DNA from: Blastocystis hominis | Lineage: Eukaryota; Sar; Bigyra; Opalinata; Blastocystidae | Length of the DNA stretch: 64,000 nt | Reading direction: 5' to 3' | Assembly (NCBI RefSeq): GCF_000151665.1 | Contig: NW_013171815.1 | Span: 1,501,153-1,565,152 of the forward strand | Part shown: positions 1-64,000 of the stretch, piece by piece | Layout of the letters: each line of letters opens with the position of its first letter | How positions within the stretch are numbered: the first letter of the stretch is position 1 | Translations under genes and position numbers: made by a program | The notes under the pieces: generated by a model | Told to the model about the DNA's origin: nothing | The model's database searches: none | The model's input: only the letters and a program-made list of their open reading frames with translations

Positions 1-173
1 AATGCAGTTGAGTTTTTCTGAAAACCGATATTTCTGTTCATTATCATAGGATTTGAAGTGAAAGACGGACACCTGCTCCAAAATAGACATATTTATGGAT
101 CGGAACCCATTTGGAGGGAGATTAATATTCTGGCGTGAAACGTTTGGAATAGTGCTTTTACCCTTTCCTGCAT
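1..173 (-). CDS. Partial protein, SMC/RecF-type ATPase N-terminus-like
   Basis: Only the N-terminus is visible; the gene runs off the left edge. The ATG at 171-173 (complement) opens a four-codon exon, a 32-nt GT-AG intron follows (130-161), then an open frame of 43 codons reaches base 1. The end of the fragment reads ...SVFHFKSYDNEQKYRFSEKL..., which resembles the start of SMC and related ABC-type DNA ATPases (a beta strand, FKSY, then a phenylalanine-containing strand just before the Walker A loop). The Walker A itself would lie outside the window, so this identification is an inference. It is divergently transcribed from SDHB, with about 100 nt between the two start codons. Alternative: an unrelated protein with a chance FKSY. 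Confidence 0.35.
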
Positions 174-272
174 GCCTCGATTGTACAGAAAGCTCACTTC
201 ACAAATAGTTTCGAAAACCGCGGTTCTACTCTTTTCTACTCTTAAGGCTGGAATTCTACTAAATCATTACCT

Positions 273-1242
273 ATGCTTGCCTCAAGAGTTTCATTTATCG
301 CAAGAAGTGTTGCCAGACAGCCTTTTATGTTACAGGCTGCTTCTCAGCGTTTTATGGCAACTACTCCCGATATGAAGATTAACGCCACTGAGGACAAGCC
401 TGTTGTCGTAGTCATTCGCTTTCATTTATAGAAGAACTATAAGATTTTCTCCATCTTCCGTTTCGATAATGAGAGAGATAATAAGCCTCATTATGAGAAG
501 TACGCTGTTGACATGAACGAGTACAATATGCTGATGTGTTGCGAAGAGTAGTTGTGGAACCATGGTGTTGGATGCTCTTTTCAAGATCAAGAACGAGCAG
601 GACCCGACCTTTGTCTTCCGAAGGTACGAAATATCGCGTACTGACCTAAGAATAGATCGTGCCGTGAGGGTATTTGCGGTTCTTGTGCCATGAACATTAA
701 CGGCGAGAACGGTTTGGCTTGTTTGACTAAGATCCCCAAGGATAATAAGGTTTGCACCGTGCGTCCCCTTCCCCACTTGTATGTGATCAAGGATCTGGTT
801 GCTGGTACTGAGTGGTTATTCATCTACTATCCTTACAGATCTGACGAACTTCTACGAGCAGTACGCGTCGATCAAGCCGTGGCTGCAGAAGAAGTCGGCT
901 GTGAGCACGGACTACAAGGTGGAGAACCTGCAGTCGCACGAGGATCGTCTGCTTCTGGACGGTCTGTACGAGTGCATTCTCTGCGCCTGCTGCTCGACGT
1001 CGTGCCCGTCGTACTGGTGGCACGGCGATAAGTATCTGGGCCCGTCGATTCTGCAGCAAGCGTACCGATGGATCGCCGATTCGCGTGATGAGATGACGGA
1101 GGAGAGACTGAAGAGTCTGGACGATACGTACAAGCTGTATCGATGCCATGCGATTATGAACTGCACGCATGCTTGCCCCAAGAATCTCAATCCGGGAAGA
1201 TCGATCCACAAGCTGAAGAAGGCAATCCATAAGATGCACTAA
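273..1242 (+). CDS. SDHB: Succinate dehydrogenase iron-sulfur subunit (complex II)
   Basis: Iron-sulfur subunit of succinate dehydrogenase; passes electrons from the flavoprotein subunit to quinone on the inner membrane of the mitochondrion-related organelle. Five exons (273-401, 432-520, 552-623, 656-804, 839-1242) give 280 residues. Introns are 30, 31, 32 and 34 nt. The N-terminus ([18 protein letters not shown]...) is basic, hydroxylated and lacks acidic residues, as expected for organelle import. The 2Fe-2S motif CREGICGSC spans the fourth exon start; the last exon carries [12 protein letters not shown] and [12 protein letters not shown], the cysteines for the 4Fe-4S and 3Fe-4S clusters. 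The ATG at 172 was rejected because it is out of frame with this leader. TAA is encoded, and TGTTTGTT follows 17 nt later. The 3' end overlaps the longest possible reading of the convergent Sec6 gene. Confidence 0.96.
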
Positions 1243-1258
1243 ATCTGTTTACTGATCG

Positions 1259-1266
1259 TGTTTGTT
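1259..1266 (+). terminator. TGTTTGTT 3'-end motif of SDHB
   Basis: Exact octamer 17 nt after the encoded TAA. Known in Blastocystis as the element directing cleavage/polyadenylation a few bases upstream. Confidence 0.7.
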
Positions 1267-1282
1267 CGGAACCAAACAGGAG

Positions 1283-3944
1283 AATTGAACTTCGAGAACT
1301 TTTCCTTGATCAGCAGCTTGTCCTCGATCGACATATCCGATCTCGACATCACCAACGCGTTGATTCCGTTCGGCATCATCCGTCCGCCCACCAGCGACAG
1401 CAGCAAGCGGTAGCCCTCGTCCGAGATTTCGTTGTTGCTCACGATGATCTCCGCAGGGGACTTGAAATAGATCTCCAGGTTTCGAATCGGATCCAGCACT
1501 GTCGCCACAAAATCGGCATTCGCATAGTCTCGATTGTTGCTCTTCATTATATTCATCACATAATCGCTCGTGAAGTAGGACAGCAGACACTACGCATCAC
1601 TCTCTCCCTCCCCATCTTCTACATCGTAATCGGTCTTAATGCGACAACCGATCGTGATCCACTCATCAACGTACAGATTCGATTGCGCGAAGCACCTCAT
1701 GTACCGCTTCACGCTATTGTGCAGACAGTCGATCATGATTGCGCCCAGGAAGTACTTCGATTCGATCCACACGCTCAGATCGTTGAAGTAATCCATGTAC
1801 GTGCTCGTCATCGTGAGAATGCCGTCCGCTTCTTCCTGATTCAGCCAGTCCTCCGTGAAGCAGGTATTCTCCAGCACCTACAACACGTTTATCCATCCCT
1901 CACTTCTCTTACCTTCGCTGTGTCAATATCGCCGATGATCATATCTGCGATCGTGTGCGAGACCAAGATATTGAGATCCAGCAGCTTCGCGCTGATCTGC
2001 TCGATATTCGTCGCCATCACGGGCTGCGCCTCCTCCGAGAGATCCGCGCTCAGCATACTCGGAATGTCTTCGATCTGCGATCGCAAATGGTTGTTGTTGT
2101 TAATCAGCATACACAGCTGGCGATCGGAGAAGTCCGTGAGCAAAGGCTCGTAGTGATCGATGTACGTCTGCACGGAGCTGATGCAGATCTACCGTTGACT
2201 CTTTCGCACATTGCAACTCGGATCACTTCGCAGAGCGCCAGGTCCTTCAGATGCTCGTCCGCCAGCTCGATCTGCGTCCGGATCAGCTTGAAGATGAGCT
2301 CCGGGAACGGAGAGATGAGCGCTCCCTGCTCGTTCTCGCTCACGTGCTCGGTTCCCTCCAGAATTCGGGTGAAATACACACTCATCTGCGTCTACCCTCG
2401 CAAGCAAAGCCCATTTCTACCGTGCAGACCAGCTCGAACTTGCCCAGCAGTTTCTTCTTCGCCTCGACAAACACCGGGATATCGTCGCTGCCCCACGCCT
2501 TCACTTCCTCGCAGAAACTATCCAGCCACTCCAGCAGCACCAAAATCTCGCCGGGCTCCAATCCCTGGCTCTCGTAATAGTATTCCATCTAGGCTCAGAG
2601 AGAGAGACACCGACACCCACCTGGTTGTTGGCGATCAGCGCGTATTGGTTGATGAAGAACTGCAGAATGTCGTAGTGCGGCGGGAAGCAGGGAACCAGCT
2701 TCGTTCGCACGACATCCAAATCGCCGAGAAGCTGCATTCCGATTCGCAGCTTGTCCTTCATCGATTCTCCTTGCTATCTCTCACACACACACAGAACAAA
2801 AAAACGTTAAACGCGTACTCGCAACGACGCTGGATTGCAGCCAAGAGCCGATCCTTGCATTCCTCCACCCAATCGCGATCCTCCAAGATCCACGACACCA
2901 CTTCTTCTCCGTGATCGTGCAACTACGGCGAAGCGCCCGTCTAGAAATACGTCTTTGGCTCGCAGATGACGACGCTGGTTCTTCTCGATGATCGTCAAAG
3001 CGCGCACCAACGCGGCAGGATCGGATTGGCCCAGCTGCAGGCAGCGATAGATGTGCTCCCAGAGCTTGTCTTCCAGGAGCTGGCGGAGTGCGAGGATGCT
3101 TTCGAAGCAGTCGCCGTAGATTTCGCCCGCGAATTGCTGGGATCAAAGAGGGGACAAAAGGGGAAACCTGCATCTCGGGAGAGGACATCGCGCTGATCTG
3201 CGTTTTCAGCTTTTGCATCCACGAGTAGTAGCCGATCCATTCGTCGTAGACCACTTTGAGACACGTGTAGTCTTCATTTAGACGTGTGGTCATGACCTTG
3301 AGACGTTCAGGAAGCTCGTTGATAAATCGGATTTGGCTTACGACGCTCATGACGTTCTTGCGAGCAATGTACAGCTTGTCGATCTTCGTATTCCTAGCGT
3401 GATCACACCCAATTCGAACACTACGTTTCCAAAGTCTTCAAGCTCTCTTTACAGTTTTTGCGGACGTCGTCAAAGCGCTTTTTCATATTCATTGTGTTCT
3501 CCTTTATCAATTGTACAGTCTACATAAAAACAGCGAATTTCATAGATACGCGAAGAGAATCCGAAAGCTCATCCAGCTGAGTCTGCATCATAGCACCCAA
3601 CTGGGTGCGCAGCGTAGCTAGTTGCTGTTCAACTTCTAGAGACGATTAAACTGCAAAAATCTATATATACTCGAAATCGTAACATCCAAAGTATCCAATT
3701 GTGTGGACGAATCCAAATAAGAGGCAATTTCCTCTGTAGAATCATTATACGCCCTTATTTCTAGCTCAACGCTCACAGGTGTCTTGTCCATACTCATTAT
3801 GAGCTTTAAGGGAATAAATCCTTTCTTTTTTGAATTTCTAAAAACGGTCGAATGAGTCTCTGTGGGATCTATTATGAAAATAAGTGTCTGTGAGCGATGC
3901 TGCCCGATTCGTAGTGGAATGATCATCGTTGAGTATGTTTTCAT
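1283..3944 (-). CDS. SEC6: Exocyst complex component Sec6/EXOC3
   Basis: Subunit of the exocyst, which tethers secretory vesicles to the plasma membrane. About a dozen short introns; clear ones lie at 1878-1912 (35 nt) and around 1586-1620, 2190, 2395, 2590, 2930 and 3140. The spliced N-terminal region (KVEQQLATLRTQLGAMMQTQ, then LDELSDSLRTVQLIKENT) matches the coiled coil of EXOC3, and the C-terminal part has the Sec6 pattern TYMDYFNDLSVWIESKYFL. The first roughly 90 residues (from the ATG at 3942-3944) are not part of the usual Sec6 start and contain a KKKGFIPL stretch; they could be an added domain or a mis-joined upstream exon. No stop is encoded before the 3' motif: the TCT codon at 1283-1281 has its T five bases upstream of TGTTTGG, so polyadenylation could make UAA. 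Otherwise the frame ends at a TAG at 1239-1241, inside SDHB. Confidence 0.8.
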
Positions 3945-4172
3945 TCTTCCAACCTGTAATTTTGTACTTTGAAAGAGTAAATGAGTGAAGCATTCAATTT
4001 CAGAAATTTGGTATTCAAAATATGCTGATTAATCGAGAAATAGATTTTATAAAGAATGGTCCCTATTTATCTAATCCGATAGGATTCATAAGCGTATATA
4101 TGAGCACTATTATGGTATTATTACGAGTGGACATTTCCAATTCAGAAATCAACTATTGTTGTTGTGTGAACC

Positions 4173-5019
4173 ATGGCTATTGGTAGGTGCATTTCTAGTG
4201 CTCTTTGTGAAATAACAAAGTGATTCTTTCCCAGCTTCTAACCCATTTGTAGGCAAGTCTCAAAAGAAAGTCAGTAAGAAGGGAAAGGGAAAGAAGGTGA
4301 TTGATACCATGGCTAAGAAGGAGTGGTACGATGTGCGTGCCCCTAACCAGTTCCTGGTGCGTGATGTGTGCAAGACGCTCGTGTCTCGTACTTCGGGATT
4401 GAAGATTGCCTCGGAGGGTCTGAAGGGACGTATTTTCGAGGCCAATCTGGGTGATCTGAGCAAGAACGAGGAGCAGGGTTACCGCAAGATCAAGCTGCGA
4501 GTGGAGGACGTGCAGGGAGATAAGTGCATCACCCTCTTCTACGGAATGGACATCACCCGCGACAAGCTGGGTTCTCTGATCAAGAAGTGGAAGACTCTGA
4601 TTGAGTGCAACGTGGAGGTGTCTACCACCGACGGTTACAAGCTGCGTCTGTTCTGCATCGCGTTCACCCGCAAGCAGGACAACCAGAACAAGAAGACTTG
4701 CTACGCGCAGGCCTCTCAGATCCACCGCATTCGTGCGAAGATGGTGGAGATCATCACGGACGAGGTGTCGAAGTGCGATCTTGCGACGCTGGTTCCGAAG
4801 CTGTGCATGGAGTCGATCGGTGCTCGCATTCAGAAGGAGTGCAACAAGATCTATCCTCTGGAGAACACGCTGATCCGCAAGGTGAAGATGATCAAGTCGC
4901 CCAAGATCGATACGGTGAAGCTGATGGAGCAGCACGCCGATGTCGTGAAGAAGGAGGAAGAGGGCGTGAAGGTGGAGGAGACTGTGGCTCCCATGGCTGG
5001 ATCGGGAGGTCGTCTGTAA
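4173..5019 (+). CDS. RPS3A: 40S ribosomal protein eS1 (RPS3A)
   Basis: Small-subunit ribosomal protein eS1, near the mRNA exit site. Two exons: 4173-4182 (MAI plus one base) and 4253-5019, 258 residues, close to the family length of about 264. The 70-nt intron immediately after the start is twice the usual size here and has a TTCTAAC branch-like element before TTTGTAG. Family features seen: KKEWYDVRAP near the N-terminus, GRIFEANLGDL, and the lysine-rich start and acidic tail. TAA is encoded; TGTTTGTT follows at 5058. Codons are strongly biased to G/C-ending choices, as in other highly expressed genes of the window. A 282-codon antisense frame across it is a by-product of this bias. Confidence 0.97.
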
Positions 5020-5057
5020 GCTTCTCTCTCTCTGGACGCACACAACAATTTCTAGAG

Positions 5058-5065
5058 TGTTTGTT
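5058..5065 (+). terminator. TGTTTGTT 3'-end motif of RPS3A
   Basis: Exact octamer 38 nt after the encoded stop. Confidence 0.7.
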
Positions 5066-5196
5066 GGACAAATGAGTGATGGAAACAGGGGGAACGGTTG
5101 AGTGAATCAATATGATTGTGATACCACACACAGTGATGTAGAAAAATAAAAATTAAAAAAGAAAGGATCGCTTCGATGCAAACCACGCACGATTCA

Positions 5197-5204
5197 AACA
5201 AACA
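5197..5204 (-). terminator. TGTTTGTT 3'-end motif abutting an encoded TGA
   Basis: Exact octamer on the minus strand. The encoded TGA of the neighbouring gene (5209-5207) begins exactly five bases upstream, the same place where T or TG sits in genes without an encoded stop. Confidence 0.75.
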
Positions 5205-5206
5205 GA

Positions 5207-5992
5207 TCATTGACGACTCTCAGCCCACTGTTTCTTCAATTCTTGCACGCGTGCCTTGGTCACAGGCTTGTTGTCGGGAACCTCGTTCTCTTCGTAGTTT
5301 TCCATTGTGGGAACCGTCATCGCATCGAAGTTATCGTAGGGACCCGCCATAAACACGCGCTCAATCGGCACAACCTCCTGAAGTTCCTCCAAAACACGCT
5401 TCTCCACTTCTTCCAACTTGTAGGGATTTGCTAAATAGACCATGTGAGCATCCAGCATCTTTCTCATGTGGTTTCGCTTCTCTGACTCTCGATGAAGTTG
5501 GTTCATCACGCCTCTCGTCTGACGCATCCTATTCTAAAGTGACCTCCGAAGGCCTACGTTTTCATTATCTCAGCATTGCACAAGTGCTCCCAGTGGTAGC
5601 GAATGTTTCCCACCTTCGCTTCACGGGCCTCCTCCGCCTTCAGCTTCATCTTCTCCTCATTTGCACGCGCTTTTTCTCTACGCTTTAGTTCTTCGCAGTA
5701 CAGCGCACGCTCGGATTGTATCATACTGCTTTTGAAGATCCGCATACTCTTCGGAGTATTGCTTTCGTAACTTTCGAACCTACGAATGAAGCTCCAAGAC
5801 AGAAAGCACATTGTCTCTATATTTTGCTTTATTTACTTGGTAGTTGGCAATCTTTTCCATCTGCTCCGGTGTTTTCGTAGCATAGCAGCGTACAGCAACT
5901 ACTCATGTCAGAAATACAACATACACACTACCTCGAGAGTAGGCAACTATCCCATTCCCAATGCCCGGCAATACTCTTTGGAAAGACAACAT
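5207..5992 (-). CDS. Organelle-targeted coiled-coil protein, possibly mitoribosomal mS26-like
   Basis: Not firmly recognised. The ATG at 5990-5992 starts MLSFQRVLPGIGNGIVAYSR, a basic amphipathic leader suited to MRO import. Introns of about 33, 57, 31 and 29 nt join the frame; the 57-nt one is the least certain. The mature part is charged and helical: RKLRKQYSEEYADLQKQYD, then a lysine/glutamate-rich helix and TMRQTRGVMNQLHRESEKRN. A tyrosine/arginine-rich start followed by long helices is reminiscent of mitochondrial ribosomal protein mS26, but that is a weak analogy. The C-terminus (from EVVPIERVFMAGPYDNFD) is unlike coiled coil. About 225 residues. The encoded TGA starts exactly five bases upstream of TGTTTGTT. 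Confidence 0.6.
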
Positions 5993-6050
5993 ACTACCCC
6001 AGAGATCAACGAAAAATAACACAATCTCCTATACCCACACAATAGAATTC

Positions 6051-6058
6051 AACAAACA
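6051..6058 (-). terminator. TGTTTGTT 3'-end motif of the RDD gene
   Basis: Exact octamer on the minus strand, 20 nt beyond the encoded TAG. Confidence 0.7.
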
Positions 6059-6077
6059 TCGCAAGCAAACACTAAAA

Positions 6078-7055
6078 CTACTGTTCCTTCCCTTCGTTCG
6101 CCTTGGCCTTTTCTTTCTCCTTTTGCTGTTGCTGCATCATCATCTGCTGCATACCAGACACACTCGTTTCCTCCAGCAGCTCGGACTGTCTCTTGTAAGC
6201 AACCTTCGCCTTATACAGGTCGACTCTCTACCCTATGAGTACCCCCATGTACACCTACCGCTTGAAAATTCTCGGTTTCTGAAACTACTCTCGTTCCTAA
6301 GAAGAAATCCATGATACGTTTCTTCATGACAATCATGAGTGTGAGATCCATCAAAGAAGTGAAAGAAAATATAATGGATATCTGTCCACCGATGAACATA
6401 GTAAACGGAAGCAAAAATTGGATTAAATTACGGGAACAGGTCAGGTAAGGACTGGCTACTTCTCCATGCTTATTCACAACTTCCAATTCCATTAGCTTTC
6501 TTCCAATACTTCGGGATCTCCTATCAGCAAAGAGATCCTTGACAGAAAACAGCAGGTAGAAGTAAATCTGTCCTATATTGAATCCCAAACTTTGATCTCC
6601 AAGTTCGAAAGATGACAGCATATACACAGCGAACGCACCAACTATAAACTAGACGCAAATATGAAACCAGTACCCAGCGATACACTGACATCAATAAGAC
6701 CAGCTCCAAGACGTCTAACAAGAGGCGCTGGTTTCAGAACAGGATTTAGATATACCTTATCCTGAGTAACCTTGTTATAGTAGAATTTTATGCGAGTTTC
6801 CTCTTCTTCACGCATCTCCCAGTCCGTTTCAATCTCCGGATTGGAGAAATAACTCGTCACGGGCTTTGAGATTGGCTTTGACCAAAGCGAGAGCTTATGT
6901 ACCTTCTTTGTATCTTGCTCTGCAGGAGTAGCACTGAATAGACGACAAAAAGCTGCTCTAGGAAATGGAACGACAGCTTTACCAAAGAGAGCTCCACTAC
7001 TGCGTGCAGCGAATAGCAGAGTGGAAGATACCTTTCCCGATGTAATTGCCAACAT
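6078..7055 (-). CDS. RDD-family membrane protein with organelle leader
   Basis: RDD proteins are small polytopic membrane proteins of unclear transport role, common in bacteria and found in some organelles. Starts at 7055 (MLAITSGKVSSTLLFAARSS..., a long basic leader; an upstream in-frame ATG at 7211 is less likely). Introns 6642-6673 (32 nt) and one of 31 nt near 6220. The signature RRLGAGLIDVSVSL opens the first membrane helix; a second charged block DLFADRRSRSIGRKLMELEV and a hydrophobic stretch LIQFLLPFTMFIGGQISIIF follow. The C-terminus is Q/K-rich (SGMQQMMMQQQQKEKEK). About 290 residues. The leader and the hydrophobic segments suggest an MRO membrane location, which is inferred. Confidence 0.75.
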
Positions 7056-7292
7056 CACAGCACAAATAGTGAAGAAAAACCCTCGGTTAATTTGGGCAAA
7101 ATCTGGAAGCAAAAAAGATAGAAAAATAGAAAAAAAAGACATCAAATTGAAAGGAGTGAGCAAACAAACACATAGATCAATCGAAATGAACAATGGGATT
7201 GGTAAAGCCAAAAAAGGATGCCGCCTAAAAGAGGAACTGCTAAAGTATAGAGAATGTGGATTTTAGTGGAACTAGTTAAATCAATTCAAATC

Positions 7293-7853
7293 CTAATGTC
7301 TCCAGACATACACGACCACCAGTGCTAAGAAAATAAAAACAAGCACTAGGACAATGTCTAGAATCGTATTGTCTACACATAATGTATCAAGCCTGCATTT
7401 ACTTGTTTGTTCTCCTTGCTGGACCTGGGTCTTTAGATTTTTGTGCAACTTTCTCGTGGTCTCATTTGCTCGATCCGTTGCTTCCTCAAGTCTTTCAATC
7501 AAGCTATCTCACAGAAGATCCCTAAGAAATACGTGATCTGCTCTTCCAGTTCATCGCCGACTGCTTTGCTGACGTTGTGGAGGTTATCGAGTGCCTTGTC
7601 CAATCTGTCAAGTTTCTCATTCTGTCTCCGCAGTTCTTGCTAATGGTTATCTGTCTTCTGCGAATTCTACTTCCTGCTCCATCATTTCTGAGGGAATAGG
7701 AGTTTCAGCAGAGGAATAATGAAAACGTATTATATCCCTATGGTTTGGAGTAATCGTTTTTCGATATCATTCAGTAGCTGGGACTACGAGCTATCCAGGT
7801 CTACTCTCCTGTTGCTGGACCAAATAGAAGAGGCTTGCTTTTCTGTTTCCATC
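7293..7853 (-). CDS. Qc-SNARE (syntaxin 6/8/10 type), tail-anchored
   Basis: Membrane-fusion SNARE. Six exons with introns of 50, 39, 31, 29 and 30 nt; all five are needed to keep the frame, and the joined product is about 125 residues. The SNARE motif runs through LRRQNEKLDRLDKALDNLHN, KAVGDELEEQITL and ATDRANETTRKLHKN; the Q in ELEEQ is the expected ionic-layer glutamine of a Qc helix. It ends in one membrane helix, ILDIVLVLVFIFLALVVVYV, followed by WRH and TAG. There is no N-terminal regulatory domain, only about 30 residues (METEKQASSIW...). It is divergent from the next gene, with start codons only 25 nt apart. Which Qc subtype it is cannot be decided by eye. Confidence 0.85.
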
Positions 7854-7878
7854 ACAAATGTTATATATAATTACTTAA

Positions 7879-8822
7879 ATGAGCGTGTATCATTCATTGG
7901 GAGACGTAAGAACTAGTTTGGAGGAGGATGGTGTGTTGTAAAATCCCTTGAGAGTTTTGATGCGTTGAAATATATATCCTTGGAGTCTGGTGTTCGAATT
8001 CTTAATTTCCAGTCGCACGGGTATTGTTTCGTCATTGTCGATGCGGAAACAAACGAAGATATATTCTGTTTCAGACCAGAAATGGATATAGGAACCAGTG
8101 GTGAATGCGATACATTCAATGAAACAGAGCTACCTGATTCATGTGAAGTGTCAATTCATGATTCCACTCCAAACAAAGCAATCCAGCGCGAGATCCTCGA
8201 GCTGATTCATCCGATTTTGCATTCTTCACTGGAGCCAGACGACCAGATTGTTTTACTAAGGGTCTGTTCACTCCTGTTGAGTATGATGCTTTAGGCCACC
8301 CTTGTCAAGCAATATGGCATGCTCTATCATGTGATCGCGTCAAGGTCCTCTATCGAGTATCGTCTTGACCCCACAATTTCTAGCAATATTCTCTACTTCC
8401 AGCACGATGGCTTATTCATTCTGCTTTGGAGGACCCAAATGAAAGAGAAATACTTACGGGATATTCGCCATACGCGATGGTTTGAGGGGAATTTCGCTTT
8501 CCTAGCGTTGCTTCTGTTGAGCTGCTTCTTTGCCTTGAGGCTTTTTGGCTATTATGTTTCAAACAGTAATAACCTCGATCTACTATCATCGGAGGCAGTG
8601 ATCAAGCAAACACAGCAAGTATCAATCCGATTTGGATGTCATGTAGTATTTCACACTGTTCGCAGTGTCTATTGCCAGTACGATGATTGTGTTTCAGTTA
8701 CGGAACAACTCTCGAAGACGTCGCTTTCGACAAGACATGGAAGTAGCGGAAAACCTTGTAGTGAAATATTCCAGGCGATGAGTACGTTCTCCTTGATTCA
8801 ACAAACAATCCATAATGTATGA
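7879..8822 (+). CDS. Unidentified single-pass membrane protein
   Basis: I do not recognise the family. Proposed start ATG at 7879 (MSVYHSLGD), then a 47-nt intron, then a frame beginning SFDALKYISLESGVRILNFQ. A 34-nt intron ends at about 8294, and a 39-nt stop-free candidate intron lies near 8342-8380. The N-terminal part has several cysteines (YCFVIVD, IFCFRPE, GECDTFNE) and acidic residues; one hydrophobic helix, FAFLALLLLSCFFALRLFGY, follows WFEGN. The C-terminal tail contains further cysteines. The encoded TGA at 8820-8822 lies 3 nt from the end of the convergent REEP gene. No TGTTTGTT was found nearby on the plus strand, so the 3' end is uncertain. Confidence 0.5.
8800..8807 (-). terminator. 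TGTTTGTT 3'-end motif of the REEP gene
   Basis: Exact octamer on the minus strand, 18 nt beyond the encoded stop and inside the convergent gene's last exon. Confidence 0.7.
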
Positions 8823-8824
8823 CC

Positions 8825-9331
8825 TTAGTCCATCTTTACATTCCCTCTGCAAAAGTCAAGGTACCATTCCCAACCCTTCATGAGGTACTCATTGGCCTTA
8901 GTCAGCGCCTCGACTACTACAGTGCACTCGTCAAACGCAGCAAAATAGATCAGAATGGCACATTTAATAATCGAGTAATACATGTTTCCGTCCAGAATAG
9001 AAGGGAGCATCTGGAAAACAGAAAAAACGAGCCAGTAGGCTGCCCATTTCTTTTCCTTGGCTTTCTCCTCAGAGAGGTCTTTCATAGTAAGGCCCAATGC
9101 GACAAAGAAAGCCAGGTATGCAAAAAAGAATTTGCGCATCAGCAGATAAACAAGAGCGACCAAAAGCACACTAACCGCCATCACTATGTAGTGAAGGGGA
9201 ACCTTAATTTTATTCTCGATATCAGAAAGCTTTTCTAAATGTTATATCCTCAGAACACACAAACCATTCTTCGGAGTGATTTTCTTGTAAAACTCCTCAA
9301 CAGAAGTCCAGTAAGTCTTCAGATTTTCCAT
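8825..9331 (-). CDS. REEP/DP1/Yop1-family ER-shaping protein
   Basis: Reticulon-like hairpin protein that curves tubular ER. Start at 9331 (MENLKTYWTSVEEFYKKI), one 30-nt intron, then KLSDIENKIKVPLHYIVMAV. The TB2/DP1 signature is clear: KEKKWAAYWLVFSVFQML, then LDGNMYYSIIKCAILIYFA, corresponding to the usual W..YW..F..F...E pattern and the K..LL.W helix. Two long hydrophobic hairpins and a short charged tail (FCRGNVKMD) complete it; about 158 residues, the normal size. The tail overlaps the end of the convergent membrane-protein gene by a few bases. Confidence 0.88.
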
Positions 9332-9537
9332 TTTATTCGTATCGACGACAAACGAACAATAGACAAACAATCTATGAAATTTACGGACTGGGAACGTTAA
9401 TCACTTTGGGATATACTTCTACTTTATGCACCCTAATAATTTGGGCCTAACTTTCACGCGGTTTTCCTTCGGTTCTTGCTGGAACGAAAAAATGCCGATT
9501 ATTTGCTATTTTCGAAAGTTGAAATATCTCGCTAAAC

Positions 9538-10791
9538 ATGAGTGAGCCTGCTGAAAAAAGCTCGGAAACGGGCGAGGCTGCACAGAGCACAGACAAAGTC
9601 AAATCTATTGAGGAAGTCGATCAGCTGATGAGCTTGAACAAAGAAAAAGTGAACGTGGCTGCATGTAGGACTGCTTCTAAACGATTCCATTGTAGTAACC
9701 GAGCTAGGATCGAAATACATGCTTCCTACCGAAATTGGAACTCTCATTTCAAATCTATCAAGTATAAAGTATACCACAGACCCATTCATTGAATTGTACT
9801 ATTTTTACAAGACCATGGAGCAGAACGACGCTTCTTTCAAGCAAAATACTGGAAATCCGTTCTTTGACTATCGGACAAAGGAGGCGATCGCATCTCGAAA
9901 TGAGTTGCGTAGAATCGCGTTCCTGAACTCGTTCGATTCAAAAACATTGGGAGTCACGGAGTACCGAGATTTTCGAAAGCAAGCAAAGCAGCTAGAATTC
10001 GAGATCTTGAGTCTAGACGAAGATGAGTCTTCCAAAGAGCTTCACATTCGCCTGTTGAGTCAAATCGAAGTACTCTCCACGTGTATTTCCATTTTCATCT
10101 AGTCCGGCTACTCGGACATTCTCAAAATCGAGCGATGCCATCTGCGTCTCGACAACTCGACCAACAGCTTTGCCCAGGCGTTTCTAAAACACGTTTGACC
10201 TCCTCTCTCCACCCACCCTCAGGACATCGAAGAGGCCCACCACCACCTTCTGAAAGCGTTCTCGATCGACCGCTCGAGCACCGGGCAGCTCTCCGTGAAG
10301 CCGAAGGGTCTGCTGCGCGTGCTGAGCTACCAGAAGGGGAAGAAGCTTCTGCTCGCCGCGGCTCCGTTCTTTACGAAGGAGGTTTGGAAGTGTCTGCTGT
10401 CCATCCTCATCCCCTATCTACTGATTTGGACCGGCGATGAGGCGCAGCGCGAAGTCACCGACCGCGTGCTGCGGACCATCCAAAGCTATCTGGAGAGCGA
10501 GCAGGCCGATCTGAGCTTTCTCACCGCGGTTCTGAACTCGTTTATTCAGCAGAAAACATATCCTTGTTTTTATGATGTGGGGAAGAGGCCTTGATTCACG
10601 GAGGCGATTATTCCGGTGCTGCTGCAGTCGGAGAAGTACGCTGGGCTGATTATTGCGCTGCTGAGTCGCGGAGAAAAGATAGCGAACGGATCGGAGGGGG
10701 ATGCGGGAGAGAGTTGTAGTCAGGAGCTTGCGGAGGAGTGGAAGGGTGTGGTCTCTGTGCTGAACGCAAAGTTGGCGAAACAGAGCATGTG
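9538..10791 (+). CDS. PAT1: PAT1-like decapping activator; stop completed by poly(A)
   Basis: C-terminal Pat1-type helical protein that links deadenylation to decapping. Starts at 9538 (MSEPAEKSSETGEAAQ). Introns of 31, 33, 30 and about 27 nt. The region from RNELRRIAFLNSFDSKTLGV through QIESGYSDILKIERC to the helical repeats after DIEEAHHHLLKAFSID follows the Pat1 C-terminal superhelix, including the Y..LL.IE segment. It is short (about 370 residues) and lacks the long N-terminal region of yeast or animal Pat1. No stop is encoded in the last exon before the 3' motif: the codon TGG at 10790-10792 has T five and G four bases upstream of TGTTTGTT, so poly(A) addition after either makes UAA or UGA. 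Reading on would run 29 codons into the next gene's start. Confidence 0.82.
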
Positions 10792-10794
10792 GAC

Positions 10795-10802
10795 TGTTTG
10801 TT
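10795..10802 (+). terminator. TGTTTGTT motif completing the PAT1 stop
   Basis: Exact octamer. In-frame T at 10790 and G at 10791 are bases -5 and -4 relative to it. Confidence 0.85.
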
Positions 10803-10837
10803 GGAACTATTTCTTTCATCTCATTCTTTTTGTGATT

Positions 10838-11873
10838 ATGAATCCCCATTTGAAAGCTCTTGAAACAGACATATCCTAATCCGATTTAAGCAGACGAATT
10901 CCTTCACAAGAACGTTTTGTACCATTTTGGATTAGATACCTCGATGGATCTGAAAAGTGAGTTTGGAGACTGCAGAGTAATCCGTTCGGAACAAGATTCG
11001 ATTTAGTTTGTGATAATGCAAGGAAGTGCAGACCGAACAAAAGATCTTGCGAATTTCTTTCATAATTCGTTAGAGTTGCCGTTTGGTGGAAAGGAAATTG
11101 GAAAGACCGAACGTTACTCGATGTGCCAACTTTTGGTATAATTTTATCGGTAGGTACAAGGTGGGAAAGATCCTGTGTGTGAGTCATGGGATGGGCATGC
11201 CCTCGTTGAGTATAGCTCTCAATGAAGTGTACAAGCTTCTTCACTACGCTGGTTGCCTTGACAAATGTACTTTCATTCGCTGTGGTACATGTGGGGGCAT
11301 TGGCGTAGCTCCTGGAAGTGTGGTTGTATCAACAGAATGCTGTGACGCTGATCTCAATCACTTTTACACACAGTCCGCGCTTGGCAAAGTACTTCTTTGC
11401 ATCTTTTTGTACCACAAAGCACTACCAATACCCTGCGATCGCTGATCCCGAAGTGGTTCGTCACCTCCAATTGCTCGCCGAAGAGAACGGAATCCCCGTG
11501 GTGTCCGGCGTTACTCTGTCTGCTGATGGATTCTACGAGGATCAAGGTCGCACAGACGGTTTCTTCTGTGAGTAGGGAAGTGCTTTCAGTGTGATGTGAA
11601 GGTACGAGGAGGCGGACAAGTTCTCCTTTCTGCAGAAGCTCCACGCTGCGGGCGTGTGCAACATCGAGATGGAGGCGCTGCTGTTCCTGGCGTTTGCTCG
11701 ACGCGCGGGTGTGAAAGCGGGCGTGGTCTGCACGGTGATCGTGGATCGACTGAAGGTTTTTGTGAGGAAGAAGCGATGACTGATAGGGAGATCAAGTCAC
11801 ATCCACTGCAGAGGAATTGGAAGAGTTTATGTGCGCGAACTGGAAGTTGCTGAGTCATTTTGTGTGTGAATAA
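10838..11873 (+). CDS. UPP: Uridine phosphorylase
   Basis: Cytosolic nucleoside phosphorylase: uridine plus phosphate to uracil plus ribose-1-phosphate (pyrimidine salvage). Spliced residues ERYSMYKVGKILCVSHGMGM match the family segment around D/ERY.MYK.G..L.ISHGMG, and the following IRCGTCGGIGVAPGSVVVST is the phosphate/nucleoside-binding GT.GGI...G region. Later FYEDQGRTDGFF and VCNIEMEALLFLAF (NIEME binds ribose) are also typical. Introns of 30, 31, 31, 30 and 31 nt. The first exon is unresolved: homology starts by 10890, but from the only upstream ATG (10838) the frame meets TAA at 10877 with no GT donor between. The ATG at about 10952 would remove conserved residues. Stop TAA at 11871, with TGTTTGTG nearby. 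Confidence 0.85.
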
Positions 11874-12041
11874 ACGAGTGGAACACTCCGTATGTTTGTG
11901 TCAGTCAATCATTTGAACGATCAATCAATCGAATAAAAAATCAATCGAATGATCAATCAATCGAATAAAAAATCAATCCATCCTATTCCTTTTCGTTCTC
12001 ATGTCGAGCCAATCTACATCACGCACTCGATTCTTTTTAGA

Positions 12042-12049
12042 AACAAACA
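12042..12049 (-). terminator. TGTTTGTT motif completing the eIF4G-like stop
   Basis: Exact octamer on the minus strand; in-frame T (12054) and G (12053) lie five and four bases upstream. Confidence 0.85.
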
Positions 12050-12052
12050 CGC

Positions 12053-14193
12053 CATTCGTACTCCAAGCTATTCAGGAACTCCTGGATCTGGAAAACTGTA
12101 TCGCTCAGCCGGATATCCGCCTGCTTCTTCACTACGCCTCACTCTCCTGCCCCATTCCCTACGAGCACTCGACTCCTGATCCTTCCACTCCTCCAGAGCA
12201 TCCGGATACACGAGATCGTTCTCAAACGCAGAGTAGAACAGCGCCTCCAGCAATCCGCGCGGCTGGCCCACCGAATCCCAGAATCGCACCATCTCGTTCA
12301 GCAGCTCCACGTGCTGATCCATCTGCAGTCCGTCCCAGAAATTGCGAATCAGCAAGCCGTAGTTGTCCGCCACGAACGGCAGGAAGTGGTAGAAATTGAC
12401 CTCCATCTTCCCGTCCTCGCGCTTCTCCACCAGCACCAGCTGCATCGGATCGTTCTCGCCCAGGATGAACTTCAGCAGCACTCCCATCAGTCCTACGCTT
12501 CACGCCTCTTCTCCGCGTCTACGCGTGTCCTTCTCCAGACCCGCCTGATCCACCATCTCGCTCAGCTCCTCGCCCATCGCTTGCGTCTGCAGAATCTCCA
12601 GGAACTTCGCCTCGTCCTTTATCGGCTTCGCCGCTTCCTCCTTCGCCGCTTCCTTCACCTCCGGCTTCTCCGACTTCTCCAGTTTCTCCGGTTTCTCCGG
12701 TTTCTCGACCTTGGCGTCGGCGGATTCGCGCGAAGGCACGTGCTTGATCAGCTGGTGCATGTCCAGAGCCTTCACGATCTCATCGAAGTTCGCGGCGACG
12801 GCCTCCATCTTGGAGCTCTCCAGCGAATCGGCGTCCAGATAGCATCGCTGCAAGGCCTGCTCGATCATCTCGCTGGACACCAAATCGCCGATCTGCTTGA
12901 AGAACAGACCCAGCGTCATGGCCATCTTGCTGCTCACTTCCTTCCGCTTCAGCACCAGCTTCAAGATCTGCACCACCAGCGGGAACACCTGCGTTTCATC
13001 GCCCTGCCTCCGCCTACGTCCTGCTTCTTCGCCTTCTCCAGCATGTTCTCCAGGTCCTTGCTCTTCGGCGCGCTCAGCTGCTGGTTCAGCGCCTCCGCCA
13101 GCTGCGCCACGCGGTTCTCGGGGAGCGTCGCGGCCGGAACGTCGCTGTAGCTCGCCGCTAGGATCGATTTCCGCGCCCATTCCTACGCAAATCCACGCTC
13201 CACGCCACCGTGAAGGTCGCTTTCGGCGCGCGCTCTGCGGACTGATTGCCGCTGCTGCTGCCGCTCGGTTCGGGCGCTTTGGTGCGTCGCTCCTGCAGCG
13301 CGTGGTCGCGCGCCTGGAGATCCTTCTGCGTCTGCTCGATGCGCTCCTGGTTCTTCTTGGCAGCGCGCTCTTTCAGCTGCTCCAGAGTCAAATTCTGCGT
13401 GAGAAAAACCCGAACACGCCTACGGAGTCGTTCTCGTCAGAAGAGTCGAAATTCAGAATCGAGAACTGGTTCTGGCCAGGACGATAGTCACTAGGGATGA
13501 GCAAAAAGGAGAGAAAGGGAGTACGGAGGATTCAGATTTACGGGATCGCGGCTTTCTTTGTCTGAATCAGGTTTGGATGGACTGTCCTGCTTGCGAGCAC
13601 GAGGAATATACTTTGAACGACCGCCCGGTCTGGAGTAATAATCGCGTGGGGACTCATCGTCTCTGTAGTGGTCACGGTCCCGGTTAAATCCCATATCATC
13701 GTCATACGCATGTGGACGATAACGATACTTACTACCAGATCCATGACCGTAATTTGAACCGCCATGTCTATAGCCCATATTCTGGGGGCTGTTTTCTCTA
13801 TTCACTTCTTCGGAGGCAGAGTTCACAGGATTGGCCGGTTTCTTTACTCTCCAATCAGCGCTGCTGTCCGCTTCCGACATAGTGTCTAAGAGGGAACAAT
13901 GAAAAACGCAAATTACTTTGATGACGATAATTACCTCCATTTCGGCCTCTATCATTGTAGCCACCACGATTGTTATAATGCGAACCACCCATACGTTGAG
14001 AACCGTATCCAAAACGATTGCTAGGGCCACGGTAACGCGGTTCATCATAGTCACCTCCATTTTTCCAGCCTCTGTCGAAACGATGCCCACTTTCTGGCGG
14101 ATATCGGTCTTCCTCAGGCTTTTCACCGTTGGCGTTATTCATACTCTTATCCAGAGCATACGTTAACGAAAATTCTCCAGGTTTTCCAGACAT
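12053..14193 (-). CDS. eIF4G-like translation factor (W2 domain) with no recognised MIF4G; stop completed by poly(A)
   Basis: Start at 14193 (MSGKPGEFSLTYALDK). Introns of about 49, 34, 29, 29, 29, 30 and 37 nt. Order seen: an N-terminal Gly/Arg/Tyr-rich region (SNRFGYGSQRMGGSHYNNRG, later RPHAYDDDMGFNRDRDHYRD), a charged coiled coil (LTLEQLKERAAKKNQERIEQ), a helical region that may be a divergent MA3 domain (TLGLFFKQIGDLVSSEMIEQ), an EKPEKPEKLEKSEKPE linker, and a W2 domain whose end (LLEALFYSAFENDLVYPDAL, EEWKDQESMKKQA) aligns with the eIF4G end LLRMFFDALYDED...F..WE. I could not find the central MIF4G domain that binds eIF4A. The last codons are ...LNSLEYE then TGG at 12054-12052, five bases before TGTTTGTT, so UAA/UGA is completed by poly(A). 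Alternative: another W2 protein. Confidence 0.75.
12658..12711 (-). repeat. Coding 9-bp tandem repeat (EKP-type) in the eIF4G-like gene
   Basis: Successive near-identical nonamers encode EKPEKPEKLEKSEKPE, an in-frame linker between helical domains. Confidence 0.7.
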
Positions 14194-14316
14194 TTAACTC
14201 AGAATTGACAATATGTTCCTTATGGTTCGATATTAAAACATACAAATAATCGCGGAAACTCACAAAAATGATAAAATAGGCATGATTTTTGCACTTTTTC
14301 CTATTTGTTATTTGAA

Positions 14317-15720
14317 ATGGATTTACAATATTACAAAAAGCTTGTTTTTGCTATTCTCGGCATCTACTCCATATATTTATGCTTTGGGCTTGTCCAGGAA
14401 AAGATGTTTGTCTGTACACTGGCTTTTACGTAGATATCGATATGTCAGTCCGAGTGGAGCCCGATTTGAATACACTTCTGTGCTTCTTTTGATACAGACA
14501 ATCATCAACTACACCATAGCATCGCTAAGTATGATTCGGATGATTTTTATGATTATAGTATTGAGTATTACAGGGAAAGAAAACAAGAAGTTCAGTCTAC
14601 AGATTCCGAAGAAGGATCTTGTGGGAAGAATGGCAATATATAGAGTAAAAGACAAAGAGTAGGATTTATTCATGAAAAAAAGAGCATAGTGAGGAATGTA
14701 TTATTCGCGATGTTGATGAGAAATCTGGCGTTGTACTACTCTCGTTTAGTATGTTTGGAAAGGACACATACAACAAACCCGTGAAAGATGTGGAGGTTTT
14801 CCTGTGTTATCTTTTTCGATCGTGTAGCACATTCACTTCAGAAGGGATGTACTTTCGGATTACTGGATCTACGGTGTCTGCTACACTTTGGCAATGATAT
14901 TTTCGAATAATGCCTTAAAGGTATTTTCTGAAATAACGAGCTCAATTTGCAGCATGTTACTTATCCGACACAAGTCCTAGCGAAGTCGTGTAAAATGATC
15001 CCTGTGATGCTCGCGGGCACGCTCTTTGGAAGTAGTTCTACGGTCCATATTTTCCATAGCCCGTAAATATTCCATCCGGAAGTATATCAGTGTCCTCATC
15101 ATGACGGTGGGCATCATCTGTACTCTCTCTTCTTTCCCCTGCTTTCCTAGTGTTCCAGCTTCTGAGCAACAAAAAGAAGGTGAGCACGTCCTCGAACAGC
15201 AACCTCGGTCTGCTCCTCCTTGTACTTTCTCTCTGCATGGACGGCGTCTGCGGCATGCAGCAGGACGTCGTCGTTCCTCGCTTCAAACCCTCCAGCTTCC
15301 GCCTGCAAGTCATGCTCAACGTCTACGGCATGATGATCGCGCTGGTGGCCTCTCTGTTCAGCCAGGAGCTTCTTCCCGGGCTGCGTTTCCTCCTCGAAAA
15401 CCGCGTCTGCTTGCTGGTAGCGCCGCGCTTCGCTCGTTGAATCGTAGTACTGCCTGGTGTACGGCGTGTGCAGCTCGGTGGGGCAGATGTTCATCCTCTT
15501 CACGGTGCGGCATTTCGCGCCGCTGGTGCTGTCGACGATCACCACGACGCGCAAGTTCTTCAGCATTCTGCTCTCCGTGGTATTTATGGGCAACGAAATC
15601 ACCTGGGGACAGGTAGATTGGAGCTGGTGCTTCCTGAGCTCTCTAGTGGGTCGGCGTCTGCCTCGTGTTCTTCGGAATCGCCTTCGACAAGCTGGCGCGC
15701 GGCAAGGAAAAGCGGGATTG
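14317..15720 (+). CDS. Nucleotide-sugar transporter, SLC35B family; stop completed by poly(A)
   Basis: Golgi/ER antiporter of the SLC35B group (UDP-sugar or PAPS; substrate not decidable by eye). Starts at 14317 (MDLQYYKKLVFAILGIYSIY). At least nine introns of 28-38 nt. Recognisable segments: CFGLVQEKI at the end of helix 1; YWIYGVCYTLAMIFSNNALK; HVTYPTQVLAKSCKMIPVML, the family's YPTQVL.K..K.IPVM core; GTRKYSIRKYISVLIMTVGI; then GQMFILFTVRHFAPLVLSTI, TTTRKFFSILLSVVF and GNEITWGQW. A polar loop after the second helix is longer than usual. The final codons are KEKRD then TGC at 15719-15721, with T and G five and four bases upstream of TGTTTGTT; no stop is encoded for over 100 codons beyond, where the frame enters antisense of the bZIP gene. 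Confidence 0.85.
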
Positions 15721-15723
15721 CGC

Positions 15724-15731
15724 TGTTTGTT
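15724..15731 (+). terminator. TGTTTGTT motif completing the SLC35B stop
   Basis: Exact octamer; in-frame T (15719) and G (15720) lie at -5 and -4. A variant TGTTTGAT for the convergent gene sits 2 nt away on the other strand (15734-15741). Confidence 0.85.
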
Positions 15732-15734
15732 CCA

Positions 15735-17867
15735 TCAAACACAACAAATCGAATGAAGCACCGACAGCAGCTTCTCCGCCGAGCAGCTCGTTTTGGTCAA
15801 TGCTGGCAACTCCCCGTGCCGTACCTCCGTTCCCCCAGTTCCCCCAGTTTCCCCAGTCCCCAAAGTTTCCCCGGTTTCCCCGGTTTCCCCGGTTTCGGTA
15901 CGTCTCGCGCGTCTGGCCTCCGCTTCGTCGCCTGGCGTCGTTTCTGCCTCGCTCTGCGCAGCGAATCGCGCGGGCACTTGCTCCAACTCCGCGAGGCAGC
16001 GGTCCGAATCGTTCAGTAAAAACTCCGCCAGCGCGAAAATCTGCTGGGACGAGAGAAAGGAGGTCATCATGGAGAACAGCCCGCTGGCTTCCTCCGTCGT
16101 CGTTTCGGTGAGGCTCTGCAGCTCTGCGAGCAAACTAGGCGTCAACGACTCCTCGAACGCGGACTGCGAAGCGGAAGTGAGGCTTGCCGCGGGAGTCATC
16201 AACGGGCTCGATCGCATCACCATCCCGCTCAGTTTCTGGTAGTTCAGCGTGCAGATCTGCCGGATTTTGGCCTCCTGCTCGGGCCCCAGCTTGAAGTACG
16301 AGATGAACTTCGGCCAGAACGAGAAGGCGCCGCTGCACTGAACCTTCCCGCCATCGCGTACCTGAAATCGGAGGGATGCTTCGGCTCGTTGTTGACGACC
16401 TTCCGGCTGCCCGAAACCGTCTGAATGCATTCGGTGTACCGTCGAAAAAACACGGGATCCTGCGATGAAGCCTCCCCTCCGCTTCCTACGCGCGAAATCA
16501 GCCACAGCGTGAAGCGGCTGTAGAACGGACAGCACAGCGATTTCAGCTCGTTCCAGACGAACAGGCTGTGCTCCTGCAGCTCCACGCTTTTCGGATTCAG
16601 CAGCGCAAGCAAGCGGCGCGTCGCCTGGTCTTCCTACAATTCACGCCGCTGCCAAAGCGAACGCTCGCGTTTTGATGGTAATAACACGCGTACACTTGCT
16701 CCCGGAAACTCGCCGCGATCCGATCCAATCGGTTTCGCTTCTCCGTGTCCAGCTCCTGAATGATTTCGCTCACCTTGCTGTCCAGAAGCTGCTGATATTG
16801 CTTTCGACGCTTCCGACTTTTGCGCGCCGATTCGCGGTTTCGCTCCATTTTCTCGCGCTTTTTGTCTTCCGGTCGCTGTGGAACCGCGCTTTTCTCCGGT
16901 TCCACGGTTCCACTTTCTTTGTAGCTCGAGTCGTCCAGCGTGGGCGCAAGAAACGGACCTGTCGCTATCCCCGCGGAACTCGATACGCCCACCGACGCAG
17001 ACGACGTCGGGAGTTTCTGCGATAAAATGGAGGGGAAACCCCCCTGCGGATGGACAGCATAGTTCAACCCGCTGACTACACTCACACACAGCTCCTGTGT
17101 TCTACAATCGTGTTCCATCACGGAAAGCTCGCTAATTCTGCCATTCCCAAAATCGAGGTCTTCGCGAACAGGAGGCATTTCGTTGAAAAACTGGTTGAAA
17201 AAGGAGGGATCGCGGCTGCTTTCGCGATCGGGTTTATCGACAAGATCGGGCTGACCCGATTCATTGAATGATACAGGCATATTGGTGTTGGATTGTCCCC
17301 AATCTGTAGTAAGCGAGGATTCTCCGACTCCGAAGGGAGGAAATAAACTTACACTGCTGGCTGTTTGCCGAATTGAAGGAAGCTGACTCGAAACTAAACG
17401 ATTGGAAAAGGAATTGCGAGAGTCGTTGGCCGCATAGGGATCCGTATACATGTTCTCTGCAGACTCAAATACCGCAGAAGGACGGTTAGTTCCCATCATT
17501 AAGCCCGAGCTCAGAAAGAATTGACTGCCCATCGATAGCCGCAATGGAGATAAGTTTTCCATGCTGCGTCTCCCCTATATATTCAAATGGCTCCTTTCTC
17601 CTACGTCCAGTTTGTCATCACCTAGATTAAGCGGTTCGGCTCCATCAATTTTTGGAACTTTCGATGAATGGGTTCCTCCACCGAAAAAAGAACTATCCGG
17701 ATAGCCCTCAGAAGCGCGATCAGTAGATATGATGGAAAAACTCCCATCTATAATTAAATATTGCATTAGAAACCAATACTCATCTGCTGACCATTTTGGT
17801 TTCCAGAATTGTGATTGCCCGACATATCACCCGGTTGCAAGGGTGGAGTCTGACTATGAGTACTCAT
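15735..17867 (-). CDS. bZIP transcription factor with long C-terminal helical region
   Basis: DNA-binding regulator. Start at 17867 (MSTHSQTPPLQPGDMSGNHN); introns of 32, 30, 29, 30 and 38 nt. A long serine/asparagine-rich, probably disordered, N-terminal half precedes the basic region KREKMERNRESARKSRKRRK, which has the N-x7-R spacing that contacts DNA, then a zipper-like helix (QLLDSKVSEIIQELDTE). After it comes a helical domain (RRLLALLNPKSVELQEHSLF, SFWPKFISYFKLGPEQEAKI) of the kind seen after bZIPs in stramenopiles, and a low-complexity ETGETGETGETLGTGE tract. The encoded TGA at 15735-15737 lies inside a variant motif TGTTTGAT; the earlier in-frame TGT at 15746-15744 is at -5, so poly(A) may end the protein three codons sooner. 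Confidence 0.85.
15828..15897 (-). repeat. Coding 9-bp tandem repeat (GET/GTE-type) in the bZIP gene
   Basis: About seven nonamers (plus-strand unit TTCCCCGGT and variants) encode ETGETGETGETLGTGETG. Confidence 0.75.
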
Positions 17868-17915
17868 CTTGACCTGGAAGTTGCTTTTTTAAAAAAGCGA
17901 TTCAAAAATCGGTCA

Positions 17916-17923
17916 AACAAACA
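17916..17923 (-). terminator. TGTTTGTT 3'-end motif of NAA30
   Basis: Exact octamer on the minus strand, 13 nt beyond the encoded TAA. Confidence 0.7.
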
Positions 17924-17936
17924 CACAATGACAACT

Positions 17937-18537
17937 TTACCAATAACTACTCACTGTAGGGAAATACACATTTTCTAGTTGTAAAATAAGGCGGTACGCC
18001 GAGTTTCCGTTCTGATAGTAGCGAGGAAGATACTCTGTGCGTCGGAACCCAAGGCTCTCGTACAAATTCAATGCGCCGATATTATCCACCTCTGTTTCGA
18101 GATAGCATTCACTAAATTTCAAACGGATCATCTCGTTAATGGAGCGAATTGTTAAAGCTCTCGCTGGAAGTCAGACAAAAGTCACAGAAATACCAATTCC
18201 TTTGCCTCTGTATTCAGGAATCACTGACAGCATTCCAATATATCCAAGGGGACGTTTTACAGACATATCAAGCATACAGACGCATACGCCCACCATTTTT
18301 CCATCTTGGTTTCTCGCCTACAGCATCAAAAACAGGAAAAACACGAACAGTCCAGGTAATACTGGTAACACTCCTCAGAAAGAAATGGTATGTGAACGAC
18401 GAATAAGACTCGCTCAGTATCGAATCATTTAGCTCTTTAATTTCCGAAACCTCCTCATTTCCCTGAAACTTGTGAAAGGAGATCCCTTCGATCTCAATCT
18501 CCTCAGGCATGGGCAGAAGCGCAGTAGTCTCTTCCAT
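17937..18537 (-). CDS. NAA30: NatC N-alpha-acetyltransferase catalytic subunit
   Basis: GNAT-fold enzyme that acetylates N-terminal methionine of proteins starting Met-hydrophobic. Start chosen at 18537 (MEETTALLPMPEEIEIEGIS). Two short introns (about 25 and 30 nt) restore the fold: GKMVGVCVCMLD and RPLGYIGMLSVIPEYRGKGI, the acetyl-CoA-binding R/Q-x-x-G-x-G/A loop (YRGKGIARAL), then CYLETEVDNIGALNLYESLG, FRRTEYLPRYYQNGNSAYRL. The LETEV.N..AL.LYE.LGF.R...L.RYY.NG pattern is characteristic of NAA30/Mak3. About 165 residues, slightly shorter than fungal Mak3. The last residues (YFPTVSSYW) are extra. Confidence 0.9.
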
Positions 18538-18570
18538 CCCACAATACGAACACCAACTCAAAATGTATCT

Positions 18571-18578
18571 AACAAACA
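18571..18578 (-). terminator. TGTTTGTT motif, probably for V-ATPase H
   Basis: Exact octamer on the minus strand about 100 nt beyond the V-ATPase H stop; it lies just upstream of the NAA30 start. Confidence 0.5.
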
Positions 18579-18677
18579 CTCGTCGTAATTCACTGTTCCC
18601 TCTTCCATCGTCTTACAAACTACCCTTCCTTACTCCCTGCCTACATCGAGCTACCACTCACCCCCCTCTTGTCTCCC

Positions 18678-20332
18678 CTACCTGGCTCCACTCTTCTCCA
18701 GATCCTCCCACTTGTTAATCATCAGGCGCGAGCAGGCCGACAGCGAGGCCTCCATTATCTTGCTGTTCTCGCTCGCCAGAAGCGCCATCACCTTCTCCTT
18801 CCCATGGAACTGCGCGACGATCCTACCTCTCACCCTCTCCCCCATCGCTCACTTTCGTCCATTGGGATAATAGCACGCGAAGGCGCTCAGATCGTGACAG
18901 GCGATGCACACCGTGTCCACGTCCTTGCTCCCCAGACACTCAATCAGCTTTTTGATCAGTTTGAAGTCCTCCAGCTCGAACGCGCGCACGTTCTCCTTCC
19001 AGAAATCGTCGGTGTGGCGCGGACCGGCGTGCAGAAGCCCGGTCTCCAGCTCCTTCACGTAGAGATCGAAGGAGGTCAGCATGTCGTAGTTCGCGTTCAG
19101 CACGTCCAGCACGACCTTCAAGGTCTCGCTGATATCGTGGTCCTTGAACATGCGCTGGTTGAGCAGGTTCAGCTTTCGGATCGCACCGCAGGCGATGAGA
19201 TCCTCGACGAGTTCAGGGAGCTTGATGAGATTCTGCACGATGCTCACGATCACGCGGATGATCTTCTCGCTGTTGTACGTGTTCAGACTCTCCGCGAGAC
19301 GCTCCACCACGTTCAGATGCTTCTTGCCGAAGAGCGGGAGCGTGTCGGGCAGGAAGGAGATCATCCAGATGCACAGCAGCAGCTCGTAGACGAACTGCAC
19401 GGCGTTGGTGACACAGAGATCGAACAGAGTGCTCAAACTGCCATTCAAGCGATCGTCCGGACTTACATCGACAGCAGATTCGACTGCACCGCGACCACTC
19501 GGTTCGGCTTGTAGCGCAGATACATCTAGAGGCAAACACGCGACGCACTGCCTACGGCGAGGCCGGAAATCACAAGCAGACTGTCCATTTCGTCCATGGA
19601 TTTCTGGGAAACCGCCGAGAAGGAGGACAGAACGAACGAAAGGAACGTCGACCGCAGCGTGGCTTGGGGATTCGAAGCCTCCGCAGATTCCGCGGACTCC
19701 ACAGGCTCCACAGGCTCCTCAGAGAGAGAGACAGAGCAGAGGAAGCCGGAGAGAAGGACAATCAAGCGACGAGTGGATTCGGTTCGGTCGCTTGGAACGG
19801 AAGACACGGGCGTCTGCATACTGCCCAGCTCGTGCATTTTCTCGTTCAGAATTGTGCACAGGGCCGACAGATTTGACACGGAAAGGATACTAGCGCTGTA
19901 CTTGTTGTCATAGTTGAAGATCTTTTCAAGAAGCAACAAGGTCTGACGAATCGTGTTCTTATTTGTCTCTCCCTTTAGGATGAGGATCAGAGCATCCACT
20001 GCAACAACAATGCTCTTCGCATCGGTTGTCGCTTCAGTGGAACTCAATTTCTCGATCGCCTTCACCTGATCCTCCGAAAGCAATGATGTTTCGGTCTCTC
20101 CGTGCCTACGAGAGTGAGATCCTCCTCCTAATTTCAAACAATGAGAATTTCGACCAGTTGAAGGAAGTGGTATCTTCTACTTCTCTTGATTTATCATCTT
20201 CAACAGAACCGAGTACAATTCGATCCGAACGAACGTTAAGACCTAGCAATTCCTCCAAATCGAAGGTTTTCTTTGCTCTACAAAATTAATCTCTTCAAAT
20301 TCGACATCTCCTTACTTGCTGCTTTGACTCAT
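18678..20332 (-). CDS. VMA13: V-type proton ATPase subunit H
   Basis: Regulatory subunit that bridges V1 and Vo of the proton pump on acidic compartments. Start at 20332 (MSQSSKAKKTFDLEELLGLN), introns of 38, 34, 30, 29 and 31 nt. The product is an all-helical armadillo/HEAT protein: TSLLSEDQVKAIEKLSSTEA, then KHLNVVERLAESLNTYNSEK. The C-terminal domain is diagnostic: DTVCIACHDLSAFACYYPNG, a short splice, then IVAQFHGKEKVMALL and SRLMINKWEDLEKS, corresponding to CHDI.E.VR.YP.GK and L...MV..WE.L. A Ser/Glu/Pro-rich tract (SLSEEPVEPVESAESAEAS) is inserted. The TAG at 18678-18680 is the first stop; a further 31-nt intron could replace the last residue with SSM. Confidence 0.9.
19681..19722 (-). 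repeat. Coding 9-bp repeat (EPV/ESA) in V-ATPase H
   Basis: Degenerate nonamers encode EEPVEPVESAESAEAS within an otherwise helical protein. Confidence 0.5.
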
Positions 20333-20512
20333 AATTCCTTAAGGCTGCAGAATCTGCGACTAAGTAATCATAATTCGTAGAAACAGAGAACCATTTTCAG
20401 AAGAACCCGACAGTTTCGCATCAGAACCGCGGGATACCGCTAATTCCATTCTCCTTTATTCTTGTGTTTCAAACAAAAAGAAATAGTATGATCCGCTTTA
20501 AAAACACATTCA

Positions 20513-21904
20513 CTACAGGTCACTATCCAGATCTTCGAGATCCTCCGAACTCCTTCGTGACTTGTTCACACCATGGTTCAGCAGTGCGTCAATGAACGCA
20601 GTCTGCGAACTACTTTCACTGTAGCTATACGCAGCCTTTCCCGTCGCCTGCACTCGCGTCATCGCCCGTTTGAAGTCCTTGATCTATTTTGAACCTTTCA
20701 TCCGCATTATCTACATTCATTCTGCGCACTGGAGCGTCCATTCGAATATCGCAGAGACGCATTCCATTCCTGCGACTTTCATCGATCATCTCGCGAATCG
20801 GATAGATGCAGGCGGTCTTACACAGCTCATTCAAATCACTTCCGCTATAGGAATCGGTAATCGCAGCGAGTTCCTTAATGCACTCCTCATCCACGACTTC
20901 GTTCTTCAGAATCAGCCGCAAAATCGATTCTCGCTGCTGTTTACTCTATTTCACACTCCACGCTCGATGCTACAGGGAGATCCACCAGGAAGGTGCATGG
21001 CAGTCTTCGAAGGAAAGCCTTATCGATATCCCATGGCCGATTTCTGCATAAAACGAAAAGCGACCAGAACGTACGTGGCACCCACAACGACAATTCCGTA
21101 CTGATTGTTCGTGTTCTCGGAGAGCATTCCGTCCCAGAGCTGCAGGAACTCCGATTTCATTTGAGCATTGGCCTACAATGAAGGAGACGATCACAAGAAA
21201 AACCTCGTCGTTCCCTCGGCCACGCGCACTGAGGAAAATATCGACTTCGTCGATGAAGAGAATACAGGGAGACAACTTTCGACACATTGAAAAGAGAGCA
21301 CGGATCAGTTTCTGACTCTCTCCGAAATACATGTTCATTAGAGTGGATCTATCCATAAGAACGCTCACAGAATCGGACAATTGAAGATTGATGAAAGGAA
21401 CACCGGACTCTTTGGCAAGCGCCTTAGCTAACATCGTCTTTCCAGTGCCAGGAGGACCATACAGCAACACTCCTTTGGGAAGAGAAAAAAGGGAGTGAGA
21501 AACAAAAAGTTGGGGCTCTTTGAGCGGTAAAATGATCATGTCTTGGAGCTCTTGTTTGATTTGGTCGATTCCAGCAATATCATCAAACGTAGTCGAAATA
21601 TGGTCAGGATCAATAACATCCTGCATTACAATCGCTTCGTACTACACGTTCAACATCAAAACCAGTGCGACATTATTCGAAATATCGACTGTTCGTCCCG
21701 TTTTCTCCTCTCGCTTGCGTAACCACTCGGAATACGACTTCTTTGCGTTGTCCACATCCTGAGGTGTACAAGTCTCATTAGGCGTACCTTTTTACTCATG
21801 TCCATCGCGTCGATCAACTTTTTCGCTAAATAGGCGGACGCAAGTGTTCCACCCAAAGTAACTAGTATGGATGCTATAAGTTCGGCAGTATCTCCTTCAG
21901 GCAT
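20513..21904 (-). CDS. MSP1: Msp1/ATAD1-type AAA+ ATPase (outer-membrane protein extractor)
   Basis: Membrane-anchored AAA+ ATPase that pulls mislocalised tail-anchored proteins from the outer membrane of mitochondria and peroxisomes; here presumably the MRO. Start 21904 (MPEGDTAELIASILVTLGGT), one N-terminal membrane helix ending AYLAKKLID, then a linker NNYEAIVMQDVIDPDHIST. Walker A GPPGTGKTMLAKALAKESG, Walker B CILFIDEVD, pore-loop region LMNMYFGESQK and sensor/arginine finger region GATNRPWDIDKAFLRRLP are present, with DSYSGSDLNELCKTAC in the lid. Introns of 29, 30, 30, 31, 31, 28 and 31 nt. The 30-nt intron before STLMNMYFGE is in-frame and stop-free; only comparison with ATAD1 shows it is intronic. 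Encoded TAG at 20513-20515. Confidence 0.92.
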
Positions 21905-22397
21905 AGAAATATCAACAGAGAAATATCTGCTATTTTTGCAGCTGTAAAAACAGGAGGAATTTTCAGATAGATTGAAATGTCCGTATATTCGCTTTTCAAT
22001 ATGAGTGTATTACTAATATAAGGGGTCATCAAATTGAACAAGTCCTATTACTTGTTTCCATTCCTTTTTCATATTTTTATACAGTCTTTGGGAGGTTTTC
22101 ACTCGCGTCCTTGAAAAGGGTAAGTAAATGAGGTTTTATCGAATGTCTGTTTCTATGATGACTTTTTGAGCGTATGTCAGATGCCCATGATGACGTCTTT
22201 GAGATCTGAGAAACTAGGCTTGTTTGCAATAGAATGAACTAATGGTGTTTAGAGGACTTTGCGCTGGTAATCGTGTATTTCTTGTGTGTTGTTTGTTTTT
22301 ATACATGTGTTCATTATCAATACCAATACGGGCTTGATATTGTGGTGCGTTCTGGCGTCGTTCACTGCTTCCTGTGAATCTACCACTATTCCTTTGA
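21905..22397. other. Intergenic interval with an orphan 3'-end octamer
   Basis: About 490 nt between the divergent Msp1 and FKBP starts. I see no coding exon. It holds an exact TGTTTGTT at 22290-22297 on the plus strand with no recognised gene upstream. Confidence 0.5.
22290..22297 (+). terminator. Orphan TGTTTGTT
   Basis: Exact octamer without an identified gene ending before it; chance occurrence or the end of an unrecognised transcript. Confidence 0.3.
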
Positions 22398-22958
22398 TGA
22401 AGTATACACTCGTTCTTGCTGTATTCTTATTTGCGCTGGCGGTATCCCAGGAATATTCCATGGGAACTTTAGAACAGCCCAAAGCCGATTTGCCTGTTGA
22501 TGCGGAGTTGGTCATTCAGAACATTGTAATCCTCGGTCCACTTCGTTTACAATTAGTACACTCCTGGAGACTGCACGCAAAAGGCAGTGAAGGGAAATAT
22601 CGTGAATGTACACTACACTGTAGCCTTCCATCTTTGAATGTAATTTATAAGGGATACCTTTACAAGAATGGCAAGAAATTCGATTCTTCCTTTGACAGAA
22701 ATACTCCGTTCTCCCTGAAACTTGGAGCAGGACGTGTTATTCGTGGATGGGAAGAGGGTCTTCTCGGCATGTGCCCAGGGTATTTATGTGAATACTCAGT
22801 CATTTTGTAGTGAAAAGAGACGTCTTATCATTCCTGCCAATATGGGATATGGCATGAGAGGCGCTGGTGGCGTGATTCCTGGAGGTATGGTTTGTGTCTG
22901 GCTGTTATTGTGTAGGCGCTACTCTGGTATTTGACGTGGAATTGGTCTCAATGAAGTG
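22398..22958 (+). CDS. Secreted/ER FKBP-type prolyl isomerase; stop completed by poly(A)
   Basis: Peptidyl-prolyl cis-trans isomerase of the secretory pathway. Start 22398 ([20 protein letters not shown]), a clear signal peptide. Introns of 31, 32, 31 and 31 nt. The FKBP core is complete: [57 protein letters not shown], then [19 protein letters not shown]; residues Y, D, F, V-I, W and Y of the active-site pocket are in place. About 144 residues. The last codons are ATG AAG, then TGC at 22957-22959, whose T and G are five and four bases before TGTTTGTT; cleavage there gives UAA/UGA. With no cleavage the frame stays open for 16 codons and runs directly, in frame, into the ATG of the next gene at 23005. 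Confidence 0.92.
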
Positions 22959-22961
22959 CTT

Positions 22962-22969
22962 TGTTTGTT
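22962..22969 (+). terminator. TGTTTGTT motif completing the FKBP stop
   Basis: Exact octamer; in-frame T (22957) and G (22958) at -5 and -4. Confidence 0.87.
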
Positions 22970-23004
22970 TTATCAAATTAATTTGTATATTGGTGGTAGT
23001 TATC

Positions 23005-24412
23005 ATGGTCAACCTAACGCTTAATGTTGTCATAATTGTAGCACTTGCCCTCTTCATAGCTACCTCCTGTCTTTTTACATCAGATCGCCCCAACACAATT
23101 TCGTATGTTTTTCGTTTTGAAATTGATTGTAGTCATCAATTTAACACAATTTCATATGATATTTCTCCTATAAAACTCTCTCGTGTCAATACTGTGCAAA
23201 GGAAACGTATTGTTCATTCAATGTGTTTTAGTGATAGCAGAATTGAATTCTGACGATGCTCCATCTGCTTTTTCGTCGCAAACTCCTTTTCCTTCACGTA
23301 GTCCCACGGAGTCACCAAAGACTCAGCTAAGGGAATCTAGAAGCGATCCAACCGTAGTGCCAAGTTCACAAGCGGAAAATCATCCAGTCGTGCCTGACAT
23401 TAAACCCTCTGGTTTCAAAACTCCTATGAAAGTTGAAGCAACTGTCAATGTTGAACGCAATACTACAAAAGGCTGGGCTCAGGCGTTGCGGTATGCGAAG
23501 AGCTTGTTAACCGAGGAGGATCTGTATGTTCCCTTTGAATACAATTGCACGCTGCATTTCGGAGAGAAGGAATGCGCGAAAGGCGATCCCCGTCCCAACT
23601 ATGTGTACAAATACCACACACACAACACAAAAGAAATCTATCTCATCGTAATCAACCACCACTGGAACATCCTAGCCGCGCTTCCCTTCTTCCGAAACAA
23701 CTATTTCCGCAAATTCGCCGAGCTCTTCAACTCCGACTTCGACGTCGTGTATCTCGCTCCGGATCCGCAACCTGCTTTCACTGTATGCGCTCACGGACTT
23801 CGCGTCGGCGGAGAATACAGCTACTACACACTGACGGTGGCTTATCAGCTGTTCCACGACCTCCAATCGTACAAGTATGCGGGGTATTTCCTAATGAACG
23901 ACGATGCCTTTCTGGATCCGCTCTATCTGAACATGTACAACCTCTCAGAGAGCCATCACGAGCCAACGCGCACCTACAATCCCCGAGCTCCCTGGTCGTG
24001 GAACTCGATGAAAAACATGTTCGGGGTTCCTTATCCGCAAGCCCTGCGCAATGCAGTGGAAGAAGTGGTCGCGATTCCCGCGCTGGAGCGAGTGTGCCGT
24101 CTGTCGGATCCGGAGAACACGCGACGAAGCTTGCAGGATTATTTCTATGTGTCGAAGGATGATATCGCGTTGTTTGTGAAGTTGTCCTCGATCTTCTACA
24201 AGCATCGTGTCTTTTTAGAGCAAGCGGCGCCGACGATCAATTGGTGTCTCAGCCACAACGCGATCATTACGTGTAACCATAATTTCTGGAAGAATGTGAA
24301 GACATGTGTTCACTTGCATCCCATCAAACTTGGATCGCTTCATCAGCAAGGACTTGCGATGGATCATATTACGCGTCGAAACATCACACGTGTAGCTGTT
24401 ATGTCTTGGTGA
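23005..24412 (+). CDS. Type II membrane glycosyltransferase-like protein
   Basis: Start 23005 (MVNLTLNVVIIVALALFIAT): a short cytosolic start and one signal-anchor helix. Two introns (30 and 31 nt), then a Ser/Thr/Pro-rich stem (SSQTPFPSRSPTESPKTQ) and a luminal domain with N-glycosylation sequons (NTT, NCT, NLS). The domain opens with KEIYLIVINHHWNILAALPF and holds an aspartate pair in GYFLMNDDAFLDPLYL, as in metal-dependent nucleotide-sugar transferases, plus conserved-looking cysteines and a CVHLHPIKLG near the end. I cannot name the family, so the enzymatic role is inferred from topology and the NDD motif. The encoded TGA (24410-24412) begins exactly five bases before a variant motif TGTTTCAT. 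Confidence 0.75.
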
Positions 24413-24510
24413 TCTGTTTCATTTTATTAAGCAAGCAAAGCAAACAAAGCGAGCAAAGCAAACAAGCTCAGGAAGCACACATATAAACAAGCTAAGGAAG
24501 CAAGTTTACA

Positions 24511-24518
24511 AACAAACA
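24511..24518 (-). terminator. TGTTTGTT 3'-end motif of enolase
   Basis: Exact octamer on the minus strand, 18 nt beyond the encoded TAA; the flanking 24420-24530 is AAGC/AAAC-rich low complexity. Confidence 0.7.
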
Positions 24519-24536
24519 GACAAAGAGAATGCTTCT

Positions 24537-26092
<1,556 letters not shown>

Positions 26093-26187
26093 AGAACTAA
26101 AAACAAAAAAACTGAGAGAAAGAACAATGAGGAACTTTACAAAGAATTTTCGCATCTTTCATTTCTCAAACAATTCCACTAAACAAA

Positions 26188-28036
26188 TTACAAAGAGGCC
26201 ACACACGACTTTTCCAGCTCGCAAATCAGCAACTCGCCCATCTCCACGCTCCTTCGCGTCTTCTCATCCTTCATCTTCTCCACAATCTGCTTCACGATTT
26301 TCTCATACTCCTCTCCCGTTCCTCCATATTTCCCAAACACCCTCTCCTCAATAATCCTGCACAGAATCACATCTTCCGGACTCTGCAGCACGCCTCGCAA
26401 CTCCCCCAGCCGTTTCTTCCGTTTTTCCGCGGATTTCGCATCGAACTTCGCATCTACTCTCCACTCTCTTCCCTCCACCCACCCTCCAGCTCGCGCCTCG
26501 CCAACTCCTCAAACGACGTCTCCGCGAAATGCCGCTGCAGCTTCCTCTCCAGCAGACTTCGCAGATTCCCCGCGAATTCCCGCACCGTCTCCACACTACA
26601 TGAAACGCCCGCCCTGCCATCACTTGTGTCGCTCCAGCAACGCGACGATCTTGCACACCACGCAGCGATACGGCTCCGAGAACGTCGAGAACCACTGCGA
26701 TCAAGCCTCGCAATTATTTCTACCGCGATTCCGTTCTTCAGACCGTTCTTCACGCTCGTTAAAACAGGGACTTCCTCCGCGATTCCCGTCTCGTAGAGTT
26801 CTTTTAGAAGGCGTTTCACGTGCAGCATCGCTTCTTCTTCGCTGATTCGATCGAACGTTACTTCCGAACCGCGGGAATTCCCCCCTTTCGACTTCCCGGA
26901 ACCCGTTTTCCGTTTCTTTGGGGAGATCTTCGCGTCGTCTTCGCCCGGCGATCGACCCAATTGACCCAATTGACCCGATTGACCCGATTGACCCGATTGA
27001 CCCGATTGACCCGATTGACCTGACATCTGCGACGAAGATCGCAGTAACCGGCTCGCGCCGCGCTTCAGTCCGCGCCGTTCCTCCGGCTCGCCATCGCGAC
27101 CGCTTTCCCCGCGGCCAAGCGGCTTCCCGTCGCGTTCGGAGGCGGGAGACGAAGACAGAGAGCCGGCTCGGCTGCGTTTCGCGGGGATTCCGGGCTTGCA
27201 GACCCCGCAGAGACCGTTCCAAACGCAGTGCGGAACACATTGCTTGTGGTACACTAGATCGGAGAATCGTGGAAACGTGGAACCTGATAGACATTGTGGA
27301 TTGGTGCATCGGAAGTAGGACTTCTGCTGGAAGTGCGTTTCGGTCTGCGGAACGCCCGGGTCGCCGCATTTGATGCGAATATCGGCACGATCCAAATCAT
27401 CGATGGGCTTGTTGCAAACGATGCAATAGTCTGAGCGAAGAAGATCGTCATCAACCATGGTAGCTACACGTGATATTCAGTGGGGGAGAAAACGGTAGCG
27501 GATACGACAACGTTCAAGTCGAGAAAGCTCGCTATCCTGGGGGTGAGAGAACACTACAACAAACAAATACTCGCTTCGCTCGTAATATAAAGGAAGCGTC
27601 GATGCCTTTATTGGCTTTGTAATCGTTGTAATAGTCTTCGAATGGGTAGCAAATATCCTTAACCCCAACAACTTGACTAAAAAATTAAATTAATACGACT
27701 CAAATACGATGAATCCCTGTCATCGAAGAATTGGGCAATAAGCCGGTTTTGTGTTTTTTTCTTATTTAGTTTCAACATAGAAGATAAAGATGGAGACAAC
27801 CACTGAGGATGCAGCACAATTGCTGGCCAAAAAGGATAATCAAAAATTTTCAACCAAACCACTTCTCCGTATCTATTTATTAGACTGTCTACATGCAGTT
27901 ACAAATGACGAATCACGATGTTAGCGTCATCCTCTCGAAATGGATTGACAATAGTAGTGGAAGGCTCTTCTTTGACTTCCACCTCCCTTTTCTCGGGTTC
28001 TGCCTATTTGTTATCGTCAAATCGAAATAGAACCAT
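26188..28036 (-). CDS. PWWP - zinc finger - TFIIS-like chromatin/elongation protein
   Basis: Read as one gene. The ATG at 28034-28036 is followed immediately by a 30-nt intron, then AEPEKREVEVKEEPSTT and a PWWP domain (LYGEVVWLKIFDYPFWPAIV, RLIAQFFDD). The frame closes at TGA 27477, only 18 nt before the next ATG (27458), and an in-frame intron of 42 or 48 nt joins the two. Then comes a PHD-like zinc-binding region (YCIVCNKPIDD, IKCGDPG, YFRCTNPQC, HKQCVPHCVWNGLCGVCK), a basic linker with (GQS)n, and a TFIIS-type helical region (VREFAGNLRSLLERKLQRHF, KKRLGELRGVLQSPEDVILC). Such combinations read histone marks during transcription elongation; that role is inferred. Alternatively these are two tightly spaced genes. 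Encoded TAA starts five bases before the variant motif TGTTTAGT. Confidence 0.7.
26953..27020 (-). repeat. Coding 9-bp minisatellite, (GQS)n
   Basis: Seven to eight tandem nonamers (plus-strand unit CCGATTGAC, two copies with CCAATTGAC) encode GQS/GQL units between the zinc finger and the TFIIS-like region. Confidence 0.85.
27558..27565 (-). terminator. TGTTTGTT inside a proposed intron of the PWWP gene
   Basis: Exact octamer on the minus strand within a 34-nt intron. If used it would truncate the mRNA after the PWWP domain, but no T or TG codon start lies at -5. Confidence 0.4.
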
Positions 28037-28090
28037 TATTCTGCCTGATTATTAGAATTCCTAAATTCGATTTTCACAAAGACTTTCAGT

Positions 28091-30173
28091 ATGTTCAGAA
28101 AACAAACGGATGTCTTGCTTCAGACAAAGTCTTTCATCAAAAAGAAGGATGCAAATGAGTTGAGAAATCAACTTCAGTATTGCTTCAAAAACTACACGGC
28201 TGAGGCAGACAAAGCGGTCTTTTGCAGTTCTGATGTATGAATCGCTGACCGAATCGATTATTTCTAGAAGATTGAGCTCCTTCGTTTTAAGACGGGAGTT
28301 TGTGTATACAAAGATAAGACCGGAGAGCCTCTCATCATATTGACAAAGGAAGGACGCTATTACCCGACTAGTACATAAACGTTCGTCTTTTTGACCTAGT
28401 ATTTGCTCTGTGGAAGGCTCCCACCATTGTTCCCACGATCTACACCAACTCCTATGTCAGCAAGCGAATTATGGACGGAGCCGCTCTCATGGCTCCAGGC
28501 ATTATCGTTCCTGTATTCGCAGTCGGCGTATCTCACCAATCAGGAGGAAGGACTTCCCTCTCTTCTCCTCAACACGGTCGTATGCATCGCCGTCGAAAAT
28601 AACCCACTTCCTTTTGCTGTTGGATATATCAGTGTCAACAATTTCCAAGAAGCCGTTTCTTCGGGAGTTTCATTTCTTTCTGCCGTGCATTGTAGAAAGG
28701 CCGTGTGATCGAGATTATTCACACAGTCTACGACAGTCTCTACGAAGAGTTTGCTGCCAATCGAGTCCATTTTTGGCGGTATTTTTCATTCTAGTCTTCG
28801 CCTCCCGGTTTTTCTCCCCTTGCCATTCTCCCCATTCTCCCCGCGGAACCCGCGGAATCCGCTTCTTCAGCCGAAGAACCCGCGGAACCTGCGGAACCCA
28901 TGGAATCCTCAGAGCCCACCGAACATGCTGAGAGTCCCGCGGAACTTGATTCGGCTCCCGCCTCTGCGAGTGCGATCCCCGCGGGGAATTCCGTTCCGCC
29001 TGATAGTGAAACGCCCTTCAGCGTGAGCGAATCGACGATGGACGAAGAATTCAAAAGCTTGTGTCTCCGCGTAGAATTTGTGGGATCCCACGATGTAGTG
29101 TCTGAGCGACGTGAGGGAGGAGGAGCTTCCCATGCAGGTGTCGACGTTCAACAGCAAGTATCTGCGGAAGGCGGAGTATATCAATCGGTTTGCAGCGAGT
29201 CCGTATTGTGGAAACGGAGAAAGATGTTGAGGCGTAGATTGCGGCGATGTGGCCGACGCGAAGGGACTGCGATGGGAGAAGACCTCGTTTAAGAAATTGC
29301 CCGCACTGATGGCGTGCTTGAGCGAGATGAAGCTGATCACGCTGAAAACCATCGCGAAGCAGTTGGTTCGGATTGGACGGCGGTTTTATTCTAGACAATT
29401 CTCTCGCTGAACCAGCAGCATGAGGCTCTGCTGCAGTATCGCGCTTATATCGCCAAGAACAAACGGGAAACTCCCGGAATGGCGAGAAAAGACGACGACG
29501 ATGACGGAGACGGTCCCGAAGTCTCGCAGAGCGCGCTTTATCGAGTGAGCGGGTTTTTAAAGGGGCTGTTTATGGCGATGGGATGCGATCCTGCGGGGTT
29601 GTACTCGCTATCCGATGCTCGGAGAGTTTTGCAGGATTACATAAAGGAACGAGACTTGGTATGCGCTGAGAATCCGCAGAACGTGGTAGATGTTGGGGAG
29701 ATGGGTGATCGACAGAGACTGGATGAATTACTGGTGGACGCAATTTACAGAGATAAGAAAGTGCCGGAAAATGGATTTCCAATGGAATTGTCAAGAGCGG
29801 AGTTGGTGAAATTGTTTACAGAGAGATTACTTCCGTACCATTGCGTTTCTGTGAATGATAAAGTCGTTGTGAAGAAGGGAAAGTGCCAGAAGATCGAGAT
29901 CGTCACTCAGAAGATGAAGGGGGCCCATCGGGAACTGACATTGGTGTATAACACTTCCGACTTTATGGTAAACACGAAAGAATTGATAACAGCACTGGCG
30001 AAAGCATGTGCATCAAGGTAATCCTATTTTCCACTTTGAATGCTAGTTGCTGCGAGAAGAGCGGACCTACAGGAAATTTCATTCAAGTCCAGGGCAAGGT
30101 AGCACCCCAAGTTAAGAATGTTCTGATAAAACAGTTTAAGATTCCCTCCAAGCAAATTGACGTTAAAAAGTGA
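28091..30173 (+). CDS. EIF2D: Translation factor eIF2D (ligatin)
   Basis: Non-canonical initiation and recycling factor that delivers or removes tRNA at the 40S P site. Start 28091 (MFRKQTDVLLQTKSFIKKKD), only 54 nt from the divergent PWWP gene start. About nine introns of 28-37 nt; the one in the AEP-rich tract (after 28780) is not exactly resolved. Domain order matches eIF2D: N-terminal DUF1947-like and PUA region (LIFALWKAPTIVPTIYTNSY, NPLPFAVGYISVNNF, KGRVIEIIHTVYDSLYEEF), an acidic linker, a SWIB/winged-helix region (MQVSTFNSKYLRKAEYINRF, EKTSFKKLPALMACLSEMKL), and the C-terminal SUI1 fold (LPYHCVSVNDKVVVKKGKCQ, KIEIVTQKMKGAHRELTLV, PQVKNVLIKQFKIPSKQIDV). Encoded TGA at 30171-30173. Confidence 0.9.
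28842..28902 (+). repeat. Coding 9-bp repeat (AEP/AES) in eIF2D
   Basis: Nonamers of the form CCCGCGGAA encode SAEEPAEPAEP, in the acidic linker of eIF2D. Confidence 0.65.
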
Positions 30174-30342
30174 GCGATTTTGGGTTTTTCTCTTTGTTTT
30201 ATTCACAAATTGATGAGGAAATATAATATTGAGGGGGTACGATTTCCGATTATTTATTTACTGTATAAGTGCATAGCCAGCCCTTTGGTCGCTTTGCTTT
30301 CTTGATTTGCCTAGAAAACTATTTCAAGAGTCTAAATTAATA

Positions 30343-30763
<421 letters not shown>

Positions 30764-30794
30764 TCTCTTTTTCAGGTCTTGGAATAGTACAATT

Positions 30795-30802
30795 TGTTTG
30801 TT
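30795..30802 (+). terminator. TGTTTGTT 3'-end motif of eL43
   Basis: Exact octamer 31 nt after the stop, within a short palindrome TTTGTTTGTTAAACAAAG. Confidence 0.7.
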
Positions 30803-31613
30803 AAACAAAGAAATAAACGGGGCATGTGGTAATGGGTATGGAAGAAGGAAATAGTAGCTCTTTCAGTCTTTTGCTGCTTCCTTTCTAACTACCCTTGGAG
30901 ATTTGAAAGCACGAAAGGAGCTGATATGATCAAAAAAGGGTTGTGGATGGAGTTTTCAAAAGGTAGAGATGGATACGTTTCGTTCATAGGCCCGCTGTCA
31001 TTCATCATAAATGTATGATCTTTTACGCTATGCTAATTTTCTCTTCCTTGATCCCAGATTGGGTTCGAGTGAAAATGCCTCGACACAATACAATTTTATT
31101 TCTGATAGACATAGCTTTCCTTGGATTGCCACTAGTATCGATTAGAATGATCACAGCTTACTTTTAGGGTTTTCTTGCTTATCGGCAAAATCCTATTTTG
31201 AATCACATCGAACAGCAATGTACATCGCTGCTGGCGACCGTATCGACGATATCCATTGTTTCCAATTCCATGTTTAAACAGGTGTTATCCATGACCTAAC
31301 AATACATATTGGCATGATATTCACTCTAACACCATTGCTATCTGGACACGAGAGTAAAACCCCGACAGACTCATCTTCGGAAAGATCTGCAGAGTTAGAC
31401 TCATTTAGACCCACAATCAATCAAGCAAACCTACCGATGTTGTTAACGGCGTATTCGATGTCCATAGAGCTTATTATTTGAACAAACAGCCAAAAACTAG
31501 AATACAAAAAATCACAAACTGGCCTCAAACCGCCTTATCTCTGACAGCCCCACAGCTCCATTCCGTATAAGTCGAATATACGCAATCATATTGCTAAGCG
31601 CCAAAATACATCC
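30803..31613. other. AT-rich intergenic region, no gene seen
   Basis: About 810 nt, no frame with family resemblance and no clear chain of short introns joining frames. Confidence 0.5.
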
Positions 31614-32640
31614 CTATCCCTCATTCTCCAACTCCATCCCCACTTCATCCGGCGTATCATAGCAATCCGAGAAGTTACAATTCCCAAAATCGATCAGATG
31701 AACGTCCGCTCGCGTTTCCCCTTCGCCCTCGTACGTAAACAAAAACGACGACGACCAGAACCTCCAATTCGACTATTTCTCATTCCTTCTGCGCTAATTT
31801 ACGCGTCGCACGATATCGCGGAGATTCAGAAGCTTCTCCAGAACGATCTCCAGAACATCCAGACGAAAGGAATTGCCATCAAAGAAGAACAAGGCGATCG
31901 CCAATAACATCGATTTGGCTACCAGCGATTTGCCCCATTCTTTATCTTCGATTAGCCAGTCGTGGCTTTGCGGACGGTAAACCTATCGTGAAGAAGATTC
32001 AGAGTGATTACGCGCATGCCACACACACGCATCCCGAGAGAGCCGGAAGTGGTGGACTGACACATGCGGTTGTGCCGCTCGATTTTCTGTGGAGGCGCTC
32101 CGTCCCCTTCAGATGAGTGAAGAGAGAAAGAAAAGTACAATAGGTACGCGTGCCGATTTTCACGTCTAAAATACAGGGATGCACATAAGATTTATTCAAA
32201 TCTTCCAAAACTAAATAGCCGTTCAAAATGGGCTCACTATGGAATGAAGTGCATGCCAGACAATTACTGCTGAAGAAACTCAGAACTTTCTGAAATATCA
32301 TCGTCCAAGTGCAGGGAATACCGTAAACCCTCAGGTCTACACAAGGGCTCATTTGAGGGAGATATAATCTGCAATATTATAGTATAGAACAAACGAAACT
32401 TCTATAGGTTGGAGGCCAAAATAGGAAGCACTAAAACGAGCAAGATCCGAATTCGATCTCATAATTTGTTCATAACATGACCGCTCCTTTTCGGTTGCTT
32501 GCTTCGCAATCTATATATTCAGCAAAAAAGAGAGAACCTACTTTTCCATTGGGCAGCTTGATCATCTTGTTATGACCAGAAACACGATATTTATATTCAG
32601 ATGGCTGATGTAGTCGTAATACACCTTTGTCCATTTTCAT
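31614..32640 (-). CDS. Inositol polyphosphate kinase (IPMK/IP6K family)
   Basis: Phosphorylates soluble inositol phosphates using ATP. Start 32640 (MKMDKGVLRLHQPSEYKYRV). Introns of 31, 31, 39, 41, 29 and 30 nt; only after splicing do the family blocks line up: EYKYRVSGHNKMIKLPNGKI (ATP site), ATEKERSCYEQIM, LNGYLVLEDLNKSYVHPC followed by ILDVKIGTR (the PxxxDxKxG catalytic signature), QSTTSGSLGMRVCGMR (STS.SLG.R..G block), WSSSFLFTYEGE (SSSLL.VY) and DVHLIDFGNC (the metal-binding IDF). About 280 residues, typical of IPMK. Whether it is a multikinase or a hexakisphosphate kinase cannot be told. Encoded TAG at 31614. The neighbourhood is AT-rich and sparse. Confidence 0.88.
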
Positions 32641-33543
32641 TCTACAAAATATACTGACAACGTAAATATTTGACTATTTATGGAATTCTGAGAGATGAAT
32701 CTTCATAGTCTTTTCATAGAATTGTTTTTGCAAACACGTATATTTGATCTACTTCATTTCTAACTGCGAGACGGATGGAATAGGAAGATTGAAAGGGAAT
32801 ATCAAAGATAATTGAAAGTAGCAAGCATATCTATTGTTTATCAGTGTTAAAATGAGTTCCGTAGTGTAGCAAGTATGTCTATGTTGCTTAGATGAAGATT
32901 ACTTGGTAACTACACGAATTTGGAAGTAGGTGAATAGGTTCAGTAAATTTGGATAATTTTGCTTCGTTTTTGGTGAGTAAAATTACTTCTTACTGGTTGT
33001 AAGCACTCATGTTGTTATCATATTAAATCACTCTAATTTGTGCAATGTTCAAGTTTCAATGATTTAATGGATGCAACTGAATGATGATCATTCAGTTTTA
33101 GAATGGATCGTAGAGTAGTATAGAAGTTTGAACTGAAATGATAATATTATTACTATTTTGCACAAATAGATACTGGACACACATATAGATGTGATGATTC
33201 TGGAGTTGATGGTAATTGAAAACACCATCTATTCCCAACCTGTGCTTTCACATCTATATTGATAAGTGGTTTATTATTTGATCGACCCGTTTCATACACT
33301 TTACCCAGAATAGATGATAATAATCCTGCACTCATCCCTACTTTGATTCTACTTTCTACCAGAGTCAGTAAGGAGACAACAAGCCATCCACCGTGATTTC
33401 AGTCTCCGATTTCCTTCCAATCAGTATTTTGGAACAATTCAACAACGCTATTCCTATTATTCTACTTATCATCATTCAATCACAAATGAATTCGGAATGG
33501 ATCGTCCTCCCATCAACTAACCATCTACCTTATGATTCTTAGA
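32641..33543. other. AT-rich intergenic region, no supported gene
   Basis: About 900 nt. A 60-codon minus-strand frame (33153-33335) has no family resemblance and no splice partner that I could find. Confidence 0.45.
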
Positions 33544-33551
33544 AACAAACA
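33544..33551 (-). terminator. TGTTTGTT motif completing the SSUH2-like stop
   Basis: Exact octamer on the minus strand; the in-frame T at 33556 is at -5. Confidence 0.8.
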
Positions 33552-33555
33552 GAAA

Positions 33556-34896
33556 ACATAATAGTACAACAAGAAGAAAACATCTCCTCATAATATGGAG
33601 CATAAACTCTCAAATCGTTTCCATAGACCCAGAACACACAGCTCTTTCCTTTCCATGTCCCATAAGCCTCAATAATCGGTAGCTCGCTCACCATGAGACG
33701 TTGATTGTTTATTCTCCGCTTTTCTTCGATTTCTGCTCTTCTCTATTGATCATGTTGTCTCCCAATCGGAACCTTTGCTGCGCGATTCTCCAAGTCAAAA
33801 CACGTTTCCTGGATATCGCTGTTTTCAAAATCTCTCGGTGCCTGTAAATCCGGTCCTTCTTTTCTATGATGAATCATGCACCAGACGAATACTCGAAACA
33901 TAGCGATGACTCTGCATCACAAATAGGATCAGGCGGAATATCGCCTCCATATAAGACAAGAGATATATTGCTGTTATAATAGTTCACAGTGGCCTAGAGT
34001 AGAAGCATGCTTGCTTAGATTATACCATAACGAATCCTATCACATATCCTTTTCCCTGACACTCAGGACATTCCATTCTTCCTGTACCAGAACACCGACT
34101 ACACGTTTCAGTTGTGGTTCTACACTTTTAAAACAATACAATAGCCTTCATACGTGTGTTTTCCAGTTTCTGGGTCATATTGTGAACGGGTAACTGTTCC
34201 ACTACCACTGCAACTTGTACACGTCACTCTACAATGGCCACGACACTCAGGACATGTCTCTTTATGATCTGTATGTGGCCAGCGTATCGTTTTCCTTCCA
34301 CCCTTAAATCGAGTTGGGGGAGAGATCGGATATTCCCAAAGCTTTGGAATCGGACCATATTCCTCAGTATCCATCTATCAGTCATTACAAAGAATTCAGC
34401 TGAGATACCATTCTATTTATGTCTGCTCGGTAATAGTCACCGGCTGAGCGCTCCTCAGAGAAGATATCCCAAGAGCAGACATAGCAACTCCACATTTTAT
34501 TCTGATTGTGATTTATGATGAGTGCCTTACAATCGTTATATCCATTTCTTTTATTGCTCTCTTCGGCCAGCAACAGCTTTTACTGCTAAATAGTTGAGCA
34601 AGTGCTGCTCGTACGTCTTCTGTAGTAACTGAGCCCATAGAACAGGATTGCTCTTCATCAGCAGATTCTACTTATCAGATACTCACATAGAATACGTCTT
34701 TCGTTTGTGTTATGAGAAGCATCTACTGAGATAGAGACACCCTCTTCCGGATTGGTGGGATTCTTGTCTGTTTCATCCATTTGATCCATCTCTTGAATAT
34801 CCTGCTGTACTGGTTCGTTATTTGGAGAGTGTGCTGATGGAATCTAGAAACAATAATAAATTAAAAAATCAAGATTACTTGATTTGCAGAAGACAT
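33556..34896 (-). CDS. SSUH2-like protein with DnaJ-type cysteine repeats; stop completed by poly(A)
   Basis: Start 34896 (MSSANQIPSAHSPNNEPVQQ). Eight introns of 28-35 nt. After an acidic N-terminus comes SSKSCCWPKRAIKEMDITI, which fits the C-C-[WY]-G..A.EM.I segment of SSUH2-homologue proteins, then a region with W and P residues (IPKLWEYPISPPTRF) and zinc-binding CxxCxGxG-type repeats: CPECRGHCRVTCTSCSGSGT and CSRCSGTGRMECPECQGKG. The C-terminal part (INNQRLMVSELPIIEAYGTW, CVFWVYGNDLRVYAPYY) corresponds to the family's ...V..LPV..V.Y... tail. Function in animals is poorly known; the cysteine module resembles that of DnaJ chaperones. No stop is encoded before the motif: ATG is followed by TTT at 33556-33554, T at -5, so only UAA (not UGA) can be made. 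Confidence 0.75.
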
Positions 34897-36472
34897 TGAC
34901 GAATAAACAGATTGAACATACACCTAATCCTCAACACAGAAATTCTTCTGAACATTCTGAGTATTCTCAAAATCAGACGGTAAGGGAGTCTACAAATAAG
35001 TAGAAAACAATACCAAAACCGTTTCTAAACGGCCTAAAGAGGAAAACGATAACTGAGGAATAGGTTGAAATGATGGTTGCTACATATTGGCCAAATAATA
35101 GAAATACACGATCCATTCAAAAAAAGTATGAAAGAAACTATTATTGTGTTTTGTATTCGTTCCATAAGTAATAATATGGTTTGCAAATCATTTTTATGTG
35201 CGATTATGTGTTTAGAATCAAAATTTAATTGAAAAATAAGACCAGGGAATGCTAAACCTTGATTTGGGGTAACAAGAAGCATTTTAGAAAATGGTAATAT
35301 ATATTATTTGTAGAACCTAGAAGATGTGTTTTTATTAATTAGCGAGTAACAAAAAGCAGCTGGTTTCGAGTTTGATGATATGACTCTAATGATATAGGAT
35401 ATTCTATAGAAAGTGGAGTTCTCATGAGATATATGCTAGAGAGTTCTATACTAGACTTTTCTGAAAGAAATGAACAGTCATATCCTGAAGTAATATGCTG
35501 GGGCATTATTTTTTAGGGAATGCTAAGCAGAGATGTAGCTGGGTTGGAGAGTTTATCAGTGTCACAATAACTTCCTTATTTTCCTTTTCTTCCTTTGGTT
35601 GACTTATTATCCAACAATACAATACGAATGAATTGGATAGATGCTAATGCTACTTATTCAAGAGTAACGATGGTGTCGAAATAGGAGTGAAAATGAAATG
35701 GAGCTGTTTTGTATTGCTTATAATTATAATTATTATTATAGGTGTGAACTAAATAAAGTAAAGATTGTGTATTGAAGTTATTGGAATGGTGGTCGAAATG
35801 AATAGTTGGTGACATACCCCAAAACTGTTTTTAGCCAAATTCGATCCAATAAATTGGTAAATCCTTTGTAGAGAGAGTTATGGTATGCAATCGTTCAATT
35901 CAGGTATTCACAATGAATCAAACTATCATTGCGTTTTTTAGATTACTATCACTGAAATGCCAATATCAAGGGAAAGAAATACAACCATCTGACTATTGCC
36001 TGGTGTCGACAAAGTATTGGTTTACAACACAATTAATCAACAAACCTATGTGTACAGTATTGAAAAGCACACGAATCCTTGTACAGCAAAGATTCATGAA
36101 CTAGATAGAAGTAATATATTCAAAACACATTCTTAAAAAGATCCTAGCTTGACAATCAAATAGACCATCTGCAATGCACGACAGTAATATGATCATATAT
36201 CTTTACCCGCCTTATTCCTCATAATTTGACACTTCAATTCAAAGTTCTCACCAAACCCTTCGAATAACAGTAGCCACAAACTGAAATGTTATACTCAGAA
36301 TCAAAGTAGCAACAAAAATGATGATTTGACACCCATTAACACCCAAAAATAAGCAGAGAATTGTCCATCACAATTTGAACAGTTTCATTTCTCTATACAC
36401 AATCTGATTGGTCAGAAGAATACTTCAAAAATCTACATAAATTGTTTTAATTTGATACCAGTTCTTGAGTCA
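34897..36472. other. AT-rich intergenic region
   Basis: About 1.6 kb with short A/T-rich frames only (an 82-codon minus-strand frame at 35034-35282 is compositional). I see no gene, RNA or repeat I can support. Confidence 0.45.
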
Positions 36473-39400
36473 ATGGATTTCTATAGTAACGAGGAGGAAT
36501 ATGTACTTAGCGAGGTAATCAATTGAGCGTAATGATAATGAAAAGGATAAACTGAGTGTAATCAAGCGGCGCTATTCTGGTAATGAGGAGATATGTTACA
36601 CAGTATTGTATTTCCTTTCTTCTCAGACGTAGATTCTTTACTATCAAGTGTACGAGCCTGAATCCTTGGAAAAGCAAAAAGAACTCTTAGACATTCTTGA
36701 GGAGCGACGTCTATCTTATGATTTGAGAGAATTACGAGACATGTTGAAAGCGCGTTACGAACTATTGTTACAAGGCGTTCATGAAGACGTTACTCCTGAG
36801 TTAAGTAGTTATCTGGAAAGAATTCTGAATCTGGACTTTGATCCTGATGAGTACTCGTATAGGCGCAAAACTAAATCACAAAAGACGTATCCGACAAGAT
36901 TAGAGGAATCCGATATTCTCAAAGTGGTTCTCGACGATTCTCTGTCTCATTACACTTCCTATTTCTTTGAGCAGGATTTATCCTCAGCAAATGCTAAATT
37001 CTCTCCAAAGACGATTCTTGAACATTTGGATCGAAAGGGATTGAACGTTGTTCCACTGATAATGCAGTACCTGGGAACGTTGGAGCAGAAGCAGATTCCA
37101 ACTGCCTCCCTTTTCCTGAATCTCTTGACCTTTGATGCAATGGAAGAGCTGCGCAGCCAGGTGAAATCGAAGTATTCTTTCGATCTTTACACACGTTCTG
37201 ACTTCCTAAATACATACATTGGTCGTTTTGGAAACCCAGAACGCAGCGAGAAGAGCGATGAGGCCGATTTTGAGCGAGCCAAACGAGTGTGTATGCGAAG
37301 AATCGAATTCTATAAGAAGAACAAGATCAGTGGGATAGCGAACGAGTTCGAACAATTGCTGGAGTTGTTGCGCAGTCATAGAGAATACGACAAAGAATTG
37401 TATTTGGATTATTTGGAGGCAAGATCGGCAACGGAAACATGGGATAAGGAAACGAAAAGCTACGATTTATCGATGTACCCGCTGGATCGCGATTATTTGG
37501 AGCATTTGTTTCCTCAGGAATCGCCCAAACCGTTCTATCGGTACTTCGACAGTCGTTCGGTAACGAGGTCTTACGAGAAGGCATGCTTGCTGAGTGGCCA
37601 ATCGATCCAATGTCAGGAATACACAGATCAACAGATCGCAGATTTGAGGGATCAAGTTCGGTTGAGAATTTTGGAAGGCAACAAGGAATGTTACAGAGTG
37701 GGAGACGAAGTGTCCGTTTCCCTGGAGCTGAAGAACGTGGATGTGCTGGAATGGAAGCTGTTCGAGCTCAACACGCGCGTTTACTACGAAAAGAACAGTT
37801 CTCCGATTTCCACAACGATCGATTTGGATGGTCTCAGACCGATCACATCGGGCATCATGCACTATCATTTGCCTGCGATTCAGCGACATATCGAGACGTT
37901 TATATTCCCGACGATCAATCATCGCGGCTGCTACGCTGTGGACTTCTTTGCGAAGGGACAGAGCAGTCGTTTCTTGGTGAATATGGGTCAACTGAACGTT
38001 TTGGTGCGCGAATCGCTGTCGGGATTGATGCTGACGGTTCTGGACGAGCAGGGAGAGCGCAAAGAATCGAACGTCTATGTTCTTCTGGATGGTCGGAAGT
38101 ACGAATTGAACGACCATCACGAGATTGCGATCCCCTATCTTCCTCCTGGGAGCAGCAGACAGACGTTCAAGGCGTTGGTATGCGAAGAGATCGAAGCGGA
38201 CTGGGTGTACACGGAGAAGTGCGATCTCTCCATCCCTGCGGAGAGTTTTGCGCTCGAACTGAAGGGCGATGTCGATAACGAGGCGCTCGTGCGAGGAAAT
38301 GAGAATTGCCAGGTGCTTCTGCGCGTATCCGCAATGCTGAACGAAACTCCCTTCCCGAACTCGCTCCTACAGGACGTTTCGATCATTCTCTCCACGAAGG
38401 ATATGGATGACATTGCATCGGAAGTGACTGTGAAGCCAGTATTGAAAGATGATGCAGAGGTAGTGGTTCCCCTGCGCATTTCAAAGCCGATTCAAAGTGT
38501 AAAGGCGAGTATTACTGCATCCGTTGTGACGAATAATGGAGTGAAGAAGCAGTTGTCGGCTTCGTTGGATTTGTATTCTACCGACTACAATCCGAAGCGC
38601 AATCTGAACATCGAGGAAGTCAAGCCTTCGTACTCTCTGTTCAGAAAGAGAACCTCGCAGGGAGTGGAGTTCTTTGTGTATGCATCCGGTCCTGCAGGCG
38701 AACCATATCCCAGTCTGCCTGTGAGTGTGAAGCTGAACCACCTCTACAGCACATCGACCTTCCGATTCTCGCTCGAAACAGACGAGAAGGGAGAGGTTTC
38801 GCTGGGTCTTCTCCGCAATATCACCCGAATCGATGTGAATGGCACTGTGTTCCCGCTTCATTTCGAAAGCTTCAACGTGAAAAAGAACTGGGAAGTGGCT
38901 GAGAACGAAGAGATTCAAGCTCTGATTCCTCTCATCAGCGATGATTTGAATGACTATATGTTGATTTGCGAGTCGAGCGAGGACGAAATTGAATCCTTGC
39001 AATCTTGTTTGGCAAGGGTCGATGGCTATGTTTTGATTCACAATCTGAAGCCTGGAAAATATGTGTTGTATGTTCGAGATAGGAATGGAACCTTGTACAC
39101 GATTCGAATCAGCGTTTATCATGCTTCCAAGATGAACATTACTGAACATTATGCGTTCTTTGGTTCCTGGGCTCGACAACTGAGCAATGCCCCCATTTCA
39201 ATGATTTGCACGCCGAACGATCAGCATCTTACGATCCAGCTTTATGGAATCACACCATCTGCACACGTTCATGTGTTGCTCAAGTCGTTCTACGAGAGTT
39301 TGATGCTTGGTAATCACATCCGAGATCTGAGCAATCCTTCCTATGCGCGAATTAAGCTAGATCCCGTTTCTTCTCTTATCGTGAATGATCGTGAACTTCC

Positions 39401-42400
39401 AGAAGAGTACGACTACATCCAGGGACGAAAGCGAGCGAATCGAACGTTGCCTGGCAATATGCTGCCTCCTCCTGGATTGCTGATGAATCCGATCAAAGTG
39501 GATGAAACGACGACGAAAGCGAAGGAGGCATCGGCTGGAACGAACTTTGCAGAAAAGCATGAAGAACGTCCAGGAGCCTGCGTTTCCAAGACACGAGATG
39601 AGTTGGATGTTGCTCCGAAAGATATGAAACAGCGCGATAGTCGTGAGACGATCCGTTTGTTTTCTCGTTTGCTGCCGAACATCCAAATGGTAGATGGAAA
39701 AGCAGAAATCGATCTGAGCGATTACAAGGAGAATGGATGCGAGGTTGAAGTGGTTGCAGTGGATGAAGGCCGTTTCTTGGACACCGTGTTGTTCTATTCT
39801 GGGAGCGAGGATGACCGTGTTTCACTGATGGTTCAGCAGCAAGCGCTGGAGGAATCGCTGGATCCCTCGAAGAATTACACGGAAGAGAAGCGGATATCGG
39901 TAGTAACGGCGGAGGAACCGTTGTCGATTGATAGCAAGTCAGAGATGCAAGTGTTGGCGTCTCTAGAGGATGTATGGCTGCTTTTGAAGGTGTTGTTGGA
40001 CGATTCAAGGCTGCAGCAATTCTCGTTCCTTCTTTCGTGGGACAGAATGAACGAAAAGGAAAAGATGCGATTGTACAACAAATATAACTGCTCGGAAGTG
40101 AATGTCTTCATCTATTTCCGTGACCGTCCCTTCTTTGATGCATATCTCGCTTCTTCTCTGCAATCGAAGGTCGAGAAATCGTTTTTGGATGTGTGGCTTA
40201 CTGGGGGCGATGTGTCTCGCTTCCTTCAACCCCAATTCTTTGAGCGTCTGAATGCTTTTGAGCGCGCTTTGCTGGCCAGTCGAGTTTCTGAAGAAGAAGG
40301 CGCAGCAATTGAACTTGGAATGAAGAATAATGCTGCGCACAATCCTCTTTCTCGCTTTGCGTTCGCCTCCATTTTCCAAAGTGCGATGAATCTGAAGAGT
40401 TTGAATGCGCCGCCTTCTGTGCTTCCACCTGAGGAAGAAGAAGAAGAAGAAGAGGAAGTGGAAGAGGAAGAGGAAGAGGAAGTTCTTTTAGGTAGCATTG
40501 GTTCATCTATGGAAGAGTTATGTCCACCAAGGCCAATGCTTTGTGGAGCTAGCCAACCAATGATGTGTGTGGGGGCTACTGTTTCTAATTTTGGACCAAG
40601 AATGATGGAATTTGTACCTTATGATGAAAGCATGGTACTTGAGTCTCTGTCTGATGCAGTCGCTTATTGTTCTATGCCAACGCCTCCTCCGATGGCCGCT
40701 CCACGAATGCGTCGAATGGATGCCATGCCATCTCATCGATTCATTGCTCAGTCGGCTGATCGAATGGAAGACATTGACACTTACAAAAAGAAGAAGAGTG
40801 TAGAACATCACTACGAACGATTAGAGAAAACGAAGGAGTATCAGGAGGGATATTATTATCAAAGCACTGAAATGTTTTCTCCTGTGAATCTTGTTCCTAA
40901 TTCAGCGTTCTGGGCGTCCTTTGCCCATCATTTGCGCAGCGGCTCGTCTTCTCCCTTCCTCTCCAAAGACTTCATTCTCTGCACTCACTCTGTTTCGGAA
41001 GTATTATTCTGCCTGTCTGTGCTGGGGATTCAGAGTGAAGAAGCCGCCTATCACCTACAGAAATCGCAGTTAGTCACGAACTCGCCCGTGTTCGTGTTCC
41101 ACAAAATGCTGAAGGAGGGAACGAAGCCTGCGGATTGTCCTCTCATGGTGCTGACCAAGTACATCGATAACAGCAATCACTGGAAGACAGTGAACGGGAA
41201 GAAAGTGGAGCGTTTCATGGAAACCAACGAGTTCGTCGCGGGAGTTTCGTACACCTGCATGATTGTCATTACGAATGTGGCGCCCATCCAGCAAGTCGTG
41301 GAGGTCATGTATCAGATTCCGCGGGGATCGTACCCTCTATCCAATCTCAAGTCTTTGGTGAACGAGGTGAAGACAATCGATGCCTTCAGCACCTGCACGT
41401 TGAGTTATTCGTTCTATTTCCCGAAGGTGGGAGACTTTGAGCATCTTCCAGCGCACATCATCGATTCAACGAAGGCGACCATCCTCGCTGTCGCTTCTCC
41501 TTCCTTCACGACGCTCCACTGCGTGAAGGAGGCGAAGACGCTGGATGTCACTTCGTGGAAAGATGTGGCGCTCAACGCTTCGGAGGACGTTCTGCTTGAT
41601 TACATTCGATCACATGATGTGCAGGAGCTGGAATGGAAGTATGTGTTGGGCAGACTGTCCAATGCTTCGTTCTTTACGAAGCTGGTTGCCGAGCTGCGTC
41701 GAATTCGATTCTATAACGAGGATATCTGGAAGTTCGGAGTGAAACACCGCGATCTGCAGTCCACGAAGGATCTTGTGGGAATGAGAATGAGGAAGCGTGT
41801 TGGACTGGCATTCTCTTCGCCGATGCTCACGATCGATTCAGCGGCTGAGGGACTCTTCAATATTCGCGAGTACAAACCCTACGTGAATAATCGTTGTTTC
41901 CGCTTAGGAGAGAGTATGAACATTCCGAACGACAAGCTAAAGAAGCAATACGAGCTTTTCTTGAAGTATCTGATGCAAAAGAAGCCCACATGCAATGATT
42001 ACGCGTTGTTGGTGTATTATTTGATTCTTCAGGATCGTGTGATGACCGCCCTTTCTGTGTTTAAACAGTTCGTCTGTGAAGAGCGAGAAGGCCGCTTTGT
42101 TCCGCGCGCAGACTGCGTTTGCAACGTCCAGGTCGATTATATGATCGCGTATTTCGATTGTTTCACGGAGAGCTTGACGCAGGCTCGCGAGATCTGTGCT
42201 CGCTATGAGTCCTATCCAGTTCTGTACTGGCGAAATCTATTCAGCAACATTTCTTCGATGGTGAAGAACGTGGATGGAACAATGGATATCGAGAAGACCT
42301 TCGAAATCAGGGACGAATCGGACCTTGCTCGCGATGAATTCAAATCGAAACGATCGCAAATGAATATGGACAGTTCGCTCGAAGTGTCCTCCACGAATCA

Positions 42401-42959
42401 GGTGATTACGCTGCACTACTACAATCTACGCGAGGCAGACATCAATCTCTACGAGCTGGATGTGGAGTTGCTCTTCAGTCTGAATCCCTTCGTGTTCAAC
42501 AAGTCTTCGTCGCTCTTCATTCGTCCCAACTACACGCAGCATGTCCAGCTGCCTCCTGAAGTCGATGGCGTGGGCGAATTTTGCTACACGCTTCCGAAAG
42601 AATACCAGGAGAAGAATGTTTTGGTGGAAGTGCGGAATGGAACGCTGCGCGAAGCCTGCTATTCGCTGAACAATTCGCTGCTTGTGGCGCTGTCTGTGAA
42701 GTCTGGACAGCTGCGAGTGATGGATAAGAAGACGCATGCGGGCATTCCGTGCTGCTATGTGAAGGTGTACGCGGAGACGAATAGTGGAGAAAACAAGTTC
42801 TTGAAGGATGGATTCACGGATATCAGTGGCTGTTTCGATTATTATTCGGTGAGTACGGAGGTGGCCGAACAAGCAAAGAAACTGGCGATTTTTGTGGATA
42901 AAGAGGGGTATGGATCGTGTATTCGGGAAGCTTTGCCTCCCATTTCTGCTGCGCATTAG
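36473..42959 (+). CDS. Giant intracellular alpha-2-macroglobulin-like protein
   Basis: 2,122 residues: a 14-codon first exon (MDFYSNEEEYVLSE), a 118-nt intron (36515-36632), then 6.3 kb without an intron. No signal peptide or membrane helix. The N-terminal 350 residues are helical; then come strings of beta-sandwich (MG-like) domains, for example from CYRVGDEVSVSLELKNVDVL, and a mid segment ANRTLPGNMLPPPG with RETIRLFSRLLPNIQMVDGK, the usual place of the A2M domain in bacterial-type macroglobulins. I find no GCGEQ-type thioester. An acidic run (PPEEEEEEEEEVEEEEEEEV) and a Met/Pro-rich linker follow, then a helical part (FWASFAHHLRSGSSSPFLSK) and a C-terminal beta domain (YNLREADINLYELDVELLFS). 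Large proteins of this make-up occur in several protists; function unknown. Encoded TAG. Confidence 0.75.
40427..40486 (+). repeat. GAA/GAG run encoding a poly-Glu tract
   Basis: Near-uninterrupted GAA/GAG codons with a single valine; separates two halves of the macroglobulin-like protein. Confidence 0.8.
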
Positions 42960-42982
42960 AGAGTATGTGTGAGAAGTGTTAT

Positions 42983-42990
42983 TGTTTGTT
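42983..42990 (+). terminator. TGTTTGTT 3'-end motif of the macroglobulin-like gene
   Basis: Exact octamer 23 nt after the encoded TAG. Confidence 0.7.
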
Positions 42991-44187
42991 GAAATACAAG
43001 GATAGTTGAAGGACTTGAAGGATGAATGATGTGTGGTGTGTTGGATATGGGAAGTGAAAAGGAAACAATTGAAATGAAGACTAGAATGAGTTGCCTTGGT
43101 GTAGATTGTAACTATTGGACGTAATGGAATGCAATACAAACACAATCGTTGAACAAATACTGATTGATTAGACAGCGATGAGAACTGCATAGCAAATAGA
43201 ATATGGTCATAAATGATGAATGATAATGATGAGTAATTCAGCCATCACGACAAGCATCGGATCATAATAAAGACAATAACTGGTAGTGAATGAGCAATAG
43301 ACTGCAGCATTCCACGAAATATGGCTTATTTAGCATAATCAGTGATAAAGAAGGACTTGAATCAAATTGGAAAACAGCATGCGGAGAAAGAAATCGTTCA
43401 TTTGTAATATTACGGAAGTAAAATGTAGTAATAATAGCATAAACCTTATGCTAGATAAACTGGCTGATTGAACATAGGATTTCTATAGACTTCATGCTGT
43501 ACAGATTACCATACTTGAATTATTGGAAAGCACAATACATATTATGTCATTGTGTGAAAAAGAGAGCTATTTGTCCTTTTTTTCGTTTCACAATGGAAGA
43601 ATTGAATGAAATACAGTTCAAGGAGTACGATTTTAACAAACAAGATCAATAGTGTAACTCATTGAAAATACGTTATGGTTATCATTAATAGGAATAATAA
43701 TAACCTAATAAGCACAGGAGAGTTAAGTACTTTTCTAAAACATTGAAAGAAATCATTGTAAATGTGTGTTGGAAATAATAATTAATATCTTTGTGTGTAA
43801 TTCAAATTCGTTCGAAATTAACCTGCAAACATTTTTCACTTTCACTCTCATTACAATGATAGTGCAAATTTTGTTTTTGTATAGATTGTATTAATGATAA
43901 AAGAGAATGGCTATTGTGAAAAGGCTGAAAACTATTTTTATCAATGATTAGCATGAGATAGAATATCACAAATGGCAATGGTTATTTCGAAATACTAGTA
44001 TTTCAAAAGTCATACAAAAGAGGATAAAGTGATTTTAAATCACTAATTTCTACTTTACTATACCACTACCATAAGTCAATATATTTGAGTTTTAGGAGGG
44101 CAATTCTTAAACATATCTTTTTTGGAATGAAAGTAATTCTTTTTTTATTTTTTGTTGCAAACAGTCACTGATTCTGCCAAATCTGTC
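42991..44187. other. AT-rich intergenic region
   Basis: About 1.2 kb, strongly A/T, no supported gene. Confidence 0.5.
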
Positions 44188-44737
44188 ATGAATAACTACC
44201 AGGTTAATTGTTGTATTGTCCAAAATGTACAAGGACGCGCGAATAAGGAAATGAAACCAAATGGTTGGATTTCACTCATTTTGAGTAATAGAGAATGTGT
44301 GGTATTGCAATTCAATAATGGAATATTCATGAATCAAGGATTTGTACTCAATGAGCAGAAAGTGTTGAAAGTGATAGGAAATCATCAAATTGGTGCTATT
44401 TCATACAGTGAAGAACAATCCATAGAAGTAGAAGGAATAGTGGATTTGGATCATGGGAGTCGATTTGAAGGCTTGGTATTGACAGAAAATGAAAAAGAAG
44501 GTAAAATAGGAATTCCATTTGGATATGGTGAAATGTATGATGATGATGGAATATTGGTGTACAAGGGCATAATGATCAATTGGAAACGATTTGGATATGG
44601 AACGAGTTATCATAATAATGGATGTATTGAATATGAAGGATATTGGTGTGATGATAATCGATTTGGAAGAGGAAAATTGTTTGATCGAAAAGGAAGAGTA
44701 ATGAGTGATTGTAACTGGTATGATGGAATGGAAATCC
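44188..44737 (+). CDS. MORN-repeat protein, cut by an assembly gap
   Basis: ATG at 44188 (MNNYQVNCCIVQNVQGR), open into the run of Ns. After about 110 residues MORN-type repeats appear: GYGEMYDDDGILVYKGIMIN, RFGYGTSYHNNGCIEYEGYW, RFGRGKLFDRKGRVMSDCNW, each with the G.G....G...Y.G pattern. MORN repeats bind membranes or proteins and in such protists often occur with LRRs in large surface or cytoskeletal families. Very AT-rich codon use compared with the housekeeping genes. It may continue across the gap into the LRR gene on the same strand. Confidence 0.6.
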
Positions 44738-44852
44738 NNNNNNNNNNNNNNNNNNNNNNNNNNNNNNNNNNNNNNNNNNNNNNNNNNNNNNNNNNNNNNN
44801 NNNNNNNNNNNNNNNNNNNNNNNNNNNNNNNNNNNNNNNNNNNNNNNNNNNN
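44738..44852. other. Assembly gap (115 N)
   Basis: Run of unknown bases inside the MORN/LRR locus, a place where repeats probably defeated assembly; its true length is unknown. Confidence 1.
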
Positions 44853-44898
44853 ATGAGCTATCATATAAGCAAATGGGCCGTCCTAATGCTTAATAATT

Positions 44899-45699
44899 GA
44901 AATCGGCAATGATTGTTTCAAAGCAGTGAAAGCATTCAAAATCGATGGATTGAATCGATTGAAAACCATCAAAATAGGAAATAGATCATTTATTAAGAAA
45001 AAGAATGATTGGGGAAATTATGCATCGAAGTCATTCCTTATATTGAATTGTGAATCATTGGAATCCATTCAAATTGGTGAATACAGTTTCAGTGATTATG
45101 CTGGAGACTTTGAATTGAAGAATCTACCACAATTACAATTCATTCAAATTGGGATAATCGGAAGTAATTCGTTTAATTTCTATTCTACTTCATTTGTGAT
45201 GCGAGGTATTGATATGATATTGAGTATTTGAATAATTAGATCTTCCAAATCTACAATCCATTACATTAGGTGACTTTGCATTCTGTGCTTCTTTGTCAAC
45301 AATAATCGAAAGTATTGAATGAATTAGAATGAAATGATTGATGTAGATCTTCCATCATTACAGTCCATACAACTCGGTGATAAGGTATTTTCTGGAAGAG
45401 ATGATGAATCATGTTCCTTGATAATCCAAAGTACGAATGAAATGATTCGAAATGATTGAATGAAGATCTTCCAAATCTAACATCCATCAATTCTATATCA
45501 TCTAGTTTTCGTTGGCCTCGTGTAGTGACATTGGAAAGTATTTCTTTATATTGAATACTGATAGTATCTAGATATTCCAAGCCTTCAAAATATCTTGCTT
45601 CCATATTCATTCCTTAATTGTGAATCAAAATCAATTTCGAGTATTGCTAGATTGATTTGGTTTGATTTGATTCATAGATATTTCTTTTTATCTCGCTGA
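44899..45699 (+). CDS. BspA-like leucine-rich-repeat protein (5' end missing)
   Basis: In-frame coding begins at or before 44899 (EIGNDCFKAVKAFKIDGLNR). Repeats of the LRR_5/BspA type follow: LKTIKIGNRSF, LESIQIGEYSF, LPNLQSITLGDFAF, LPSLQSIQLGDKVF, LPNLTSINSIS, IPSLQNILLPYSF. Four introns of 34, 35, 35 and 34 nt all lie in phase 1 immediately before the L/I-P-x-L of a repeat, so each later exon is one repeat unit. The end is tentative: the frame reaches TGA at 45697-45699 after a less repeat-like stretch, and an exact TGTTTGTT lies farther on at 45819, so another exon is possible. BspA-like proteins are often surface-exposed in gut protists; no signal peptide can be judged because the start is missing. 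Confidence 0.6.
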
Positions 45700-45729
45700 T
45701 CTTGTTAACAAAATCAAACATTAAATCTA

Positions 45730-45770
45730 TTTTTGATTTGATTTGATTTGATTTGATTTGATTTGATTTC
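45730..45770. repeat. (GATTT)n microsatellite
   Basis: About seven uninterrupted GATTT copies, between the two inverted LRR copies; it ends in TTTCAG, so it could also be the tail of an intron. Confidence 0.9.
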
Positions 45771-45818
45771 AGTTGTTCAGTGAGTAGTCATTGCTTAGGG
45801 ATATTTCGATTGATTGGT

Positions 45819-45826
45819 TGTTTGTT
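45819..45826 (+). terminator. TGTTTGTT downstream of the LRR gene
   Basis: Exact octamer 120 nt after the provisional stop of the plus-strand LRR gene. Confidence 0.4.
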
Positions 45827-45879
45827 TCAAACCGGTTTTTTAATTATAATTCATAATTCAATTATTATAGAAATATCAA

Positions 45880-46304
45880 TTCTCCTGGTTATTGTAATAT
45901 TCTTCTTCAATTGATTCCAATAACTCACAATTCAATATGTGGAATGATTTCGATTCATAATTTTCCCACCAATTCTTTGACTATGAAAATGAGGACTTCC
46001 CGATTCTAATAGTTTTCAATCGATTCAATCCATCGATTCTGAATGCTTTCACTGATTCATAGCAATCATCGTCGATTTCGCAATAATATTGCCTCTCGAA
46101 TCGATTCAGATCCAATTCATCCAAATCACTGTGGCAATACGATGCAATCGTCAAATTCTCAGCCTTCAAACTCATACCAGCCCATAATGTAATTCCAGTG
46201 ACATTGATGCGAATGGAAGTTAATGTCTCGCGTTTCGGAACAGCAATAGGCACGGGTTTCGATTTCGGTTTTGGTTTTTGGCTGTAAAGCGAGTGTACCA
46301 TCAA
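45880..46304 (-). pseudogene. Degenerate BspA-like LRR paralogue
   Basis: Minus-strand copy convergent with the LRR gene. SVKAFRIDGLNRLKTIRIGK aligns with AVKAFKIDGLNRLKTIKIGN of the plus-strand gene, and the alignment continues codon by codon (SF, then NYESKSFHILNCELLESI against NYASKSFLILNCESLESI). Where the intact gene has AAG the copy has TAG, two codons after the aligned SF, and the frame closes again soon after. No GT-AG intron of normal size removes the stop. Upstream it has a lysine/proline start (YSQKPKPKSKPVPIAVPK). Best read as a pseudogene; a sequencing error is the main alternative. Confidence 0.6.
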
Positions 46305-47756
46305 TCATATAGATTTCTACCACTCACTTTCTCAATATACAATCCACATAACTTATATAGTCAATTCATCAATCTAAACCATATCGATAATACCGTTTAT
46401 CGATTCATCAATTCTAAATTCTACGACATACACAATAATTCAATTGGAGGATAGGGTGCAAATCCATGATGTATAAACTTGATCAATAAGCTCTTTATGA
46501 TAATGTAAATGACTTCCACTAGTTTGTTCCCCTTGCATATTTCCTCTCACAACATTCTATTCGCTTGTCATTTTACTGTATTCCTTGCCCTTCTCTCTCT
46601 CTCGCTGTGTACTGAATATGCAGTGATATTTTAACTTTCCACTCTCATCAGAACAGATCTCCAAGCGCTAATCATTATTACAATTTGCAATTTAGGTAAA
46701 GCTGTGATTGCTAGAATATCATACAATGACTGGACTAAAGCAACACAGCCAGTTTCAAATTGGGTAAAATGCCTTACTGGAGCCTCGTCCTTGTGAGCTT
46801 TTCGTAACTTGTTTTGATTACACTATTTATGCAATTTAAACTTTTCATCTTCCTTCAACATATATTCATTTCTATATTCTCCTTGATAATATTGAAGAGA
46901 GTAACTACCACTGTCTAATGTATTCTTCTTTGCCTCTCCAACCATGTGATGTCATTCAAAAAAAGTCTGAATTCTTGTGTTCCTGCAGTCTATCTCTTTG
47001 TAATCACATATTGAATTACCCTACGACTAAGTTCCCTTTATAAGGGGCTGAAATAATAGAGTGTGCAAAACTAGCTTGTCAATATACAACATCTTCACTC
47101 TTTCTTTATGATTTTTAAATTAATATCGTACAGAGTGCTATGGATTCAAATCAAGAGGTGTATGGCTGTTCCTATGTAGTTTTGTATTCTTTATGCTGCT
47201 TTTGAATATATCCAGCATGAAATAAATAGAAGAGGGCATGCCTTGGCGCTATCTGCAGTCTATATTGACCTTGATTTTGAATTGTGTTCTTTCATCTTCT
47301 TATTTAACCATTCTTTTTATGTACGTGCAACATGCCCAATTAGTGTCTCTAATTGTCACACATGATCAATAATCACAATTACCCCTCCTTATCATATCCA
47401 ATGTACCACCTAACAAAAATAACAAATTATTCATACATAACCACCATTCTTGGAATGCGCTTCTCATTTCTTCTTCTCTACTATTATTTCTCACTTCTTT
47501 CAGTTTAGAAGTCCATAAATATTCTATGGTGCAAGTTTTTCGAAATACCTTCCGTCACTAAGTTTTTTCCTCAACTCTTACGAAGTTTACTTTCATATTT
47601 CAATATAGAACCCCATTCATTAATTGCTAACCACTTCTACCGACCATTTTTTCTAATATTCACTTGTTGCGTGAATCACTATTTTTTGCAAGGAAATTTC
47701 CAGGAAATTTCTCAAGAAGTATACTATTCTTCCTCATAATTTTTTTAAGAATAATA
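46305..47756. other. AT-rich intergenic region
   Basis: About 1.45 kb with no frame, RNA or repeat that I can support. Confidence 0.5.
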
Positions 47757-50700
47757 ATGTCAAAGGTAGATCAGATCGAGTTACCAACCCTGAATCATGA
47801 GTCATCCGCTGTCAAGGTTGACAATGATCCTTTAAAGGTAGAGAGAGTATCATTTAGAACTCTCTACTTTAAGTACGCAACCAAAAGAGATATATGGTAT
47901 CTATGTTTGGGCTTAGTTTGTATGGGTTGAGATTGAATGTAAACTCTAGTTGCTCTGGTATCTGGTATACTAACTCCTATTTCGTTTATCTTTTATGGAC
48001 CCATATTGGACGAACTAAATTCCCAAGATGTGGACTATCATTCACTTCGTATATTATTATTCCAAAGTATTCTGATGATGCTTGTTGCTGCAATATTTGC
48101 TTTTTTCGAAAGAGCATGTCTGGGTTGTTTTGCTGGTAATGTTCGACTTTTCTCCGTGAACTGTAGAAAACATTACACGTCATTATCGTGACCAATATTT
48201 ATTGGCGCTATTTCGACGTGATGTTGAATTCATTGAAAGGTTCAGTCCCGGTCGTTTGGGACAACGGTTCAGCGAAGAGTCCTCACGAATTGTCGAGGGC
48301 TTAGGACCTGGTTTGGGCTTGATTGTCCGGTCGCTTTCTTCTCTGTTTAGTGGTATTGTTATTGGAATGACTCGCGTATTTTGTCTATCTTTTTTGAGTT
48401 AGTAATAGGATTGGATGCTCACTCTCTTGACTTTACTTGTTTCTCCTTTTATCATTCTCTTTAGTTATAAATTTGATAGGAGCATGGGAAAATACACAGA
48501 TGTTGTGATGAAAGAACATCAGAACGCCGATTCTCTTGCCGAAGAGACTTTCCGCGATATCAAAACGGTTATGAGTCTGGGAGCTGAAGAAAAGTTTATC
48601 ACACGATATTGGAAAATTGTTAAGGATTGTTGTAGAAGAGCTAGCATTTGCACTACAAAAGCTGGAATCCATTATTCAGGAATGGGTTTTTCAACCCAAC
48701 TTGCCGACGGATTGCTGTTCCTCTCCGCAGTTCTTATCATCAATCATCAACGTTCCGATTTCCCTTCAGAATTATTCGCTTCCAATTGTACCACTATCAT
48801 GGACAACTCCGTGGATGTGTGCTTCCAGAACCTCACAGCATTGTCCGATGCTTGCAGAGAGATCTGTAATCGTGTGGATACCTGCTGGTTCGATGAGGGA
48901 AGCAATTCTTGTCTCGTGGGAGGCGAAGTTGTGGTCGTGATGATTTCTTTGCTCCAGTGCTTTGCTGGAATCGGCAGCATGTTCTCGAATCTCATCAACA
49001 TCGTAAAAGCGAGAATGTCCGCAGCGTATTTCCTGCAAGTCATCGAGCACGAAGACGCCATGGATTCGCTCGGATCCACCGGAATCTTTCCTGAAAGCAG
49101 CAAGGGAGACGTTGTGTACAAGAACGTGGACTTCAAGTACGCTTCGCGCGACACGCAAGTGCTGAAGCAGCTCAACTTCACCATTCGCGAGAACGAAATG
49201 ATCGGAATCGTGGGCGAGAGTGGCAGCGGAAAGAGCACAATCTTGAAACTCTTGATGCGATTGTACGCTCCGACGGCGGGAACGATCACATGGGACGGAG
49301 TCGATGTGACGACGCTCTCGACGGCGTGGATTCGCGATCAGATCAGCTACGTGGCGCAGGAGCCCGTGCTGTTCAGCGGAACGATTCGCGAGAATCTGCT
49401 CTATGGACGCGAGGGCTGCACCGAGGTGGAAATGGTGGAAGCCGCGAAGCTGGTGGAGGCCGACGCGTTCATTCGATCGTTCCCCAAAGGGTACGACACC
49501 TATGTGGGCGAGTTGGGAAGCTCGCTGTCCGGAGGACAGAAACAACGTATTGCTATCGCCCGCGCGCTGATTCGAAACCCGCGAATTCTGGTGCTGGACG
49601 AAGCGACGAGCGCGCTGGACACGACGAGCGAGAAAATCGTGCAGAACGCGATGGAAACGATCCGAAGAAAGAACGAAGCGAAGGGAAAGGGACTGAGCAT
49701 CGTGATCGTGGCGCATCGGCTGAGCAGCATTCGATCGTGTGATCGCATTGTGGTGGTGGATGAAGGGCAAATCGTGGAAGAAGGCGATCATGAAAGCTTG
49801 CTAGCGAAGGGCGGAATCTATGCGGGATTGTACAAAAGCCAAGAAACTGGAGGAGAAGAAACCAAACAACAACAACAAGAAGAAAAACAAGGTGAAAGCG
49901 AAGTGGCGAAACGAACTGAGAGTGACATCAAAATCGAAACAAAGCGAAGCATGTCTATTCAATCGAGTCGCCATTCCAGTATGAATCATGCGAGCCTCCA
50001 ACTCGTTCAAGAAACCAAGGAAGAGATCCCTGATGAAGAGGAAGATGCTAGGAAAAAGAAAGTCAGCATGTTCAGTCTTCTTCATTTCGTACCACATCAC
50101 AAATGGCTTTTCTGGACGGGTTTTCTGGGAAGTATTGCTCGCGCTGCGTTCCCCACCATTTACTCCTATTGCTCTTCTGTTCTGCAGGAGCTGCTCTTCA
50201 CATTCGATTTGAACCGACTGTGGAAGGACGGCTGGCTGTGTGTGTACATTATGATCGGGTTCACGGTCGTGAACGCTCTGGGAACGCTTTACAATTGGGT
50301 TGCTGGTGGTATCGTGGGAGAACAAATGATTGCGAACATCCGTGGAGAAACGTACAAGAAGTATATTTTCATGCCCATGGAGTTCTTCGACGATCCCAAG
50401 CACATGCCCTCTATTCTCACGTCGCGACTGAGCATCGATGGCCGACGTGTTCGAGACTTTGTGGATCGCATGTACTTCATCTTTGAGAACTACCTGCTCA
50501 TCATCATCTCGCTCGTGACCTGCTTCACCCCCGCTGGAAACTGGAAACTGACGTTGGTTGCCGTCTGCATGTCTCCTTTTCTGCTCGTCGTGGAGTACAT
50601 GCAGTGGATGATCATGGCGAAAGTGTCCGATCAGATCGACAGAGAGCTGACTGAGCGATCGGGCGATTTGACGGATTGCATTCTGAACATCCACACCGTG

Positions 50701-51813
50701 CACGCTTACAATCTCCAAAACACGCTGAGTAACCAAATCATGAAGAAACTCGAGCCCACCAACAAGAAGACAACGCAACGATTCATGCGCGGAGCCATCG
50801 GCCAAGGCCTTTCTCTCTTCATGCCTTGTGTTTACGATGCCGTCGTGCTCTTAGTCGCGTTCTCCATGCTTCAGAAGGGCGAAATCGACTTCGTTCGCAT
50901 GATGTTCGTTTACATGACCATCAACACCTGCGCAGCCACTGTAGGAATCAACATGGCGTACACTGCGTCGAATGAACTCGCCCAGCGATCGGCGAACAAT
51001 CTTCTCTCCGTGATTAACATGGAGAACGAAAACGATGCAGCGCGTGCGCTTCCCGAGAAGGGAAAGGACGGAGCGATCACGTTCAATAATGTGTCGTTCA
51101 CGTATCCTTCTCGACCCACTGCTAAAATTTTGTCGAACATCTCATTCACAATTCCCAAGGGATCTTCTGTGGCTTTCGTGGGTCCCAGTGGGTGTGGAAA
51201 GAGTACGATCATTTCGCTCATCCAGCGAATTTACAAACCGGAGAGTGGCGAAGTGTTGATGGACGGAGTCAATGTGCAGAACGTCAATTTAGACTCGTAT
51301 CGCTCGCTGCTGGGCGCGGTGAACCAAGAGCCGTGCATGTTCAGCGGCACGATTCGCGAGAATTTGGTGATGGGAGTGGATCATGAAGTGTCCGAAGCGG
51401 AGCTGATGGACGCTTGCACGCAAGCGTTGTGCATGGATTTCATCAATGAAATGGTGGATGGATTCGAAACGGATCTCGGATCGACCGGAAAGTCGGTTTC
51501 GGGAGGACAGAAGCAGCGATTGGCGTTGGCTCGCGCGATTCTTCGAAAGCCGCACGTACTGCTGCTGGACGAAGCGACGAGCGCGCTGGACAGCGAAAAT
51601 CAGGACAAGTTCTTGGAGGCATTGGAGAAGTGGCGATCGACGCATCCCTGCACGGTCGTTACTGTAGCGCATCGACTGAGCACGATTGTGGACAGCGATA
51701 TCATCTTTGTTGTTTATGAAGGAAAGATCGTGGACTACGGAAGCCACGCGGAACTGCTGAAGAAGTGTGAGTTCTACGCAGCACTGGTAAAGGGACAGAT
51801 GGGTGAACAGTAA
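47757..51813 (+). CDS. ABCB-type full ABC transporter (P-glycoprotein family)
   Basis: 1,320 residues, TMD-NBD-TMD-NBD. Introns at 47920-47949, 48136-48166 and 48376-48408 (30, 31, 33 nt), then 3.4 kb without any. NBD1: Walker [13 protein letters not shown], signature LSGGQKQR, Walker [14 protein letters not shown]-loop VAHRLSS. NBD2: [35 protein letters not shown]. Both sites therefore look catalytically competent. The first TMD has an unusual extracellular insertion (about 48751-48930) with six cysteines and two N-glycosylation sequons. A charged linker ([16 protein letters not shown]) joins the halves. An ATP-driven exporter of lipids or drugs at the plasma membrane or an organelle; substrate unknown. 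Encoded TAA, TGTTTGTT 17 nt later. Confidence 0.95.
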
Positions 51814-51830
51814 AGGATTCTGTCTATTTT

Positions 51831-51838
51831 TGTTTGTT
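51831..51838 (+). terminator. TGTTTGTT 3'-end motif of the ABCB gene
   Basis: Exact octamer 17 nt after the stop. Confidence 0.7.
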
Positions 51839-51943
51839 GAATCAAATTGGAGTTTGGGTGTGGTTGAAACGCCCTTCCCCTTTTCTACATTATTTTTTAT
51901 TTGGTTTGGTACCTGCTTTATGCGCATTGTAACCCCTAGAAAG

Positions 51944-53575
51944 ATGTCTGCATCTCTTCTCAGTCGTTGTGCTCGCAAGAGCCTTCTTAGCAAGGTCATG
52001 ACCCCTACTGAAGTGGCCCACAAGTTCTTCAAGAACGGAATGACGGTCGGTTGGTCTGGATTCACCCCTGCTGGATATCCCAAGGTGGTTCCCATTGCTG
52101 TTGCTGATATGGTGGAGAAGGAGGGAGCGAAGCTTCAGTTTGAGCTGTTTGCTGGAGCCTCTGTGGGTGCCGAGACCGAGGATCGCTGGGCCAAGCTGGG
52201 TATGATTTCTCGGTACGTTTGGTTGCTCCCGTCTCACAGACTAGTCGTTGGCCTTACCAGACCGGTAAGAACATTGCCAAGGGCATCAACACCGGCAAGA
52301 TCGAGATGGGTGATATCCACCTGTCCGCCTTCGCCCAGAACCTCTCCTGGGGTTTCTTCACGAAGGACCACGCCACGAACCCCGGCAAGCTGGACATCGC
52401 CGTGGTGGAGGCGACTGCCATCACCGAGGACGGCGGTCTGGTCCTGGGAACGGGTGTGGGTATCACTCCCGAGATCCTCGCTCTGGCCGACAAGATCGTC
52501 ATCGAGGTGAACACCTCTCTGCCCGTGCTGCGCGGCATCCACGATATCGTTGCGGACCCGCGTCCTCCGCACCGTCGTCCCTTCCTGATCTCCCGCGTGG
52601 ACGACCGCATCGGCTCCGATCTCGCCTATTTCGACGAGACCAAGGTGGTGGCCGTGGTGGAGAGCACGCTGCCCGATAACGGCCGTGGCTTCTCCGCGGT
52701 GGACGAGAACTCGAAGAAGATCGCCGGACACATCATGGACTTCTTCGACAACGAGGTCAAGCAGGGCCGTCTCCCCGCCAATCTGCTGCCTCTGCAGTCC
52801 GGCGTGGGCAACATCGCCAACGCCGTGATCGGCGGCCTCGCTGGCAGCCACTTCGAGCATCTCCAAGGTACTCCATTGGCTCTGTTTGGCTCATTGTGCA
52901 GTCTGGTCGGAGGTCCTGCAGGACACCGTGCTCGATCTCTTCGACGCGGGCAAGCTCGACTACGCCTCCGCCGTGTCGCTGTCGCTCTCCCCCGCCGGCT
53001 TCGAGCGCTTCTACAAGAACCTGGACTTCTACAAGAACCGCTGCGTGATCCGCCCCGAGGCCATCGCGAACTTCTCGGAGATCGTGCGTCGTCTGGGCGT
53101 GGTGGCGATGAACACGCCGGTGGAGGTGGACATGTACGCGCACGCCAACTCCTCGCTGGTGGGCGGCACCAAGATGATCAACGGCCTCGGCGGCTCCGGA
53201 GACTTCCTCCGCAACGCCTATCTCTCCATCATGCACACGCCCTCCGCCCGAAAGAGCAAGACCGACCCCACGGGCATTTCCTGCATCGTGCCGATGGCCG
53301 CGCACATCGACCACACCGAGCATGATCTCGATGTGATCGTCACCGAGCAGGGACTTGCTGACCTGCGTGGATTGTCGCCCAGACAGAGAGCGCAGTGCAT
53401 CATTAAGAACTGCGCTCATCCCGACTATCGCGACCAGCTCATGGACTACTACAAGATGGCCGAGAAGAAGTGCCTCGCGGAGGGAGCCGGACACGAGCCG
53501 CAGATTCTCAAGCTCGCTCACAAGATGCATGTCAATCTGGAGGAGAAGGGAACGATGAAGTTGGACAGCTGGTAA
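51944..53575 (+). CDS. ASCT: Acetate:succinate CoA-transferase (MRO)
   Basis: Transfers CoA from acetyl-CoA to succinate in the mitochondrion-related organelle; with succinyl-CoA synthetase this yields ATP and acetate anaerobically. Exons 51944-52212, 52245-52867, 52902-53575 (introns 32 and 34 nt), 521 residues. The leader [17 protein letters not shown] is typical for organelle import; an in-frame ATG at 51920 adds eight residues and is possible. Acetyl-CoA hydrolase/transferase family blocks: [81 protein letters not shown] and [20 protein letters not shown], the last containing the conserved catalytic-region glutamate. Codons are strongly GC-biased, suggesting high expression. Encoded TAA followed by TGTTTGTT. 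Confidence 0.95.
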
Positions 53576-53584
53576 AACGTGCAT

Positions 53585-53592
53585 TGTTTGTT
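53585..53592 (+). terminator. TGTTTGTT 3'-end motif of ASCT
   Basis: Exact octamer 9 nt after the stop. Confidence 0.7.
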
Positions 53593-53851
53593 GGAAAGAC
53601 GAGGAAGCAAAGGAAGGAGGAGGAGAAGAAGAATGGTGATGAGCAAAGGTGGACCAAGTGGAGAAATATAGGAGAATAACCACATCCCAAAGGCTAGTTT
53701 CGCTCTACATGGCAGACTGAAAGAGTATCATGGAAGAGTGGAATTGCAAAAATCCTCTTGTTTTGTTTCTCATTTCCGAGAATTTTCCAGGAATCCCATA
53801 TCTCGCTACAATCTCACCACAAATGCAACAAACTCATAATTATTTTGAGAG

Positions 53852-54376
53852 ATGGTTAGCTTGAAGCTTCAGAAGAGACTCGCTGCTGCTGTTCTTAAGT
53901 GTGGCAAACGCAAAGTGTGGATGGATCCCAGCGAGGTGAGCAACATTGCCGTTGCCAACTCCCGACAGAGTGTGCGCTCCATGATCAAGAACGGAATGAT
54001 CGTAAAAAAGCATAATCTGATGCACTCTCGTGCTCGTGTGAACATTCGTCACGAGGCCAAGGCCCGCGGCAACCATACTGGCTACGGTAAGCGTCACGGA
54101 ACCATGAACGCCCGTATTCCCGAGAAACTGCTCTGGATGCGTCGCATTCGTGTGCTCCGTAGACTGCTGCGCAAGTACCGTGATGCCGGCAAGATCGACA
54201 AGCACATGTATGCTCACTTCTACGCTCTGGCCAAGGGTAACCGTTACAAGACCAAGCGTGTGCTGATTGAGCAGATCCACCGTAAGAAGGGTGAGGACAA
54301 GAAGGAGAAGCAGCTTGCCGAGCAGGCGACTGCCCTTCTCAACCAGAAGAGAGCTGCCATGGAAAGCTCTGTGTAA
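53852..54376 (+). CDS. RPL19: 60S ribosomal protein eL19
   Basis: Large-subunit protein reaching toward the small subunit. Single exon, 174 residues. MVSLKLQKRLAAAVLKCGKR, VWMDPSEVSNIAVANSRQSV, GYGKRHGTMNARIPEKLLWM and the long basic C-terminal helix (RKKGEDKKEKQLAEQATALL) are diagnostic for eL19; the length is slightly shorter than human (196). Unlike the other two ribosomal genes here it has no intron. Encoded TAA; downstream TGTTTAGTTTGTTG is a degenerate form of the 3' motif. It is convergent with CNOT1, whose stop is 60 nt away. Confidence 0.97.
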   Translation: MVSLKLQKRLAAAVLKCGKRKVWMDPSEVSNIAVANSRQSVRSMIKNGMIVKKHNLMHSRARVNIRHEAKARGNHTGYGKRHGTMNARIPEKLLWMRRIRVLRRLLRKYRDAGKIDKHMYAHFYALAKGNRYKTKRVLIEQIHRKKGEDKKEKQLAEQATALLNQKRAAMESSV

Positions 54377-54436
54377 ATTGTTTAGTTTGTTGTACTCTAT
54401 TTTGGGATGCGTGTTTTTTATAAACAAACGAACACA

Positions 54437-57400
54437 TCACTGTGTGTATTCCTCAACCAGCTTCTTCATTTCCGGTGAGCCTTTCATTGCTTCTGCCCTC
54501 ACCTTTTCCGATGCACTGATAATTTGGGAGAAAAGGAACTCCAATCCCCACGGCTTGGGTCCTGGAACGAGCAACCGCTTGCCCAGCAAATAGATCGACT
54601 CCATTCTGTAATTCTCGATCACCGTTTTGATAAGCATACAGAAATAGAAGGTGTCTCGCGCCGGATAGCGAATATGATCCAGGAGCGAGTACACCGCGTC
54701 GTTATAATCCTTCTCCTTGAGACTCTTGAGCACCTCCTCATAGAACTTCAGCGGGAACTGCACGATCTCATGATCATACTGGATGTGGATCGACTCGGCC
54801 ACCTCGTACAGCATCGCGTGGAACACCGAAGGCACCGCCACCTGCTGCAGCGCGATGCTCACCAGTTCCGCAATCACACTGGCGTTATTGCTTCCCTCGT
54901 CGCTCCCATACGCGGCAAACTTCGCGTCCAGCTGCAGAACGCCGAGCAGTTCGCGCGTGTCCCACTTGTCCACCGTCGGCTTCCGCAGACACTTCTCCAG
55001 CTCGTCCGAAAACCGGTCGCGCGGGTTGAACTGCGGGACGTTCTCCGGCTGCGCGGCGGTGATGATGTTGCGCAGCTGCAGGAACTGCGAGGGGATGTGC
55101 AGGCAGAGCTCTGCGTAGTGGGAGGCGAGAAGCACAGGCCATTCCGCGTAGAGCGTCAGCAGCAGCGAGGTGAGCGCTTTGATGTGGAGCTCCAGCGGCT
55201 TGGGCAGCTCGTCGAGCGGCGTCCAGAAGTTGTCGAGGAAGCGGAGGTACGCGACGAGCAGGCCTGCGTACTGCGTGGCGACGGTCTCGTCCGCGGACTG
55301 CTTGGCGAGCCGGATGAGGGAGAGCGAAGAGACGGCGGCGATCCACGCATAGGAGGACGAGGGGAGGATGGAGGGCTGCATGCGCTGCAGGCCGTAGAGA
55401 AGGACGCGGAGAATGTCGGTGGTCAGGGCGGCCTCGCAGGGCGCGGCAGCGGGGTCGGCGAAGGCGAGATGGCAGGGCTCCAGCACGGTCTCGATGATTT
55501 CGAGGAGCATGAAGAAGAGCACGCGGTTGTTCGGCTGCGCGCCGTCCTTCTGCTTGTCGGTCAGCACGCTGGAAATGCTCGTCATGATGCAGAGAAGCAG
55601 CCCGCTCTTGCTGGCGCCGTGGGTGTAGCGATAGAGAGCCAGCGCCAGCGCGACGAACGCGTGCACCGCCGACGGGAACTCCTCGCTGGAGATGGTCACT
55701 TCGCTGGCGACCTCGGAGGGCATCGGCTGGCTGGGGTTGAAGTAGTCCAGCGCGGAGAGGAGAAGGAGGCGGAGCGCGACGACGGTTTGGGTCTCGGACT
55801 GGAAGAGGCCTCGCTGCTTCAGGTCGAGAATGAAATCGATGACTTGGCCCTCCGAAGGATGGCTGCCCAGGTTGATCCAGTCGTGGAGAACGCCGCGGAA
55901 CGGATCCAGGAACACTGTTTCCTGGACGAGGACTTCGTAGCGACGTTGCAGCTGGAGCAGGACGTTGCGGAGCTGCACGAGATTGGCGGCCGCGGAGTCC
56001 CTCGCGGAGATCTCGACGGCGATCTGGATGGTCTTGGGGAGATTGTTGGTGTAGAGAACGTGGCGGTTGATCATCAGCTGCTGGATCAGATCGGTCACCA
56101 CGCGCGGCACGGAGGATTTCTCGAGCTGCTCGGCGGGGATTGAGTGCAGCACGCGCGCGAGCAGGTCGTCCAGCTGCGCGACGAGAAGCAGCTTCTTGAG
56201 GAGGAGCGTGCCGAGGAATCCGACGTCCACCGAAGCGGAAGGGTTCGCAAGAACGGCTTGTAAGGCCTGGAGGAGAAGCACGGCGGGCGGGCGGAAGAAG
56301 TGCTTCTGCATGCTGGAGAGAAGGGTGGGGACGAGCAGCTGGCGGAGCTGCAAGAGAAGGAGATCGGGGCATTTGATGAGTGTGGAGTAGAGGAAGGAGA
56401 GGATGATCGAGTTGTAGAGATTGGCGCGGTACTCCGCGGGGAAATGCGTCTTGAAGTTGAAGAAACTCTCGAGCTTGGCGGCCAGCGCGCTGCTGTAGGA
56501 GAGTGGCTCGCCCGAGACGAGCTTGTACAGCGGATAGCTCTGCAGCTCGAAGAGCGTGCTGTCGATGATCTTCTTGAAGTACTGCTCGACGAGCTGCCGA
56601 GAAACGGGGATGGGCCGATGCGGCCCCAGGTTGCTCGGCGTGTCCAAAATCGTCTCCAGCACGCTTTCTTGCATGCTCGGGATCGGCATCGGGAAGGACA
56701 TCCGCGAGCTCTGATCGCCCGGCATGAGCGGATAGGGCGTGAAGTGAGGCGGCATGGGGTTGGGCGAGGGACTCACGGACGGCACCGATGGCACCGACGT
56801 CACGGACGGCACCGATGGTACCGATGGCACGGATGGTACCGAAGGCACGGACGGCATGGACGACGTGATGTACGACGGAGTGGGCGTGTACGACACCGAC
56901 CGACTCAGATGGGGCGAACTGGGGCTGCCGCGAGGCGTCGAGAAGGACGGCGTGGGCTGCAGAGTCGGCGGGTTGAGCGAGCCCGTGATCGGCGTGGGCT
57001 GCTCGGAGAGATGCAGCGACTGGGGAGCGGAGAGATGCAGCGGATGCTGCAGGGCCGAGTGCGCTTCGCGCTCGATGGCCGCTTTCTGCTCGTCCGAAAT
57101 GGCGAAGTCCTTGAGCATGTTGTCGATGTAGCGCTTGAATTTGGCGGGGATGGACGGGTCCACGTGGATCTTCATGAGCTCGACGAGCATCATGTGCACC
57201 CAGGGCTGCGACGGGCTCTTCAGCACCTTCGAGAGAGAGCAGCCGCGCATGACGGAGCAGACGAAGGGGATCGCGCAGCCCAGCGTGCTCCGCGCGAGGC
57301 CGTCTTGGAGGATCTTCTTGAGGTCGATTCGGCGGAGCGGGAGCGCGTGGTCGCGACTGATCGTCATGAGAGCGATGAAGGTTCCGAGCGTCTGAATGTT

Positions 57401-60400
57401 CTGGTGGCTCACTTCCGTTTCGGGCTCTTGGAAGAGCTCGTTCACCGCGAGAATACACGAGTCCAGAATCAGATCTTCCAGCTCGCGGTCGTTAAACGAG
57501 ATCACGAGCTCGCGGTAGAGCTTGGAATACACCGGCTGCGTCTTGATGTAGAAGGTGAGGAACTTCGCGAAGGACAGCCAGCTGCTGCGCGGCACGGCTG
57601 CGTACATCTTCGTCGCGATCGTCGCCACGTTGCTGTTCGAAATCTGGTTCATCAGCCGCGTGATCTTCGAGAGAATCGGGCTTTCCAGGTCGGGAATGTT
57701 CGAGAACAATTGCATCGAGCAGACGTCGCCTTGGCCGCTCAGCAGATTGCTGAAGCTGATCGTAGCCGCTTGCTCCGGAGCGATGGAGCCGGAAAGAGCG
57801 GCGGAAGCGGAGGATCGAAGCGAGGATTGGCGTTGGTACTCGACGAAGAAAGGAAGCGACTGGAGTTGCTTCTCGATGTCGCAATAATCGTGAAGAAGCT
57901 CGGTAATGTGGGGAAGAAGGACTTTCAACACGTTAGCGAAGAGGTCGTATTCGTTGATTTGCTTCATCGTGTCCATCACTTGCGTCAGAATCGAATACTC
58001 CTTGTCTTCCAACAATCGTTTCTCGAAGAGAATCCCGAGAATCTCGGTAGCCACTCCCACTGAAGAACCCAGTAACGAAGAAAGAAGCGTGTGAATGCAA
58101 GTATCGAACACATCGTGATCGAGCGTCAACGTCGACGCTTTCAATTCGGCGATCTTCGAGCACGCAGACGCCACATCGCCTTTCGGTTCCTCTTCCTGAT
58201 CCAGAACGTTCAGAATCTCCTTCCCCTTGGATTGGACCATCGCTTCCCACGCCGTTTTCATCGCGGGGATCGACTCCAAAATGCTCTGGATCGCGTTCTT
58301 TACCGTAGTCTGCATGGCCGCGTCTTGATTCTCCACGCACCGCTCTTCCAGCATGCTTAGCAGCGATAGCAAGGGACGACTCGCCGGAACGGACACGTCA
58401 CTGCAGTGCTCCTGAATGAACCGCACCATGCTCTCCACCACCACGGAGAACGAAAACAACTCCACGCGATGCTGAAACGCCTGGGACAGCGGATTGTCGG
58501 GCGTCCAGTTCTTCACGAAGACCTGATTGAACACGAAATGATCGCTGCTGATCAGAAGGGGCGTTTGGAGATCCAGCTGGTTGATGTTGAGGAGGAGTCG
58601 GTGTGGAACGTCGTTGTGGCTGCGAATGAAGAGCTCCAGGACTTCCAGAACGAGCGATAAGTGCAACTGGATGCCTTGCGCGAGACTGTCCTTCAAGTCT
58701 GCGTCCAGCGAGGAGCAGAGAACGCGAAGGCAGAGCTGCTCGGTGAGAAAACGATGCATGTAGGAGTGGATCGAAGAGGCGAACAGACCAATCAGAATGA
58801 TCGCCGGATTCGCTTGGAGGATCGGAGACAGCAGCGCTTTGGCCTCGTCGAACGCGGCGCTTTCCAGCACGAAGAGCATCGAATCCACGACTTCCTGATA
58901 CGACCACGCCGCGAACTCCGGCTTCAGGCTCTTCACTGCATCGCTTGTCAGCAGCGCGCAGCGCGTCAGAGACGAAAAACACTCCGCCGGAGCCGCGACG
59001 ATCCCGCGAAGCAGCGCCAGACAGGCTTCTACACGTCAAGAAACAGCCCAATCCGCACGAGGAGTCTTCCATCGGTACTTCAGCAGATTGCAGAGCGGTG
59101 CGCCCAGCGCCTCCAGCGAGGCCTCGTTGAGGAAGAGGAAACTCTCTGTGGAGTCCAGGCGGAGCAGATCGCTGTCCATCCGCTTGAAGACCTCGGAGAA
59201 GGAGAGAGAGGGGTCGAAGCGACGGAGCGTCTGCACGACGAGCTTCGCGTTCCAGCCGGTGATTGGAATCTCGGGGGGCAGGTCGATGGAGAGGCGAGCG
59301 AGGAAATCGCGCGCTCTGGGGATGAGGGAGAGGAGAGAAGGGAGACAGAAGGATCTGCGTGGAGAGATCGCTGGAAGGAGGCGTGTTGGCCATTCCGATT
59401 AGCAAAAACGCGATTTCGCTGGGGTCGAATTGGATTGCTTCTTGTTCCTTTTCTTCTTGTTCCTCCTCCTCCTTCTTTTCTTCTTTATTTTTATTTATAT
59501 TTATATTTATATTTATATTTTTATCTTCTAAACATTAATTAACAGTCGAAACGTCGGACTGGAAGAGAAGAGACCCGAAATCACGCTGGAAAGCGTTTCT
59601 TCGTTCACACAAACGATATATCCGATGTCCAGAAGGATTTTGATGCTGTACGCTTTGGGGGGCGTCGCCAGGGACACGGCGTCTTTGTTGTAGAGAAGAG
59701 AGAGGCAGGAGTCTCCGTCGCTTAGAAGCTCTTTCATCATTGATTGGATCTGCGATGCATCCCAGAGGGAGGAATGGGTTTGGATGAATTCGATGATGTC
59801 TGTGCGATAGCTGGGGAATAGGTCGCTCTGGTGGTTTGACACGATTTTAGGAATGGAATCCTTTAAATAATTCTCGACATCCTGAGTATCATGAGAAAAC
59901 ACTATTCTAGTACGGCTCCAAACGGTTGGGATGCAATGCCACAGATTGTGATAGATAAAACGCAGTTTGAAAAGTCGTCTTGATGCAGATTCGTCAAGAA
60001 GAGTGTGTAGGGAATCGTTTTCCCCTTTGCTTTATAATTATTAAATGCCTGGAGCATTAGGCAATCACACAAACTGTACTCTTTCAAGAACAAATGAGCA
60101 ATCTACCTTTCGTATCAACTTACTGAAATAATCCGACAGAAAGGAGAATTCTTTTTGAAAGCGAATGTCCTTCTTTTCGGATTGAGGTAAAACGGCGTTC
60201 AGTAGCTCCTGGAGAACAATCGCAGAGGCGTATTTTCCATAGTTCCTAATAATCTAAACGGTCACCACATTCGATGAAATTCCCACTTTGAATAACAGAT
60301 CGCTAGATTCCCTAGTTTCGTCCTCATGCAAGGAACGGATAAGACTATGTATTTTTTGAAATAGGATAATAGATAGGTATTCACGACGCTTAATAATCGG

Positions 60401-60412
60401 TTGTTTTTCCAT
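54437..60412 (-). CDS. CNOT1: CCR4-NOT scaffold subunit NOT1
   Basis: Central scaffold of the CCR4-NOT deadenylase. Start 60412 (MEKQPIIKRREYLSIILFQK). Introns (33, about 21, 32, about 70, 31 and 30 nt) are all in the first 1.5 kb; the last 4.5 kb (from about 58980) is one exon. Alignable blocks: AYSIKILLDIGYIVCVNEET, DPSEIAFLLIGMANTPPSSD (NOT1 N-terminal HEAT), WNAKLVVQTLRRFDPSLSFS, the CAF1-binding MIF4G-like region (VPSVPRVVTDLIQQLMIN area), and a long C-terminal NOT1 superfamily domain that includes NPRDRFSDELEKCLRKPTVD, SIHIQYDHEIVQFPLKFYEE and GKRLLVPGPKPWGLEFLFSQ. A (SVP)n low-complexity linker sits mid-protein. About 1,900 residues. Encoded TGA at 54437. Large antisense frames across the gene are artefacts of its codon bias. 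Confidence 0.93.
56776..56858 (-). repeat. Coding 9-bp minisatellite, (SVP)n, in CNOT1
   Basis: About nine nonamers (plus-strand unit GGCACCGAT and relatives) encode SVPSVPSVPSVPSV with one SVT. Confidence 0.85.
59487..59522. repeat. (TATATT)-type A/T repeat in a CNOT1 intron
   Basis: Tandem TTTATA hexamers within the proposed approximately 70-nt intron, which is longer than usual because of this expansion. Confidence 0.7.
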
Positions 60413-60666
60413 TTTGAACAACCCTTTTAATCAAAGGGAAACATTGAAATAGGGGATGATTTCTTGATAACGATAAGACTTACTATTTGCATTACACTCG
60501 CTCCTCAGTTGGTGCCAAATTTAAAATCGGTGTTTCGAGAGCAACATAGGAAGAAGTACTTTGTCAATGAGGCCTTTCGACTTCCAGAAATAACTCCTGG
60601 ATACTGCACATTCCATAAATGATTTCTTGCACTGTTTAGAGATTCAGAGTTTTATTAATCTGTGTC

Positions 60667-62359
60667 ATGAATCGAGGAAGCATCAATTCTGCTATAAAGA
60701 AAGGCATCTCTGGCTCTCTTATAGCGAATCGGCAAGCTTCCAACTCTTCCGAACAATCAAGAAGAAGACGTGAAGAGTTTGTTCAAAAAAAGCGTGGAGT
60801 ATGTGTAGTAGTCATTTGTGATCGGATAGAGAGTTGAAAACTCACCTCAGTCAGAACCAACGAATGCGGATACCAATTTGCCTGATATCAATAGAGTTGT
60901 GTCTTATATCTTTTTTAAAACTAGCTCGGTGAATACGCTGCTTCGATTCTTAAAGAGGATACGAACACGTTAATAGATTCGGCAAGGCAGGTCCGACGGC
61001 TTCTTTCTCAAAGTAAGTACGTCACTGCGAACTAAGCCCTCTAGAAGATGGTCTCTACGTGAATGATGTGATAGCCTCGGGTGTCGTTCCTGCATTCGTC
61101 CGTTTCCTCACATACGAAAACAACCCCAAGTTACAGTTTGAGTCTTCCTGGGCACTCACCAACATTGCTTCAGGAACCCCCCAACAGGTATTCTTCTGCT
61201 CTAAATCTCATCGCAGACCGCAGTCGTGGTCCAATCCGGAGCGATCAGTCCCCTGCTCTCCCTTCTCTCATCCTCACATCTCGAAGTGCAGGAGCAGTCT
61301 GTCTGGGCGCTAGGCAACATCGCCGGAGACTGCGACGAATACCGCGAGAAGATCCTGCAATCGAACGGTTTTTCGCTGATCATCGCGTTCGCGCAGAGCA
61401 ACCTGGACAAAATCGGCGTGGTCAAAAACTGCATGTGGTGTCTCTCCAACCTGTGCCGAAACCAGCAAAAACTGCCCGGTCTGTTCCAATTCATCCAGCC
61501 GCACCTCCGATTTCTTCAGCAAATGCTTTACTGCAACGTCACCGAAGTCGTTTCCGACGCCTGCTGGGCGTTTTCGTTCCTCCTCGACGCGGAGGCGGCG
61601 CAGAAGAAGGTCGTGATCCCGTTCGTGAACCCGACGTATTTAATGCGATTGATCTACGTGGATAACATCCGCCTGCAGAGCCCGGCGCTGCGCGTAGCGG
61701 GGAATATCGTGACGGGAGACAGCGAAGATACGCAGTTGATGCTGGACGCAGGATTGCTGCAAGTGCTGGTTTCGATCCTGCCGAAGGCGAAGGAGCTGCA
61801 GAAGAAGGATATTTTGTGGATTGTGAGCAATGTGACGGCGGGGAACCCGACGCAGATCCGCTCGGTGATTGATCGGGGTTTTATCGAATATTTGATTAAT
61901 GTGATGAACACGGAGAGCCCGATTCTGCAGATCGAAGCCGCGTGGGCGGTGTGCAATGCGATTAATGGAGGCACGGTGGAACAGGTAGGAGGAGGAGAGA
62001 GAGAAAGTGAGGAGTAGATTCGGTATATCGTGGGGAAGCATGTGATTAGTCCTTTGATTCGCGTTCTGTCGCAGACGATCAAAATCTCTTTAGTTAAAAA
62101 CATTTTGATTTCGTTGAATCGCATTTTGAAGGTGAAGACGCGAGAGGATTGTGATGAATAGGTCGGAAATCATGTTCAGAAGCACTGTCAGCTAACGGAT
62201 AATCCTTATTTTGTGACGTTTAATGATGCGGGAGGCGTGGATCGAGTTCTGGAGATTCAGAGTGTAAGTGATCCAGAAATCAAAGAGATTTGTGAACATA
62301 TTTTACGATACTGTGAGATGAACGAGGAGGATTTGGAAGCATTGCTGCCCAAGATTTAG
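60667..62359 (+). CDS. Importin subunit alpha
   Basis: Nuclear-import adaptor that binds classical nuclear localisation signals. Start 60667 ([20 protein letters not shown]). Introns of 31, 29, 32, 29, 33 and 30 nt. The N-terminal IBB region is arginine-rich ([14 protein letters not shown]). Armadillo repeats follow with the W..N ladder that holds NLS peptides: [107 protein letters not shown]. In the fifth and sixth of these one expected W or N is replaced (SFLLD, ALRVAGN). C-terminal CAS-binding acidic tail [14 protein letters not shown]. About 505 residues. Encoded TAG, TGTTTGTT at 62395. Confidence 0.94.
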
Positions 62360-62394
62360 TTTGTACTTTTGGGAGTTTTATGTCTATTTTGATG

Positions 62395-62402
62395 TGTTTG
62401 TT
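62395..62402 (+). terminator. TGTTTGTT 3'-end motif of importin alpha
   Basis: Exact octamer 35 nt after the stop. Confidence 0.7.
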
Positions 62403-62627
62403 TGAGAAAAGAGTTATGGGAGAGGAAGTTGGTGTGGTATTATTTGTAGAAGAACGAAGTAGAGTGGTGTGCATGTGAATGATTCTAAGTGGGTTCTGCA
62501 TTACTTTTATTGACTATTGTCTTTTTTCATATCCCGTATATCCTATTTTATCCCATCAAATCCTTTCCATTCCTTCAATTTCATCCCATTTCATCCCATT
62601 CTATTCCATTTCACATCACTTTATCCC

Positions 62628-62635
62628 AACAAACA
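62628..62635 (-). terminator. TGTTTGTT 3'-end motif of signal peptide peptidase
   Basis: Exact octamer on the minus strand 29 nt beyond the TAA. Confidence 0.7.
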
Positions 62636-62664
62636 GCCCAACGAGCATTCAATCCAATTACCCC

Positions 62665-63843
62665 TTAATCCTCCTTCTTCGAGTACTTCGTCGTTATCTT
62701 CTCTTCCGAATAGTTCCACAGCTCAGACAGCTGTCCCTTCACCAGCGCCGTGCCGAACGAGGCGATAAAGCACGCGGGCACAATATACAGCAACGCTGGC
62801 TACGCGTTACTCCCACCCCCAGTCACTACCTGCGCGTGCTTAAACGCGATCATCACCACCACCGTGATCAGCAGAGCCAGCGCATAGAAAACGCAGCCGG
62901 TGTGGAAGTACGGCTTGCTCCAATCCGTGCTCTCCGCCGTGTTTTTGCCTTCTTTGCGCGCGTTGTACGCGTCGAACGCCAGCAAAAAGGCAATGAAGAA
63001 CCCAGGAACCACCACATCGCCCAGACCCAGCATGCTGAAGCCCTCACGCGTGTATTCCATCGGAGCGGGAAGCGCTTTGGGGAACACGAACTTGATGGGA
63101 CCCTTCACGCCGGTTGCCACTTTCACCATGACTTCCGTACCGAAGACCCAGAAAATATCGTAGAGGAAGAGACCAGCAAGCAGTAAGCATCCGTTCTTGA
63201 AAGAACCGATGGATTCGTAGGCCAGAGACTACGAATGGAGAGGGGAGAGAAGAGGGTACGAAAATCACGAGGCAGATGCCATAGACATTGTTGCCGAACC
63301 AGTGGCTGTACACGAAGTATAAAATACCCAATGCAAACGAGCTCGGATACGAAAGCAGGTCACAAAGACGAATTGTGAACTGAATCTTGAATGCTACACA
63401 GTAAGCAGAGTCGAGATTCCAATACGCCATTTGATATTCACCTGGTAGATCACTAGAGGGAAATAGTTCTCAAGGACCAAATTAATGCATCCCGCCATCG
63501 CAACGCACGATGCAATGATCAGATAAATAAAAATGAGCATCTTAACCACATTCTCGTTGAAATACTTGAAAGCAATGTACAAACCAAAAAGGGCAGCAGA
63601 GGCAATGAGAGGGAACGTCATTGCGTCCTCCTTATTCATCTGTTCCTCCTAAACATAACCTCCAACTCCAGCTCTCACCTTCTTTGTAAAAATCGAAATG
63701 TAAGATCCGACATACACCAGACATACTGAAAGAAGGATGGTTGACAAATGGACAGGAATTACCACAAAGAGAGAGGCTATCTGCCAAGCCACTAATGCCA
63801 ACACACAAAATATGAATGGTTTGTTGGGTATAATGCGAGCCAT
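62665..63843 (-). CDS. SPP: Signal peptide peptidase (presenilin-type aspartyl protease)
   Basis: Intramembrane aspartyl protease of the ER that cleaves leftover signal peptides. Start 63843 (MARIIPNKPFIFCVLALVAW); an ATG 87 nt upstream is less convincing. Introns of 30, about 56, 31 and 30 nt. Catalytic motifs are present: LFLYDIFWVFGTEVMV (YD), FSMLGLGDVVVPGFFIAFLL (GLGD) and, formed across the last intron, KHAQPALLYIVPACF (the QPALLY/PAL motif). Nine membrane helices can be drawn. WFGNNVYGICLVIF corresponds to W..NN..G... in animal SPP. Short lysine-rich cytosolic end (TTKYSKKED), compatible with ER retrieval. About 340 residues. Encoded TAA. Confidence 0.94.
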
Positions 63844-64000
63844 TTCAAGTATACAATAATGAATGACAAAAAAGGAGTTATTTCGTAGTAACAACGATAT
63901 TTTAAAATTTTGACAGCGTGGCATACTCAATATTAGTAGTGAAATATATCTAAATCCTTTGAAAACTGGAGATTTAACGCAAAATGCTCACATGGCAAAA

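What the first reader, a model, noticed from the sequence alone, without database searches (positions are those of the whole stretch)
10790..33556. Stop codons completed by polyadenylation, with a fixed -5/-4 geometry
Five genes (PAT1, eIF4G-like, SLC35B, FKBP, SSUH2-like) have no encoded stop before an exact TGTTTGTT, and in every one an in-frame codon begins with T exactly five bases upstream of the octamer; in four the next base is G (TGGAC, TGGCG, TGCGC, TGCTT), in one it is T (TTTTC). Cleavage after -5 gives U+AA, after -4 gives UG+A. This mechanism is established for Blastocystis; what the window adds is the tight geometry, allowing either UAA or UGA from the same site.
Basis: partly seen in the sequence, partly recalled or inferred. 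Interest (0 to 1): 0.85.

Follow-up and report, generated by a model that had tools for sequence, protein, structure and literature searches.

The report
Poly(A) tails completing stop codons
Five genes in this Blastocystis-like genome appear to stop just before a fixed eight-base signal and to get the end of their stop codon from the poly(A) tail, which is a real but already published feature of Blastocystis, spacing included.

Summary
All five sites have an exact TGTTTGTT, no in-frame encoded stop before it, and a codon starting with T five bases upstream. Family profiles end within three residues of that T for FKBP and, outside the window, for adenylosuccinate synthetase and a Steroid_dh protein. 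[quoted passage not shown] attachment base mainly U, commonest 4-mer UUUG (PMC4360255). TG at -5/-4 is a cleavage-site preference: G follows T in 20 of 29 ends with an encoded stop upstream and in 7 of 9 stopless ends, so it does not show a UAA/UGA choice; UAA is the expected product. Two small additions that I did not see in the papers found: an A-rich patch 10-15 bases after the octamer start, enriched at gene ends (found and tested on the same data), and four octamers inside genes, one in a transketolase frame and one in a predicted intron, with at most one A there. No RNA data were available.

The parts
9535..10789 (+). PAT1-like coding region (model, 4 introns), no encoded stop
   Evidence: weak match to PAT1 homolog 1
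10790..10790 (+). predicted poly(A) attachment base, first base of TGG read as U+AA
10795..10802 (+). TGTTTGTT poly(A) signal
12055..13489 (-). eIF4G-like coding region (model, 5 introns) ending FLNSLEYE, no encoded stop before the octamer
   Evidence: W2, E 0.002
12054..12054 (-). predicted poly(A) attachment base (codon TGG)
12042..12049 (-). TGTTTGTT poly(A) signal; in-frame TAA 10 bases after its start
15065..15718 (+). SLC35B-type (UAA transporter family) 3' coding part (model, 3 introns)
   Evidence: E 1.4e-31
15719..15719 (+). predicted poly(A) attachment base (codon TGC)
15724..15731 (+). TGTTTGTT poly(A) signal
22397..22956 (+). FKBP gene; FKBP_C profile complete to position 94 of 94, protein ends ATLVFDVELVSMK
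22957..22957 (+). predicted poly(A) attachment base (codon TGC)
22962..22969 (+). TGTTTGTT poly(A) signal
33556..33556 (-). predicted poly(A) attachment base (codon TTT)
33544..33551 (-). TGTTTGTT poly(A) signal; in-frame TAA 10 bases after its start
10805..10810 (+). A-rich patch at +10..+15 of the octamer (3 A of 6; the other four sites have 4, 4, 4 and 5)
5197..5209 (-). encoded TGA at -5 followed by octamer: cleavage after T would turn UGA into UAA
27537..27570 (-). predicted 34-nt intron of a PWWP-domain gene that contains an octamer (27558-27565); G at -5 is the donor G; no stop would be made

Best explanation
These are ordinary members of the published Blastocystis class. The pre-mRNA is cut after the U five bases before UGUUUGUU and the poly(A) tail supplies AA, so TGG, TGG, TGC, TGC and TTT all become UAA. 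The machinery prefers to cut between U and G, which is why T and G sit at -5/-4 at gene ends in general, with or without an encoded stop. Because the preferred attachment base U is also the first base of every stop codon, one reading frame gets a stop for free, so encoded stops could be lost there. Shown here: gene anatomy, open frames, homology ends, base statistics. Shown by others: cleavage position and tail addition in ESTs. Inferred: that these five genes behave the same in this organism, and the route of loss.
For: Octamer excess. Family profiles run to their last position within three residues of the T: FKBP_C 94/94, Adenylsucc_synt 416/416 (L028), Steroid_dh 150/150 (L010). Of 105 octamer sites (99 in the window plus 200 kb of the same contig, 6 in octamer-centred loci) 7 had a coding frame open into the -5 position (score at least 10 and 5 above the best encoded stop), and all 7 have T there. 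No second octamer with at most one mismatch lies within -60..+300 on the same strand of any of the 9 stopless sites. The stopless share, 9 of 62 classified ends (two of the nine added by hand), is close to the 15% published for subtype 7. Motif four nt downstream in 2,333 of 2,419 genes. Mutating the motif and two upstream T's cut reporter expression 324-fold (PMC6395660, passages).
Against: No RNA read was seen. The coding model did not call FKBP or the SSUH2-like gene (both 'none'). The C-termini of the PAT1-like and SSUH2-like proteins are not backed by a profile. Below the threshold there are -5 frames with another base: L016:8318 (C, 227 open codons, no call made) and window 27565 (G, explained as an intron donor). 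An octamer inside a transketolase frame (L025) is read through, and frames continue through those in L015 (cohesin-SA-like) and L017 (unidentified, weak coding score), so the octamer alone does not force cleavage. Genome-wide the octamer (7304) exceeds the same letters read backwards (5456) only 1.34-fold; in the 264 kb that control lies mostly within 30 bases of an octamer, 9 of 60 being clear of one.
Confidence: 0.93

Rival explanations
1. The site is a deliberate two-way switch: cleavage after -5 gives UAA and after -4 gives UGA, and G at -4 is kept in stopless genes as a safety net against a one-base slip.
For: 7 of 9 stopless sites have TG. About 4% of published sites have three or four motif substitutions and/or a spacing of three or five, so slips may occur.
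Against: G follows T at -5 in 20 of 29 sites whose encoded stop lies upstream; Fisher p = 1.0. Published products are 359 UAA and 13 UGA. The sample is small.
Confidence: 0.05
2. Some of the five use an ordinary encoded stop just beyond the octamer, which then lies in coding sequence.
For: In-frame TAA 10 bases after the octamer start in the eIF4G-like and SSUH2-like genes. Three octamers elsewhere lie in frames that stay open through them, one backed by a profile.
Against: No other octamer with at most one mismatch within 300 bases downstream. The three in-frame octamers have 0, 1 and 1 A in the patch at +10..+15, these two genes 5 and 4.
Confidence: 0.07
3. A further intron joins the last exon to a downstream exon with an encoded stop, the octamer being intronic, as in the PWWP gene at 27565.
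For: The PWWP gene shows that an octamer can sit in a predicted intron.
Against: FKBP (and, outside the window, adenylosuccinate synthetase and the Steroid_dh protein) reaches the last profile position within three residues of the T. Not excluded by a profile for the other four genes.
Confidence: 0.03

Closest known systems
Polyadenylation-created termination codons of Blastocystis (Klimes et al. 2014, PMC4159000; PMC5608401 of 2017)
   Same: Same octamer, same four-base spacing from the attachment base, no encoded stop, UAA product, similar share of genes.
   Different: Nothing established. The A-rich patch after the octamer and octamers left unused inside genes are not mentioned in the main text of PMC4159000 (read whole) or in the passages seen of PMC5608401 and PMC4360255; figures and supplements were not seen.
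Poly(A) site base composition of Blastocystis hominis (PMC4360255, 2014)
   Same: U at the attachment base, UUUG the most frequent 4-mer at the site (5.01%), motif starting at position 5.
   Different: Their logo covers 45 positions and ends about where the A-rich patch begins; their averages are over mapped ESTs, mine over genomic octamers. That the last G of UUUG is the tail-start position is my reading.
PAY* Tyr-to-stop conversion and mitochondrial U+AA stops (as described in the introduction of PMC4159000)
   Same: Tail completes the stop codon.
   Different: Those are alternative isoforms or organellar; here no stop is encoded before the site.

Membership tests
Blastocystis polyadenylation-created stops | no in-frame encoded stop before the poly(A) site | tested here: met
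   for 5 of 5 sites
Blastocystis polyadenylation-created stops | TGTTTGTT or close variant four bases downstream of the attachment base | tested here: met
   exact octamer with T at -5 in 5 of 5
Blastocystis polyadenylation-created stops | protein ends where homologues end | tested here: inconclusive
   met for FKBP (94/94); UAA transporter to 306/311; W2 weak, to 70/79; not shown for PAT1-like and SSUH2-like
Blastocystis polyadenylation-created stops | poly(A) tail attached at that base in mRNA | not testable with these tools
   no RNA data held
Blastocystis polyadenylation-created stops | genome is Blastocystis | tested here: inconclusive
Consistent, but no name was obtained.
dual UAA/UGA site | G at -4 enriched in stopless genes over genes with an encoded stop | tested here: not met
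   7 of 9 versus 20 of 29, p = 1.0; small sample

The most novel reading that the evidence does not exclude
The Blastocystis poly(A) signal is longer than the published octamer: U^G at the cut, UGUUUGUU, then an A-rich patch at +10..+15 that helps to mark which octamers are used. Octamers in introns or coding frames lack the patch and are ignored, which would let the same motif occur safely inside genes such as transketolase.
Probability: 0.4. Interest if true: 0.4.

Novelty: already known. Interest (0 to 1): 0.22.

Why it matters
It shows that the reported pattern is real and covered by print, and replaces the 'UAA or UGA' reading by a simpler one: the machinery's preference for cutting after U hands one reading frame a free stop. 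The practical value is for annotation: gene finders must be told to end such genes at the T. The A-rich patch, if confirmed, would help tell used from unused octamers.

Tried and rejected
UAA/UGA switch: rejected, because TG is about as common at ends with an encoded stop. All stopless sites being in the -5 frame: not remarkable, because 22 of 28 stop-making configurations among 36 ends with an encoded stop 8-60 bases upstream are in that frame, so 9 of 9 has p = 0.22. Association of TG with AA at +10,+11 across 105 sites: not seen (p = 0.46), a result against a single joint signal. A first codon scoring without introns (102 sites) called some sites that the later model did not, such as L023:6314 (T at -5). 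Two intron models were too permissive (7842 and 1038 introns) and were discarded; the third, with overlaps on both strands removed, gave 268 introns in 68 genes. A sixth stopless gene at 22290 was looked for and not found. Protein search for the PAT1-like protein: none of the 7990 candidates scored reached E 0.001. The eIF4G C-terminal part found no convincing structure (7 matches, E 0.046 or worse). Rfam: no match in the window at the gathering score. No paper held has both Proteromonas and polyadenylation. A search for newer Blastocystis genome papers listed none on a Blastocystis genome (9 papers). Genome-wide pattern counts for T at -5 could not be run.

Full report
Observation. The five sites are as described. 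The octamer is over-represented about elevenfold in the window, 26 against 2.35 expected. The five upstream pentamers match the finding, and the frame starting at -5 is open into the octamer in each. A genome-wide control cuts the other way at first sight: 7304 octamers against 5456 of the same letters read backwards. In the 264 kb in hand, 101 octamers stand against 60 such controls, of which 51 lie within 30 bases of an octamer and 9 do not, so the control is largely not independent.

Gene models. A small gene model trained on the window and 200 kb of the same contig gave introns of mostly 28-32 nt (221 of 268), donor GT followed by A in 0.56 and acceptor AG preceded by T in 0.72. With it the PAT1-like, eIF4G-like and SLC35B-type genes score better to the T at -5 than to any encoded stop within 250 bases upstream (sequences). 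FKBP and the SSUH2-like gene were not called by the model and were spliced under a flat codon score with the end set at the T. FKBP_C runs to 94 of 94 three residues before the end; the UAA transporter profile to 306 of 311; W2 matches weakly; PAT1 is a weak structure match; the SSUH2 name is unconfirmed.

More examples. Of 101 octamers in 264 kb two in (TTTG)n runs were left out; of L001-L008, L001 was left out as such a run and L002 as its overlap, leaving six. Of these 105 sites, 53 had an encoded stop within 250 bases upstream, 42 had no scored gene, and 10 had a coding frame running into the octamer: 7 in the -5 frame, 1 and 2 in the others. All 7 have T at -5. Four are outside the window: adenylosuccinate synthetase (profile to 416 of 416, two residues before the end), a Steroid_dh protein (150 of 150, last residue), a PTPA protein (292 of 293, but 38 residues before the end) and a CS-domain protein (domain at the start), so only the first two fix the end. 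Adding FKBP and the SSUH2-like gene by hand, 9 of 62 ends are stopless; the other 40 unscored sites were not gone through in the same way, except 22290, 27565 and 7404.

The three that break the pattern are octamers inside frames that continue. In transketolase (L025) the Transket_pyr profile aligns across the octamer and the coding score rises beyond it; in a cohesin-SA-like protein (L015) the frame and score continue but the last profile match ends before the octamer; in L017 the frame stays open, no family matches, and the score falls slightly. In none would a tail at the published spacing make a stop in frame. A fourth octamer, at 27565(-), lies in a predicted 34-nt intron of a PWWP gene.

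What TG means. T is at -5 in 55 of 99 sites and TG at -5/-4 in 35 of 99. In ends with an encoded stop at least 8 bases upstream, T is at -5 in 29 of 47 and G follows in 20 of those 29; in stopless genes G follows in 7 of 9. So TG belongs to the cleavage site rather than to stop making. This agrees with print: attachment base U, most frequent 4-mer UUUG, tail-start position G 35% and A 30%. At 36 ends with an encoded stop 8-60 bases upstream, T is at -5 in 22, TA at -6/-5 in 1 and TG at -6/-5 in 5, so UAA from the -5 frame is expected to dominate.

What is known. PMC4159000 (Klimes et al. 2014, whole main text read) reports the mechanism, the exact spacing in 2,333 of 2,419 genes, 372 stopless genes, 359 UAA and 13 UGA. 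PMC5608401 (2017, passages) reports 26% of genes in subtype 1. PMC4360255 (2014, passages and section 8) gives the base composition. PMC6395660 (2019, passages) gives reporter evidence. The geometry is therefore not new.

What may be new. At 51 gene ends A is at 0.71, 0.59, 0.39, 0.47, 0.57 and 0.47 at +10..+15 after the octamer start, against 0.45, 0.35, 0.28, 0.42, 0.17 and 0.40 at 40 sites without a scored gene (11 ends with a stop more than 60 bases away were left out). Mean A count is 3.20 against 2.08, p = 7e-5; at +25..+30 of the same ends it is 1.90, p = 1e-5. The stretch was chosen after looking at these same sites, so the p values are too good. At least three A's are found in 37 of 51 ends but also in 19 of 40 unscored sites. 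The 9 stopless sites have 3-6; the three in-frame octamers have 0, 1 and 1, and the intronic one, which is among the 40, has 1 by reading. TG and AA at +10,+11 are not associated across sites. For these reasons I lowered the probability of the longer signal from 0.45 to 0.40 on checking. A search for Blastocystis, polyadenylation and A-rich gave two papers; in one I read passages and saw no such patch named, the other (PMC6117058) I saw only in the listing.

Noticed in passing
L025:3705 (+): Octamer with T at -5 inside a conserved transketolase frame that continues through it, so the octamer is not sufficient.
   Followed up: partly
window 27558-27565 (-): Octamer inside a predicted 34-nt intron of a PWWP-domain gene.
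   Followed up: partly
L011:9677 (+) and L011:6061 (-): Two octamer sites with the same nine upstream bases and the same frame scores on opposite strands, suggesting an inverted repeat with a gene end in each arm.
   Followed up: no
window 5197-5209 (-); L010:4950; L026:1548; L027:2346; L026:2811; L010:1178: Six encoded stops overlapping -7..-5. In four (TGA at -5 twice, TAG at -6 twice) cleavage after -5 would turn the stop into UAA, the class Klimes 2014 describes; TAA at -5 and TGA at -7 would stay as they are.
   Followed up: partly
12042 (-) and 33544 (-): Both octamers are followed by TCTAA, giving an in-frame TAA as the fifth codon after the completed stop; 2 of 9 stopless sites, not tested against chance.
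   Followed up: no
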